Part shown: in pieces, positions 1-64,000 of the stretch
How positions within the stretch are numbered: position 1 is the first letter of the stretch
Layout of the letters: every line of letters begins with the position of its first letter
Source: Siphonodentalium dalli
Taxonomy: Eukaryota > Mollusca > Scaphopoda > Gadilida > Siphonodentaliidae
Assembly: GCA_032622095.1 (NCBI GenBank)
Contig: CP136067.1
Coordinates: 175,122,556 to 175,186,555 of the forward strand
Reading direction: 5' to 3'
DNA: 64,000 bases
Position numbers and translations under genes: made by a program
The notes under the pieces: generated by a model
The model's input: only the letters and a program-made list of their open reading frames with translations
The model's database searches: none
What the model was told of the DNA's origin: nothing

Positions 1-1
1 T

Positions 2-1106
2 CCCTTTGGAGATCGTACATTCAAACAAATATCTCTTCCTGTACAGACACCGGCAGTACAGCCGACATCTTGGTCCATGCCCACAGTGTCACTACCACTT
101 GGCTATGTTCCAAATAAAACGCCATGGGGTACAAACATTCGGAGTATGCCTACCCCAAATGTGTGCACGACTTCAGGGACATTATCGGGTCCACTTGGGG
201 CAATGCAAAGCAATGCAGGGGCGAATCAAGTTTGGCTGGGGAATTCTGTGTCGTGTTCTGTGCCCCAACATGTACCTCAGAATGAGGTTTCTACAATGTT
301 CGGGTCATCAGTTTCGGTCCCACCCGTTAGCAAACCGGTGGTAAACCAATACGGAGAAATACACCAAGCTTTGGCACAGCAAAATAACCCTGCAGTGAAT
401 ATGCATCCACAACCAGGGTATAATCAAGCTATGGCAGTTCAAATCCCGCCTGGGGGTTATTTAAATCAGGCAATGATGTCTGTAGCGACAACCATGATTG
501 CCGGAGCCTTCTGCTCAGACAGTTTCCGGGATGCAGTCAATGGGGAATGGGCAAAATTTCCCCGTGGGGACAACAATGAATCCTCCAACGAACAGTCCTG
601 GTCCGATGAGTCAACAGTTTTTCACCACACCATCGTGTGGAAATGACCCCAAACAGCAAACTGGTTGGATGCTTACGAATGCTTTTGGTCAAAATGTGCC
701 TTATATTCCGATAACAGATCAACCACCTACAAACTCTCGGCAGACTCCGGTTGTTAGTCAACAACCGTATCAGCAAATACCAATGCAACCTACAATACAA
801 CCATCAAATGTAGCTATGCAATTGGGAGTGGATCCACAGGTTCCGCCAACACAATACGGTGAGAATGCGTCAGTATCTCGGATACAGGTACCAAATAACC
901 CCCCGATCATGGCCCAGTCCAACAATCTGAGTTTAGTTACTACTCAGAATGTTCCAATGCAACAATATCCATCTGGCGTTCCTATAACAATTAGCGGAAC
1001 TGACGAACAAGTTTATGGTGGTTACCAAACTGTTACAACGGAAAATCTAACCAAATCGCCAGAAAGGGGTGATGTTGACATAACATTTCAACGTCGGTCT
1101 TACTAA
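2..1106 (+). pseudogene. Pro/Gln-rich N-terminal part of a gag-like polyprotein, broken
   Basis: The frame is open from the left edge of the window (base 2), so the true start lies outside. The translation is rich in Pro, Gln, Asn and Met, looks disordered and has no recognisable domain. The Pro/Gln-rich character runs in one frame to about base 497 and then continues in another frame up to a TAA at 1104-1106, so there is one indel near 490-500. After that TAA the same frame runs straight into the gag-like domain downstream. I read this as the N-terminal arm of one decayed retroelement protein. A host low-complexity protein fused to a gag-like domain is the alternative. Confidence 0.5.
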
Positions 1107-1790
1107 AACTCATTACGGGAACCAACAATCAGTGGAATTTCAGTAACATCCGGGCGCGAGAAGGTAAATGCAAAACCAGCCCAAAATATGCCTGTGTCTG
1201 CTGACACGGGACCCAGACAAAATTATGGTCGATGTGTACCTATAAATGGAGTAAACTCAATACCGCCACAAATACCATTATCAAAGGACGGTAAAGTAAC
1301 TGTGCAGCCGTTTGATTTCGAATTCCGTTCATTTGCTGAATTTCAACGTTGGAATAAAGCCGAATGTAAAGCTACACTGTCATCTTGTCTGGAGGGTTCC
1401 GCCCTCGACTATCACAAGTCGCTCGAAGAAAATAGTTCGCATATGACGTTCAAGGAAATCCTTATTGAAATGGGGAATAGGTTCGGTGATAATGATCGGC
1501 CGCAAGTCGAAGAACTAAAGTTTCGAGAAGTGTCTACCCCAACAGAGTCTATAGCTGCTGCTATAGAACATAATGTTCGATTCCACCAATTTAACCGAAA
1601 CGTAACTTTTGGCGATGCCAATATTACGATAGATTTATCGTGTGATTCTTTTGAATCGGAAAACGACAGTCCGCCGCGAACCAGAGATATACATGTTGTA
1701 GATAAGTCCATATCATTTCCTCAATGGAACAACTGGAGAAGTAATGATGAATTAAATGAACGAATTCTGCTGAAATCGCTATCAAAATAA
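1107..1790 (+). pseudogene. Retrotransposon gag-like domain (Ty3/gypsy type), decayed
   Basis: The intact stretch starts at 1188, but the frame is continuous with the Pro/Gln-rich region through one TAA at 1104-1106. From about 1310 to 1580 the protein has the pattern of the Retrotrans_gag family: FAEFQRWNKAECKATL, then LEGSALDYHKSL, then a segment ending EMGNRFGD. In that family these helices form the capsid-like core that assembles particles around element RNA. The frame ends at TAA 1788-1790 but continues open afterwards. No CCHC knuckle, protease, RT or integrase follows within the next kilobases, so this is either an isolated fragment or a domesticated gag-like gene that has since decayed. 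Confidence 0.6.
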
Positions 1791-1958
1791 AATACATCTA
1801 AAGATGAATCTCGTGAACGATTTCGGCTGAAATCACAATCGAACACATCAAATGGCGATGAATCTCATGAACGATTTCTACGGCGGGAATCGCAATCGAA
1901 CACACTAAATAACGAAGAATCTAACGAACGATTTCTGCTGAAATCGCAATCAAATACA
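1743..1958 (+). repeat. Four-copy ~54-bp coding minisatellite in the gag-like frame
   Basis: Four consecutive units encode variants of the motif DESxERFxLKSQSNT. They stay in the gag-like frame even though a TAA (1788-1790) lies inside the array and another (1959-1961) lies at its end. Units are about 51-60 bp long and have diverged by substitutions and small indels that mostly keep the frame. Confidence 0.75.
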
Positions 1959-1961
1959 TAA

Positions 1962-2576
1962 AATTTAAGTGGAATTTCCGATCAGTGTCTCCGCTCTCTG
2001 TTACAAATTTCATTGAAAACAAGTAAAGTGTTCTGTTTAAATGACAAAATGGGTTTAATAACATCAAAAGGGGTCGCGTTTTGTAAGTATGACAGGCTTC
2101 TTGCGAAGAAACATACCGACTGTTGTACAAAATCCAAAACGATCATTTCTATACCACAATCGTGGGACACACAGTCGCTCAAAATGCAACCACAGTGTGA
2201 CTTCACAAATAATACTAAATCATCCGAAACGGCTAAATTTGTCGAATCGCACCAGAGTGATAATAGTTTGTCCACTACTGACATGCCAGAAACACATGTT
2301 ATCATAGTAGGGCCTTGCGTAATCAAGAAAGAAACAAGGCGCACTAACTCTATATTTTCAATATGTTCAAATACTGAAACCACAGTCGAACAAACTAAGG
2401 AAAAACAAATTTGCAAAAAGTCAACCAAAATGAATGGTCCTCGCTGTTTCTTGCACAAATCATTGAAATGTTACACTAGTAATGAACTAGTAGCCAGGGC
2501 TGTAATCACACCATTTTCGTCATTATGGATGTTCACACTGTTATGGCGAAAGAAAGCAAAAAGCTTCTTGCACTAA
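1962..2576 (+). pseudogene. C-terminal continuation of the gag-like frame, no recognised domain
   Basis: The frame that carries the gag-like domain and the 54-bp repeats stays open from 1962 to a stop at 2574-2576. The first Met is at 2013, giving 187 residues. The protein is Lys/Thr/Ser-rich with scattered Cys that do not form a CCHC pattern. An antisense frame over 1982-2458 is also open, so openness alone is weak evidence. The support is continuity of frame over about 2.1 kb with only three TAA codons. Confidence 0.35.
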
Positions 2577-3389
2577 CACTCTCCATGTAATGCACGGACC
2601 TCGTATACCATCGCGACAATAATTAAGTTGTGATCTCATAGGAAAATGCTTTTTTCTATTTTTAACGGGGGTAAATGGAGTGATTAAAAAGTGTAATAGA
2701 TATGTGGCCTGTTTTTTTATACAAATTTTCAATTCACCAAAGCCAGCTGGTTTTTGGGCACACATGTAGATAAATTACATGTATATCTGCATAATAATTA
2801 TGGTATTAACTACGTCCACAGCATATCGTCACAATTTTTTGTGTATTTTAAATCAATTTTTGTCGATTCGTGGACGTCAATATAATATAATATTGACGTA
2901 TTTGTATGTCTCACATCCCTCATTGTCTAATTTTTCCTTGACCATGGTGGATAATAATTATTTAATTATTTTTCGGTAATTATATTCCATATATATATAA
3001 TGGCTGCTAGTTTTGGTGACAACTGCTGTTTTCACGTGATGCCTTGCGCCTAAAGGAAAAAAAGGGAAATGGAGTCATATAATGTCAGACTGTATATATA
3101 TATAGGACCACCAGCGATTATGCGTTTTCCAGCACAGGGTCGCATCTAACCTCAAACATTGCACCCATTCAGCAGAATGGGCGCCAAGTAACTATTTCAA
3201 TGTGTCAACAAAAGTCCTAGTTACAATAAAAATCAGTCGTAACACAGAACAGGGGCGTGTAACACAAGACAAACGGGACAGAGCTGCTGCTCTCGTTACC
3301 AATCTCCTACATCTAATTATAGTGACGAGCCTTCCTTAAATGTAGGCTTCCATCAAATGTAGGATTGATACTGAAATGATCACTCAAGC
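2577..3389. other. AT-rich non-coding stretch
   Basis: No frame with recognisable protein character. It contains short AT runs and TATATATA tracts near 2990 and 3105. I see no element boundaries here. Confidence 0.5.
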
Positions 3390-3995
3390 TCACAAGCATC
3401 TTGTCTCTTCTGACCTACTGTTCAGAAGAGAATAATAATGAACATCTGAACTTGCTGTTAATCCGAGAGTGCCTAATTTAAATATAGTTACAACAGTATG
3501 CCTTATCCTAACCTCCATTCTGTTCTGCTGAATAGACAATAAAGAGCGTTTAATCACATGACCATAATGAAAACGATTACGAACTAAGGCTCGAATATTA
3601 CCAAGGAGTTTCTTTTTATATCTTATGTTTCTATTTACCTTTCTTGTGTCGTGTCTAGTGGATTGGCGTTCGGTAGAAATTAAATAGGGATTAACTAATT
3701 TCTGTGTTTCTTCCAATTCACCACTAACATTGCCTTCATTTGTATGTGTATCATTATAAGTGCACGGGAGTCGGCACTCGTTGCTGAAGATAACATTATC
3801 ACCCAGCAGTATAGGGCCAACAAACACTATCACCCATTGGTCCCGATTAGATATGAGAGTAGGGGGTTGTTTATGTTGTAAAGTCTGCACCCTCTTTTTA
3901 GTGGCATATGTAGGCACCCGCCAATCCACAAGTTGTTGTATTCCTACTTTCTGGTAACAATACATTGTTTGGGAATGTATATATATTTGAAACAC
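3390..3995 (-). CDS. Hypothetical 201-aa open frame, unrecognised
   Basis: This is one of the longer uninterrupted minus-strand frames outside known repeats. The predicted protein is basic in its second half (around KVNRNIRYKKKLLGN), has no signal peptide or membrane segment, and matches no family I recognise. There is no promoter or splice context that supports it. The composition is plausible for protein, which is why it is kept, but it could be a chance frame or part of an old retroelement. Confidence 0.2.
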   Translation of the reverse strand: MFQIYIHSQTMYCYQKVGIQQLVDWRVPTYATKKRVQTLQHKQPPTLISNRDQWVIVFVGPILLGDNVIFSNECRLPCTYNDTHTNEGNVSGELEETQKLVNPYLISTERQSTRHDTRKVNRNIRYKKKLLGNIRALVRNRFHYGHVIKRSLLSIQQNRMEVRIRHTVVTIFKLGTLGLTASSDVHYYSLLNSRSEETRCL

Positions 3996-5389
3996 ATTCC
4001 ATTATTTCCACTCACAAAATGGTTTCAAATCGTATTATCATCATCCAATTGTGAGAACCCAAGAATCGTTTACAGTAACATTTAACAAGAACAATAACTC
4101 TAAAATAAAGCAAAATATCAAAACATCGCAAGCATAATAGACCAGCTCTAGAGATGGGGCCGACCCAAGGGGAAGTTTATGAGCGTTTGCTAACGCTCAA
4201 TAATGGTCTACGATAATGTTTGAATAATCGCATAAATATTGAAGATGGTTAGACTGCAGCTGCAGTCTGAATATGATGCGCTTCAATTGTACATATGATT
4301 CGGATCGGGGCAATATATCAAATTAAACTTAGCAAGAAATAAGTCAAACGACATACGTTAGAGCTTATCTCATACAGAGCCATTAGTTGATTTGACAAGT
4401 TCCCGATGAAGAGGACTGTTGTCCTTTTGACGCAAAACACACCCACATGAGAGAAATCTCAGCACACGAAAACTATGCCATGTTCAAAATATCTCGTCAC
4501 AATTACTCGTACCTCTTATTACTATCAGCTGATGGTAATACAATTACCTGATTCTACGATCAAAGTTCAAAATTCTGTAGTTCAAAATTCATTTAGCTGG
4601 AATTTGTTAAGGGTTTAACACAAGCAAGTAACCCTGTTTTGGCTCGTGGGTTCGTAACATGGGTTTTTGGAACCCATCAGAGCGGCGTTCATTGAGAGGT
4701 CTCAGAGAGGTGTTAACCATGTTGATACAGCACCAGTAATGCCCCTTTTACCCATTCCATGTCTTTTAACATTTTCTAACTATATTATTTTGTTTTGATA
4801 TCTCACATGGCAATTAACAACAACATGAATATAACTGCTTATACTATGATAGTGGTGACAGGCTCTGGAGTTTAGATGTTATATTAACCCTTCTATTTTG
4901 ACTCATACATACCAATAATTTGTGTTATTACTGGTTAATGTACATTTGTCATACACTACTTTAGATCATAACAGCATACTCTATAATTCAACATTAAAAG
5001 ATTATGATTCCGATCATTCCGTATGTCTAGATAAGATTATACATGACATACTCCATATTTCATATATACAATTTTGAAGAATTTTAAGAACCAAAAATAT
5101 ATATATATTCCACCAGAATAGGGAACATATGTGGCCTAGAACAGTAGAAGTGTCCACCAATTGATAGAGATTCTCAGATTCACCCCAAGACTTCACCCGC
5201 TATTTATCCCAGCATGCATCATAATTCACAGCTAAGAGTATAGTACAGACCAGATCGAAATTAAGCACAGAACATGTCACTACCCTGACAAAACAAAATG
5301 TACACTGTTTATTCGACCGGATCAGTTGATAGTACAATGTTTTGGAGCTTCCTCTTCAAGATAAATGTTATATAATATGGAATGTCTTA
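3996..5389. other. Non-coding stretch
   Basis: AT-rich sequence without a credible coding frame. A short CTGCAGCTGCAG palindrome lies near 4255. Nothing else stands out until the A|TC start of the Helitron-like element at 5390. Confidence 0.45.
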
Positions 5390-6438
5390 TCTCATATATA
5401 TTTTGAAGACCTCTGTCTGTCTGTCTGTTTGTTTGTCTGTTTGTCATTTATACAAATCTACGATTCTCGACCGATCGGGACGAAACTTGGTACGTGTGTG
5501 TAGTTTGACCAGGCGGTCGACGTTGTCGTATTGGCGAGCCCATGCGGCGCCCGCTTCGCGAATGCGCAGACGAGATTTCGGAAACGAGATAGCTCCTATC
5601 GACTTGAAATTTGCTATGTGAATGTACCTTGCCCCGGATACGAATTTTATCGGGTCGCCGAGCCCGTGCGACTCCAGCTTCGCGCATGCGTGATCTCGGA
5701 AACAGGTGGAGCTATCGACTTGAAATTTGGTATGTGAATGTATCTTGCCCCGGATACGAATTTTATCGGGTCACCGAGCCCGTGCGACGCCAGCTTCGCG
5801 CATGCGCAGACGAGATCTCGGAAACGGGTGGAGCTATCGACTTGAAATTTGGTATGTGAATGTATCTTGCCCCGGATACGAATTTTATCGGGTCGCCGAG
5901 CCCGTGCGACGCCAGCTTCGCGCATGCGCAGACGAGATCTCGGAAACGGGTGGAGCTATCGATCTGAAATTTGCTATGTGAATGTATCTTGCCCCGGATA
6001 CGAATTTTATCGGGTCACCGAGCCCGTGCGACGCCAGCTTCGCGCATGCGCAGACGAGATCTCGGAAACGGGTGGAGCTATCGACTTGAAATTTGGTATG
6101 TGAATGTATCTTGCCCCGGATACGAATTTTATCGGGTCGCCGAGCCCGTGCGACGCCAGCTTCGCGCATGCGCAGACCAGATATCGGAAACGGGTAGACC
6201 TATCGAATAGCCCGGACAACGTCGGGCTCATCGGACCAGATCTCGGAAACGGGCAGAGCTATCGACTTGAAATTTGGTATGTGAATGTATCTTGCCCCGG
6301 ATACGAATTTTATCGGGTCGCCGAGCCCGTGCAACGCCATCTTCGCGCATGCGCAGACCAGATCTGGGTACCGGGTAGAGCTATCGACTTGAAATTTGGT
6401 TTTTGAATAGCCCGGACAACGTCGGGCTCATCGGCTAG
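5390..6438 (+). mobile_element. Helitron-like non-autonomous element 1 (TCTG tract + 122-bp core repeats)
   Basis: The element begins A|TC at 5389/5390 and ends CTAG|T at 6438/6439. Just inside the 3' end is a hairpin at 6409-6428 (AGCCCGGAC, loop, GTCGGGCT), 6 nt before CTAG. A TC start, a hairpin followed by CTRR, insertion between A and T and no target duplication are the hallmarks of Helitrons. Inside come a (TCTG/TTTG)n tract near 5412-5444, a short unique segment and then a 122-bp tandem array. That design recalls the pearl/CvA and HINE elements of bivalves. The same 5' end occurs at 38,633, where an empty copy of the target exists at 35,849/35,850. There is no Rep/helicase gene, so it would depend on an autonomous partner. 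Confidence 0.75.
5530..6395 (+). repeat. 122-bp tandem array inside Helitron-like element 1
   Basis: About seven units with period 122 bp, each running from a GAGCTATCGACTTGAAATTT block through GCCCCGGATACGAATTTTATC to GCGCATGCGCAGACGAGATC. The period is exact between 5727, 5849 and 5971. The last two units are interrupted by copies of the terminal hairpin at about 6208-6227 and 6409-6428. The overlapping open frames on both strands here are artefacts of the repeat. Confidence 0.9.
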
Positions 6439-7145
6439 TCTATTATATATTTTGGAAGATCTGTATGTGTGTCTGTCTGTAATCGATGGACTCGAAAACG
6501 GCAGAGCCGATTTCGATGAAACTTGGTATGTGGGGGTATTTTCGGCCGGGGAGTGATATGGGCCCGTGCGACGTGACCTTGACATCGGGTAATTTCAAGG
6601 TCAAACGCCCGAATATCACGGGATTTCGATGAAACTTGGTATGTGGGGTACCTTCGGCCGGGGAGTGGCATAAACCTATTAATTTGCCCGTGCGATGTGA
6701 CCTTGAAATCGGGTCAATTCAAGGTCAAACGCCCGAATATAACGGGATTTCGATGAAACTTGGTATGTGGGGGTACTTTTGTATGGGGAGTCTCATAAGC
6801 ATATTCATATGCCCGTGCGACGTGACCTTGACCATGAAATCGGGTCAATTCAAGGTCAAATCGCCAATTTTGATGGGATTTCGACGAAATTTTATACATA
6901 GGGTTACTTTTGTCCACTGAGTGTTTTGGACGTGTCAAATCGTGACCCCGACCTGACCTTGACCTTCAAAATGATCAATTCAAGGTCAAATCGGGTAAAA
7001 CCGGATGGATTTCGACGGGCACGTTTGTCGGGTACTTTTGTCCGGGCAGTGTTTTGGACTGGTCAAATCGTGACCCCACTTGACCTTGACCTTCAAAATG
7101 GACAATTCAAGGTCAAAGCCCGGACGAAGTCGGGTCACCTTCTAG
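6439..7145 (+). mobile_element. Helitron-like non-autonomous element 2 (~125-bp core repeats)
   Basis: It starts TCTATTATATATTTTGG directly after the CTAG of element 1 and ends CTAG|T at 7142-7145, with a hairpin at 7119-7134 (CCCGGAC, loop GAA, GTCGGG). It carries a short TGTC/TGTG microsatellite and five units of about 124-131 bp. The 5' preceding base is the G of element 1's CTAG, which is what one expects if element 1 later inserted between the A and T at element 2's own left end. A second copy of this family lies at 49,973-50,738. Confidence 0.7.
6574..7115. repeat. Ten TCAAGGTCA nuclear-receptor-type motifs in five inverted pairs
   Basis: Each core repeat of element 2 carries TGACCTTGA followed 12-18 nt later by TCAAGGTCA. 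The pairs begin at 6574/6595, 6698/6719, 6823/6850, 6954/6980 and 7081/7107. TCAAGGTCA is the extended half-site bound by NR5A (FTZ-F1/SF-1) and ERR orphan receptors. The motif is read directly from sequence; binding is inference. Confidence 0.55.
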
Positions 7146-8608
7146 TACTATATAATGAAGCCCTCATAATTGGCTACGACAATCAGCAATGTCGACGCAA
7201 TTTACTGAAGCAAATTTCTAAAATGGTCCACGACAAAGGGTTGCCGTAGCGGATTGCCGAAGCCAAACAATCTGAATTAAGAGGTCTGGATAATAATATG
7301 ATCTGGTGATTCAAAAATTAAGTGGTCCTTTAATTGACTCATGGGGAGAACAACCCCTGAAAAGAGATGTGCTTACATAATAATGGAAACGACCGTTGTT
7401 CTTCCTTTTTACCAGTACCAGATAAACAACCTGGTGGGATGTTCATGATTGTTAGGAATAATTGTAAATGCAGATATGCTCCCTAATTGTTACAGTGCTC
7501 ATTGTATTGTTGTTTCCTGATATGAATGTAAGTGAACATTAGTGTTTCCTGAATTTGTCAGTTGACAGGACAGGGATGGGTAGGTTCATTAATAGAATTT
7601 ACTTACAATCCAATGGTGATTCTAGTCAGGTCACTGCTGCTCCCACCCCAAACAATTTTCCCCATAAATAGCACCAGCACCTTCTAAGTATATCAGGAAA
7701 TATATCTAGGTTGGTTCAGATACAATGTTGACCTGTGGGATAAATATTGATCCTGATAATTAATCCACTAATTGAACATGAAAATTAGTCCAACAAATAT
7801 TCATATACATGTAGATTCCAGTTTGAAAATCACAATGTAATAAAGGTAGCAGTACACGATTTCACCGGTTTTTGGGGGTCTGGAAAATAGAAAAATAAGT
7901 ATATGGGGGGGGGCATAACAGCCAGTGTAGCCTGTATTAACTGTGTCATTACTGGTTTGAAGGTTTATTTATTTTACAAAACTGGGAAAGTTCTCAAAAA
8001 AGTGAAAAATTTGGATACGCAACAGGGTTTTCGTATTCAGTGAAGGCCAACTCTGTGTTATTGGTTACAGGAAAATAGCCCGATTTCTCTCCCCTGAATT
8101 CTGTCATCTGGGCCCGCAAGACATTTTTTTCAAATTGATACGATAACTTTTTTTCTATTTCAAATATTTCTCAGCTCTAACATAGCTATATCAGGTGGAA
8201 GAATCTTATTTACTGACATTCGCTCTATCATGGTCTGTTTTTGGGTTGAAAACGGCCAAATTGAGTCAAAAAATGGGTCAAATTGAGCGTTTCGTGTGCA
8301 AACCAAGGGGCATAACTCAATGACAAATTATACGAAGAAGCTAAAGTACAGACAATGATTACAGCTAAAATGTCTGTGGAAATTAAAACATGCTTGATGG
8401 GACCTGTGCCAAAGATAATGGCTCCGCATTGATTTGAAGTACAGTACCCCCTCCCAGGTTGGCAAAATTGCTGGAAATCGTGTATTGCTAACAAATAGCT
8501 ATTCTTAACAGAAACTGCCATATCTTGCAAGCAGTGTGCTCCAATCATCTACAGTACATGTACTAAAATCACAATGTAATAAATAGCTATTCCTAATAAA
8601 AAACTGCA
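7146..8608. other. Non-coding stretch
   Basis: No supported gene. The first 100 bases after the Helitron have an open frame of about 30 codons without recognisable features. A run of G lies near 7905. The minus-strand frame over 8228-8548 looks like chance. Confidence 0.4.
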
Positions 8609-8894
8609 GACACAGGGTGGAAAAAACTGTTTTCTTCGGTTTGGGTACCCCCCCCCCCCCCAAAAACAGCAAAAAATGCATTTTTTTTTCACTGACCATT
8701 TGCCCCCCCCCCCCCCCAGAAAACAACTCGGTTTGACCGGAAACCGAGCTTGGTAACTTAGTTTAGATTATTATGACTAAAATGGTCATTGTCTACCAGT
8801 AGAACGCAGATTTGTACCTCGTGATGTCATGACATGTACAAACATGTATATCGGTGTCAGATCGCAACGCTTTGTATGCACTTTAAAAAATGAC
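8609..8894 (+). repeat. Direct repeat with poly-C tracts, copy 1
   Basis: Begins GACACAGGGTGGAAAAAACT, contains two C-homopolymer runs, then a segment starting CTCGGTTTGACCGGAAACCG, and ends near GCACTTTAAAA. A second copy at 9405-9705 is near-identical apart from C-run lengths and short indels. No TIR or target duplication is apparent. Confidence 0.8.
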
Positions 8895-9404
8895 AACTAG
8901 TCATTACCTCGACTTTGAAAAAGATGCAAATGAGATGAGTGAGATACCAGCATATAACTGTTTTCTGATACCATTGGAGGAGAAATTGTTTAATACATGG
9001 GATAGTTCTGCAGTAAAAAATTGCCAGATAAGCAACCGCAGGGTAGAATTCTGCATTCGACTGGTAGACACTGACATAGTCGGCATTATTAAGAGGGTTA
9101 ATAGGGTCAATATCACATGTAAACCAAGACAGTGGTTATCCAAAATTGTTTTATGTGGATTGTACTACTCATGTATATATGATTTGGATATTAAGGTTAA
9201 TCCATATTCTATAAAATGAGAGAAAATTGAAGTTGTGAGTCTGAAAATACATATTTGGAAAAAAATTACATGCAAATTTTTCCGACAACCCCCCCCCCCA
9301 CCCCTAAATGAATAAGGAAAATTTTTACGTGTAAATTGTTGACGCATATGTACCCCCCACCCCCCGGTACGTTGTGTCCCGCAGATTTTTTTCCGGCCCC
9401 CCCC
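8895..9404. other. Spacer between the two direct repeats
   Basis: A plus-strand frame (8890-9219, 109 codons) is open but has no recognisable domain, overlaps an antisense frame, and begins inside the repeat. I treat it as chance. The last part (9350-9403) is a poly-C segment with GGTACGTTG that recurs at about 9707-9757. Confidence 0.4.
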
Positions 9405-9705
9405 GACACAGGGTGGAAAAAACTGTTTTCTTCGGTTTGGGTACCCCCCCCCCACCCCAAAAACAGCAAAAACTGCATTTTTTTTCCACTGACCATTTGC
9501 CCCCCCCCCCAGAAAAATCAAATCTACCCCAGCTGGACAACAACTCGGTTTGACCGGAAACCGAACTTGGTAACTTAGTTTAGATTATTATGACTAAAAT
9601 GGTCATTGTCTACCAGTAGAACGCAGATTTGTACCTCGTGATATCATGACATGTAGAAACATGTATATTGGTGATCGCAACGCTTTGTATGCACTTTAAA
9701 AATGA
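9405..9705 (+). repeat. Direct repeat with poly-C tracts, copy 2
   Basis: Second copy of the 8609-8894 sequence, with the same order of poly-C runs and the same CTCGGTTTGACCGG segment. It is flanked on both sides by a short C-rich block containing GGTACGTTG and TCCCGCAG, suggesting the unit was copied together with part of that block. Confidence 0.8.
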
Positions 9706-10936
9706 CCCCCCCCCCGGTACGTTGGGTCCCGCAGTTTTTTTCCGCCCCCCCCCCCCCCCTGCTTGCCTTGCAAGCAATTTGCTCAAATCATCTACTAGAA
9801 TTTGTCCAAATGTAAATTTTGTGTAATTTGTTTAAACATGCTGTTCATATTAAAGTTGTAACATGTGAGCTGAGTCACGTCAGACTCAATCAATAGTTGG
9901 AACTACTGGATGTTCAATAACATTAACTAAATATCCATCTGAAATGTCTGATATATAATTATATAATTCCATTAAGAAGTTCAAGGCTCAGACTCAGAGT
10001 CAGAAATTTGGCTTTTGAATCAGATTGATAAAATAATGAAAACTCACTGTTCTGATTTTCTGTCATCTCTGCCTTCTGTTCAGTTGCTACAGTATAACTA
10101 TAACTGACTGACTCTTCTGTAGATCTATGTGTAATCTGTACAGAGTGTCCACTGGTCAATTGCAATCTGGATATTAATAGCTGTAACTATAAACATAATT
10201 CATACCAGGTGTGGAATAATTCAGTATAGTTATACACTTTACTCAATTACTGTCTTTAGTTTAGACTGTTTTATGTTTACAGTTATTTTAGTAAAGAGAT
10301 TGTTTGTGTGCTGAGACTGTGACTGTGCTGAGACTGAGAGTTAATGATTCCATGAAAAAATCAACTATTTAATTCAAACTTATTTTAAACGGACATGGTT
10401 CATTCGAGCTTCCAAATTGATTGGTATTAAATGACATGAATCAATTGAATGCATGATCATGATATCGGACGACAGATGATGTCAGTGACTCAGTGTTTGA
10501 GTGTCACTGTGTCAGACATGAATGATTCGATTCACCAGCGATGTATATATGTCCATGGATTCATATATGTCTCATTTACGTCCATGGATTCACCGACACT
10601 CACAGTCACACTCGTGACACTGGACTCTGGAGTCTGCAGACAGTCACAATAAAAACAAAGTCGTTTTCTTGGCGGAAATTGATAACGATTTGATAAAAAT
10701 ATTCGTTGCAACATCATCTATAAAATGCAATTATTCTCCTCGCTTTGCCTTTAAATTCTTATCATGTTAATTTTGTTATTAAATTCATTATTCTAACAAT
10801 TCTAATAAACAAACTCACCTTGGCTTTAGTGCTTTACCGCTTTCAAAACTCCAAGGACACGCATTGCGCGCGTGATCGGCGACGTCACTGTATGGTTTAG
10901 AGTTATCGTTCCGCGTACCGCTCTTTAGTGTCTCCG
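9706..10936. other. Non-coding stretch
   Basis: AT-rich with short dispersed CAGTGAC/GACTGAG-like words around 9990-10,630. On the minus strand a good splice donor context (AAG|GTGAGT) lies near 10,819-10,826, after a short CpG-containing segment with GACGTCAC (a CRE-like word) near 10,880. That could be a 5' exon end, but the upstream frame has an early stop, so no gene is called. Confidence 0.3.
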
Positions 10937-10999
10937 GCTAAAGAGCAGTATACCGCTCTTTAGCCCCCAGCGCTAAAGAACGGTATACCGCTCTTTAGC
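10937..10999. repeat. Two adjacent 28-bp palindromes
   Basis: Positions 10,937-10,964 read GCTAAAGAGC, eight centre bases, GCTCTTTAGC. Positions 10,972-10,999 repeat the design with one mismatch. Both share the GTATACC centre. They are separated by 7 nt and preceded by a further half copy (ACCGCTCTTTAG) at about 10,917. Confidence 0.85.
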
Positions 11000-11006
11000 C
11001 ACTTCG

Positions 11007-11120
11007 TTATATTAATATCATTTATTATACTGTTCAATACACAATGTACAATTATATGTTATTATGTATATGCATACTGTCCTTATAAGGATGTTTTTGC
11101 CAATTAAACTTATCTCTCTC
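11007..11120 (+). mobile_element. 3' tail of LINE-C in front of unit 1
   Basis: This 114-bp piece matches the last part of the LINE-C copy at 51,243-51,356, including the CTTATAAGG hairpin-like word and the CAATTAAACTTATC end. It stops at the same base, immediately before TTCAATCCAATAAATTTAT, as the full copy does. The coding part is missing, so it is truncated or deleted on the left. Confidence 0.75.
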
Positions 11121-11126
11121 TTCAAT

Positions 11127-13046
11127 CCAATAAATTTATCACTCGTCGTCCCTATAGGACAAGTTATGATTACTAATTCTTAATATGAATCCATATTCCC
11201 CCTGGGGCTTTCAACATGGGTCGGTGTCAATCATGTTGAACCTAATATGCCCTAATCTCATGTCAGCAGATCTCCATTCTCATTGGTCAATCTTAGCAGG
11301 CCAGCATGAAGTAACATTCACCGGCATTACCGAACCATTTACAACGGCACCACTATACTCTTCATCAATGTTTGGGGAGTAAGGGACTTGTTACATGAGC
11401 TGGGGCAACTCTGCTAGCCAGGACAACTCGGTTTGCCGGATGGCCCGGTCTAATGTGCTTGCTTACTGAACATATGATGTGCTGTTACATGAGACAGGTC
11501 AACTCTGCAAACCGAGATGTCGCGTCCCGCCTTGCCAGGACAACTCGTTTAGCCGGGAAAATTTAGCTCGCGTAACAGCGAGTCATTCGGGCTAACCGCG
11601 ATGAGAGTCCCATGGCGAACAACCCCTTCAGATGACGCTTCCTCCAGCAGGTTGATAATTAAGATGGATTATCTCTTTAAATAACAAATTTTAAATAGTT
11701 GCGTGGGTATAAAATAATAAATATGAACTGAAGACCCCTGTCCGGAAAGCTTCTATCAATTAATATTGATTTTATTTCGAATATTTAATTGGGACCATTT
11801 ATGTGTCTATTTTTAGAACAGACCATTCGGATGATAGCATATTGCGATATAGAGCTATGAGACCAGATATTCAGATTGTACATGCGAAATTATGCTTCTT
11901 TACATCCCCTGTAATCTTATTGCTCATGGAAATTAAATTGTTCTTCGTGTAAGAAGAGGATGATGAATAAATGCTAGTTTATGACCCTATGGTCAACGAT
12001 ACCCGGTATGCACAATCTAAAGTCACGAATGGTCCCATGCTGAACATGCGTGAATGACAATTGATTGTAATGATGGGACCGTTACATTGTAAAGGCAGCA
12101 CAATCTATCTTTCTTTAAAGGCGCTATGATAAAAATTATATCTCTGATTTACTTGGGAGTGGCAAATATGTATGTTGTACAGATTTTGGAACTTTGGAAT
12201 ATCCATTTTTGTTAGTCTGAGACTTACTCGTATCATAGACAAGTATGGCAAAATTTCCGTGCACATAGGGTCAAGCCAAACCACGTCAGTATGGACTAAT
12301 CAGATTATCTTCATTATGTGCACTCTTGACTCTTTTACACTATATATCTTATACCACATGTGCATGCAATTTCCATGTTCATATTGTCTTTTATTGTGTC
12401 TTATTTAAAGTGATTTTTTAATGTATCTGACGCAGATTAGAAAACACCGTGCACCTATCCGTGACGAAATATAAGCTCATAAGAATGAAAGATATAATTT
12501 TCTATATATTTTCTTCCATTTTGATTGCCAACATAAAATATAGTAACCTTTTCATACCTTAATAAGATTGCATTTTATATGCAATACTCCCAATAACTTA
12601 ATTCTTTAAAATATGTTCATCTCACACTAAAATATGGCCAGGACCCAATATTGAATTTTCAGGGATATTTCATAGCACATTCTGTTAGAAAATTTTTCTT
12701 TGGGATTGGAAGTAGCTGAGACCATGCAAACGCATACTACTGAGCAAATGATCATACGATATAATCATTTAAATCATAAGAGAATAGGTCCAATTTGCTA
12801 CCATTTCAAAACAATAGGAACGAATATAGGAGACATAAGTGATATTACATGTAAGTCCTATTTTTCAAATTCAGGTCGCCATTTTGGCAGACATCTTTAT
12901 AATATGGTGTAAATTTTCCCCAAAACAGTAGTATAATGTAATAACACCCAACTAGAATATACATTTGTACACATTTGATGTAATATGTCCAACAAAACAG
13001 ATTAAACCGACTTCGTTCATATTCTACACTATGGCGGTCATGTTGG
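11127..13046. other. Non-coding DNA shared by all three units
   Basis: It holds small open frames (11,185-11,382; 12,172-12,408; 12,700-12,912) that recur in the other units but are hit by frameshifts in unit 2 and show no domain. Two copies of a TTACATGAG...CAACTCTGC word lie near 11,390 and 11,487. TTAA at 12,559-12,562 is the empty site of the element found at 31,420. CATGTTGG at 13,039-13,046 is the left target duplication of the next element. Confidence 0.55.
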
Positions 13047-14119
13047 AGGGTATCACCCCCCCCCCCCTTTTCGGTACGCGGGATTCAGGGTGTTTTGAAG
13101 CCGTACGCGGGATTCATACCCCCGAATTAACTGGTATTCGGGTTCAAGCAAAACATCTTGGACGCAGGTTTTGATGGCGCAAAGTAATATTTTGTGCTAG
13201 TTATCTGTATGAATGGGTGGGTAGAATAGCTTCTTGGGCATATTCGACCACCATGCCATCATAAACATGCTAAAAATGCTTGACGCCAGTCTAGATGCTA
13301 AGATTTTGCGATTTTCTTGTTCAGATTAAACAAAAATTCGCACACCGGGCCGAACCATGGTCGGCCCGGTGTGTCCTTGTCTCTCCCCTGTGGCCAATAC
13401 AAAAATGATAATAAGTTTAACAATATTTGACTACATTTGGTCAAACTTGTGGTCATCAGTTGGAGAATTTTCCAACCTGAGGGGGAGTATGAGGTTTTAA
13501 ATTTCCAACACTATAGGAAAGTTTTAGTTGAGGCCAGTCTGGATGCTAGGATTTGCGATTTTCTTGTTCAAATTTCAAAATTTTCTCACACCGGCCGAAC
13601 AACGATGGTCAGCTCGGTGTGTCGTGGTCTGTTGCCCGTAGCCGTGTGCATTTGTATGGAGTTAGACCACTAGACGTTAGGATTTATGCAATGTTTCAGG
13701 TTAAAATATCTGAATTTTCTCATACCGGGAATATAGAACCATGGTTTATGAAGATATAGGATATTAGGCGTAAACACTGAGGTGCAAGGGGGGGGGGGGG
13801 GGGGTGCAAATGGAATTATGCAAAACTTGTGTTCGGTCTGATTGACTCAAGGAGGGGGGGGGGGTGCAGTTGGAATTTCCCAAGGTGGACACCCCAACGG
13901 AAACCCTCTAGCCACGTCCCCTGGTCATAAAGTATCATTAATGGTATCATAACGGCCTCATAACGCGACCGGCATCATAATGTGTAGACTCTATGTAACT
14001 TCTATGTATTATTTCTTAACATGTATTCAGGATTCACCCCCCAAAATTAACTCGTATTCAGGATTCACCCCCCAAAATTAACTGGTATTCAGGATTCAGG
14101 GGGGAGGGGGTGATACCCT
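13047..14119 (+). mobile_element. hAT-like non-autonomous transposon, 1,073 bp, with empty site in unit 2
   Basis: Terminal inverted repeats AGGGTATCACCCCC and GGGGGTGATACCCT flank the block. The 8-bp target duplication CATGTTGG stands on both sides (13,039-13,046 and 14,120-14,127). Unit 2 has a single CATGTTGG at 32,385-32,392 and no insertion. An 8-bp duplication with short TIRs fits the hAT superfamily. Internally there are G/C homopolymers, a 33-bp palindrome, a diverged second palindrome near 13,587 and two ~38-bp tandem copies of a GTATTCAGGATTCACCCCCC unit near 14,024-14,100. No transposase frame. Confidence 0.75.
13341..13373. repeat. 33-bp palindrome inside the hAT-like element
   Basis: CACACCGGGCCGA, centre ACCATGG, then TCGGCCCGGTGTG. 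The arms are perfect. Present again in the unit 3 copy near 58,135-58,167. Confidence 0.85.
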
Positions 14120-14127
14120 CATGTTGG

Positions 14128-14639
14128 ACACCGTCTTGAATTATAGGAAATGCTCAAGGGTAAGAACTCCACACCCACCTTGAAATTGATACACATACCA
14201 CCCAGAATCACAATCCATAGAGAAAAACTTTAACAGAGATTTTGTACTTCACCCATATTGCCCCTGGACTAAATGTAGTTCCATGCAGTTGTAATCAAAT
14301 TTCCACCCAAATTGTGGGAAGGAGCGAACCAATTTGTTCACCTTTGGTGGGGGAAGGTGTTTGTAACTCAAAGGTTCACTTAAAATGAGAATGGGCCAGT
14401 CGAAAAATCAAATATTCATGTATGGTTTATTAAATATTCATGTATGGTTTATTAAATATTCATATAATTCACCACATAGAGTTCTTGATAGTGCAGACCT
14501 GTCGTCGTTTTTACACGACCTCAATGCCGCAATTTCTTGTTATCTTGCATTATTGTTATGGTGGCTGACAAAATATAACGTCACATATACACCATTCACT
14601 AATCTAAATTATCCTTATATCTATGACTTGTTCATCATA
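14128..14639. other. Non-coding DNA downstream of ZNF-1
   Basis: Conserved in all three units. It includes two direct copies of TATTCATGTATGGTTTATTA near 14,411-14,460. It is the likely 3' untranslated or downstream region of the minus-strand ZNF-1 array. ATTAAA/AATAAA-like signals cannot be assigned with confidence. Confidence 0.4.
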
Positions 14640-15353
14640 CTATTTATCTGCATAGCATATATCACAGCGGTAAGGTTTATCTCCTGTGTGGATTTTCTTA
14701 TGTTTCACAAAGTTGCTCGATGTATAAAACGATTTCCCGCATATATCACAATGGTAAGGCTTATCTCCGGTGTGGATTCTCTTATGTCTTGTCAAGTTGC
14801 TCGATAGATTAAATGATTTCCCGCATATATCACAGTGGTAATGTTTATCTCCAGTGTGGATTCTCTTATGTTTCACCACGTCGCTCGATTGACTAAATGA
14901 TTTCCCGCATATATCACAATGGTAAGGCTTATCTCCAGTGTGGATTCTCTTATGTTTCACCACATCGCTCGATTGACTAAATGATTTCCCGCATATATCA
15001 CAATGGTAAGGCTTATCTCCGGTGTGGATTCTCTTATGTGTCACCAAAGTGCCTGATTGACTAAATGATTTCCCGCATATATCACAATGATAAGGCTTAT
15101 CTCCGGTGTGGATTCTCTTATGTCTCACCAAGCTGCTCGATAGATTAAATGATTTCCCGCATATATCACACCAAAAAGGCTTATCTCCAGTGTGAATTCT
15201 CTTATGTGTCGCCAAGCTGTCCGATCGGGTAAACGATTTCCCGCATACGTCACACTGATGCCGTTTATTATCTGTGTAGGCGGTCTCATGGACATTCAGG
15301 CTAGCATCTCCAATTGTGTGCCGGGAATTGTGACAGTCAGCTGTATATCTCAT
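14640..15353 (-). CDS. C2H2 zinc-finger array, ZNF-1 of unit 1 (7 fingers)
   Basis: The frame encodes 237 residues: a short leader with HETAYTDNKRHQC, then seven complete C2H2 fingers with period 28 residues joined by TGDKP linkers, then a half finger CDICYADK and a stop. Fingers are almost identical outside the helix (CDICGKSF...H-K-R-I-H). Helix tips differ: RSDSLAT, LSSSLVR, QSGTLVT, QSSDVVK twice, LSSNLTR, TSSNFVK. One linker is TGDKH instead of TGDKP. Such proteins bind DNA in the nucleus. The Met at 15,353 is only the first in frame: a splice acceptor at 15,341-15,344 (ATACAG) could join the array to the candidate exon at 15,516-15,678. No KRAB, SCAN or ZAD domain is seen. Confidence 0.75.
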   Translation of the reverse strand: MRYTADCHNSRHTIGDASLNVHETAYTDNKRHQCDVCGKSFTRSDSLATHKRIHTGDKPFWCDICGKSFNLSSSLVRHKRIHTGDKPYHCDICGKSFSQSGTLVTHKRIHTGDKPYHCDICGKSFSQSSDVVKHKRIHTGDKPYHCDICGKSFSQSSDVVKHKRIHTGDKHYHCDICGKSFNLSSNLTRHKRIHTGDKPYHCDICGKSFYTSSNFVKHKKIHTGDKPYRCDICYADK

Positions 15354-15515
15354 GAAGCGGCAGTCTATATATAGCGAGAATCTGATCTAACTATATCTGA
15401 ATTCCACAGTGTAACTGTAAATTATTTAGTTCGTGATATGGAGGGATCACGTATCAATCTACCGATTTTCAAGTCGAACAAAAGACGACGGAAATACCGT
15501 ATTATGTTGAACTAC

Positions 15516-15678
15516 CATGCGTCGCATTGTGGTTTTGTTTAGTAGAACCGTTCATAAAACGATAGATGTATACACAGCCTAAATGCGCATTAGTGTAAAA
15601 GACCGGCCGGTTTAGCGTCACAAACTCGACAGTAATTTCGTCGTATAACTCTTCACCCGATAGGTCTACTTTGGTGGA
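15516..15678 (-). other. Candidate upstream coding exon of ZNF-1, unit 1
   Basis: On the minus strand a long C tract followed by CAG gives a strong acceptor at 15,679-15,680. The 163-bp segment is open in one frame (around GEELYDEITVEF and MNGSTKQNHNATH) and ends CATG|GTAGTT. Splicing to the acceptor at 15,341 would keep the finger frame (phase 1), and the only Met is the one in MNGSTKQN. The donor is mediocre, and the peptide matches no domain I know. Unit 2 carries the same segment with two deletions; unit 3 lacks it. Confidence 0.35.
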
Positions 15679-15868
15679 CTGGGGGGGGGGGGGGTGACAT
15701 ACTCTTTTTATTATGGTATAGTCTATGATGCTTCTTGGCGGGAACACAGATCTCGAGAATGAATACACAATGTACATAACTTTGGTCCAAAGAAATGAAG
15801 TGATAATTGGTATATAATAAATACAAGTTATATTAATACATGCACAACATAATAAAGTTTATACTTAC

Positions 15869-16070
15869 CAATATATATATGCAGAAACGTGAAGAATGTG
15901 TCAGGTAACAATGAAAATAGCAACAGCAATAAAATAACGATGTGTTCAATTTGGTTTCTCTTTTAGTTCTTCCCTTGTCGATCTCGACACTTCTTCTCGA
16001 GCCGAGAGTTCCAGTTAACTTCCCGGTACAAACTTATCGCCGCTCCGGCTCTGGTCACTTCCGATTGACT
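15869..16070 (-). promoter_or_regulatory. Candidate promoter and untranslated first exon of ZNF-1, unit 1
   Basis: On the minus strand a strong splice donor TTG|GTAAGT ends a possible exon at 15,869, and unit 2 keeps it as TTG|GTGAGT. Upstream (higher coordinates) is a CpG-richer segment with CGGAAGTG at 16,056-16,063, an ETS/GABP-type core next to CAAT. There is no ATG in the last part of the presumed exon, consistent with a 5' UTR. Conservation of donor and ETS word in units 1 and 2 is the main support. Confidence 0.3.
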
Positions 16071-17917
16071 TATCTCCCATTGATCAGAAACCCAATTTCA
16101 CAACACTATTCCCTCTTTAAAATAATTAGAGTCCAGCGGAGGGAACAGCGATTCAGATCAAAATTCCCAATTGAAATAATAACAAGGTGTGCAGAGAAAA
16201 TCATTCCACAACAAAGAAAAAATACCATGCCTGTTCGGTGTACAATGTTTGCATGAACGAACAAAACATAGTTCTATGATTATACAAGAAAATGATTATA
16301 GAAAAACAAATACCGTACCAGGTCGGTTTACAAATAATTCGATGAAATGAATGAATGATTACCAAAAATCCACTCTTCAATAAGCTTGAGAATTTCAAAT
16401 TACTTTTGAACGGACTGACGTAGGTAACCGACGTAGATAACATTTGCCCTACATGTATTTCGAATATCTCATGAACATCGAACAATCTGTGTGAAGAGTG
16501 GAATGCCAGTATTTTGTTGACCCTTTATTTAAAACGAATTAACCAACATATTGAGTGAAATTATTGTGCAGTCACCACTGATACTCAAGTTATAGTTTTA
16601 AAATTAACTAACTTACAAGATCTAATAAATTTGTTCTAAAAATTAGCAATGATCCAGCGATAACCGTGGTTGCTCCAATCGCAGCAATGCAATTCAAATT
16701 TGAGGGCAACCTACTTGTTATGTGATGCTTTGAATGATGATAACAATAGATTATGTTCACGTTGCAACAATTGAGCAATGAAGCGATAATCATTGTTGCT
16801 GTACAGATAAAATTATGTTTCTTTTTTAGAAATCCAGTTCACGGGACAATCAAGCGACAATCGTTGCTCATCAGATAGAATTATCTGTTTCTTATTTAGA
16901 AATCCGGTTCGCAGGACAATTAGTGACCAATCATGCGATAATCGTGGTTGCTCTTCAGAGAAAAGTATATGTTTGTGTCTGTGTGAGCTGTATTTCATAA
17001 AATGTTATCTGATTTTTCTCCTTGAAATCATATTAGCAATATTCTGGCCAATTCGCCCGCTACATCGCCGACAATCGCAGGCAGTGTTTTCTTAATTTTG
17101 CTATGCCAAAATACCACATTCTGCGGCTCGTTAGACACCACTTCTAGTACATGCCTCGTCCAACTGCATGAGGTCCCTTCTAATTTCCATTGAAATTTGC
17201 ACAGGTAGTGCTCGGAACACGTGAAACCGATTTAATTTAAGTGTTAGGTCGTTTTTATGTGATCACATGTGGACCATTTGCTTAACTAGTAAACCCATTC
17301 AGGAGACAGTTAATGGATGGGAATCATTTGATCCACATAAGTCTGTGCTCTCGATCCATGAATGATAGTATATATGTGTAAATAGTATATATGTGTAAAT
17401 TTCTTGAAAGTTCAAAGCAGCTCAACTCATAATGATTATAAAATGACCAATCATTCATTGATTTAAATTGTAGTCAACTAACTCATATTATGAATTATTA
17501 TTCGATATGAAAACAAATTATAAAGAACACAGCCATATGAGAACTATTATTTCACAATAAATATTTCCTGAAAGCTTATGGATCTATAATAACTCATTCT
17601 GAGAATTTACATCAAATTAATTATAGATATTACAACACAACACAATGTCTTGTTCAGTTTATGTCTGTTTATTTATGTTCAATGTTTTATGTTCTACAAT
17701 TTTTGTCTATTGTTTTTGTTTAATGTTCTCTGGATATATCTTATATATCATATAATATAACTATCTATATTCTGATCTATTCATAGAAAATACACGACAG
17801 TCACTGATTAGAAACTTAAACAATTGCTAGTACAATAACTGACGAATAATTATACACCGGTATTGATAATAATTACTGAATAAGTTAGAATAACTACAAA
17901 TGAGTCAAATTAGCTTT

Positions 17918-17975
<58 letters not shown>

Positions 17976-18607
17976 CAGAAAGCGAATTATATTGGAGATA
18001 ACTTAATGACACAACATTAAGCCTTATAAAAGAATTCAACCATCGGGAATTGAAGATAACTCATTCTGAGATTTCTACATCAACTTAACAAAAGATCATA
18101 ACATTACGTAATGTCTTGCTCAGCTAATATTGTCTGATGTTATGTATACATCTGATACATCTCATATATTTCATTATATGTTGCATGCTATATATGTATA
18201 CCCTTAATGTTTGTCTGATCTGTGCATGTAATACTTGTAACATATGTATGTCTATTTTCCCCTTCATTACTTCATATGCATGTCTATCTTCGTCTATCCT
18301 CCCCTTCATTACTTCATATGCATGTCTATCTTCCATTTCTTATATACCGGTACGCCTAAGTAAAATGGGAATTTAGCGAAAAATACCCACCTCAATATTA
18401 ACTGATTGCGTACCGATAAGCATTTATTTTTTCAATACTTTACAAACCCTTGGAATATAAACAAAGCATTTCTCTCTCGCCCCCAACTTTAATACATATA
18501 TTTGTGACATCCCCCATTTGGCATATCTGAAAGAAAAAACAACTCTACATACCTTATATACCCCACCTCACCCCACCCCACTCACCCCACTCACCCTGTC
18601 CATTAAT
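16071..18607. other. Non-coding DNA between ZNF-1 and LINE-B
   Basis: Collinear with 41,690-44,322 in unit 2. It contains diverged copies of a GCGATAATCGTGGTTGCTC word (16,650-16,960) and a long TC tract. Small open frames near 18,140-18,370 are repeats of a CTTCATTACTTCATATGCATG word and are not genes. The start of LINE-B may lie somewhat upstream of 18,608, but it cannot be placed because both copies share the flank. Confidence 0.5.
17921..17973 (+). repeat. (TC)n microsatellite
   Basis: About 50 bases of uninterrupted CT dinucleotides. The homologous site in unit 2 (about 43,676-43,689) has only a few units. Confidence 0.95.
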
Positions 18608-20528
18608 ATTCTCTTGAAATACCCATGCTCCACTTGCAAAAACTCAGTGCGAAATAACCAAGATTCCTTATGCTGTGACATGTGTGATCAATGGATCCAT
18701 CTATATTGTTCTAAACTTTCAAATGCAGACTTCATAAAGCTTGTTGATGATGAAAAAACATAGTTTTGTCACCATTGTATTGCATCTATACTACCATTTA
18801 ATCATATAGAAGAAGAGGCACTGTTTCGGTTGGCTTTATTTGATATGAAACACGATTATGTTCATTCAAATCAACAAATATCACATCAAAAGATCCCTTA
18901 CTAATTAACCCATTCACCCTGAATGATGACTTTTGTAAGGAATCCCAACTGGATGACGATGACTATAACTTAGACCCAATAAATGCTGAAAACTCATCCA
19001 ATTATATCCTTTTTGAAGAATTCAATGATAAACTGAAACAGTTGAATAAAAATATATCATCTTCAATAATTCATTTCAACATACGTTCTTTAATGAGAAA
19101 TATAGATAAATTATCTACTTTCCTTCATGCTTGTAGACATATATTTGATATAATAGGCGTTACTGAAACATGAGTCCCCAATTGATCTGACAAAAATGGG
19201 GAGTTACAGTTTATATGAAAACCATAGGAATGACAGAAAGGGGAGTGGGGTTGGAATATATGCTAACGATAACATTAAAGCTCAAGTTCGAACAGACTTA
19301 TCTATATTCACGGAAAGCTTTGAAAGCTTATTTATTGAAATCCCTGATCATCAAATCAAGAACCAACCAGTAGGTTTTATATATCGATGCCCCAATTCTG
19401 ATGTCGACACATTTCTTGAAAAACTTGAAACAGTACTAACTCAAATACATAAAGAAAAAAGGGAATGCTTCCTGATGGGTGATTTCAACATAAAATAAAT
19501 AATGATAATACCAGTGGAAAGAACTTCTTAAACCTATTGAAGTCATTTATGTTTCTGCCAACAATAACTAAACCCACCAGAATTACAGAATTCAGTGCAA
19601 CCCTCATTGACAACATATTCTCCAACTGTCATCTCTCTTCATTTTACGCAGGTATTTTTGTGGAAGACATAACTGATTACTTGCCCATTTACCTTCTTTT
19701 GGATAATGGAGCCAAAAAAAGTAACCAATGTTTTTATTTACCAAAGAGACTATTCAAATATTTAAAAAAAAACATAAAAAAAAAATCATCAACCATATCT
19801 CAGTGGCTGACTGGAGCACAGTACTTTATAACCAGGACTGCAATGAAGCCTATAACATATTTCTTGATAAAATAATGAGCACCTATAATCTTAACTTCCC
19901 AAAAAAAGAGGAAGAAAGTCCAAATATCTAATAATCAAAATCCATGGATAACAACAAGTATAATGAACTCCATCAGAAGAGGGAATAAACTTTATAAAAT
20001 ATTCATAAAAGTCAGAACAATATATAATAATGAGCAATACAAGAAGTATAGAAATAAAGTAAACTCAATTATTCGAACTTCTAAGCAGCATTTTTATCAT
20101 AGTAAGTTCCAACAGTATGAAAGTAACATTAATGCTACATTGAAACTAATCAAAACATTCTCAACAAAAAATAGAGTAACAGCACCACAACAGAGTTCTT
20201 ATATGATAATAAATACATCAATGATAAGAAGGAAATTTCTGCCAAATTTTATGATTTTTTCACGAATATTGGACCAAACCTTGCTGCCAAGATAAGATCT
20301 TGTGAAAATCCGACAGACTACCTTAATCAGCCACACCCAACTGATGAATTTGAGATCCTTGATTTATTAAAAAGTATCAATTCTAAAAAGGCGGCAGGTA
20401 TTGATGAACTGAAATGTTCTATTCTGAAGACATGTTCCGAATTTATTATTAAACCCATTACACATATCTGTAATCTCTCCCTATCTAATGGCATATTCCC
20501 AGACCTCGTGAAGGTAGCTAAAGTTATG
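18608..20528 (+). pseudogene. LINE-B, unit 1, 5' part: PHD-like finger and endonuclease, decayed
   Basis: The coding region opens with a PHD-like zinc cluster: CSTC, then LCCDMCDQW, HLYC, and FCHHC after an in-frame TAG (18,761-18,763) where unit 2 has TGG (Trp). An AP-type endonuclease follows: HFNIRSL near 19,076, GDFNI near 19,483, and the SDH-type motif as TDYLP with His changed to Tyr (19,678-19,680). Then comes the first third of a reverse transcriptase. It would nick the target and prime cDNA synthesis. The presumed start codon is ATT at 18,608 (ATG in unit 2), with further stops and frameshifts. Sequence is lost at 20,529, where an unrelated block begins. Family resemblance is to CR1/jockey-like LINEs. 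Confidence 0.75.
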
Positions 20529-21010
20529 TTTGTCATATGTAGGCGCTGGGTGGGGGGGGGGGGGGGGGGGGAGATACTCAGGCCTGGGTATCTCCCCCAC
20601 CCCAAATTCTTACTCTAATCAAATTTTGCTCATATAAAGTTAATTTCTCGCCATTTCATAACTATATAAAGCAAATTAAGCAATAATATCATACGTTTAA
20701 TTTTTGTCATATGTAGGTGCTGGGTGGGGGGGGGGGGGAGATACTCTATAAAATTTTGCTCATATAAAGTTAATTTCTCGCCATTTCATGACTATATAAA
20801 GCAAATTAAACGATAGAATCATAAGGTAATATGTTGACATATTTATGCTATTATTGGGTTAAGTTAAACTTCAAAATAACCCCCAAAAAATTAAATTTAT
20901 AGTTTTCTCGGCATTTCTTACCATAATAATATAAAATAAGTGAGGGAAAAAAAATGTACGAGTGGGGGGGAAGATACCCAGGGTGGGGGGGAAGATACCC
21001 AGGGGGAGAT
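20529..21010. repeat. G-tract repeats with GAGATAC / GTATCTC inverted words
   Basis: A unit starting TTTGTCATATGTAGG(C/T)GCTGGGT with a long G run occurs at 20,529 and again near 20,703. Each copy is followed by the same TTTTGCTCATATAAAG segment. The first copy has an inverted partner (GTATCTCCCCCACCCC) forming a hairpin around 20,550-20,605. Two GGGGGGAAGATACCCAGGG words lie at about 20,965-21,005. Confidence 0.7.
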
Positions 21011-21360
21011 ATCGTGTTACACCGGTTTTGCCCCAACTGATACATAATGTAATGCTATCGAGAGTCGCACCGACTAAACCAGAAGGAAATGTTTTGTGAG
21101 TCGCCCTGGAGGGAATACTATTATGTGGTGAATGTATGATAATGGAATACCCCACCTATTCAGGGAGCAAATATTACATTTGAAATTTTGATTAGCAAAT
21201 AACCTCATAATAACATAATTAGAATGCATTGTTCTGAAATCATATAAAATTCATACCAAATTGCATAGCTATTATCTAAATTTGGGTAGCAAATTGCGAT
21301 GCGATACCAGTTAATTTTCTCCATGCACCTATTCAACCTAACTTTAATAATAATAATAAT

Positions 21361-21665
21361 AATTGCGCTGAAGCACAATTGGTGGTTATCCCATATGAAT
21401 TGATAATGGAATAACCTATCTATTCAGGGGTGTAAGCTTGTGAAAGAATTGCGCTGAAGCGCAATTGATATGAATCAAGCTGGATTGCGCTGAAGGGCAA
21501 TTGAATTGCACTTCAGCGCAATTGGATTGTGCTTCAGCGCAATTGGATTGCGCTTCAGCGCAATTGAATTGCGCTTCAGCAATCGACCCAACTAAAACAC
21601 AAAGTAATGCAATCGAGAGTCGCACCGACTAAACTTTAGCGCAATTGAATTGCGCTTTAGTGCAA
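21361..21665. repeat. Palindromic ATTGCGCTTCAGCGCAAT minisatellite
   Basis: Near-perfect copies of an 18-bp self-complementary word, spaced by ATTG, cluster at 21,480-21,580 with outliers at 21,361-21,380, 21,450 and 21,640-21,665. The open frame over it (repeated NCAEAQS) is a translation artefact. Confidence 0.85.
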
Positions 21666-21723
21666 TTAATAATAAATGTGAATTTGGCCTCCCATATAAC
21701 CGGTCATGAATACCCCGTACGTA

Positions 21724-21936
21724 CAGTAATGCCCTTATTAATAGACTCCATAATCACAGCAGAATTATGGGTAACTTTTCAGGATTTAGTCGGAAATATG
21801 GCTTGCTGCCATTCATCGGAAAGCTTTCGCTGAGAGCTTTCCGATGAATGGCTGCAAGCCATATTTCCGACTAAATCATGAACAGTTACCCATAATTCTG
21901 CTGTGTTTAAGGAGTCGATTAATTAGGGCATTACTG
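21724..21936. mobile_element. Foldback MITE with TA target duplication (mariner-like), copy 1
   Basis: 213 bp between TA dinucleotides (21,722-21,723 and 21,937-21,938). The ends are CAGTAATGCCCT and AGGGCATTACTG, and the two halves are complementary for nearly their full length, meeting near CTTTCGCTGAGAG. A TA duplication with CAGT-type ends fits Tc1/mariner-derived MITEs. A second copy is at 25,355. Confidence 0.8.
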
Positions 21937-22129
21937 TATTACTTAGTAGTCATAGCTGGTAATGGGCCAACCTCGAATCGATTCATCACTACCATTCCAT
22001 ATAGTAATGATAGTAGTATGTATATAATATTCAGGGTTGTGGTGCATTTAACAGACTGTATATTATATCTGGTTCTATTTTATTGTACTAAGAACACGAA
22101 CATTCTGTTGCATGAGATTATCTAAATTG

Positions 22130-25100
22130 TACCCTCAGACTATCACCCCATGCCATCACTATTGTAAGGCACCATCACTATTATTGTTTTTGAGGTAAAA
22201 TACCACCTATCTATGATTTCAGTTGTTTTCTATTTCTCTATTGGCATCTTCTGAGACATAGATTTTTTCAAATGTTGATATTATAGTGTTTTAATCATAT
22301 GTTATGGCATAGATTGTTATTAACCGTACCGGTATATGAAGGCTCTATAAAAAAATAAATAATTAGTGGCTCGAAAATTAGATGGGCCTTTAAAGTCACA
22401 ATGTCACAATTACTGTTCATCTCATACCCGTCTATCCAGCTACTAGTATATTATGCTAATCAGGATGTTATGGCACTCCAGTATTCATTATATAGCCCAA
22501 CTGTTATAACCCGTCTTTAGCTGGTGTATACTTGCCTCTATGATTATTGAGATATAAGGCCATATGTAATGACATTAAATTGCATGGAAACAGTAATTTA
22601 TGGGCTGCGTGACGTGAATATCTATTGAGAAATAACATCATAATGTAATTGCGAAAACCAATAAAAATCAAATTTTTTGTTTTAATGTATTAAGTTATTT
22701 CCTTCATAAAAAGACTTTGTGATAAAGAATCCTGACAGACTCAATACTAGTTTAGAATATAGAATTAACTTTTAAAATAACAAAAACCTTCGGAATAGCG
22801 AATCTCCGGAACAGTGAACCTTCAGAATAGTGAACCTTTGGAATAGCAAACATTCTTAATAGAGAACCTTTGAAATAGTGAACTTTCGGAATAGCAAACC
22901 TTCGGAATAAAGAATGTTCCCAATATGGCCTATCACTAAAGTATCATGACATTTGACCGCATTACCACTTGATTTAGAGTTATCCATCTACATTTTTTAT
23001 ATGCCAGTTGTACTATGTTATTTGTCTGTCAGTCCATTTGTTCATCCATGCTAACATTTGGCAACTATGGGGTAATTACCGGGTATGGTATTTTGTCCAG
23101 CCCATCATGGTTTTTTAAGCTTAGCTCTACTAGGCCCCCGCGAAACGGAGTTTACAGTCAAATCAAAGTTTGAATTCAATTGGGGATGAGGTTCGCGAAT
23201 CAAATCTCAATTTGAATATATACAGCTACATGTATGCGCAAAATAATTGGCCCCTTTAACGCGGATTTAGGCCGGTAATTACTGTTCGTACCACCAGTAA
23301 ACCACAATCAAGTGGTATTACGTCGAATAATTGCGACTGACATGTGGTATCCATCGGTAGTCTTACCACGGTAATGATTTTTAACTGCGATAACCCAGTA
23401 AATAAACACCGATTACATTTTTTGTGACTGCAATAACGGTAAATTCAATCTAGAAATTTTTAAACGCATCCACATTTGACCTATGCCATATTCAATCGCA
23501 AAGTTTTTAGTTCAAAAATACCATATCAGGGTATCTTTATTGTCATGTTAACTAAACACATAGTAATTCAGTTAATACATGTATATTGTTTATTCAGCAT
23601 ATATGTATGAGGTTGGTCACTGCAACATTGCAATTGCATCAACAGTGCAGCTACGATTGTCCGTGTCTTTGAATATGTCAGTGGCATGAAATAAATCTGA
23701 CATTCAATTTGGCAGGTGTAGAAAAGTCATACCCACTCGCTTTTTGAAGCCTATTTTTCTGAGTTGTATGCTATTGCTATCTGTTGTTAGGAGCATACCG
23801 CCATGTGTGGCCAGGCTATACTCACAGTATAAAGGGTGCAGGGCTTATATTTCGGCGAGAATCCAATTCTATAGATTCTCGTAAATACTCTCGCAAATTA
23901 CCCTGGATTCTCATGAAAAAGTATGTATAAATTCTCACAAAATCAGATGAAATATATGCCCTGGGGTGATTGTGTTAAATTTAACACACACCAGTACCTG
24001 TCCATTCTGTTTTTATTGATTTAAATGCCCGCAGTCTTATGAAACAAAAAGTTCTGGCCATAGAGGTGGGCTTTTATGCCAGAGACTGGTCTTGTCAGAC
24101 AGAGAGGCAGCACATCGAATGGTAGGTGTGGTACTACCATGTGGAATAAGCTCAGTTAGATTAACCCATAAATACCAAATGTTGGTTCATCCGTCCATAT
24201 GTTCGCTTTTGGTTGATAACATTAGATAGTCTCAACTGAAGGGAATGAAATTTGGTATGTGGGTTCTGTCCACAAATTTTAACCGCAGGTATTTCCCTTT
24301 TTGTTCAAATTGGCAATAAATTTTCATCTCTCTAGCCCAAAAATACAAGTCAAGTTTAAATATTTGGGTTTTGCCCACCAATTTTCACCAGGGGTATGCC
24401 ATTTGTTGGAATTGCCACGACCAAGTCTAAATCGCCCGAGATAACTTGAGCAACACTTTTGAAAATATGTTCAAGTATCACATAACATTGCACAGTGAGT
24501 TTATGTGGTCAGCCATTCAAAATGTATCTACATGGCACATATTACTAATTAGTCCCTTCTAGATTTCATTCAATGCTCAAAGGGGCTGAAGAAACACATA
24601 GTGAATAAATTTGCAAACAATATAAAAGTCCATATAACCATTAGTATACATCTCATATAAAAGTAATAATACCCTGTATCTCCTACGATATGAGCCCGAT
24701 TGGGTTAGCATTTTGAACATACATGTATGTGGTAAATTCAGTACATTGAGTGAGTAAATTATCCAATTTGATTTTCTAACTTTCTTCTAAATGTCGCTTC
24801 ATTTGAATTTTTGCCATTATCAAAAACAAGTCTGGAAAATGTTTGTCATTGCTCCCTATGGGAGACTCGCATATATAAGATAATGCATTGGCACAGGGTT
24901 GTTTGTAAAATTTCAAGAAGCTCCATTCATGGAAGGATTGTACAGTAAAGTCATTGAGACAATTTCGATTTTTGATGATCGGTCGTCAGTATCATTTCTA
25001 CAACACAATTATCACCTTATATTTACTTGGCTACACAATTTTACTGTGTGATCGCCACAGAACATTTTTTTAAGAGTATATGTATGTCCATATTTTGCTG

Positions 25101-25340
25101 TGGGTGTAGAGTATTCTCGGATAGAATAAATATACCCAAAGCAAAAACTAAGCGAGGGGCACCTAATGGTTGAGTCTGGGATATTTGGCACTTAGAACGT
25201 GGCTAGATGGTTTGGTGGGGAGGGTCACCATCTTGGTACTTCCAACTGAAGGCCCCCCCAATACCTTGAACGACACAAACAAAGTTTGCATAATTCAATT
25301 TGCAAAACCCCATGGGGCTTGATTTTTCCGAAACTTTTCC
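22130..25340. other. Non-coding stretch
   Basis: No coding frame worth calling. A short block with AATTTGGTATGTGGG near 24,250 resembles the Helitron-like core repeats. TTCTC-type short repeats lie near 23,865-23,940. Confidence 0.4.
22786..22925 (+). repeat. 17-bp minisatellite (GAACCTTCGGAATAGC-like)
   Basis: About eight imperfect units of 16-17 bp, each with ACCTTyGGAATAG variants, in direct orientation. Confidence 0.85.
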
Positions 25341-25354
25341 TTCACAGACTACTA

Positions 25355-25544
25355 CAGTAATGCCCTAATTGATGGACTCCATAACCACAGCAGGATTTAG
25401 TCGGAAATATGGCTTGTTGTCATTCGTTGGAAAGCTCTCGGAGAGCTTTCTGATGAATGGCAACAAGCCACATTTCCGATTAAATCCTGAAAGTTACCAA
25501 TAATTCTGCTGTGGTTACGGAGTCGATTAATTAGGGCATTACTG
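25355..25544. mobile_element. Foldback MITE with TA target duplication (mariner-like), copy 2
   Basis: 190 bp between TA dinucleotides (25,353-25,354 and 25,545-25,546), with ends CAGTAATGCCCTAATT and AATTAGGGCATTACTG. Same family as 21,724-21,936, including the GGATTTAGTCGGAAATATGG arm, but with part of one arm deleted. Confidence 0.8.
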
Positions 25545-25639
25545 TAAATGGTAGCATATTCTAAATGGATCAGTAGTCTTGTGGCCACTATCAATGCAGG
25601 GGATGAAAAGGATGGTTCGGCCCAGAATGCGAATTTATT

Positions 25640-25892
25640 TAGATCTGAACCTGAAAATTACAAACTCCTAACACCTAATTGTCTGTGATATTGATGAATG
25701 CCAGGAAAATTCGCACCCCAATTTATTGTGTTTAAAAAAAAATTAATTAACAGCTTTAACTGGCCACTGAGAACATCACAGGACAAATAGGTCGGATGGC
25801 CCGGTGGTTCTGAATATGAAAATTGTTCATTCTTACTAATCTTAGCATCTAGACTGGCCTCAAGATGTTCAAATTGGGGGAAATTTCCAACC
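25640..25892 (-). mobile_element. Fragment related to the hAT-like element, reverse orientation
   Basis: Read on the minus strand it has GGCCAGTCTAGATGCTAAGAT followed by a segment resembling 13,530-13,610 of the hAT-like element, ending at the junction with LINE-B. No terminal repeat is seen, so it is a diverged fragment. Confidence 0.45.
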
Positions 25893-27170
25893 TTTAGATA
25901 AAAAAGAACACACGATTGGAGTATTTTTAGATTTATCCAAGGCATTTGACACTATAAACCACAATATAATGATTAATAAACTCGAACACTATGACTGTCG
26001 GGGGGTTGCACTGAACTGGTTCCGCAGCTACCTGTCAAATAGAAAGCAATATGTACAATACGAAGGCAACTTTCCTGCCAAACAAATATAACCTGTGGCG
26101 TGCCACAGGGATCCATACTTGGCCCTCTTCTCTTATATACATGAATGATCTTCCAAATGTGTGCAAAGAATTAAAGGTAATACTATTTGCTGATGATACA
26201 AATGCCTTTTACTCAGATAAAGACATTATTAATGCTTATGATGTTGTTAACAAAGAAATGGAGGCAATGAACAAATGGTTTCTAGCTAACAAATTATCTT
26301 TAAATCTTGATAAAACAAACTATATGCTTTTCACAAATACAGATATTTGTAAGTCGTTAAATTTTCTACCGGAGCTAAAAATTAATGATAAACTGTTCCA
26401 AAGGGTTAAAAACACAAAATTCCTAGGAATTAATATTGAAGAAACTTTGTCATGGGATTTACATGTGGATACAATTATCAATAAACTATCGAGAAACCTA
26501 GGAGTCATGCGTAAGGTTAGTGAGTTTGTACCAAAGGATACGATGAAATCACTTTATTCGACACTTATTATCCCATATCTCACCCATTGTAATGCTATTT
26601 GGAGTGCAACAACAGTGAAAAATCTTCAAAAACTTGAAAAAATACAACACAAAGCAATTGCAACACTGTTATATGGAAATAAAAATACCCAGGAAATATG
26701 CAAGAAACACAATTTATTGCTGTTTGAAGACATTGGAAATATGCAACTGCTTAAAATTTTACGTCACAAGAAACTCCATAAATCACTGACTTCCCTATTT
26801 ACAAGCCTACATGATATCCATAATTACACTACACGGTCCAAAGCTAATTCAAATCTATTCTGTGTATTTAAAAGAACGAAAAAAGCAAAAATGCCACATC
26901 AACCAGAGCCAGATGCCCGTGGAATGAACTACCAACTGACTGCAAACTCAGAATAGAAATTGATAGCAATTACTCAAAATATCTGAAAGAATATTTAATT
27001 AACAAGCAACATAAACCAACCTCCCCCACTGAATAGTACTCCTCCCTGGTTACCGACATGTACTCTAATACTAGTACAAAACAGAGTTCTGTCACCACAG
27101 GGCTATTCAAATTAGGACAAGCTCCTTATTGTTTCTTACTGTTATTGTATAATTCATCCTACTCTGATTA
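25893..27170 (+). pseudogene. LINE-B, unit 1, 3' part: reverse transcriptase palm to 3' end, decayed
   Basis: Resumes at the RT motif GVFLDLSKAFDT, then a frameshift near 26,090, then a 301-codon open frame (26,051-26,956) carrying the catalytic FADDT box, NKLSLNLDKTNYML and FLGINIEETLSW. These are canonical RT palm and thumb motifs of non-LTR elements. A late frameshift separates the last residues, which end at TAG 27,034-27,036. The element runs to about 27,170, directly against a zinc-finger codon. No poly-A tail or target duplication is visible. Confidence 0.8.
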
Positions 27171-28004
27171 GCCACCGTTCATAAGAGAACACACACCGGA
27201 GATCGTCCGTATCCGTGCGATATGTGTGAGCAATCGTTTGCTCAGAACCATCAACTCATGAGTCATAAGATAATCCACACCGGCGATCGACTATATCAGT
27301 GTGATCTCTGTGAGGAGTTATTCTCCCATAAAAGTAACCTAATGATACACAATGAACTCCACGCAGGCGATCGTCCGTATCATTGTGCTGCGTGTGAGAA
27401 ATCATTCGCCAATAGTAGTAGCCTATTTAGACATAACCGAAGCCACAAAGACGAACGCCCGTATCACTGCGAGCTGTGTGATAAATCATTTGCCCAGAAC
27501 TATCACATGATGAGACACAAGAGAATAATCCACATAGGCGAGCGTCCGTATCAGTGCGATGTGTGTGAGAAATCGTTCTCCCAAAGCAGTAACCTAATGA
27601 TACATATGAAACTGCACACAGGTGATCGTCCGTATCAATGCGATATGTGTGAGAAATCATTTACCATGAGCAGTAGCTTAATAAGACATAACAGAAGCCA
27701 CACAGGCGAACGCCCGTATCAATGTGATATGTGTGGGAAATCGTTTGCCCAGAGCGATCACATAATGAGACATAAGAGAAGCCACACAGGCGACCGTCCG
27801 TATCAATGCGATGTGTGTGAGAAATCATTTACTAATTCAACTCAAGCCACCGTCCATAAGAGAACACACACAGGAGATCGTCCATATCAGTGCGATGTGT
27901 GTGGGAAATCGTTTGCCCAGAGCGATCACCTACTGAGACATAACAGAACACACACAGGCGATCGTCCATATCAGTGCGATATGTGTGATAAATCGTTCAC
28001 CTAG
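27171..28004 (+). CDS. C2H2 zinc-finger array, ZNF-2 of unit 1 (about 9 fingers)
   Basis: The frame enters at the tail of a finger (ATVHKRTH, TGDRPY linker) and encodes nine full fingers plus the start of a tenth (CDMCDKSFT) before a TAG at 28,002-28,004. Its backbone differs from ZNF-1: TGDRPYQCD linkers and CEKSF/CGKSF loops. Helix tips include QNHQLMS, HKSNLMI, NSSSLFR, QNYHMMR (with an extra Ile before the last His), QSSNLMI, MSSSLIR, QSDHIMR, NSTQATV and QSDHLLR. There is no N-terminus: the array begins right where LINE-B ends, or at a splice acceptor (TCTGATTAG). Likely a nuclear DNA-binding protein originally; whether it is still expressed is doubtful given the decayed continuation. 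Confidence 0.6.
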   Translation, partial: ATVHKRTHTGDRPYPCDMCEQSFAQNHQLMSHKIIHTGDRLYQCDLCEELFSHKSNLMIHNELHAGDRPYHCAACEKSFANSSSLFRHNRSHKDERPYHCELCDKSFAQNYHMMRHKRIIHIGERPYQCDVCEKSFSQSSNLMIHMKLHTGDRPYQCDMCEKSFTMSSSLIRHNRSHTGERPYQCDMCGKSFAQSDHIMRHKRSHTGDRPYQCDVCEKSFTNSTQATVHKRTHTGDRPYQCDVCGKSFAQSDHLLRHNRTHTGDRPYQCDMCDKSFT

Positions 28005-28400
28005 AGAAGTAGCCCGATGAGACATAACAGAAGCCACACGACCGTATCAGTGTGATGTGTGTGAGAAATCATTCGTACATGACAAGAGCCTAATGAGACA
28101 CAATAATCTCCACACAGGCGACCGTCCGTATCAGTGTGATGTATGTGAGAAATCATTCGTCCTGAGCAGTAGCTTAATGAGACACATGAAGCTTCATACA
28201 ACATAGCGTCCGTATCAGTGCTATGTGTGTGAGGAATACAATCATATAGATAATCTGATAACACAGGGTTAGCAAGGATATCCACGCAGATGATCGCCCA
28301 TATCAATGCGATGTGTGGGAGAAATAATTTTCCCAAAAGAGTCCCTTGATGACGATCATACGTGTCAGTCCGATGTGTGTGAGAAATAATCCTCTCAGAG
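28005..28400 (+). pseudogene. Decayed C-terminal fingers of ZNF-2, unit 1
   Basis: Beyond the TAG the sequence still shows finger backbones (MRHNRSH, CDVCEKSF, MRHNNLHTGDRPYQCD, VLSSSLMRHMKLH) spread over two frames with stops. At least three more fingers were present. Confidence 0.7.
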
Positions 28401-29144
28401 AGTTTTACTTTAACATGTACATAAATGTGAGTTTTAACTGCGGTAGGTTTGTTCTATTATGTCTTAAAAGGGGAATCCCCGATTCATGTTGTAGAATGGT
28501 CTAAATTAGTAGTACTCGTAACTGATGGGTGGGCTTTTCATCTGTTACCGTTTTTTATATACAGCAATGATTTATACAGTAGTCAGTGAACGATGAACAC
28601 ATCATGCATGTACAGCCTTTTTCCGTATTAAACTCCGCGAGGCAGATAACAACTTTGATCCTCTTCAAACTTCAAAGTTCCATAAGTATTTTCTGTCACT
28701 ATTTGCATTGGAGATTTAAAGATGGATTATCAACTTAAGTCTTTAGTCCTCAAATATATCACATGCAGTACACGGTATTTTGTCGTTAAACTATAGCAGA
28801 ACATGATTCCCGACAGATTTCCCTTTTCTTGGCGCCAAAATACCCCGAAAATATCCCCGAGGCGGCGGAGTTCCAAACAAAAACAAACAAATTGGCGTCT
28901 ATCGACCCCATAGATAGATAGGTTAATGAAATAAAACGTGCACACGAGACCGATGTCAAAATAACAAATATATAACAATGTCAAGAATGATTCAACATAA
29001 TATATATATACTATAGTAACTATTTCATTATTATATCAGTAGAATTTGACCTTTCTTTGAAAAATGTCCATGTTGCAGATTATGGTGCATGTATGGGGCT
29101 CGTTGTTTTGCATTATTTATTTGAATCTGTGGCCATCATTCAAT
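28401..29144. other. Non-coding end of unit 1
   Basis: Collinear with 49,110-49,685. It contains the perfect palindrome TTGGCGCCAA (28,829-28,838), an E2F-type word kept in unit 2 (49,369-49,378). Unit 2 lacks about 150 bp here, between short ACACAT repeats. GGCCATCATTCAATCCAAT at the end is the undisturbed unit-to-unit junction. Confidence 0.5.
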
Positions 29145-31419
29145 CCAATAAATTTATCACTCGTCATCCCTATCTCACAAAAGAAGTGTTTACGCATCTT
29201 TTCATATGTGTTGCGGCGCATAACGAAGTGTTCTTCATTCACAACATCCATGTTACATTTCCTAACAATTCATTTATCAGGTGACACTATTGGCTGTTTG
29301 TGGCGACCCTTTTCAGTTTCCAAGTTATGATTACAAATTCTTAATATGAATCCATATTCCCCCTGGGGCTTTCAACATGGGTCGGTGTCAATCATGTTGA
29401 ACCTAATATATGCCATAATCTCATGTCAGCAGATCTCCATTCTCATTGGTCAATCTTAGCAGGCCAGCATGAAGTAACATTCACCGGCATTACCGAACCA
29501 TTTACAACGGCACCACTATACTCTTCATCAATGTTTGGGGAGTAAGGGGCTTGTTACATGAGCTGGGGCAACTCTGCTAGCCAGGACAACTCGGTTTGAC
29601 GGATGGCCCGGTCTAATGTGCTTGCTTACTGTCGCGTCCCGCCTTGCCAGGACAACTCGTTTAGCCGGAAAAACAAAGCTCACGTAACAGCGAGTCATTC
29701 GGGCTAACCGCGATGAGAGTCCCATGGGCGAACAACCCCTTCAGATAAACTTATATCCTAGCCTATTCATGTGTATCTTCAAGATTGTTCCACCGTGTCC
29801 CGATTTTCTCTGCAAATATTACTCACAAGCAACAATTCTCTTGGACATACATGTACTTCGAAATATTTTTTCAACCGCTAGCGATCCGCAATAATCGTCA
29901 CACTGAATAGTCAAAATTTTCACCCTCAATAACTGGGAGTTACCCTATATTCATCCAACTGTGTATGACGCTTCCTCCAGCAGGTTGATAATTAAAGATG
30001 GATTATCTCTTTAAATAACAAATTTTAAATAGTTGCGTGGGTATAAAATAATAAATATGAACTGAAGACCCCTGTCCGGAAAGCTTCTATCAATTAATAT
30101 TGATTTTATTTCGAATATTTAATTGGGACCGTTTATGTGTCTATTTTTAGAACAGACCATTCGGATGATAGCATATTGCGATATAGAGCACTGGGCTGTT
30201 CCTATGGCTACGCACCGAAAGTCAAATGTCCCAGATTGATTGTTTGTATTGTTTTGTTCCATAGTTATAAACGATATTGAGTATAATTAACGTTTATTTG
30301 CGACAAAATTGTACAATAAAATTTCTGGTCTCTGTTAACAGTAACCATTATTGTTCGTTAGCTATAGAACTACACCTTTTTAGACTAGAAAATATTCGAA
30401 ATAAAATTAATATTAATCGACAGAAGCATTTCTGGACAGGAGTCTTCGATTAAGATCTAATATTTTATACCCCGGTAACTATATAAAACATGTTTACAAA
30501 GTGATAATCCACCTTTAACCAGTTGCCAATATTTTGAATATACTTTAATTTGGGATCGGATCATTATATGTGGTTTATTCAGAGAAACAATTAACGTTTT
30601 CCAACTGTCGCTGAAATCTCATTGTATTCAGGGTCTTGTTCTATGAGACAAGATATTCAGATTATACATGCGAAATTATGCTTCTTTACATCCCCTGTAA
30701 TCTTATTGCTCATGGAAATTAAATTGTTCTTCGTGTAAGAAGAGGATGATGAATAAATGCTAGTTTATGACCCTATGGTCAACGATACCCGGTATGCACA
30801 ATCTAAAGTCATGAATGGTCCCATGCTGAACATGCGTGAGTGACAATTGATTGTAATGATAGGACCGTTACATTGTAAATGCAGCACAATCTATCTTTCT
30901 TTAAAGGCGCTATGATAAAAATTATATCTCTGATCTACTTGGGAGTGGCAAATATGTATGTTGTACAGCTTTTGGAACTTTGGAATATCCATTGTTGTTA
31001 GTCTGAGACTTACTCGTATCATAGACAAGTATGGCAAAATTTCAGTGCACATAGGATCAAGCCCAACCACGTCAGTATGGACTAATCAGATTATCATTAT
31101 GTGCACTCTTGACATAGCTGATGTCTCGTTACTAAATTATACAGTGTTGTGTCTTGGACAATTTAAATATAACATGTGAGTGTCTGGTCTTTTACACTAT
31201 ATATCTTATACCACATGTGCATGCAATTTCCATGTTCATATTGTCTTTTATTGTGTCTTATTTAAAGTGATTTTTTAATGTATCTGACGCAGATTAGAAA
31301 ACACCGTGCACCTATCCGTGACGAAATATAAGCTCATAAGAATGAAAGATATCATTTTCTATATATTTTCTTCCATTTTGATTGCCATCATAAAATATAG
31401 TAACCTTTTCATACCTTAA
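29145..31419. other. Non-coding DNA, start of unit 2
   Basis: Homologous to 11,127-12,562 and 51,363-52,809. It retains 29,745-29,965, which unit 1 lost, and a 450-bp stretch (about 30,187-30,645) shared with unit 3 but not unit 1. No coding frame is supported. Confidence 0.5.
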
Positions 31420-31904
31420 ATGCACGTGAGGCCTTAGTTGTCGAAAATATTCATATTTGTTCCAATCACCGTAAACAGAAAAACATTAAAACGCATACAG
31501 TTTCGTTCATATATACCATGACCATCGCGTAAACAGCATGTTATCATAAAGATTTACTATATTTTACCTAAGCAATAGCCTGATTGTGTTACAGAAGACA
31601 GCACAATGCTGGCTAATCACACACAAATGGCAAAAACTCTCTTTATTCGTTCCATATCAGGAATTCACCAACAAAGAACGCACTTTATGTTTACCATCAT
31701 AATATAAACACCAGAAAAGTTACTTTTTTATGCTTTTGTTTACATAACAGTGGTCAAATATATGACAATAACATACTGTTTATGCGATATTTCTTATTTG
31801 TATACGGACAAAGTCTGTCTACATTTTGTTGTACTTTTTTGTGGCGGTTTTTGACGGGTGGAAATATTTTCACAGGATACCCACCGCCAAGGCCAACCGT
31901 ACCT
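31420..31904. mobile_element. TTAA-flanked MITE (piggyBac-like), copy 1, 485 bp
   Basis: Flanked by TTAA at 31,416-31,419 and 31,905-31,908. Units 1 and 3 have the same site with a single TTAA (12,559-12,562 and 57,353-57,356). The right end CCAAGGCCAACCGTACCT is the inverse of the left end of copy 2 (AGGCACGGTTGGCCTT); the left end of this copy has diverged. Target TTAA with precise single-copy empty sites fits piggyBac-type mobilisation. No transposase. Confidence 0.8.
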
Positions 31905-31908
31905 TTAA

Positions 31909-32898
31909 TAAGATTGCATTTTATAGGCAATACTCCCAACAACTTAATTCTTTAAAATATGTTCATCTCACACTAAAATATGGCCAGGACCCAATATTGA
32001 ATTTTCGGGGAAATTTCATATCACATTCTGCTAGAAATTATTTCTTTGGGATTGGAAGTAGCTGAGACCAAGCAAACGCATACTACTGAGCAAATGATCA
32101 TACGATATAATGATTTAAATAATAAGAGAATAGGTCCAATTTGCTACCATTTTAAAACAATAGGAACGAATATAGGAGACATAAGTGATATACATGCAAG
32201 TCCTATTTTTCAAATTCAGGTCGCCATTTTGGCAGACATCTTTATAATATGGTGTAAATTTTCCCCAAAAACAGTAGTATAATGTAATAACATCCAACTA
32301 GAATATACATTTGTACACATTTGATGTAATATGTCCAACAAAACAGATTAAACCGACTTCGTTCATATTCTACACTACGGCGGTCATGTTGGACGCCGTC
32401 TTGAATTATAGGAAATGCTCAAGGGTGAGAACTCCACACCCACCTTGAAATTGATACACATACCACCCAGAATCACAATCCATAGAGAAAAACATTAACA
32501 GAGATTTTGTACTTCACACATATTGCTCCTAATGTAGTTCCATGCAGTTGTAATCAAATTTCCACCCAAATTGTGGGAAGGAGCGAACCAATTTGTTCAC
32601 CTTTGGTGGGGGAAGGTGTTTGTAACTCAAAGGTTTACCTAAAATGAGAATGGGCCAGTCGAAAAATCAAATATTCATGTATGGCTTATTAAATATTCAT
32701 GTATGGTTTATTAAATATTCATATAAATCATCACATAGAGTTCTTGATAGTGCAGACCTGTCGTCATTTTTACACGACCTCAATGCCGCAATTTCTTGTT
32801 ATCTTGCATTATTGTTATGGTGGCTGACAAAATATTACGTCACATTATACACCATTCACTAATCTAAATTATCCTTATATCTATGCTTGTTCATCATA
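31909..32898. other. Non-coding DNA with empty hAT-like target
   Basis: Collinear with 12,563-14,639 without the 1.07-kb insertion. CATGTTGG at 32,385-32,392 is the unoccupied target site. The remaining sequence leads into the 3' side of ZNF-1. Confidence 0.6.
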
Positions 32899-33690
<792 letters not shown>

Positions 33691-34920
33691 CTAATCTCCG
33701 GTGTGGATTCTCTTATGTTTCGCCAAGTAGCCTGATCGACTAAATGATTTCCCGCATATATCACAATGGTAAGGCTTATCTCCGGTGTGGATTCTCTTAT
33801 GTTTCACCAAGTTGCTCGATGTATTAAACGATTTCCCGCATATATCACAATGGTAAGGCTTATCTCCGGTGTGGATTCTCTTATGTTTCGCCAAGTTGCC
33901 TGATTGACTAAATGATTTCCCGCATATATCACAATGATAAGGCTTATCTCCGGTGTGGATTCTCTTATGCCTCGCCAAGTGACTCGATTGATTAAACGAT
34001 TCCCCACATATATCACAACGGTAAGGCTTATCTCCGGTGTGGATTCTCTTATGTATCACCAATCTGCTTGATTGATTAAATGATTTCCCGCATATATCAC
34101 AATGATAAGGCTTATCTCCGGTGTGGATTCTCTTATGTTTCACAACGTCGCTCGATTGACTAAACGATTTCCCGCATATATCACAATGGTAAGGCTTATC
34201 TCCGGTGTGGATTCTCTTATGTTTCACCAAGTTGCTCGATGTATTAAATGATTTCCCGCATATATCACAATGATAAGGCTTATCTCCGGTGTGGATTCTC
34301 TTATGTTTCACCAAGTTGCTCGATGTATTAAACGATTTCCCACATATATCACAATGGTAAGGCTTATCTCCGGTGTGGATTCTCTTATGTTTCGCCAAGT
34401 TGCCTGATTGACTAAATGATTTCTCGCATATATCACAATGATAAGGCTTATCTCCGGTGTGGATTCTCTTATGCATCGCCAAGTGATTCGATTGATTAAA
34501 TGATTCCCCGCATATATCACAATGGTAAGGCTTATCTCCGGTGTGGATTATCTTATGTCTCACCAAGCTGCTCGATCGATTAAATGATTTCCCGCATATA
34601 TCACAATGGTAAGGCTCATCTCCGGCGTGTATTCTCTTATGTCTTGTCAGGTGACTCGATCGATTAAATGATTTCCCGCATATATCACACCAAGAAGGCT
34701 TATCTCCAGTGTGGATTCTCTTATGTGTCGCCAAGCTGCCCGATTGGGTAAACGTCCCGCATACGTCACACTGATGCCGTTTATTATCTGTGTAGGCGGT
34801 CTCATGAACATCCAGGCTAGCATCTCCCATCGTGTGCCGGTGTTCTAAAATATAAGTATGGTTGTAAAATAAGTATGGTTTTTTATGTTTTTTTCGTCTG
34901 CGCATGTTCACTCCTCCCAT
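33691..34920 (-). CDS. Transposon-fused C2H2 array, ZNF-1 of unit 2 (13 fingers before stop)
   Basis: A 409-codon frame. Residues 1 to about 28 are encoded by the end of the CCGG-flanked transposon (34,841-34,920) and include MRRRKKHKK, an NLS-like basic run. The host part begins near MGDASLDVHETAYTDNK and gives 13 fingers of 28 residues with TGDKP linkers. Finger 1 lacks two residues (CGTF instead of CGKSF), which should weaken it. Helix tips include RSSHLTR, RSSSLVR, QSNHLAM, QSGNLAK, TSSNLVK (three times), QSSDVVK, QSSRLVI, QSSHLAR and RSGYLAK. The frame ends at a nonsense codon in the 13th linker; nine more fingers lie beyond. The native upstream exon is 6 kb away and frameshifted, so this chimeric start is the only intact one. 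Confidence 0.6.
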   Translation of the reverse strand: MGGVNMRRRKKHKKPYLFYNHTYILEHRHTMGDASLDVHETAYTDNKRHQCDVCGTFTQSGSLATHKRIHTGDKPSWCDICGKSFNRSSHLTRHKRIHAGDEPYHCDICGKSFNRSSSLVRHKIIHTGDKPYHCDICGESFNQSNHLAMHKRIHTGDKPYHCDICEKSFSQSGNLAKHKRIHTGDKPYHCDICGKSFNTSSNLVKHKRIHTGDKPYHCDICGKSFNTSSNLVKHKRIHTGDKPYHCDICGKSFSQSSDVVKHKRIHTGDKPYHCDICGKSFNQSSRLVIHKRIHTGDKPYRCDICGESFNQSSHLARHKRIHTGDKPYHCDICGKSFSQSGNLAKHKRIHTGDKPYHCDICGKSFNTSSNLVKHKRIHTGDKPYHCDICGKSFSRSGYLAKHKRIHTGD

Positions 34921-35479
34921 AAAACGTAGGTTGCGCCTCGGTGGGAAACAGTATCACCAAAGAGTGGGTGTTCAGCACCGATCTTCAAGCAAGTGAAAAT
35001 TGAATGATTTAATCGATATATAGTCACACGAAAGGAACATACACAATTTTGGCGAGCAAAATGAATCTTATTATCACATCACACAAAATAATTTGGGAAT
35101 TGCGCGTTATGTATACATATTAAGTTTGGTGTTTGTACATCTATGATTAATTATGTGCTTCTTCCCTTCCAAATGAAATTCACAACCCTGGGGACATCAC
35201 ATATAGGCCTACAGAGACGCTAAAACACAATTAGACCCGACAAATTGAAAAGTATATGGAAAATGAACAAATTTCAGGAATGTAATTTGAGTTGTGTTTT
35301 ATTCGTCTTCATTGTGTATTATTCGAAGTTCAAAATAGATTATTCCAAACATAAATTGCATCTGATTTCTGTGTTAATCCAATTTACTACATTTATTATA
35401 TAATGCCACACAAACAACACATGGAACGTCTTACAAATCTGAATGTCGTGACTTTGTCGTTGGTTTTTTAAAATTTGTA

Positions 35480-37650
35480 AGTAAAATAAGTATTGATTTT
35501 TCTGACAAATAAGTATGGTTGTCAAATAGCTCGGTATATATGGCTGGAAAGCGGAATATCGCCGGGGGGTAACGGGTGTTATCTTTTAAGATTATCATAA
35601 TAAAGAATATCTGGAAGCAGACATGCATACCGATTGTACAATTGTTTTAAGGCTTCTAACTTTAACAAGATATGGTTTCGTTTGCAAAATAAGTATTGTT
35701 TTTTCCGACAAATAAGTATGGTTGTCAAATTTATTTATGACTCCAGCCGTTTATTAATTTCCATTATAATTACCATGTTGTTTGCATCATTCGTAGAGCA
35801 CACAAGTCACAAGTGTACTTTGCGCTAATTAATGGCTCAAATTCATTCATTCATATATATTATGTTGAGTATAAAAGGAGATGGTCTCATAAATAGCCGG
35901 ATTCAGTGTACAGTACCCTTTAATCCCAAGCCATGCAAGTCTCGCACGATGTGAACTCTTTCCAGTCGGTGCATTGTGTCCATGGACCAACCATGACCAT
36001 ACGTACACATGCATGCAGGCTGACTTGAAGTGGTTTTGCAGTAAGAGGTCACACCAGTAGCAACATTTACTTGAAGTGGCCTAATAGGGTATGATAGACC
36101 TCTGGTAGGACCGACAGGAAACCACCACCAGGGGCCATCAATACCACTCGAGGGAAGAAGAAAAAGAACAATTGAAACGCAGAAACAGTATACATAATAA
36201 GGGAGAAAAGCGAAAAAGAAGAAGTAAAAAAAAAAGTTTAGATCATTTTCCCATCATTTTTCATTGTTATATCACCATTTATAACACCCAACATCATTCC
36301 TAAGTGGGTCGTGGGGGAGGATATACTGTCATTCCAAATCCTCCCGGGCCCCAATACCAAATTCCCAATAAACGGTTCGCGGTCATTTAGACCCACTCAC
36401 ATAATCACATGTTTTAATTTGTAAGTAAAATAAGTATTGATTTTTCCGACAAATAAGTATTGTTGTCAAATATTGTTCGGTATGACTGTAAAGCGGAATA
36501 TCGGGGATAATTATAACGGGTGTCATCTTTTTAAGATTATCATAATAAAGAACATCTGGAAGCAGAAATGCATACCGATTGTAAAATTATTTTAAGGCGT
36601 CTAACTTTAACAAGACATGGTTTCGTTTGCAAAATAAGTATTGATTTTTCTGACAAATAAGTATGGTTGGCACATATGTAGGCTATATAGACATGGTTGG
36701 AGACTGCAGAGGGATTATCATGAACAATTTCTATCTAGATAATCATACAAAAAGGTCAAATATGAGAATGAAATTGCATACTTATTATACAGATCCCACA
36801 TTTGTTTTAATTTGTAAGTAAAATAAGTATTGATTTTTCCGACAAATAAGTATGGTTGTCAAATAGCTCGGTATGACTGGATAACGGATTATCGGGGATA
36901 ACGGGTGTCATCTTTTAAGATTATCATACTAAAGAACATCTGGAAGCAGAAATGCATACCGATTGTACAATTGCTTTAATGCTTCTAACATTAACAAGAA
37001 ATATTTTCGTTTGCAAAATAAGTATTGATTTTTCCGACAAATAAGTATGGTTGTCAAATAGCTTGGTATGACTGGATAGCGGATTATCGGGGATAACGGG
37101 TGTCATCTTTTAAGATTATCATACTAAAGAACATCTGGAAGCAGAAATGCATACCGATTGTACAATTGCTTTAATGCTTCTAACATTAACAAGAAATATT
37201 TTCGTTTGCAAAATAAGTATTGATTTTTCCGACAAATAAGTATGGTTGTCAAATAGCTTGGTATGACTGGATAGCGGATTATCGGGGATAACGGGTGTCA
37301 TCTTTTAAGATTATCATACTAAAGAACATCTGGAAGCAGAAATGCATACCGATTGTACAATTGCTTTAATGCTTCTAACATTAACAAGAAATATTTTCGT
37401 TTGCAAAATAAGTATTGATTTTTCCGACAAATAAGTATGGTTGTCAAAAAACTGGGTATAATATGACTTGAAAGCGGATTATCGGGGATGACGGGTGTCC
37501 TCTTTTAAGATTACCAAACTAAAGAACATCTGGAAGCAGAAATGCGTACCGATTTTACAATTGTTTTAAGGATTCTAACATTTACAATACATTTTGTCGT
37601 TTGCAAAATAAGTATTGATTTTTGTCACAAATAAGTATGGTTGGCACATA
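35480..37650 (+). repeat. ~195-bp tandem/dispersed repeats carrying TIR-like words
   Basis: Nine or so blocks contain AATAAGTATTGATTTTT and ACAAATAAGTATGGTTG, the second matching the TIR word ATAAGTATGGTTGT. From 36,840 to 37,440 three units repeat in strict tandem with period 195 bp; 36,924-37,118 and 37,119-37,313 look identical. Earlier blocks (35,490-36,660) are spread out and more diverged. Confidence 0.85.
35728..35850 (+). repeat. Direct repeat partner of 38,511-38,634, with Helitron empty site
   Basis: A ~123-bp segment starting AATTTATTTATGACTCCAGC. At 35,849/35,850 the uninterrupted sequence ATTCATTCA|TTCATATATA shows the target that the Helitron-like piece occupies in the second copy. 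Confidence 0.8.
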
Positions 37651-37700
37651 TGTATTGGAGACTGGAGAGGGATTATCATGAACGATTTTATCTAAATAAT

Positions 37701-37933
37701 GGCTGCGGATACACGTACCACAATGCGATGGCATGGTAGGTGTGACAATTTATTATAGTGCTTATTTGGTGACAATCTGTCGTCATATTTCTGTGCCATA
37801 GCTGGTTATGTTGCCCGCTGAGTTTCCGCATAATGAGTCGACTCGACCAATTAACCAATTGTCACCAAACTCCACCATAATAAATTGTCACACCTACTAT
37901 GTCATCGCTACCGCGATACGTGTGTCCGCAGCC
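37701..37933. mobile_element. 233-bp foldback MITE with empty site nearby
   Basis: Arms of about 80 bp pair imperfectly, from GGCTGCGGATACACG to CGTGTGTCCGCAGCC, each with TAGGTGTGACAATTTATTAT. The flanks are TAAATAAT and AATCATACAAAAAGG. The paralogous sequence at about 36,733-36,760 (CTAGATAATCATACAAAAAGG) has no insertion, implying a 3-bp AAT duplication. Confidence 0.75.
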
Positions 37934-38010
37934 AATCATACAAAAAGGTCAAATATGTATGGAAGCGTTTAAGTGCCACCTAACAAAAAATACTATGAGA
38001 TATATATATA

Positions 38011-38216
38011 GTATCTCCCTAAGTAGGAGATAGTATCCCCTAATTAGGACTTAGTATCTCCTAATTAGGAGATATTATATTCTAATTAGGACTTAGTATC
38101 TCCTAATTAGGATATATTATCTCCTAATTAGGAGATACAGGAGATATTATCTCCTAATTAGGACTTAGTGTCTCCTAATTGGGAGATATTATCTCCTAAT
38201 TAGGAGATAATATAGA
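38011..38216. repeat. Palindromic minisatellite of TATCTCCTAATTAGGAGATA
   Basis: At least seven imperfect copies of a self-complementary word centred on CCTAATTAGG, alternating with ACTTAGTATCTCC. Every copy can fold on itself or pair with its neighbour. Confidence 0.9.
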
Positions 38217-38344
38217 TATAAAGAACTCAACACCAGCTAGCGGTCATTTTCATTCCCATTCATCGCTCAGAGTCGCCGCCCAGAGAAAGGACGTGCCCTC
38301 TTTGAGTGACGGTTGATTTTTCTGTCGGGCTTGGCTGGGCATGG

Positions 38345-38634
38345 ATAGCTTAAATGGGGACTGTACACTAAATCCGACCATTTGTGTGACCATCTCAGTT
38401 TATAATCAACAGAGTTTATGCAACAAATGGATGAATTTGAGACATGTATTAGTGCAAAATACACTCGTGTGCTCTATGAACGAATAAAATAACATGGTAT
38501 TTATAATGAAAATTTATTTATGACTCCAGCCGTTTATTAATTTCCATTATAATTACCATGTTGTTTGCATCAGTCGTAGAGCACACAAGTCACAAGTGTA
38601 CTTTGCGCTTATTAATGGCTTAAATTCATTCATC
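38345..38634. repeat. Inverted then direct copy of the 35,740-35,930 segment (hairpin)
   Basis: 38,345-38,510 is a diverged inverted copy of about 35,740-35,930 (shared words GAGATGGTC, AGTGTACAGT, CACACGAGTGTATTTT-type). 38,511-38,634 is a direct copy of 35,728-35,850. The two halves can form a large hairpin around 38,511. Confidence 0.6.
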
Positions 38635-38656
38635 TCATATATATTTTTTGAAGACC

Positions 38657-38698
<42 letters not shown>

Positions 38699-38795
38699 AT
38701 TTATACAAATCTACGATTCTCGACCGATCGGGACGAAACTTGGTACGTGTGTGCAGTTTGACCAGGCGGTGGTCGTTGTCGTATTGGCGACCCCG
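38633..38795 (+). mobile_element. 5' end of a Helitron-like element, truncated
   Basis: Starts A|TCTCATATATATTTT at 38,632/38,633, with a (TCTG)n tract and the GATCGGGACGAAACTTGGTACG segment matching 5390-5535. The core repeats and 3' hairpin are missing. The paralogous empty site at 35,849/35,850 supports the position of the 5' end. Confidence 0.7.
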
Positions 38796-39149
38796 TAAAT
38801 TAAAAATTGAGAGTGTGTATGGTTGCGAGAGCAATCGCTCCCGTCTCCTGAGAAGGAATGTGGAGTGCATGTTGAAATTTCTAAGTAATAGTAATACTAT
38901 TACACTAGACGTCAAGTCGTCAACATGAAGATATATATAAAAAGTTAAATCCAAGATGGCTGCAGGCGGCCATGTTTTCCCACTGAAATTCAAAAACATT
39001 TGATAGCTCCCATCTACTGGTCACCCCGAACATGAATATAATGAAGTCTGATGACGATTGATTGAGGGATGTGCTCTGTACTGTAGAGTGAGCCAAAGGA
39101 TTTAGTCATGCAAAGAGCAAAATCCAAGATGGCTATCGGTGGCCATATT
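38796..39149. other. Non-coding stretch
   Basis: Contains two AATCCAAGATGGCTG/AATCCAAGATGGCTA words (about 38,948 and 39,119). No supported frame. Confidence 0.35.
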
Positions 39150-39640
39150 ACGAATCATGATTGAGTTATATACATCAATTAAATACATGTATCTTGGTCA
39201 TATTATAATGGTAGATCTCACTGATGATATCGCACGTCAATTCAGATCTGTATGCGCAAGGGCATGCAAACATGCTGGTTAGGAGGTTTCCGAGATGCTC
39301 TGTTCATGTAAAAACATTTCTGTTTGAACGATATGTCGCTCCAATGTACTGTTCACATCTGTGGACTACGTGGTCCAACATGAGGAAACTCGCATTGTTT
39401 GCTATAACAATTCATTCAGACTCTTGATGGGATATGAACGTTCATGCAGCGCAAGTGAGATGTTTGTATCGAGGTGGGTGCCAAACTTGCTGATGTTACG
39501 AAGAAAAAGTATTTACAGCTTCCGCGAGAGAAACCAAACAAGCCCAAAATCAAATTCTCTGATTTCTGCCATTTGCAATTCAGATATTAAATATAACTCA
39601 GAACTATTTACTATGTGGAACCACATTCTATATTAATTTC
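39150..39640 (+). pseudogene. LINE reverse transcriptase C-terminal fragment
   Basis: Across frames the translation gives LGH-type and VDLTDDIARQFRSVCARAC, then VKTFLFERY, then EETRIVCYNNSFRLLMGYER and MFVSRWVPNLLMLRRKSIYSF. This is the standard thumb/post-RT region of non-LTR retrotransposons. There are several frameshifts and no RT core, so it is a 5'-truncated, decayed copy unrelated in detail to LINE-A, -B or -C. Confidence 0.65.
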
Positions 39641-39940
39641 AGATATTCTATCTAATCCATATTATGGCATATATATGGACACATATAAATATAACATACA
39701 ATTAAAAAGAAAGGAAACTAGGACTAGGAGTAGGACTTTCCTTATAAATATTATTAATATATTCAGAATCAGACTAGTAAATAGCAGTACTAGTATATTA
39801 CTATTAGTTATATAATATTAACTTATAATTTAGTTCTAATACATTGGAATCAAAATTGATTTGACAAAATTACTTTCTAATTTGTCAATTTAGTGACTTG
39901 AAGTTCGAAATTTATTTATATCTCATACTCATACTCGTGA
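39641..39940. other. AT-rich non-coding stretch
   Basis: Dominated by ACTAGTAxTA and ATATAAxTA words. Nothing supported. Confidence 0.4.
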
Positions 39941-39948
39941 GTCATAGT

Positions 39949-40333
39949 CAGGGGCGCCGGAAGAGGGGGAAGAGGGGACAGCTGACCCCCTGCACTTGAC
40001 CAAGGGGCCGGGGCGAGCGGGGGCAGGACTTGCCCTTTTTCTGGAGACAGAAAATGCTTTTTGTGTGTTTAATCTCGTCTTTTTATAGCAAAATGTGACT
40101 TTTTTGGTCCAAATACCACCAATTTCACAAGGAATATTAATTTTTTGTCAATTTTATCACAAAACGGCCATAAAAACCGACAAATAGGGGGTACCATTAA
40201 AATAGGGATTTTTGCCACAATTAATTTATGGTTATTTTCCCGAGTTTGCGGAGAAAATGCCCTTTTTTTGCGGAAAAGTGCCCTTTTTGTAGGCTCTGCC
40301 CCCCTTTACCCTTGGATGCTTCCGGCGCCCCTG
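39949..40333. mobile_element. hAT MITE, 385 bp, with 8-bp target duplication
   Basis: TIRs CAGGGGCGCCGGAAG and CTTCCGGCGCCCCTG are perfect over 15 bp. The target duplication GTCATAGT occurs at 39,941-39,948 and 40,334-40,341. An 8-bp duplication and CAGGGG-type ends are typical of hAT. The interior has no transposase. Confidence 0.9.
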
Positions 40334-40926
40334 GTCATAGTCATAATTAATAAATATGAGTTCTCAAACTCGTTTAGTGATGACTAGAGCGCCTATAAGT
40401 TAATATAATTGATTCCTGCACTGAAACAATCCTACAGACTAAACCGTAGTAAACGTCATTGTTTTCCTAGAAGTTGAAAGCGATTTTCAAGTTTGGGATG
40501 CATGTAATTGTCGTATGTAGCTCACAAAATCCGAGAAGTCTGATTGTTATTGCTCAGTTCAACTCGATAAAAGAGACAAAATGATTGACAGTCGGTTTAT
40601 ACAGACCTCACAGTGAAGGTTACAACGCGCGCATGCGCATACTCGCGCATTAGATGTTTTGTGTCCTATGCGCATGCCTAAGCCAAAAACCATACTTATT
40701 TTACAACCATACTTATATTTTAGAACACCGGGAATTGTGACAGTCAGCTGTATATCTCGTGAAGCGGCAGTCCGAGTATATATAGCGAGAATTTGATCTA
40801 ACTATATCTGAATTCCACAGTGTAACTGTAAATTATTTAGTTCGTGATATGGAGGGATCACGTATCAATCTACCGATTTTCAAGTCGAACAAAGGACGAC
40901 GGAAATACCGTATTATGTTGAACTAC

Positions 40927-41077
40927 CATGCGCGCATTGTGGTTTTGTTTAGTAGAACCGTTCATAAAACGATAGATGTCTACACAGCCTAAATGTGCAT
41001 TAGTGTAAAAGTCCGGCCGGTTTAGCGCCACAAACTCGACAGTAATTTCGTCGTATAACTCTTCACCCGATGGTGGA
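40927..41077 (-). pseudogene. Candidate ZNF-1 upstream exon, unit 2, frameshifted
   Basis: Homologue of 15,516-15,678 with an 11-bp deletion next to the poly-C/CAG acceptor and a 1-bp deletion before the donor. The first creates an early TGA if read from the acceptor; the second shifts the frame into the finger exon. The finger exon itself is now beyond a 5.9-kb transposon. Confidence 0.35.
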
Positions 41078-41491
41078 CTGGGGGGGGGGGGGGGTGACAT
41101 ACTCTTTTTATTATGTTATAGTCTACATGTATTATTGTATTTAGAAACTGACGACCGACGCATATAGATGCGTGTTATTATGGATTAGCCCTTATATAAA
41201 ACAAATACTAAAGTAAAAGCCCAGTAAACGATGGTTTACCACACTTTACTCTGTGCCAGTTAAAGTAAATGTAAATATATAATATCTGGGGTTTCCTCAT
41301 TGGACACGGAAATACAACGAAATAGAAAATTAAACGAATGGTAATATAGGATGCTACTTGGCGGGAACACAGATCTCGAGAATGAATACACAATGTACAT
41401 AACTTTGGTCCAAACAAATGAAGTGATAATTGGCATATAATAAATACAAGTTATATTAATACATGCACAACATAATAAGGTTTATACTCAC

Positions 41492-41690
41492 CAATATATA
41501 TATGCAGAAACGTGAAGATTGTATCAGATAACAATGAAAATAGCAACAGCAATAAAATAACGATGTGTTCAATTTGGTTTCTCTTTTAGTTCTTCCCTTG
41601 TCGATCTCGTCACTTCTTCTCGAGCCGAGAGTTCCAGTTAACTTTCCGGTACAAACTTATCGCCGCTCCGGCTCCGGTCACTTCCGATTG
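41492..41690 (-). promoter_or_regulatory. Candidate ZNF-1 promoter and first exon, unit 2
   Basis: Same layout as 15,869-16,070: donor TTG|GTGAGT at 41,486-41,491 and an ETS-type CGGAAGTG word at 41,679-41,686. The cluster of CG dinucleotides is conserved. A 210-bp segment inserted at about 41,118-41,345 separates it further from the candidate exon than in unit 1. Confidence 0.3.
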
Positions 41691-44322
41691 ACTTATCTCC
41701 CATTGATCAGAAACCCAATTTCACAACACTATTCCCCCTTTAAAATAATTAGAGTCCAGCGGAGGGAACAGCGATCCAGATCAAAATTCACAATTGAAAT
41801 AATCACAAGGTGTGCGGAGAAAATCATTCCACAACAAAGAAAAAATACCATGCCTGTTCGGTGTACAATGTTTGCATGAACGAACAAAACATAGTTCTAT
41901 GATTATACAAGAAAATGATTAGAGAAAAACAAAATACCGTACCAGGTCGGTTTACAAATAATTCGATGAAAGGAATGAATGATTAGCAAATAACCACTCT
42001 TCAATAAGCTTGAGAATTTCAAATTACTTTGAACGGACTGACGTAGGTAACCGACGTAGATAACCTTTGCCCTACATGTATTTCGAATATCTCATGAACA
42101 TCGAACAATCTGTGTGAAGAGTGGAATGCCAGTATTTTGTTGACCCTTTATTTAAAACGAATTAACCAACATATTGAGTGAAATTATTGTGCAGTCACCA
42201 CTGATACTTAAGTTATAGTTTTAAAATTCACTAACTTACAAGATCTAATAAATGTGTTCTAAAAATTAGCAATGATCCAGCGATAACCGTGGTTGCTCCA
42301 ATCGCAGCAATGCAATTCAAATTTGAGGGTAACCTACTTGTTATGTGATGCTTTGAATGATGATAACAATATATTATGTTCACGTTGCATCAATTGAGCA
42401 ATGAAGCGATAATCATTGTTGCTGAACAGATAAAATTATGTTTCTTTTTTAGAAATCCAGTTCACGGGACAATCAAGCGACAATCGTTGCTCATCAGATA
42501 TAATTATCTGTTTCTTATTTAGAAATCCGGTTCGCAGGACAATTAGTAGAGCAATCAAGCGATAATCGTGGTTGCTCTTCAGAGAAAATTATACGTCCGT
42601 GTCTGTGTGAGCTGAATTTCATAAAATGTTGTTATCTGATTGTTCTCCTTGAAATCATATTAGCAATATTCTGGCCAATTCACACGCTACCTCGTCGACA
42701 ATCGCAGGCAGTGTTTTCTTTTTTTCTATGCCAAATACCACATTCTGCGGCTCGTCAGACACCACTTCTAGTACATGCCTCGTCCAACTGCATGAAGTCC
42801 CTTCTAATTTCCATTGAAATTTGCACAGGTAGTGCTCGGAACACGTGAAACCGATGTAATTTAAGTGTTAGGTCGTGTGTATGTGATCACGTGTGGACCA
42901 TTTGCTTAACTAGTAAACCCATTCAGGAGACAGTTAATGGATGGGAATCATTTGATCCACATAAGTCTGTGCTCTCGATCCATGAATGATACTATATATG
43001 TGTAAATAGTATATATGTGTAAATTTCTTGAAAGTTCAAAGCAGCTCAACTCATAATGATCATAAAATGACCAATCATTCATTGATTTAAATTGTAGTCA
43101 ACTAACTCATATTATGAATTATTATTCGATATGAAAACAAATTATAAAGAATACAGCCATATGAGAACTATTATTTCACAATAAAGATTTCCTGAAAGAT
43201 TATGGATTTATAATAACTCATTCTGAGAATTTACATCAAATTAATTATAGATATTACAACACAACACAATGCCTTGTTCAGTTTATGTCTGTTTATTTAT
43301 GTTCAATATGTTATGTTCTACCATTTTTGTCTATTGTTTTTGTTTAATGTTCTCTGTATATATCCTATATATCATATAATATCACTATCTATATTCTGAT
43401 CTATTCATAGAAAATACACGACAGTCACTGATTAGAAACTTAAAAAATTGCCAGTACAATAACTGACGAATAATTATACACCGGTATTGATAATAATTAC
43501 TGAATAAGTTAGAATAACTACAAATGAATCAAATTAGCTCTTTTTTTTCTTTGACTGATTAGAAACTTAAAAAATTACCAGTACAATAACTGACGAATAA
43601 TTATACACTGGTATTGATAATAATTACTGAATAAGTTAGAATAACTACAAATAAGTCAAATTAGCTCTTTTTTTTCTCTCTCTCTCTCCAGAAAGCGAAT
43701 TATATTGGAGATAACTTAATGACACAACAGTAAGCCTTATAAAATAATTCAACCATTAGGAATTGAAGATAACTCATTCTGAGATTTCTACATCAACTTA
43801 ACAAAAGATCATAACATTACGTAATGTCTTGTTCGGCTAATATTGTCTGATGTTATGTATACATCTCATATATTTCATTATATGTTGCATGCTATATATG
43901 TATACCCTTAATGTTTGTCTGATCTGTGCATGTAATACTTGTAACATATGTATGTCTATTTTCGCCTTCATTACTTCATATGCATGTCTATCATCGTCTA
44001 TCTTCCCCTTCATTACTTCATATGCATGTCTATCTTCCATTTCATATATACCTGTACGCATAAGTAAAATCGGAAAACATAACTATGTTTAGCGACAAAT
44101 ACCCACCTCAATATTAACTGATTTCGTACAGATAAGCATTTATTGTTTCATTACTTTACAAACCCTTGGAAAATAAACAAAGCATTTCTCTCTCGCCCCC
44201 CAACTTTAATACATATATTTGTGACATCCCCCATTTGGCATATCTGAAAGAAAAACAACTCTACAGGCCTTATATATCCCACTCACCCCATCCCACTCAC
44301 CCCACTCACACTGTACATTAAT
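41691..44322. other. Non-coding DNA between ZNF-1 and LINE-B, unit 2
   Basis: Collinear with 16,071-18,607. A ~120-bp segment is duplicated in tandem here (about 43,430-43,550 and 43,554-43,672; single in unit 1), and the TC tract is short. No supported gene; small frames at 43,850-44,090 are the same repeat artefacts as in unit 1. Confidence 0.55.
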
Positions 44323-47300
44323 ATGCCCTTGAAATACCCATGCTCCACTTGCAAAAAATCAGTGCGAAATAACCAAGATTCCTTATGCTGTGAAATGTGT
44401 GATCAATGGATCCATCTATATTGTTCTAAACTTTCAAAAGCAGACTTCATAAAACTTGTTGATGATGAAAAACATGGTTTTGTCACCATTGTATTGCATC
44501 TATACTACCATTTAATCATATAGAAGAAGAGGCACTGTTTCGGTTGGCTTTATTTGATATGAAACACGATTATGTTGATTCAAATCATCAAATGTCACCT
44601 CAACAGATCCCTTACTAATGAACCCATTCACCCTGAATGATGACTTTTGTAAGGAATCCCAACTGGATGACGATGACTATAACTTAGACCCAATAAGTGC
44701 TGAAAACTCCTCCAATTATATCCTTCTTGAAGAATTCAATGATAAACTGAAACAGTTGAATAAAAATATATCATCTTCAATAATTCATTTCAACATACGT
44801 TCTTTAATGAGAAATATAGATAAATTATCTACTTTCATTCATGCTTGTAGACATAGATTTGATATAATAGGCGTTACTGAAACATGAGTCCCCAATTGAT
44901 CTGACAAAAATGGGGAGTTACAGTTTATATAAAAACCATAGGAATGACAGAAAGGGGAGTGGGGTTGGAATATATGCTAACGATAACATTAAAGGCACGG
45001 TTGGCCTTAGTTGTCGAAAATATTCATATTTGTTCCAAACACCGTAAACAGACAAACATTAAAACGCATACAGTTTCGTTCATATATACCATGACCATCG
45101 CGTAAACAGCATGCTATCATAAAGACTTACTATATTTTACATACGCTAGAGCCTGATTCTGTTACAGAAGACAGCACAGTGTCACTGGCTAATCACACAC
45201 AAATGATATAAACGCTCTTGATTAGATCCATATCAGGAATTCAGCAACAAAGAACGCTCTTTATGTTTACCATCATAATATAAACAAACACCAGAAAAGT
45301 AACTTTTTATGCTTTTGTTTACATAACAATGTAAAACAAATGACAATAACATACTGTTTATGCGATATTTCTTATTTGTATACGGTCAAAGTCTGTCTAC
45401 ATTTTGATGTTCTTTCTGTTTGTGGCGGTTTTTGATGGGTGGAAATATTTTCACAGGATACCCACCGCCAAGGCCAACCGTACCTTTAAAGCTCAAGTTC
45501 GAACAGACTTATCTATATTCACGGAAAGCTTTGAAAGCTTATTTATTGAAATCCATGATCATAAAAACAAGAACCAACTAGTAGGTTGTATATATCGATG
45601 CCCCAATTATGATGTCGACACATTTCTTGAATAACTTGAAACAGTACTAACTCAAATACATAAAGAAAAAAAGGAATGCTTCCTGATGGGTGATTTCAAC
45701 ATAAAAATAAATAATGATAATACCAGTGGAAAGAACTTCTTAAACCTATTGAAGTCATTTATGTTTCTGCCAACAATAACAAAACCCACCAGAATTACAG
45801 AATTCAGTGCAACCCTCATTGACAACATATTCTCCAACTCATCTCTCTTCATTTTACGCAGGTATTTTTGTGGAAGACATAACTGATCACTTGCCCATTT
45901 ACCTTCTTGTGGATAATGGAGCCAAAAAAAGTAACCAACAAAGATGTTTTTATTTACCAAAGAGACTATTCAAATATTCAAAGAAAAACATAAAAAAAAT
46001 TCATCAACCATATCTCAGTGGCTGACTGGAGAACAGTACTTTATAACCAGGACTGCAATGAAGCCTATAACATATTTCATGGTAAAATAATGAGCACTTA
46101 TAATCTTAACTTCCCAAAAAAGAGGAAGAAAGTCCAAATATCTAATAATCAAAATCCATGGATAACAACAGGTATACTGAACTCCATCAGAAGAAGGAAT
46201 AAACTTTATAAAATATTCATTAAAGTCAGAACAAAACATATTAATGAGCAATACAAAAAGTATAGAAATAAAGTAAACTCAATTGTTCGAACTTCTAAGC
46301 AGCATTTTTATCATAGTAAGTTCCAACAGTATGAAAGTAACATTAATGCTACATTGAAACTAATCAAAAACATTCTCAACAAAAAATAGAGTAACAGCAC
46401 CACAACAGAGTTCTTATATGATAATAAATACATCAATGATAAGAAGGAAATTGCTGCTAAATTTAATGATTTTTTCACGAATATTGGACCAAACCTTGCT
46501 GCCAAGATAAGATCTTGTGAAAATCCGCCAGACTACCTTAATCAGCCACACCCAACTCATGAATTTGAGATCCTTGATTTATTAAAAAGTATCAATTCTA
46601 AAAAGGCGGCAGGTATTGATGAACTGAAATGTTCTATTCTGAAGACATGTTCCGAATTTATTATTAAATCCATTACATATATCTGTAATCTCTCCATATC
46701 TAATGGCATATTCCCAGACCTCGTGAAGGAAGCTAAAGTTATTCCAATCTACAAATCTAAAGACCCAACAATTTTAAGTAACTACAGTCTACAGGACACA
46801 GGCCAGTATCTGTGCTACCCATTTTCTCAAGCATTCTTGAAAAACTGATGTACACCAGAATGGATAAATTCCTTACAAAATACATTATTCTATATAGTAG
46901 CCAATATGGCTTTAGAAAAAAATCACAACTATTTTTGCTTTAACTGATTTATTAGAAAAAAATAACTCCAGCTTTAGGTAAAAAAGAACACACGATTGGA
47001 GTATTTTTAGATTTATCCAAGGCATTTGACACTATAAACCACAATATAATTATTAATAAACTCGAACACTATGACTGTCGGGGGGTTGCACTGAACTGGT
47101 TCCGCAGCTACCTGTCAAATAGAAAGCAATATGTACAATACGAAGGCAACTTTTCCTGCCAAACAAATATAACCTGTGGCGTGCCACAGGTATCCATACT
47201 TGACCCTCTTCTCTTCTTATATACATGAATGATCTTCCAAATGTGTGCAAAGAATTAAAGGTAATACTATTTGCTGATGATACAAATGCCTTTTACTCAG

Positions 47301-48262
47301 ATAAAGACATTATTGATGCTTATGATGTTGTTAACAAAGAAATGGAGGCAATGAACAAATGGTTTATAGCTAACAAATTATCTTTAAATCTTGATAAAAC
47401 AAACTATATGCTTTTCACAAATACAGATCTTTGTAAGTCGTTAAATTTTCTACCGGAGCTAAAAATTAATGATAAACTGGTCCAAAGGGTTAAAAACACT
47501 AAATTCCTAGGAATTAATATTGAAGAAACTTTGTCATGGGATTTTCATGTGGATACAATTATCAATAAACTATCGAGAAACCTAGGAGTCATGCGTAAGG
47601 TTAGTGAGTTTTTACCAAAGGATACGATGAAATCACTTTATTCGATACTTATTATCCCATATCTCACCCATTGTAATGCTATTTGGAGTGCAACAACAGT
47701 GAAAAATCTTCAAAAACTTGAAAAAATACAACACAAAGCAATTGCAACACTGTTATATGGAAATAAAAATACCCAGGAAATATGCAAGAAACACAATTTA
47801 TTGCTGCTTGAAGACATTGGAAATATGCAACTGCTTAAAATTTTACATGATTTCCGCCACAAAAACTCCATAAATCACTGACTTCCCTATTTACAAGCCT
47901 ACATGATATCCATAATTACAATACACGGTACAAAGCTAATTCAAATCTATTCTGTGTATTTAAAAGAACGAAAAAAGCAAAAATGCCACATCAACCAGAG
48001 CCAGATGCCCGTGGAATGAACTACCAACTGACTGCAAACTCAGAATAGAAATTGATAGCAATTACTCAAAATATCTGAAAGAATATTTAATTAACAAGCA
48101 ACATAAACCAACCTCCCCCACTGAATAGTACTCCTCCCTGTTTACCGACATGTACTCTAATAGTAGTACAAAACAGAGTGCTGTCACCACAGGGCTATTC
48201 AAATTAGGACAAGCTCCTTATTGTTTCTTACTATTATTGTATAATTCCTCCTACTCTGATTA
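44323..48262 (+). pseudogene. LINE-B, unit 2: PHD-like finger, endonuclease, reverse transcriptase
   Basis: The most complete LINE-B. An ATG at 44,323 opens the PHD-like cluster (CSTC, LCCEMCDQW, HLYC), which keeps the TGG (Trp) at 44,475-44,477 but is frameshifted one base earlier by a shorter A run. The endonuclease follows with HFNIRSL, GDFNI (about 45,690) and an intact TDHLPI His (45,888-45,890); it is split by a TTAA element at 44,993-45,485. The RT segment shows LLKSINSKKAAGID, DLSKAFDT, GVPQ, FADDT (about 47,270) and FLGINIEETLSW. The coding end is TAG 48,126-48,128. Several frameshifts and stops make it inactive, and most differ from those in unit 1. Confidence 0.8.
44993..45485. mobile_element. 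TTAA-flanked MITE (piggyBac-like), copy 2, 493 bp, inside LINE-B
   Basis: TTAA at 44,989-44,992 and 45,486-45,489. Inverted ends AGGCACGGTTGGCCTT and AAGGCCAACCGTACCT match with one mismatch. The unit 1 LINE-B has a single TTAA (19,275-19,278). Same family as 31,420-31,904. Confidence 0.85.
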
Positions 48263-49100
48263 GCCACCGTTCATAAGAGAACACACACCGGAGATCGTCC
48301 GTATCCGTGCGATGTGGTGAGAAATCGTTTGCTCAGAACCATCAACTCATGAGTCATAAGATAATCCACACCGGCGATCGACCATATCAGTATGATATCT
48401 GTGAGGAGTTATTCTCCCACAAAGTAACCTAATGATACACAATGAACTCCACGCGAGCGATCACCTAATGAGACATAACAGAAGACACACAGGCGACCGT
48501 CCGTATCAGTGCGATGTGTGTGGGAAATCGTTTACTACTTCAACTCAAGCCACCGTCAATAAGAGAACACACACAGGAGATCGTCCATATCAGTGCGATG
48601 TGTGTGGGAAATCGTTTGCCCAGAGCGATCACCTAATGAGACATAACAGAACACACACAGGCGATCGTCCATATCAGTGCGATATGTGTGATAAATCGTT
48701 CACCTAGAGAAGTAGCCTGATGAGACATAACAGAAGCCACACGACCGTATTAGTGTGATGTGTGTGAGAAATCATTCGTATATGGCAAGAGCCAAATGAG
48801 CCACAATAATCTCCACACAGGCGACCGTCCGTATCAGTGTGATGTGTGTGAGAAATAATTCGTCCTGAGCAGTAGCTTAATGAGACATAGGAAGCTTCAT
48901 ACAACATAGCGTCCGTATCAGTGCGATCTGTGTGAGGTATACAATCATATAGATAATCTGATAACACAGGGATAGCAAGGATATCCACGCAGATGATCGC
49001 CCATATCAATGCGATGTGTGGGAGAAAATGTTTTCCCAAAAGAGTCCCTTGATGGCGATCATACGTGTCAGTCCGATGTGTGTGAGAAATAATCCTCTCA
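48263..49100 (+). pseudogene. C2H2 zinc-finger array ZNF-2, unit 2, decayed
   Basis: Same start context as unit 1 (ATVHKRTH directly after LINE-B). A 1-bp loss in the first finger (GATGTGGTGAG for GATGTGTGTGAG) and others break the frame. Roughly 400 bp covering about five fingers are deleted. The longest remaining frame (48,432-48,707) has about three fingers and ends at the same TAG as unit 1. Remnant fingers continue to about 49,090. Confidence 0.75.
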
Positions 49101-49685
49101 GAGTGTTTTACTTTAACATGTACATAAATGTGAGTTTTACTGCGGTAGGTTTGTTCTATTATGTCTTAAAAGGGGAATCCCCGATTCATGTTGTAGAATG
49201 GTCTAAATTAGTATTACTCGTAACTGATGGGTGTGCTTTTCATCTGTTATCATTTTTTATATACAGCAATGATTTATACAGTAGTCAGTGAAAGATGAAC
49301 ACATGCAGTACACGGTACTTTGTCGTTAAACTATAGCAGAACATGATTCCCGACAGATTTCCCTTTTCTTGGCGCCAAAATACCCCGAAAATATCCCCGA
49401 GGCGGCAGAGTTCAAACAAAAACAAACAAATTGGCGTCTATCGACCCCATAGATCGATAGGTTAATGAAATAAAACGTGCACACGAGACCGATGTCAAAA
49501 TAACAAATATATATAACAATGTCAACAATGATTCAACAAAATATATATATACTATAGTAACTATTTCATTATTATATCAGTAGAATTTGACATTTCTTTG
49601 AAAAATGTCCATGTTGCAGATTATGGTGCATGTATGGGGCTCGTTGTTTTGCATTATTTATTGGAATCTGTGGCCATTATTCAAT
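49101..49685. other. Non-coding end of unit 2
   Basis: Collinear with 28,410-29,144, including the TTGGCGCCAA palindrome at 49,369-49,378. It ends GGCCATTATTCAAT, where LINE-C begins. Confidence 0.55.
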
Positions 49686-51356
49686 AGATTAATTAAGCCG
49701 ATACTGTTATATGGTAGCGAATCATGGGGCGTTGAAATAACCACTAAAAATCACGACCGCCTGCCATGTGAAAAGTTACACTTAAAATATGTAATTAAGT
49801 TAATGTCATGGTCGGACTGTAATCTTCGCCGCAGTGCTGCGTTGGAACAACCGATGGCATCCGTTAAGAAATCAATCTTTAAAACGGCAGAATCACTGGG
49901 GTGGAATATTGCAGACCTCCAAAACACTGGTCCCGTACTGGGTCAATTCAAAAGAAATCTTATTGAAGATTATCTATTATATATTTTGGAAGATCTGTGT
50001 GTCTGTGTGTGTGTGTGTGTGATCGCGATGGACTCGAAAACGACCGAGCCGATTTCGATGAAACTTGGTATGTGGGGGTATTTTCGGCCGGGGGTGGCAT
50101 GGGCCTGTCAATTTTCAGATCCGAGGTCAACTTTTCACGTGCCGCGGTCAAATCTGTTTTTACGCTGTGTTACGGGACTTTCATTTGAGTTCGGTGATTA
50201 CAAATCGATTCGAAACAGCGCGGATAATAAAATGCCAGTCATAATAATGACACTGTGAGAATCTTTCGTGTTTCCTCTTTCCAACGATATATAATGCGTA
50301 TGTATCCGTTTTAGTTATCTGCCTCGATTATCAAGAAGAAATGGTACTATCTTCCATCGGGATAAAAACAATGCGTAACTTCTATGACGTCGTTAGAGTT
50401 CATAACGTTAGATCACGTTAACGCTTAACCGGCCGATGCATTTGACTGTTTCAGACGTCTTGGCGATATCTCGGGCACCGATGGTAATTTATCTTTACGT
50501 TGAAACTTGATAATTAATGAGCGTGTGTATATGAGGCGCGTTTATATACTTGAGTGGAAATCAAATCGGGTTAAAAGGTCAAATCGGGTAAAACCGGATG
50601 GATTTCGACGGGTACTTTTGTCGGGTACTTTTGTTCGGGCAGTGTTTTGGACGGGTCAAATCGTGACCCCACTTGACCTTGGCCTTCAAAATAGACAATT
50701 CAAGGTCAAACCCCGGACGAAGTCGGGTCACCTTCTAGTTATATATATTTTAGACAGAGTCCCACTGACGAATGTTCATAAACGGGAAGTAATAAGTTAC
50801 GAACATACCGACTTTTCAAACTTAAGTACGAAATAGAACCTTATCTTCTTCCCCCAACAGCAATAGAAAATAGAATCGTTTTTACTAGACTACGAATAAG
50901 TAATCATACATTGGCTATTGAAAAGGGACGCCACACACAACCGCCGACGGCAGTGGAACAAAGGTTTTGTATATTTTGTTCCGATAATGCTATTGAAGAC
51001 GAAAAACATTTTCTTTTAGAGTGCAGCGCTTACCGCACACAACGTCTCGAGCTCACAAACCTTATGAAGACACAGTTCTCAGACTTTGAAAGCATGTCAA
51101 AATCTTAACCAACAATGTGTCAAATACATGCACTTCAATTTGTCATATGATCCGAAGATTATTCTCCGCACGTGATGAGCAACTTATCATAAATCCATGA
51201 ACAAATACAGAATAGATGATCCATTGCACATTCAGCTTGACCTTATATTAATATCATTTATTATACTGTTCAATACACAATGTACAATTATATGTTATTA
51301 TGTATATGCATACTGTCCTTATAAGGATGTTTTTGCCAATTAAACTTATCTCTCTC
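49686..51356 (+). mobile_element. LINE-C, 5'-truncated, at the unit 2/3 junction
   Basis: Starts in RT thumb sequence (RLIKPILLYGSESWG, CEKLHLKYVIKL), is interrupted by a Helitron-like element, and continues from about 50,745 (RVPLTNVHKREV...) to a C-terminal knuckle CIFCSDNAIEDEKHFLLEC and stop near 51,106, then a 3' UTR. It sits between ATTCAAT (49,679-49,685) and TTCAAT (51,357-51,362), a 6-7 bp duplication. The unit 1/2 junction carries one copy of this target (29,138-29,144). Confidence 0.8.
49973..50738 (+). mobile_element. Helitron-like non-autonomous element 3, inside LINE-C
   Basis: A|TCTATTATATATTTTGG at 49,972/49,973, CTAG|T at 50,735-50,739, and a hairpin CCCGGACGAAGTCGGG at 50,712-50,727. 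Contains a (TG)n tract, one left and one right portion of the element 2 core repeat (TGACCTTGG...TCAAGGTCA), and about 350 bp of unrelated sequence in the middle (about 50,120-50,570). It splits the LINE-C coding region. Confidence 0.75.
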
Positions 51357-51362
51357 TTCAAT

Positions 51363-52809
51363 CCAATAAATTTATAACTCGTCATCCCTAGGACAAGTTA
51401 TGATTACTAATTCTTAATATGAATCCATATTCCCCCTGGGGCTTTCAACATGGGTCGGTGTCAATCATGTTGAACCTAATATGCCCTAATCTCATGTCAG
51501 CAGATCTCCATTCTCATTGGTCAATCTTAGCAGGCCAGCATGAAGTAACATTCACCGGCATTACCGAACCATTTACAACGGCACCACTATACTCTTCATC
51601 AATGTTTGGGGAGTAAGGGACTTGTTACATGAGCTGGGGCAACTCTGCTAGCCATGACAACTCGGTTTGCCGGATGGCCCGGTCTAATGTGCTTGCTTAC
51701 TGAACAAAAGATGTGATGTTACATGAGACGGGTCAACTCTGCAAACCGAGATGTCTCGTCCCGCCTTGCCAGGACAACTCGTTTAGCCGGGAAAACTTAG
51801 CTCACGTAACAGCGAGTAATTCGGGCTAACCGTGATGAGAGTCCCATGGGCGAACAACCCCTTCAGATAAACTTATATCCAAGCCTATTCATGTGTATCT
51901 TCAAGATTGTTCCACCGTGTCCCGATTTTCTCTGCAAATATTACTCACAAGCAACAATTCTCTTGGACATACTCCGCAATAATCGTCACACCTTGATAAT
52001 ATTTCACTGAATAGTCAAAATTGTCACACTCAATAACTGAAAGTTACCCAATATTCAACCAACTGTGTATGACGCTTCCTCCAGCAGGTTGATAATTAAA
52101 GATGGATTATCTCTTTAAATAACAAATTTTAAATAGTTGCGTGGGTATAAAATAATAAATATGAACTGAAGACCCCTGTCCGGAAAAGCTTCTTTCAATT
52201 AATATTGGGCTGTTCCTATGGCTACGCACCGAAAGTCAAATGTCCCAGCTTGATTGTTTGTATTGTTTTGTTACATAGTTATAAACGATAATGAGTATAA
52301 TTAACGTTTATTTGTGACAAAATTGTACAATAAAATTTCTGGTCTCTGTTAACAGTAACCACTATTGTTCGTTAGCTATACAACTACACATATTTAGACT
52401 AGAAAATATTCGAAATAAAATTAATATTAATCGACACAAGCATTTCTGGACAGGAGTCTTCGATTCAGATATAATATTTTATACCCCGGTAACTATATAA
52501 AACATGTTTACAAAGAGATAATCCACCTTTAACCAGTTGCCAATATTTTGAATATACTTTAATTTGGGATCGGATCATTATATGTGGTTTATTCAGCGAA
52601 ACAATTAACGTTTTCCAACTGTCGCTGAAATCTCATTGTATTCAGGGTCTTGTTCTATGAGACCAGATATTCAGATTGTACATGCGAAATTATTCTTCTT
52701 TACATCCCCTGTAATCTTATTGCTCATGGAAATTAAATTGTTCTTCGTGTAAGAAGAGGATAATGAATAAATGCTAGTTTAGGACCCTATGGTCAACGAT
52801 ACCCGGTAT
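51363..52809. other. Non-coding DNA, start of unit 3
   Basis: Homologous to the starts of units 1 and 2, with a mosaic of the deletions seen in each. ACGATACCCGGTAT at 52,796-52,809 is the left target duplication of LINE-A. Confidence 0.55.
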
Positions 52810-52838
52810 TTTTGTTTTTTTGTTTTTTTGTTTAAACA
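52810..52838 (-). repeat. LINE-A 3' tail of CAAAAAAA units
   Basis: On the plus strand TTTTG followed by repeated TTTTTTTG. The tail abuts the target duplication directly, marking the 3' end of the element. Confidence 0.9.
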
Positions 52839-53262
52839 TATTTTATTTGTTCATAAATTAAATTAGTTTATGACAAAAGGGATTGGAGGACAAGTGCTAA
52901 ATCACTTAGAATACCCTCCTCTCCCTAGTATGATACACTGACAAATTTTATGACACTAAAGACGAACAAAACACAAGGTATATTATATACATACATATAA
53001 TAAAAAATATAAGTAAATAAACAGAATGGCGATTGCGGAGGAGAATTGGAGGGTCGGTTTACAGTGGAGAGATGGGATGAGTGTGAGTATGCTTCATCAA
53101 CCCATCGGTGATCATTCCCTTGCAACAAGTAAAAATACGATAGTACAGGCATATATAAATTATTGAGTGCATAACTGGGATATATTGAACATAGGAAACA
53201 AGGTACAAACTTAGAATATTATATTATAAGTAGATTTGGTGTAGAATGGCATGGTCAAAGTG

Positions 53263-55185
53263 TTAGGTTCTCTCAAAACGGCCGGAATCTCTAATATACG
53301 AGTGTACAGCCTTAAAGATATCACTATTCTCAGTATAAGTTAGTTCAGGTTTCCCATAAAGAAGTATGTCTACAGAGTTAATATTATGTTGCATAAGATT
53401 ATTATTGAGTTTTTGCCGAGATTCGGCATAATGGTTACATTCAAAGAAAAAATGGTTAGCATTTTCATCCCGGAAGCCACACGAGCATGTTGCGGAATCT
53501 GAGATATGATTACGTAATTTATCGGATTGTAGGGCACTACATTTACATCGAAGTTGCGTGTGAATAATATTATAATAACGACTCCCATTTGTGAAATACA
53601 AAGGTGGTTTCAGCCTTGTCCCCGCGTAGTGCATATGTTTCAATTGCTTCACGAATTCATCATGGGCAAGATTGCGAATAGTTAATTTAATGGAGTTCCA
53701 TTCCTTTGTACAGGCAGGGATAAAAGTGGATTTTAACCTTGCAGAGTCACAGCGAATGATAATAAAATCAGAAGCATATTTTGATTCTCGATCGGTCCTG
53801 TCTCTGAAACGTTCGGGCAGGATTGTGCTTAAGTAACGAGGTGCATTATTATTTATTATCTTGTGAAGGGTGGATAACCGTTTAACGGTTCTTCTGTCCT
53901 CTAGACTATCCCAGCCTATCTCAGTCATTAATCTGACATCTGATACAGAACGAGTGCAACCCGTCACGATTCTGGCTGCATCTAACTGAATATCATTAAG
54001 GTTTTTAAGGAGGTAATTCGGAGCTCCAAACCACACTGGGCTTGCATATTCGAGAAGCGGTCTCACGTATGTCAAGTACATTGTTTCTAAAGTTTGTCTG
54101 CTTAGTATGCATTTAAGTTTCCTTATTTGGGACAATCTCGCATTAGCACGTTTACACGTGTTGTCAATACACATATTCCATTTGAGATCACTCTGCAGGT
54201 CAACGCCTAAATGCTTGTGATTTTCGGTGTATTCCAGGACTTCACCATTGAATTTAACCACCGGCCTAGTATTTTCAGGGAAACTTCCAAAAAACATTAG
54301 ATTGGTTTTTGATGGATTGAATTTCACCATCCATTGCCTTGACCAATTGCTCAGCTTAATCATATCATTATTCAGTGAAATTTCAAGTGTGTTTAGGTCA
54401 GAACTACTCTTCATTAGACAGGTGTCATCTGCGTAGAGACACGTTTTGGATTCCATACTATCGGCTATATCGTTAATGTAGAGCAAAAATAGGAGAGGAC
54501 CGATAACGGACCCCTGGGGCACTCCAGATTCTAAACAATCATACTTTGAGATGCAGGCGTTGACCCTAACCCTTTGTTGGCGATCGCTAAGATAACTCTT
54601 AAACCATAAAAGAAGTTTTCCTTTAATCCCATATTTTTCCATTTTGTGTAAAAGTCTGTCATGCCAAACTTTATCGAACGCTTTGGACACATCACAGAAA
54701 ACCGCACAAGTGTTACATCCTTCATCTAGTGCTTCTGCTATACTATGAACTATTTCAATAAGCTGATATTCGGTACTATGTTTAGGAAGGAACCCAGACT
54801 GATAATCATACAACAAGTTATTTTCTTGTAAATGCTGAAGTAATTTATTATGGATAATTTTTTCTAATATTTTACCGGGAACGCTCAGAAGTGAAACTGG
54901 CCTATAATTATTTGGATCTTTTTGGTCACCTTTTTTGAATAGAGGTATAACATCCGCTTTTTTCCATTCATCTGGGAACTGACAAAGGTCTATCGATTTC
55001 TGAAATAATATACTAAGTGGTTTACATACAGTAGCATGTGTTTCTTTAAGCATGCGATTACTAATACCATCTGACCCATAGGCTTTTTTCGTTGGTAGAT
55101 CTTTCAGAATTTGAGAAATTTGTGATTCACTGATCGGTATTTCAGTGATAACTTCATCTGTTCGTGCAACAAAATCGGCAAACAT
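53263..55185 (-). CDS. LINE-A reverse transcriptase ORF, 640 aa
   Basis: Synthesises element cDNA at the nicked target. RT motifs in order: KKADVIPLFKKGD and NNYRPVSLL (about residues 75-105), SGFLPKHST, CDVSKAFDKVWH, SGVPQGSVIGPLLFLLYIND, then the catalytic YADDT box (about residues 265-275), VKFNPSKTNLMFFG and HLGVDLQSDLKW. Near the C-terminus a CCHC-like knuckle, CSCGFRDENANHFFFEC, is typical of jockey/CR1 LINEs. The Met at 55,185 is not the native start: the frame begins after a frameshift near 55,195-55,205 that separates it from the endonuclease. The stop at 53,263-53,265 is followed by the 3' UTR. All palm motifs are intact. Confidence 0.85.
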   Translation of the reverse strand: MFADFVARTDEVITEIPISESQISQILKDLPTKKAYGSDGISNRMLKETHATVCKPLSILFQKSIDLCQFPDEWKKADVIPLFKKGDQKDPNNYRPVSLLSVPGKILEKIIHNKLLQHLQENNLLYDYQSGFLPKHSTEYQLIEIVHSIAEALDEGCNTCAVFCDVSKAFDKVWHDRLLHKMEKYGIKGKLLLWFKSYLSDRQQRVRVNACISKYDCLESGVPQGSVIGPLLFLLYINDIADSMESKTCLYADDTCLMKSSSDLNTLEISLNNDMIKLSNWSRQWMVKFNPSKTNLMFFGSFPENTRPVVKFNGEVLEYTENHKHLGVDLQSDLKWNMCIDNTCKRANARLSQIRKLKCILSRQTLETMYLTYVRPLLEYASPVWFGAPNYLLKNLNDIQLDAARIVTGCTRSVSDVRLMTEIGWDSLEDRRTVKRLSTLHKIINNNAPRYLSTILPERFRDRTDRESKYASDFIIIRCDSARLKSTFIPACTKEWNSIKLTIRNLAHDEFVKQLKHMHYAGTRLKPPLYFTNGSRYYNIIHTQLRCKCSALQSDKLRNHISDSATCSCGFRDENANHFFFECNHYAESRQKLNNNLMQHNINSVDILLYGKPELTYTENSDIFKAVHSYIRDSGRFERT

Positions 55186-56627
55186 TTCGCTTTCATTCCT
55201 AATGAACTATTGGCAACAAAAATACTATTTAAAATTTCAGCTTTATCTTTATCATCGCAGAACATTTTGTTTTTATATGAGAGAGGCGGGATTCCTTGGT
55301 TAGAATTGTTACCCATAAATGTTTTAACAACATGCCAAAACTGTTTTGGGTTATTATTCATAACAAGGGATTCATCCAAGTGAGTCATATACTCATTTTT
55401 TGCGTGTTTCTTGGCATTATTTACTTGATTTCGAGCTTTCTTGTATTTCGACCACGTGAAACTCGTATTACATTTTAGAGCTTTTCTTCTATAGCGATCG
55501 CGTTGGCGGATTAGTCTTCTGACTGTGCTATCAAACCATGGTTTATTATTTCTACGTACCAATATATCTCGGCGTGGTGTGAAAGATTCGGCCATCTCCA
55601 GAAACATGTATCTGAAATGCTCAACAGATTTGTTGATGTTAAAACGGTTTACTTCATTATTAAGACAAGCGGACCAGTTAGTTTCTTTTATTACTCTATT
55701 TAAACCTATAAAGTCGGCAGAAGAATAGTTCCACACTATTCTTTTGTAGGATTGTGTCACACGGGGTGTCGTTTTTAGTTCAACAGACGTGGCATAGTGA
55801 TCAGATACTTCAAGGTCAACAACGGAGGGGTTCATCGCTATTAACGCTTCAGAGATAATAATAGGGTCTAAGAGCGTTTGTGACTTTGACGTTACTCGTG
55901 TTGGTTCTTTGATTACGTTAGACATGCCGACATATTTATTTATTATGGACTGTAGTGGGTTATCGCTTATCAACATATTACAATTCAAGTCACCAACGAC
56001 AACAACTGATGGGTTAATATCTAATGCTTCTCCAATTTTGTCATCAAGTAGTTCCCAGAAGTTATTTAAACATTCCCTATCAGACCTATAGGTAACACAT
56101 AGTAAAAACTTGTCTACAGATCCAACTTCAAACCAAAGGATGTCATCATTAAACTGCAAACCTGACATTTCTCTGTATGGAATTTTATCTGAAAAGTATA
56201 CTATGATTCCACCGCCATACATATTTCGATCTTTACGTACTGGGTGTTGGAAACCTGAGATAAGCAAGTTTTCATTTGGATAATTATCGTCAAGATGAGA
56301 TTCAGTAAAGCATAGAATATCTTAATCATCGATAATATCTGAAATCTTTTGAATTTTGTTTCTTATGCTTCTTACGTTGCAATGAATAATAGAAATTGAA
56401 GTGGTAACCGGGGCGTCTAATTGACCTGGGTTCGGGTGTATATCCCCAGCGAGAGCAAAAAGAGTGAACGCCAGAAATGCTACTATCACATTATGAAAAG
56501 CTAGTAAACGCAAACGAATTGGCTTATGTGTAGTATGTTTATACATGTTACATCGGCATGTTATGTGTATATATATGCCTTGAAATATTCCAATTGTTAG
56601 CCTATATTGAGCCACGCTAACTCCCAT
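55104..56627 (-). pseudogene. LINE-A N-terminal region and AP endonuclease, one nonsense codon
   Basis: Met at 56,627 starts a 101-codon segment with a hydrophobic stretch (about residues 46-60) followed by AGDIHPNPGQ, resembling the 2A ribosome-skipping consensus but ending in Gln rather than Pro. After SIIHCNVRSIRNKI a TAA at 56,322-56,324 interrupts. The same frame goes on with the endonuclease: FTESHL, VVVGDLNCNML, DLEVSDHYATSVEL, then NKPWFDSTVRRLI. GDLN and SDH are the expected active-site motifs. The frame is lost near 55,200 where the RT frame takes over; the last 30 codons to 55,104 are out of register. Confidence 0.85.
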
Positions 56628-56846
56628 GACTAGTTGTACAGAAAGTCAGTAAGGCGCATGATAGGCTAACAGGAAAACATAGATGATGTAGGCTGCTCAA
56701 GAACTTTGACCGACGGGTAGTGAAGCATATATGTTTACATGAATGTTTCAGATAAGATGTGTAAGATTTAGACAAAAAAAAGAGAGAAAATAACATTAAG
56801 TATGTAAAGTTATCCATTTTATAATGGAAATTACGATACCCGGTAT

Positions 56847-57842
56847 GCACAATCTAAAGTCATGAATGGTCCCATGCTGAACATGCGTGAGTGACAATTG
56901 ATTGTAATGATAGGACCGTTACATTGTAAAGGCAGCACAATCTATCTTTCTTTAAAGGGGCTATGATAAAATTATATCTCTGATCTACTTGGGAGCAAAT
57001 ATGTATGTTGTACAGATTTTGGAACTTTGGAATATCCATTTTTGTTAGTCTGAGACTTTCTCGTATCATAGACAAGTATGGCAAAATTTCCGTGCACATA
57101 GGGTCAAGCCCAACAACGTCAGTATGAACTAATCAGATTATCTTCATTATGTGCACTCTTGACTCTTTTACACTATATATCTTATACCACATGTGCATGC
57201 AATTTCCATGTTCATATTGTCTTTGATTGTGTCTTATTTAAAGTGATTTTTTAATGTATCTGACGCAGATTAGAAAACACCGTGCACCTATCCGTGACGA
57301 AATATAAGCTCATTTTGATTGCCAACATAAAATATAGTAACCTTTTCATACCTTAATAAGATTGCCTTTTATATGCAATACTCCCAATAACTTAATTCTT
57401 TAAAATATGTTCATCTCACACTAAAATATGGCCAGGACCCAATATTGAATTTTCAGGGAAATTTCATAGCACATTCTGTTAGAAAATTTTTCTTTGGGAT
57501 TGGAAGTAGCTGAGACCATGCAAACGCATACTACTGAGCAAATGATCATACGATATAATGATTTAAATCATAAGAGAATAGGTCCAATTTGCTACCATTT
57601 CAAAACAATAGGAACGAATATAGGAGACATAAGTGATATTACATGTAAGTCCTATTTTTCAAATTCAGGTCGCCATTTTGGCAGACATCTTTATAATATG
57701 GTGTAAATTTTTTCCCCAAAACAGTAGTATAATGTAATAACATCCAACTAGAATATACATTTGTACACATTTGATGTAATATGTCCAACAAAACAGATTA
57801 AACCGACTTCGTTCATATTCTACACTATGGCGGTCATGTTGG
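56847..57842. other. Non-coding DNA, unit 3
   Basis: Homologous to 12,010-13,046. TTAA at 57,353-57,356 is the empty site of the unit 2 MITE. The 57,494-57,706 frame matches 12,700-12,912 at all but one residue, but unit 2 has it frameshifted, so coding is unlikely. Confidence 0.55.
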
Positions 57843-58912
57843 AGGGTATCACCCCCCCCCCCTTTTCGGTACGCGGGATTCAGGGTGTTTTGAAGCCGTA
57901 CGCGGGATTCATACCCCCGAATTAACTGGTATTCGGGTTCAAGCAAAACATCTTGGACGCAGGTTTTGATGGCGCAAAGTAATATTTTGTGCTAGTTATC
58001 TGTATGAATGGGTGGGTAGAATAGCTTCTTGGGCATATTCGACCACCATGCCATCATAAACATGCTAAAAATGCTTGACGCCAGTCTAGATGCTAAGATT
58101 TTGCGATTTTCTTGTTCAGATTAAAAAAAATTCGCACACCGGGCCGAACCATGGTCGGCCCGGTGTGTCCTTGTCTCTCCCCTGTGGCCAATACAAAAAT
58201 GATAATAAGTTTAACAATATTTGACTACATTTGGTCAAACTTGTGGTCATCAGTTGGAGAATTTTCCAACCTGAGGGGGAGTATGAGGTTTGAAATTTCC
58301 AACACTATAGGAAAGTTTTAGTTGAGGCCAGTCTGGATGCTAGGATTTGCGATTTTCTTGTTCAAATTTCAAAATTTTCTCACACCGGCCGAACAACGAT
58401 GGTCAGCTCGGTGTGTCGTGGTCTCTTGCCCGTAGCCGTGTGCATTTGTATGGAGTTAGACCACTAGATGTTAGGATTTATGCAATGTTTCAGGTTAAAA
58501 TATCTGAATTTTCTCATACCGGGAATATAGAACCATGGTTTATGAAGATATAGGATATTAGGCGTAAACACTGAGGTGCAAGGGGGGGGGGGGGTGCAAA
58601 TGGAATTATGCAAAACTTGTGTTCGGTCTGATTCTGACTCAAGGAGGGGGGGGGGGGGTGCAGTTGGAATTTCCCAAGGTGGACACCCCAACAGAAACCC
58701 TCTAGCCACGTCCCTGATCATAAAGTATCATTAATGGTATCATAACGGCCTCATAACGCGACCGGCATCATAATGTGTAGACTCTATGTAACTTCTATGT
58801 ATTATTTCTTAACATGTATTCAGGATTCACCCCCCAAAATTAACTCGTATTCAGGATTCACCCCCCAAAATTAACTGGTATTCAGGATTCAGGGGGGAGG
58901 GGGTGATACCTT
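57843..58912 (+). mobile_element. hAT-like non-autonomous transposon, unit 3 copy, 1,070 bp
   Basis: Same element and same target as 13,047-14,119, with CATGTTGG at 57,835-57,842 and 58,913-58,920. The right end has one change (ATACCTT). Differences from the unit 1 copy are mainly homopolymer lengths, consistent with a shared insertion inherited through duplication. Confidence 0.8.
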
Positions 58913-58920
58913 CATGTTGG

Positions 58921-59416
58921 ACACCGTCTTGAATTATAGGAAATGCTCAAGGGTAAGAACTCCACACCCACCTTGAAATTGATACACATACCACCCAGAA
59001 TCACAATCCATAGAGAAAAACTTTAACAGAGATTTTGTACTTCACCCATATTGCTCCTGGACTAAATGTAGTTCCATGCAGTTGTAATCAAATTTCCACC
59101 CAAATTGTGGGAAGGAGCGAACCAATTTGTTCACCTTTGGTGGGGGAAGGTGTTTGTAACTCAAAGGTTCACCTAAAATGAGAATGGGCCAGTCGAAAAA
59201 TCAAATATTCATGTATGGTTTATTACATATTCATATAAATCATCACATAGAGTTCTTGATAGTGCAGACCTGTCGTCATTTTTACACGACCTCAATGCCG
59301 CAATTTCTTGTTATCTTGCATTATTGTTATGGTGGCTGACAAAATATAACGTCGCATATACACCATTCACTAATCTAAATTATCCTTATACATGTATCTA
59401 TGACTTGTTCATCATA
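58921..59416. other. Non-coding DNA downstream of ZNF-1, unit 3
   Basis: Homologous to 14,128-14,639, with one TATTCATGTATGG copy fewer. No supported gene. Confidence 0.5.
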
Positions 59417-60214
59417 CTATTTATCTGCATAGCATATATCACAGCGGTAAGGTTTATCTCCTGTGTGGATTTTCTTATGTTTCACAAAGTTGCTCGATGT
59501 ATAAAACGATTTCCCGCATATATCACAATGGTAAGGCTTATCTCCAGTGTGGATTCTCTTATGTTTCACCACGTCGCTCGATTGACTAAATGATTTCCCG
59601 CATATATCACAATGGTAAGGCTTATCTCCAGTGTGGATTCTCTTATGTTTCACCACGTCGCTCGATTGACTAAATGATTTCCCGCATATATCACAATGGT
59701 AAGGCTTATCTCCGGTGTGGATTCGCTTATGTTTCGCCAAAGTGGCTGATTGACTAAATGATTTCCCGCATATATCACAATGATAAGGCTTATCTCCGGT
59801 GTGGATTCTCTTATGTGTCACCACTTCGCTCGATTGACTAAATGATTTCCCGCATATATCACAATGATAAGGCTTATCTCCGGTGTGGATTCTCTTATGT
59901 GTCACCAAGCTGCTCGATCGATTAAATGATTTCCCGCATATATCACAATGGTAAGGCTTATCTCCGGTGTGGATTCTCTTATGTCTCACCAAGCTGCTCG
60001 ATAGATTAAATGATTTCCCGCATATATCACACCAAAAAGGCTTATCTCCAGTGTGAATTCTCTTATGTGTCGCCAAGCTGTCCGATCGGGTAAACGATTT
60101 CCCGCATACGTCACACTGATGCCGTTTATTATCTGTGTAGGCGGTCTCATGGACATTCAGGCTAGCATCTCCAATTGTGTGCCGGGAATTGTGACAGTCA
60201 GCTGTATATCTCAT
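59417..60214 (-). CDS. C2H2 zinc-finger array, ZNF-1 of unit 3 (8 fingers)
   Basis: 265 codons: the same leader as unit 1, eight complete fingers of 28 residues with TGDKP linkers, and the terminal half finger CDICYADK. Helix tips: RSDSLAT, LSSSLVR, RSSSLVT, QSSEVVT, QSATLAK, QSSDVVK twice, TSSNFVK. It shares the first two and the last fingers with unit 1 but differs in the middle, where one finger has been gained or exchanged. The acceptor ATACAG is preserved at about 60,202-60,205, but the candidate exon 2 and promoter are cut off at 60,387, so expression would need a new promoter. Confidence 0.7.
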   Translation of the reverse strand: MRYTADCHNSRHTIGDASLNVHETAYTDNKRHQCDVCGKSFTRSDSLATHKRIHTGDKPFWCDICGKSFNLSSSLVRHKRIHTGDKPYHCDICGKSFNRSSSLVTHKRIHTGDKPYHCDICGKSFSQSSEVVTHKRIHTGDKPYHCDICGKSFSQSATLAKHKRIHTGDKPYHCDICGKSFSQSSDVVKHKRIHTGDKPYHCDICGKSFSQSSDVVKHKRIHTGDKPYHCDICGKSFYTSSNFVKHKKIHTGDKPYRCDICYADK

Positions 60215-60639
60215 GAAGCGGCAGTCTATATATAGCGAGAATCTGATCTAACTATATCTGAATTCCACAGTGTAACTGTAAATTATTTAGTTCGTGATAT
60301 GGAGAGATCACGTATCAATCTACCGATTTTCAAGTCGAACAAAGGACGACGGAAACACCGTCTTATGTTGAACTACCATGCGTCGCAGGTAACACCTAAT
60401 AGTCAGCGAGCTATTGTATACACACATGAATATTAATATATTCTAATATAGTTTAAGGCGGGGTCAAGTGCACGTGGTTGCGTGTTGCGGGGCTGTCATA
60501 CTGTGTGATTGGCATGTTGAGACGTGGCATAAGGACCAGTTGGACCACATTTAACATAGAATCATTAATTATATAGCTCGCAAACATATGACTCTGAGAA
60601 ATTGTGAATTTCCTGTCTCCCGGTGAACTTAACGTTGTA

Positions 60640-63199
60640 ATTATGATATTATGTCGATAATTTCTGGCATTAACACCTTCTTGGACCTGCACCGTGGCAT
60701 ACAATAGGCCTACATGTACGTGTCATTAGGCATACAATAGCTCGGCGACATACGAAAAGTTGCACTTCTCTTGTCGCGACGAAAGTTGTTATGATATTAT
60801 CTATTTTGGGTAACCCCACTGATGAAGTACTTAAGGTCGATAATTTCTGGCATTAACCCCTTCTTTACAGTAAGCGTGGCATTAAACTTGGGACCTCTGT
60901 ACCGGTATGTATAATAGGTCGCTGACATAGGGGAGAGCGGGGCATCCTATAGGCTATACATGGAAATGTGAGCATGGCCGGTCCCCTTCCTTTTTCAACT
61001 TTTATTATAAAGTATACCAAAGACTTGAAATATCATATGGCATCTACTTCTATCATTATTTATGATCTATTTCGCCTTTACATGTAAAATCGAAAATAAT
61101 TTCGTTCCAACATGCCCCGGCCGGGTTGTTTGAAATTATTAGGGGCAAATTGGAACATCGACCGGGGTATGTCAGAACACTGATCGTATTATAGGGACAC
61201 GTACATATGAAATCAATGTATAAAAGAGGTAAAACCACTAATATATTCCAAGAACTATATTAAATTGCTAGTATGAAACATAATAGCTGAGTCCGGTAAA
61301 TAAAGTATGTTCGAGAAATCGTCATCACTGGAAAACGCAGCACCTGAAAACGTCGTTTCACATTCAGGAGGGACGTAGCAAGGTAAAATTTGGAAGGGGT
61401 GTTACTAACCGTGTTAGAGTTATCGATACAAATTAGGCCTATTCATCAACGAAAACGTATTGAACCACATTTAGGACATGGTTTGCAAGCAACTGAGATG
61501 CATTGATCCATAATTCCATCTGATTTTTTCCCATAATAGTTAATTATAGTACCTTGAGCAATGCATAATTTTGATGGAGTTTTCCGTAAGTCGCACTATA
61601 TATGGGGACACAATAATGGGTGTTCCAACATGCCCCGACCATGGTAAAAGGGTCTAATAGTACACGATCTTAAAAAGACACTAATTAATCGGTATTTTTT
61701 TTAGTTATGAGTGAAACGAAATGAAACTGGATCATGCAATTGGCATAATTTACACCCTTTAGGCCTATGTCTCGAAATTTTATCTTGAACATTGATGAAA
61801 CCTGAAAATCTAAATAATTACTTCATACCCCTCAAAAACGATTTTTGTTCATAACTCTTATACCATTCCGAGAATAGTCTGATATTTTTGGTGTTATTTG
61901 TGCATACAAGAGTGTTTTCTACAAATAAGTGGCAATTGTATAATTATGCTGTTTTATTTTTTAACAAGAGAAGTGGGGTGTTTCAATATACCTCACGTTC
62001 TAACGTGCACCGGTCTCCCATACGAACAGTTGCACTTCCTGAGTCCCGATGGACGTTGTTAAGATATGATCTCATTCAGACCACCCTACTGAAGAAGTAC
62101 GGGCGATAATTTCTGACATTAACCCTTTATTGTCCTGAGGCGTAGCATTAAACGTTGAACCTCTGCTATGTACAATAGGTCGCTGACATACGAAAAGTTG
62201 CACTTCCTGAGTTCCGATGGACGTTGTTAAGATATGATCTCATCCAGACCACATACTGAAGAGGTACGGGCGATAATTTCTGGCATTAACCCTTTATTGT
62301 CCTGAGGCGTAGCATTAAACGTTGAACCTCTGCTATGTACAATAGGTCGCTGACATACGAAAAGTTGCACTTCCTGAGTCCGATGGACATTGTTATGATA
62401 TGATCTCACTCAGACCACCCTACTGAAGAAGTACGGGCGATAATTTCTGGCATTAACCCTTTATTGTCCCGAGGCGTGGCATTAAACGTTGATCCTCTGC
62501 TATGTACAATAGGTCGCTGACATACGAAAAGTTGCACTTCCTGAGTCCGATGGACATTGTTATGATATGATCTCACTCAGACCACCCTACTGAAGAAGTA
62601 CGGGCGATAATTTCTGGCATTAACCCTTTATTGTCCTGATGCGTGGCATTAAACGTTGGCCCTCTGGTATGTACAATAGGTCGCTGACATACGAAAAGTT
62701 TCACTTCCTGAGTCCCGATGGACGTTGTTAAGATATGATCTCATTCAAACCACCCTACTGAAGAAGTACGGGCGATAATTTCTGGCATTAACCCTTTATT
62801 GTCCTGAGGCGTGGCATTAAACGTTGAACCTCTGCTATGTACAATAGGTCGCTGACATACGAAAAGTTGCACTTCCTGAGTCCCGATGGACATTGTTATA
62901 ATATGATCTCATTCAGACCACCCTATTGAAGAAGTAAGGGCGATAATTTCTGGCATTAACCCTTTATTGTCCTGATGTGTGGCATTAAACGATGAACCTC
63001 TGCTATGTACAATAGGTCGCTGACAAACGAAAAGTTGCACTTCCTGAGTCCCGATGGACATTGTTATGATATGATCTCATTCAGACCAACCTACTGAAGA
63101 AGTATGGTCGATAATTTCTGGAATTAACCCTTTATTGTCCTGAGGCGTGGCATTAAACGTTGGACCTCTGGTATGTACAATAGGTCGCTGACATACGAA
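60640..63199 (+). repeat. ~167-bp satellite array
   Basis: From 62,020 the AATAGGTCGCTGACATACG word recurs at 62,174, 62,341, 62,508, 62,675, 62,843, 63,011 and 63,179, giving periods of 167-168 bp. Each unit also has AAAAGTTGCACTTCCTGAG, CGGGCGATAATTTCTGGCAT and CCTTTATTGTCCTGAGGCG. Older, diverged units lie at 60,640-60,929. The array is interrupted by a 1.09-kb element. Confidence 0.9.
60930..62019. mobile_element. 1,090-bp insertion in the satellite, short imperfect TIRs
   Basis: The satellite reads GCTGACATA up to 60,929 and resumes ATACGAACAGTTGCAC at 62,020, an ATA (3-bp) duplication. The ends GGGGAGAGCGGGGCA and TGCACCGGTCTCCC are imperfect inverted repeats. CCAACATGCCCCG words recur near 61,110 and 61,625. 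No transposase frame. A Harbinger-like origin is possible from the 3-bp target, but this is a guess. Confidence 0.5.
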
Positions 63200-63843
63200 A
63201 ATTTCTTGGCATCTCAATCGATGAAAACCTTACATTTAAATACCATATTGATATGGTCCATAAGAAACTATGTCACACGCTCTACCTCCTGAACAAAGTT
63301 AAACGAATTCTTCCGAAAAATGCACAAAAAACTCTTTACTATGCCCTAGTACATAGTCGCTTAACATACGGCATACATATTTGGGGGCACGCATCCTTCG
63401 ATTCACTTTTAAAACAGCAGAAAAGGGCAATACGTATTTTTTGCAATGCCAGTTATAGAGCTCACACCGAACCTCTGTTCAAACAAGAAGGAATCCTGAA
63501 CCTCAATGACATATTTAGAGTTAATGCAGCTTGCTTTATGTATGATTGGACTAGAAATAACTTACCGAAATCATTTAAAACGTGCTACTCTTATTCTCTA
63601 GCGAAAAATACGAGAAATGCGAATAATATACGTCTGATAACACCGAAATCATCATTTTCAGCATCCCTCCCAAAACACTCCTTCCCAGACATTTGGAATT
63701 CAATTGATAAAACATCAAGAGGATGTAAATTTAGAGCTACGTTCAAGAAAACTCTATCACATCAAATAATATCCAAATACATTGTCGATTGCAAAAATAA
63801 AAACTGTTACAGTTGCTCATTACAAAATAACACCGGGAACTAA
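63200..63843 (+). pseudogene. 5'-truncated LINE, RT C-terminal region (LINE-D)
   Basis: Begins in mid-protein directly after the satellite: FLGISIDENLTFKYHID, then LLNKVKRILPKNAQKTLYYALV, LTYGIHIWGHAS, KQQKRAIRIFCNASYRAHTEPLF, ending with TAA at 63,841-63,843. This is the thumb and C-terminal region of a CR1/L2-like RT. It is open for 200+ codons with no internal damage, so it is a fairly recent truncated insertion. The AT-rich segment after it (63,844-64,000), with ATAACTAAATATT repeats, is presumably its 3' UTR. Confidence 0.75.
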
Positions 63844-64000
63844 ATGTTATAACTAAATATTATAACTATATCCTATAACTAAATATTATAATTATACTTA
63901 TTGATATTGATGTCATTCTTTCTGGATATTTCACCCGTCTGGTCATAACAAGTTCAATCAATTTGCACACGTATCACTTAAAAATATCGTAATGAACTCG

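Follow-up and report, generated by a model that had tools for sequence, protein, structure and literature searches.

A mosaic zinc-finger array with duplicated blocks and shuffled fingers in the scaphopod Siphonodentalium dalli

The KRAB zinc-finger cluster of mouse chromosome 4 grows rapidly via large segmental duplications. As described in a preprint (PMC11952569), blocks of 3-7 genes recur at different places in this cluster, duplications may be partial, and mobile elements are copied together with the genes. In mouse KZFP-related units, finger arrays diversify via duplication and deletion of fingers, and pseudogenes are described among the units (PMC5363842). Large lineage-specific tandem families of C2H2 genes are reported in metazoans, including molluscs and cephalopods, and the expanded cephalopod genes co-localise on few chromosomes (PMC10547256, PMC12513265).

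We analysed a window (the whole stretch of DNA under study) of 64 kb from S. dalli. It very probably lies inside an array of ~19 units and ~450 kb that grew by block duplication and was reshuffled by exchange or conversion between distant units. The array is a mosaic, with private and shared insertions and shuffled fingers. Like the mouse chromosome 4 cluster as described (PMC11952569), it has duplicated blocks, partial duplications and mobile elements carried along; unlike that cluster, it runs head-to-tail with a captured LINE. It shares finger gain and loss, highly homologous signatures in non-adjacent units and pseudogenes with the mouse units of PMC5363842. In that other family and genome, signatures may lie on opposite strands, whereas a single orientation is found here. 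The zinc-finger matches listed in this genome lie mostly on C3 and in the C7 array, in line with the cephalopod co-localisation. The metazoan surveys (PMC10547256, PMC12513265), in the parts that concern us, deal with gene numbers, correlation with transposable elements, expression and co-localisation; the unit-level mosaic is described here. The array resembles young mouse zinc-finger clusters in the way it duplicates and is patched from distant neighbours.

Layout of the array and its insertions

The window displays three repeat units, compared to ~19 in the full array (C7:174.978-175.430 Mb, in a genome of 2.23 Gb). Each unit contains two divergently oriented C2H2 arrays, ZNF-1 on the minus strand and ZNF-2 on the plus strand, and a captured LINE. 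All 19 units are placed head-to-tail in one orientation. Their spacing is mostly 11-29 kb; it is wider at e-f (51 kb) and h-i (66 kb), where large extra DNA separates the units. Array comparisons cover 360.9 kb, free of any N, with ~93 kb of the array region left out. No match to Rfam (at gathering scores) and no tRNA was detected in the 64-kb window.

Table 1 Features of the three units in the window (positions are those of the window).
Feature	Position	Strand	Remark
Unit 1 (U1, unit f)	11007..29320	+	
Unit 2 (U2, unit g)	29321..51242	+	includes junction stretch 49690-51242 ahead of next unit
Unit 3 (U3, unit h)	51243..60387	+	left half only
ZNF-1 of U1	14640..15386	-	7 C2H2 fingers, open to terminal CYADK
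ZNF-1 of U2	32899..34953	-	20 fingers, 12 + 8 around in-frame stop 33691-33693
ZNF-1 of U3	59417..60247	-	8 fingers, N-terminal variant as in U1
ZNF-2 of U1	27168..28237	+	C2H2 array, frame breaks, pseudogene
ZNF-2 of U2	48262..48936	+	C2H2 array, broken, pseudogene
s2b in U2	30192..30640	+	449 bp, absent from U1
s2b in U3	52206..52654	+	counterpart of U2 s2b
~490-bp insert of U2	31413..31908	.	also in units a, e, j, o (in e called from length and one shared repeat match only)
U2 stretch	34954..40727	.	contains 195-bp tandem repeat
5.3-kb insert in U1	20528..25891	.	also in units b, k (partly missing), p; absent from U2
Captured LINE of U1 (s8b-s11)	17356..27167	+	reverse transcriptase remnants; interrupted by the 5.3-kb insert
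Captured LINE of U2	42980..48259	+	counterpart of U1 captured LINE
LINE insertion in U3	52810..56832	-	endonuclease and reverse transcriptase ORFs
TIR element in U1	13048..14118	.	1,071 bp
TIR element in U3	57844..58911	.	0.47% different from U1 copy

A first-pass annotation of the window had described three collinear direct repeats of 18-20 kb. Their order is indeed kept, at ~87-99% identity, but the count is ~19 in the array rather than three. The size does not hold for U3, of which only 9.1 kb lie in the window, 4 kb being a private LINE; its homology ends at 60387, 140 bases inside segment s7. The left edge common to U1 and U3 (11007-11633 and 51243-51868, 97.6% identity) is real, but it represents one of two junction types: the types account for 7 and 12 of the 19 junctions (those inside units c and n included) and do not alternate along the array. 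A rearranged 2.3-kb junction is identical in kind in units c and n, ~280 kb apart, and unit c has a local 2.3-kb duplication. The copy at the right edge of the array is more diverged (90-94% to U1).

Several insertions distinguish the units. A segment present in U2 and U3 and lost from U1 had been proposed, and s2b is such a segment. The middle of the 5.3-kb insert has copies of 93-98% identity elsewhere in the genome; among the matches listed (40 scored of 3,665 candidates), its array copies are those of f, b and p only, unit k being devoid of the middle. No same-strand match of at least 300 bases to the U2 stretch at 34954-40727 occurs elsewhere in the 360.9 kb compared. The LINE insertion of U3 is flanked by a 14-bp target duplication (52796-52809 and 56833-56846) and was seen in none of the other units compared.

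Within the array the TIR element is confined to U1 and U3, and its dispersed genome copies are ~94-97% alike. A perfect 10-bp target duplication flanks it in U1 (13038-13047 and 14119-14128), and the identical 10 bp flank it in U3 (57834-57843 and 58912-58921). hAT elements generate an 8-bp target site duplication. The TIR element is the sole one found to be private to U1 and U3, and its duplication does not have that length; the hAT-like element of the first-pass annotation had been given without coordinates.

Divergence and nearest relatives of the units

Over 2,345 shared non-coding columns, divergence is 1.49% between U1 and U3 (d13), 2.43% between U1 and U2 (d12) and 2.56% between U2 and U3 (d23); d13 is lower than d12 in 99.3% of 2,000 block bootstraps. 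The proposed grouping of units 1 and 3 withstands this comparison. The affinity lies mainly in s5-s7 (12563-15526, ~3 kb around ZNF-1 with the TIR element) and is absent in s2-s4, where U1 is about equally far from U2 and U3. The likeness of U1 and U3 is thus mainly due to one ~3-kb patch around ZNF-1 common to both.

The right three quarters of U1 are nearest to unit b, 116 kb away (98.8-99.2% in three blocks), and to the similar units k and p; most of U2 is nearest to unit o, 189 kb away. Block-wise divergence between U1 and b is ~0.6-1.1%; between U2 and o it is 0-0.9% across s2b, s3, s6 and s8b-s13 (0.6 in s5), the s8a of unit o being too short for the comparison. Whole-tract values of 2.25% (U1-b), 1.11% (U2 right part-o) and 6.00% (part of U1-U2) were set aside, because lenient gap costs probably forced the alignment through finger arrays and repeats.

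Across the array, 46 pairs of blocks reach a length of at least 1.5 kb and an identity of at least 97.5%, the majority between non-neighbours, and families of units at 0-1% divergence stand inside a background of 2-4%. None of 11 segments becomes less similar as units lie further apart. Mean divergence is 2.73% at offset 1 versus 2.24-2.76% at offsets 2-14 (primed second copies within units c and n left out of the divergence and offset tests). The nearest partner is adjacent in 7 of 156 comparisons, a non-significant shortage (p=0.108). Distance matrices of the segments are mostly poorly correlated; s5-s8a (0.80), s2b-s10 (0.61) and s10-s11 (0.60) agree. The segment comparison excludes copies with <75% coverage or <=80% identity, and s1, s2, s4, s7 and s14 entirely. 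Distant nearest relatives and disagreeing segments together indicate a mosaic array, and not a 40-kb A-B repeat.

Similar multi-gene blocks recur at non-adjacent places of one cluster, as segmentally duplicated ZNF blocks. They do not form a higher-order repeat in the satellite sense, since near-identity comes in patches only and offsets 2-5 are not enriched. In all 4 cases, the unit carrying the 490-bp insert stands immediately before one carrying the 5.3-kb insert (p=0.0016 by permutation; right parts of e and h left out). This order, the sole result that favours a higher-order repeat, suggests a periodicity of 4-5 units; divergence offsets do not, and we do not claim it. A piece of C3 (L031) was considered as an outgroup: it holds s6 and s2/s2b remnants with no ZNF-1 match, and cannot root the units.

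Zinc-finger genes and their decay

The ZNF open reading frames match the zf-C2H2 and zf-H2C2_2 domains, and their C2H2 arrays have the 7-residue linkers (TGDKPYH) of the tandem C2H2 family. KRAB does not appear among the families listed for three ZNF ORFs (the first 25 rows for two of them), a search confined to the ORFs themselves; in this the locus may differ from the mouse chromosome 4 cluster as described (PMC11952569). The same N-terminal variant occurs in ZNF-1 of U1 and U3, which bears out the suggested subtype; in U1, isoleucine replaces the start methionine of MGDAS.

ZNF-2 and most ZNF-1 copies are decayed: all 14 ZNF-2 copies seen are broken, and only 4 of 19 units have a ZNF-1 that extends to its usual end. 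Units b and m are open over the full length between usual start and usual end. A truncating finger (a 4-bp frameshift with a stop) is found in 7 of the 19 units, three times in one of them, and a seemingly derived form in 2 more. The resulting 9 of 19 units set the array apart from the mouse chromosome 4 cluster in its published description (PMC11952569). Finger order differs among units whose flanks mostly differ by <1%.

Out of 278 candidate 84-bp fingers 269 were kept, 9 being far from the consensus. Their scaffolds show a third-position excess (102/88/258 across codon positions), with a conserved scaffold and variable DNA-contact residues; the first four codons are nearly fixed through selection of the fingers by a motif over them. 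The conserved scaffold reflects history and is no proof for present copies. The pN/pS ratio is 0.64 (0.32-1.37) at the N-terminus, with units g and n left out, and 1.52 at the last finger (17 units, z left out; 2.05 with z, which is partly out of frame). These values do not demonstrate that purifying selection acted once the units had been amplified. Unit g has a 3-base deletion in the pN/pS alignment. We infer sequence-specific DNA binding as the ancestral function, with mobile elements as the probable target.

Possible origins of the mosaic

The array very probably grew through duplication of single units and multi-unit blocks, after which units that mostly do not adjoin exchanged sequence non-allelically or underwent gene conversion. 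In the resulting mosaic, the closest relative of a unit may change from its left part to its finger array and to its right part. Non-allelic homologous recombination or conversion is the mechanism we infer. Against this reading stand the weak enrichment at offsets 8 (p=0.045) and 9 (p=0.027), with 17 offsets tested and no correction, the non-significant shortage of adjacent partners and the segment pairs that do agree.

It is rather unlikely, though of interest, that the locus is a gene-bearing satellite whose units, hundreds of kilobases apart, trade sequence preferentially at a register of 8-9 units. The truncating finger, carried by exchange between units, would then spread through the array as a null allele.

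An assembly artefact, in which two haplotypes of a shorter array (z-h and i-r) were joined end to end, is unlikely. Such a join would account for the register of 8-9 units (z-i, a-j, b-k, g-o); close pairs most often lie at offsets 8 and 9, in order, and z equals i in s13, the sole z segment compared. However, no partner at <1.5% exists in 5 of 9 segments of c, 4 of 6 of d, 4 of 6 of e, 8 of 10 of i and 9 of 11 of l, and in their right parts no pair among b, f, k and p is markedly closer than the others. Among the matches listed for the left flank of z (40 of 906 scored), none lies near unit i, a weak test with a high-copy flank; the lack of N also speaks against a join.

If unequal crossing-over had simply added one unit after another, with no exchange at a distance, the head-to-tail order, the diverged edge copy and the local duplication in unit c would be accounted for. 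However, neighbours do not resemble each other more than remote units do, and similarity shows no decay, making this option very improbable. As for a ~40-kb two-unit A-B block of which U3 is the next A, the low d13, the TIR element with its one target duplication, the common left edge and the insert order (hinting at a larger, 4-5-unit block) are outweighed by the confinement of the 1-3 affinity mainly to ~3 kb, the relatives of U1 (b, k or p in its right part) and U2 (o), the lack of enrichment for closeness at offset 2 (3 of 108 pair-segments at <=1%) and the absence of marker alternation in other units, so that divergence, offset and painting results largely refute this scarcely credible option. 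Of the earlier pair of options, A-B copying or gene conversion, patchwise conversion or exchange is the one that fits.

This locus is a clear animal case of duplication of non-neighbouring blocks and finger shuffling, as in mouse KRAB clusters. If the family proves to be KRAB-less, the process of block duplication and shuffling would not depend on KRAB. The truncating finger common to units offers a natural marker to measure exchange between them.

Units of the array

The window lies at C7:175122556-175186555, in a genome of 2.23 Gb and 9 contigs. Whole-genome searches with unit segments identify its three repeated blocks, U1 to U3, as units f, g and h of a 19-unit array (z, a-r), of which z and h are incomplete or read only in part. 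The three are collinear direct repeats, as in the first-pass annotation, which gave them 18-20 kb each; U3, however, is no full unit in the window, its homology ending 140 bases into segment s7. Of its 9.1 kb, some 4 kb belong to a LINE flanked by a 14-bp target duplication and seen in none of the other units read. A 168-bp satellite (7.1 copies, window 62019-63201) lies a short way to the right of the truncated U3.

The array begins at C7:174977907, inside segment s6, and extends to at least C7:175429651, where an extra partial copy has only 90-94% identity to U1. Besides 3 kb of C3, we read 296.9 kb covering the array and its ends; the latter, together with the window, amounts to 360.9 of the 453.5 kb of 174976400-175429899, free of N bases.

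Repeated units and their components (window coordinates or position in the unit)
Feature	Position	Strand	Description
U1	11007-29320		collinear direct repeat, self-comparison
U2	29321-51242		collinear direct repeat, self-comparison
U3	51243-60387		collinear direct repeat, self-comparison
ZNF-1	between s6 and s7	minus	C2H2 array
Captured LINE	s8b-s11
ZNF-2	between captured LINE and s12	plus	C2H2 array

A unit runs from a flank (s1-s6) through ZNF-1, s7-s8a, the captured LINE and ZNF-2 to s12-s14, the two finger arrays being divergently oriented. Segment s10 is 94-99% identical to U1 in array copies, versus 87-94% (mostly 93%) in the non-array genome copies listed. Three copies of s8 at 3.7-3.8 kb spacing (C7:175221541-175231371) form a local triplication between h and i. 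Inverted extra copies of s2-s2b occur (L020-L022, L017; C7:175008306-175008829, 175015687-175016219 and 175404761-175405295), so that this stretch is probably a mobile element itself. The left part of the window has a 122-bp tandem repeat (5535-6434), relatives of which lie next to units k and p, and two ORFs at 498-1790; the second of these (1107-1790) is a gag-like remnant, with matches to PNMA and Retrotrans_gag slightly under the curated cut-offs.

Affinity of the first and third units

U1 and U3 had been grouped against U2 in an A-B-A' tandem duplication. Over 2,345 non-coding columns common to all three, d13 (1.49%) is indeed lower than d12 (2.43%), d23 being 2.56%. The bulk of the d12/d13 difference is carried by s5 (d12 3.51%, d13 0.83%, d23 3.10%), s6 (2.37%, 1.38%, 1.78%) and s7 (4.29%, 2.86%, 5.71%; 140 columns), while d12 and d13 are about equal in s2, s3 and s4, and stand at 2.13% versus 1.42% in s1. 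The affinity therefore sits chiefly in some 3 kb surrounding ZNF-1, and even in this patch two windows (14000-14500) are nearest to unit m by painting (500-base windows, same-strand matches ≥300 bases).

The U1 and U3 copies of a 1,071-bp element with terminal inverted repeats are 0.47% different and carry an identical 10-bp target duplication. The element is found nowhere else in the array among the matches listed (40 scored of 6,465 candidates); it is thus a single insertion, inherited or copied between the two units. The reported segment lost from U1 and kept in U2 and U3 is borne out by s2b (449 bp). The left edge common to U1 and U3 is present, but it is one of two junction types (7 without s14, 12 with it, internal copies of c and n counted) that do not alternate along the array. 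Closeness at offset 2, which A-B-A' predicts, is not enriched (3 of 108 pair-segments at ≤1%).

Mosaic relationships across the array

The units have a background divergence of 2-4%, against which families stand out at 0-1% (11 segments), and similarity decays with distance in none of the 11 (permutation p 0.118-0.902). Neighbours make up 4 of the 88 pair-segments, out of 1,051, that differ by ≤1%. A neighbour is the nearest partner in 7 of 156 cases (16.8 expected), a shortage that is not significant (p=0.108). When distance matrices are compared segment against segment over the same units, most pairs of segments show little or no correlation, exceptions including s5-s8a (0.80) and s10-s11 (0.60): this is what mosaic units give.

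By painting, U1 at ~15.25-29.25 kb is nearest to b, k or p in most painted windows, and U2 at ~29.75-49.25 kb to o in most of those having any match; a and j tie with o at 30.5-32.5 kb, and 34.75-40.5 kb has no outside match at these settings. The left part of U3 is nearest to q, p, r and o, the part after its LINE mostly to f. The nearest relative changes mainly at ZNF-1 in U1 and near unit junctions in U2, not in the captured LINE. Near-identical block pairs (≥1.5 kb, ≥97.5% identity) number 46, among them a-j (offset 259-260 kb), b-k (253-255 kb), b-f (115-116 kb), g-o (189 kb; 99.4% over 6.8 kb) and c-n (278-281 kb, with a common rearranged 2.3-kb junction).

Offsets 8 (15/69, p=0.045) and 9 (15/62, p=0.027) are enriched, both p values being uncorrected for the 17 offsets tested. 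Two haplotypes joined end to end would be expected to give such an 8-9-unit register, yet this artefact is improbable: many segments are without a partner less than 1.5% apart (c 5/9, d 4/6, e 4/6, i 8/10, l 9/11), and b, f, k and p are roughly equidistant in their right parts. The matches listed also include no copy of the left flank close to unit i, a weak test, the flank being a high-copy element. A unit with a 490-bp insert stands directly before each known unit with a 5.3-kb insert (b, f, k, p; 4/4, p=0.0016), e and h not being read at the latter position; the middle of the 5.3-kb insert is absent from e and h among the matches listed. This order suggests duplication of larger blocks, overwritten later.

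Zinc-finger genes and their possible role

ZNF-1 is present in 19/19 units with 7-25 fingers, counts varying slightly by method. It is open to its usual end, CYADK (CFADK in b), in b, f, h and m; in f and h the methionine of MGDAS is changed to isoleucine. Twelve other copies are open over 7-22 fingers and then break; in the remaining three the break comes after 4 fingers (i), 1 (k) and 3 (o). An identical 4-bp insertion, giving a stop and a frameshift, occurs in z (three times), d, e, i, n, p and q, with an apparently derived form in c (twice) and l. The fingers bearing it, three of them in z, have differing contact residues; it has therefore probably moved between fingers. Wherever a ZNF-2 array was found (14 units), it is broken.

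Among 180 distinct ZNF-1 fingers, picked by a motif spanning their first four codons, off-helix deviations number 102, 88 and 258 at codon positions 1, 2 and 3, and the helix contact residues vary freely. From this third-position excess and free variation, the fingers derive from genes formerly under selection. The pN/pS ratios do not establish selection on the present copies, at 0.64 (95% 0.32-1.37) for the N-terminus of 17 units and 1.52 for the last finger of 17 units, z left out. Finger order is unlike between units with near-identical flanks (g/o, n/q, a/j). Relatives of ZNF-1 outside the array lie mostly on C3, at 10-63 Mb, among the matches listed (150 of 13,045 candidates scored); many of these have long open frames.

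The array probably grew by multi-unit duplication, with non-allelic exchange or conversion reshuffling the units and with separate recombination among the finger repeats themselves. The same pattern is reported in mouse, where large segmental duplications have placed blocks of genes at several sites within one cluster (PMC11952569, a preprint) and units that are not adjacent have homologous finger signatures (PMC5363842). By analogy with such zinc-finger families (PMC10547256), the original role of the array was likely to bind and silence mobile elements.
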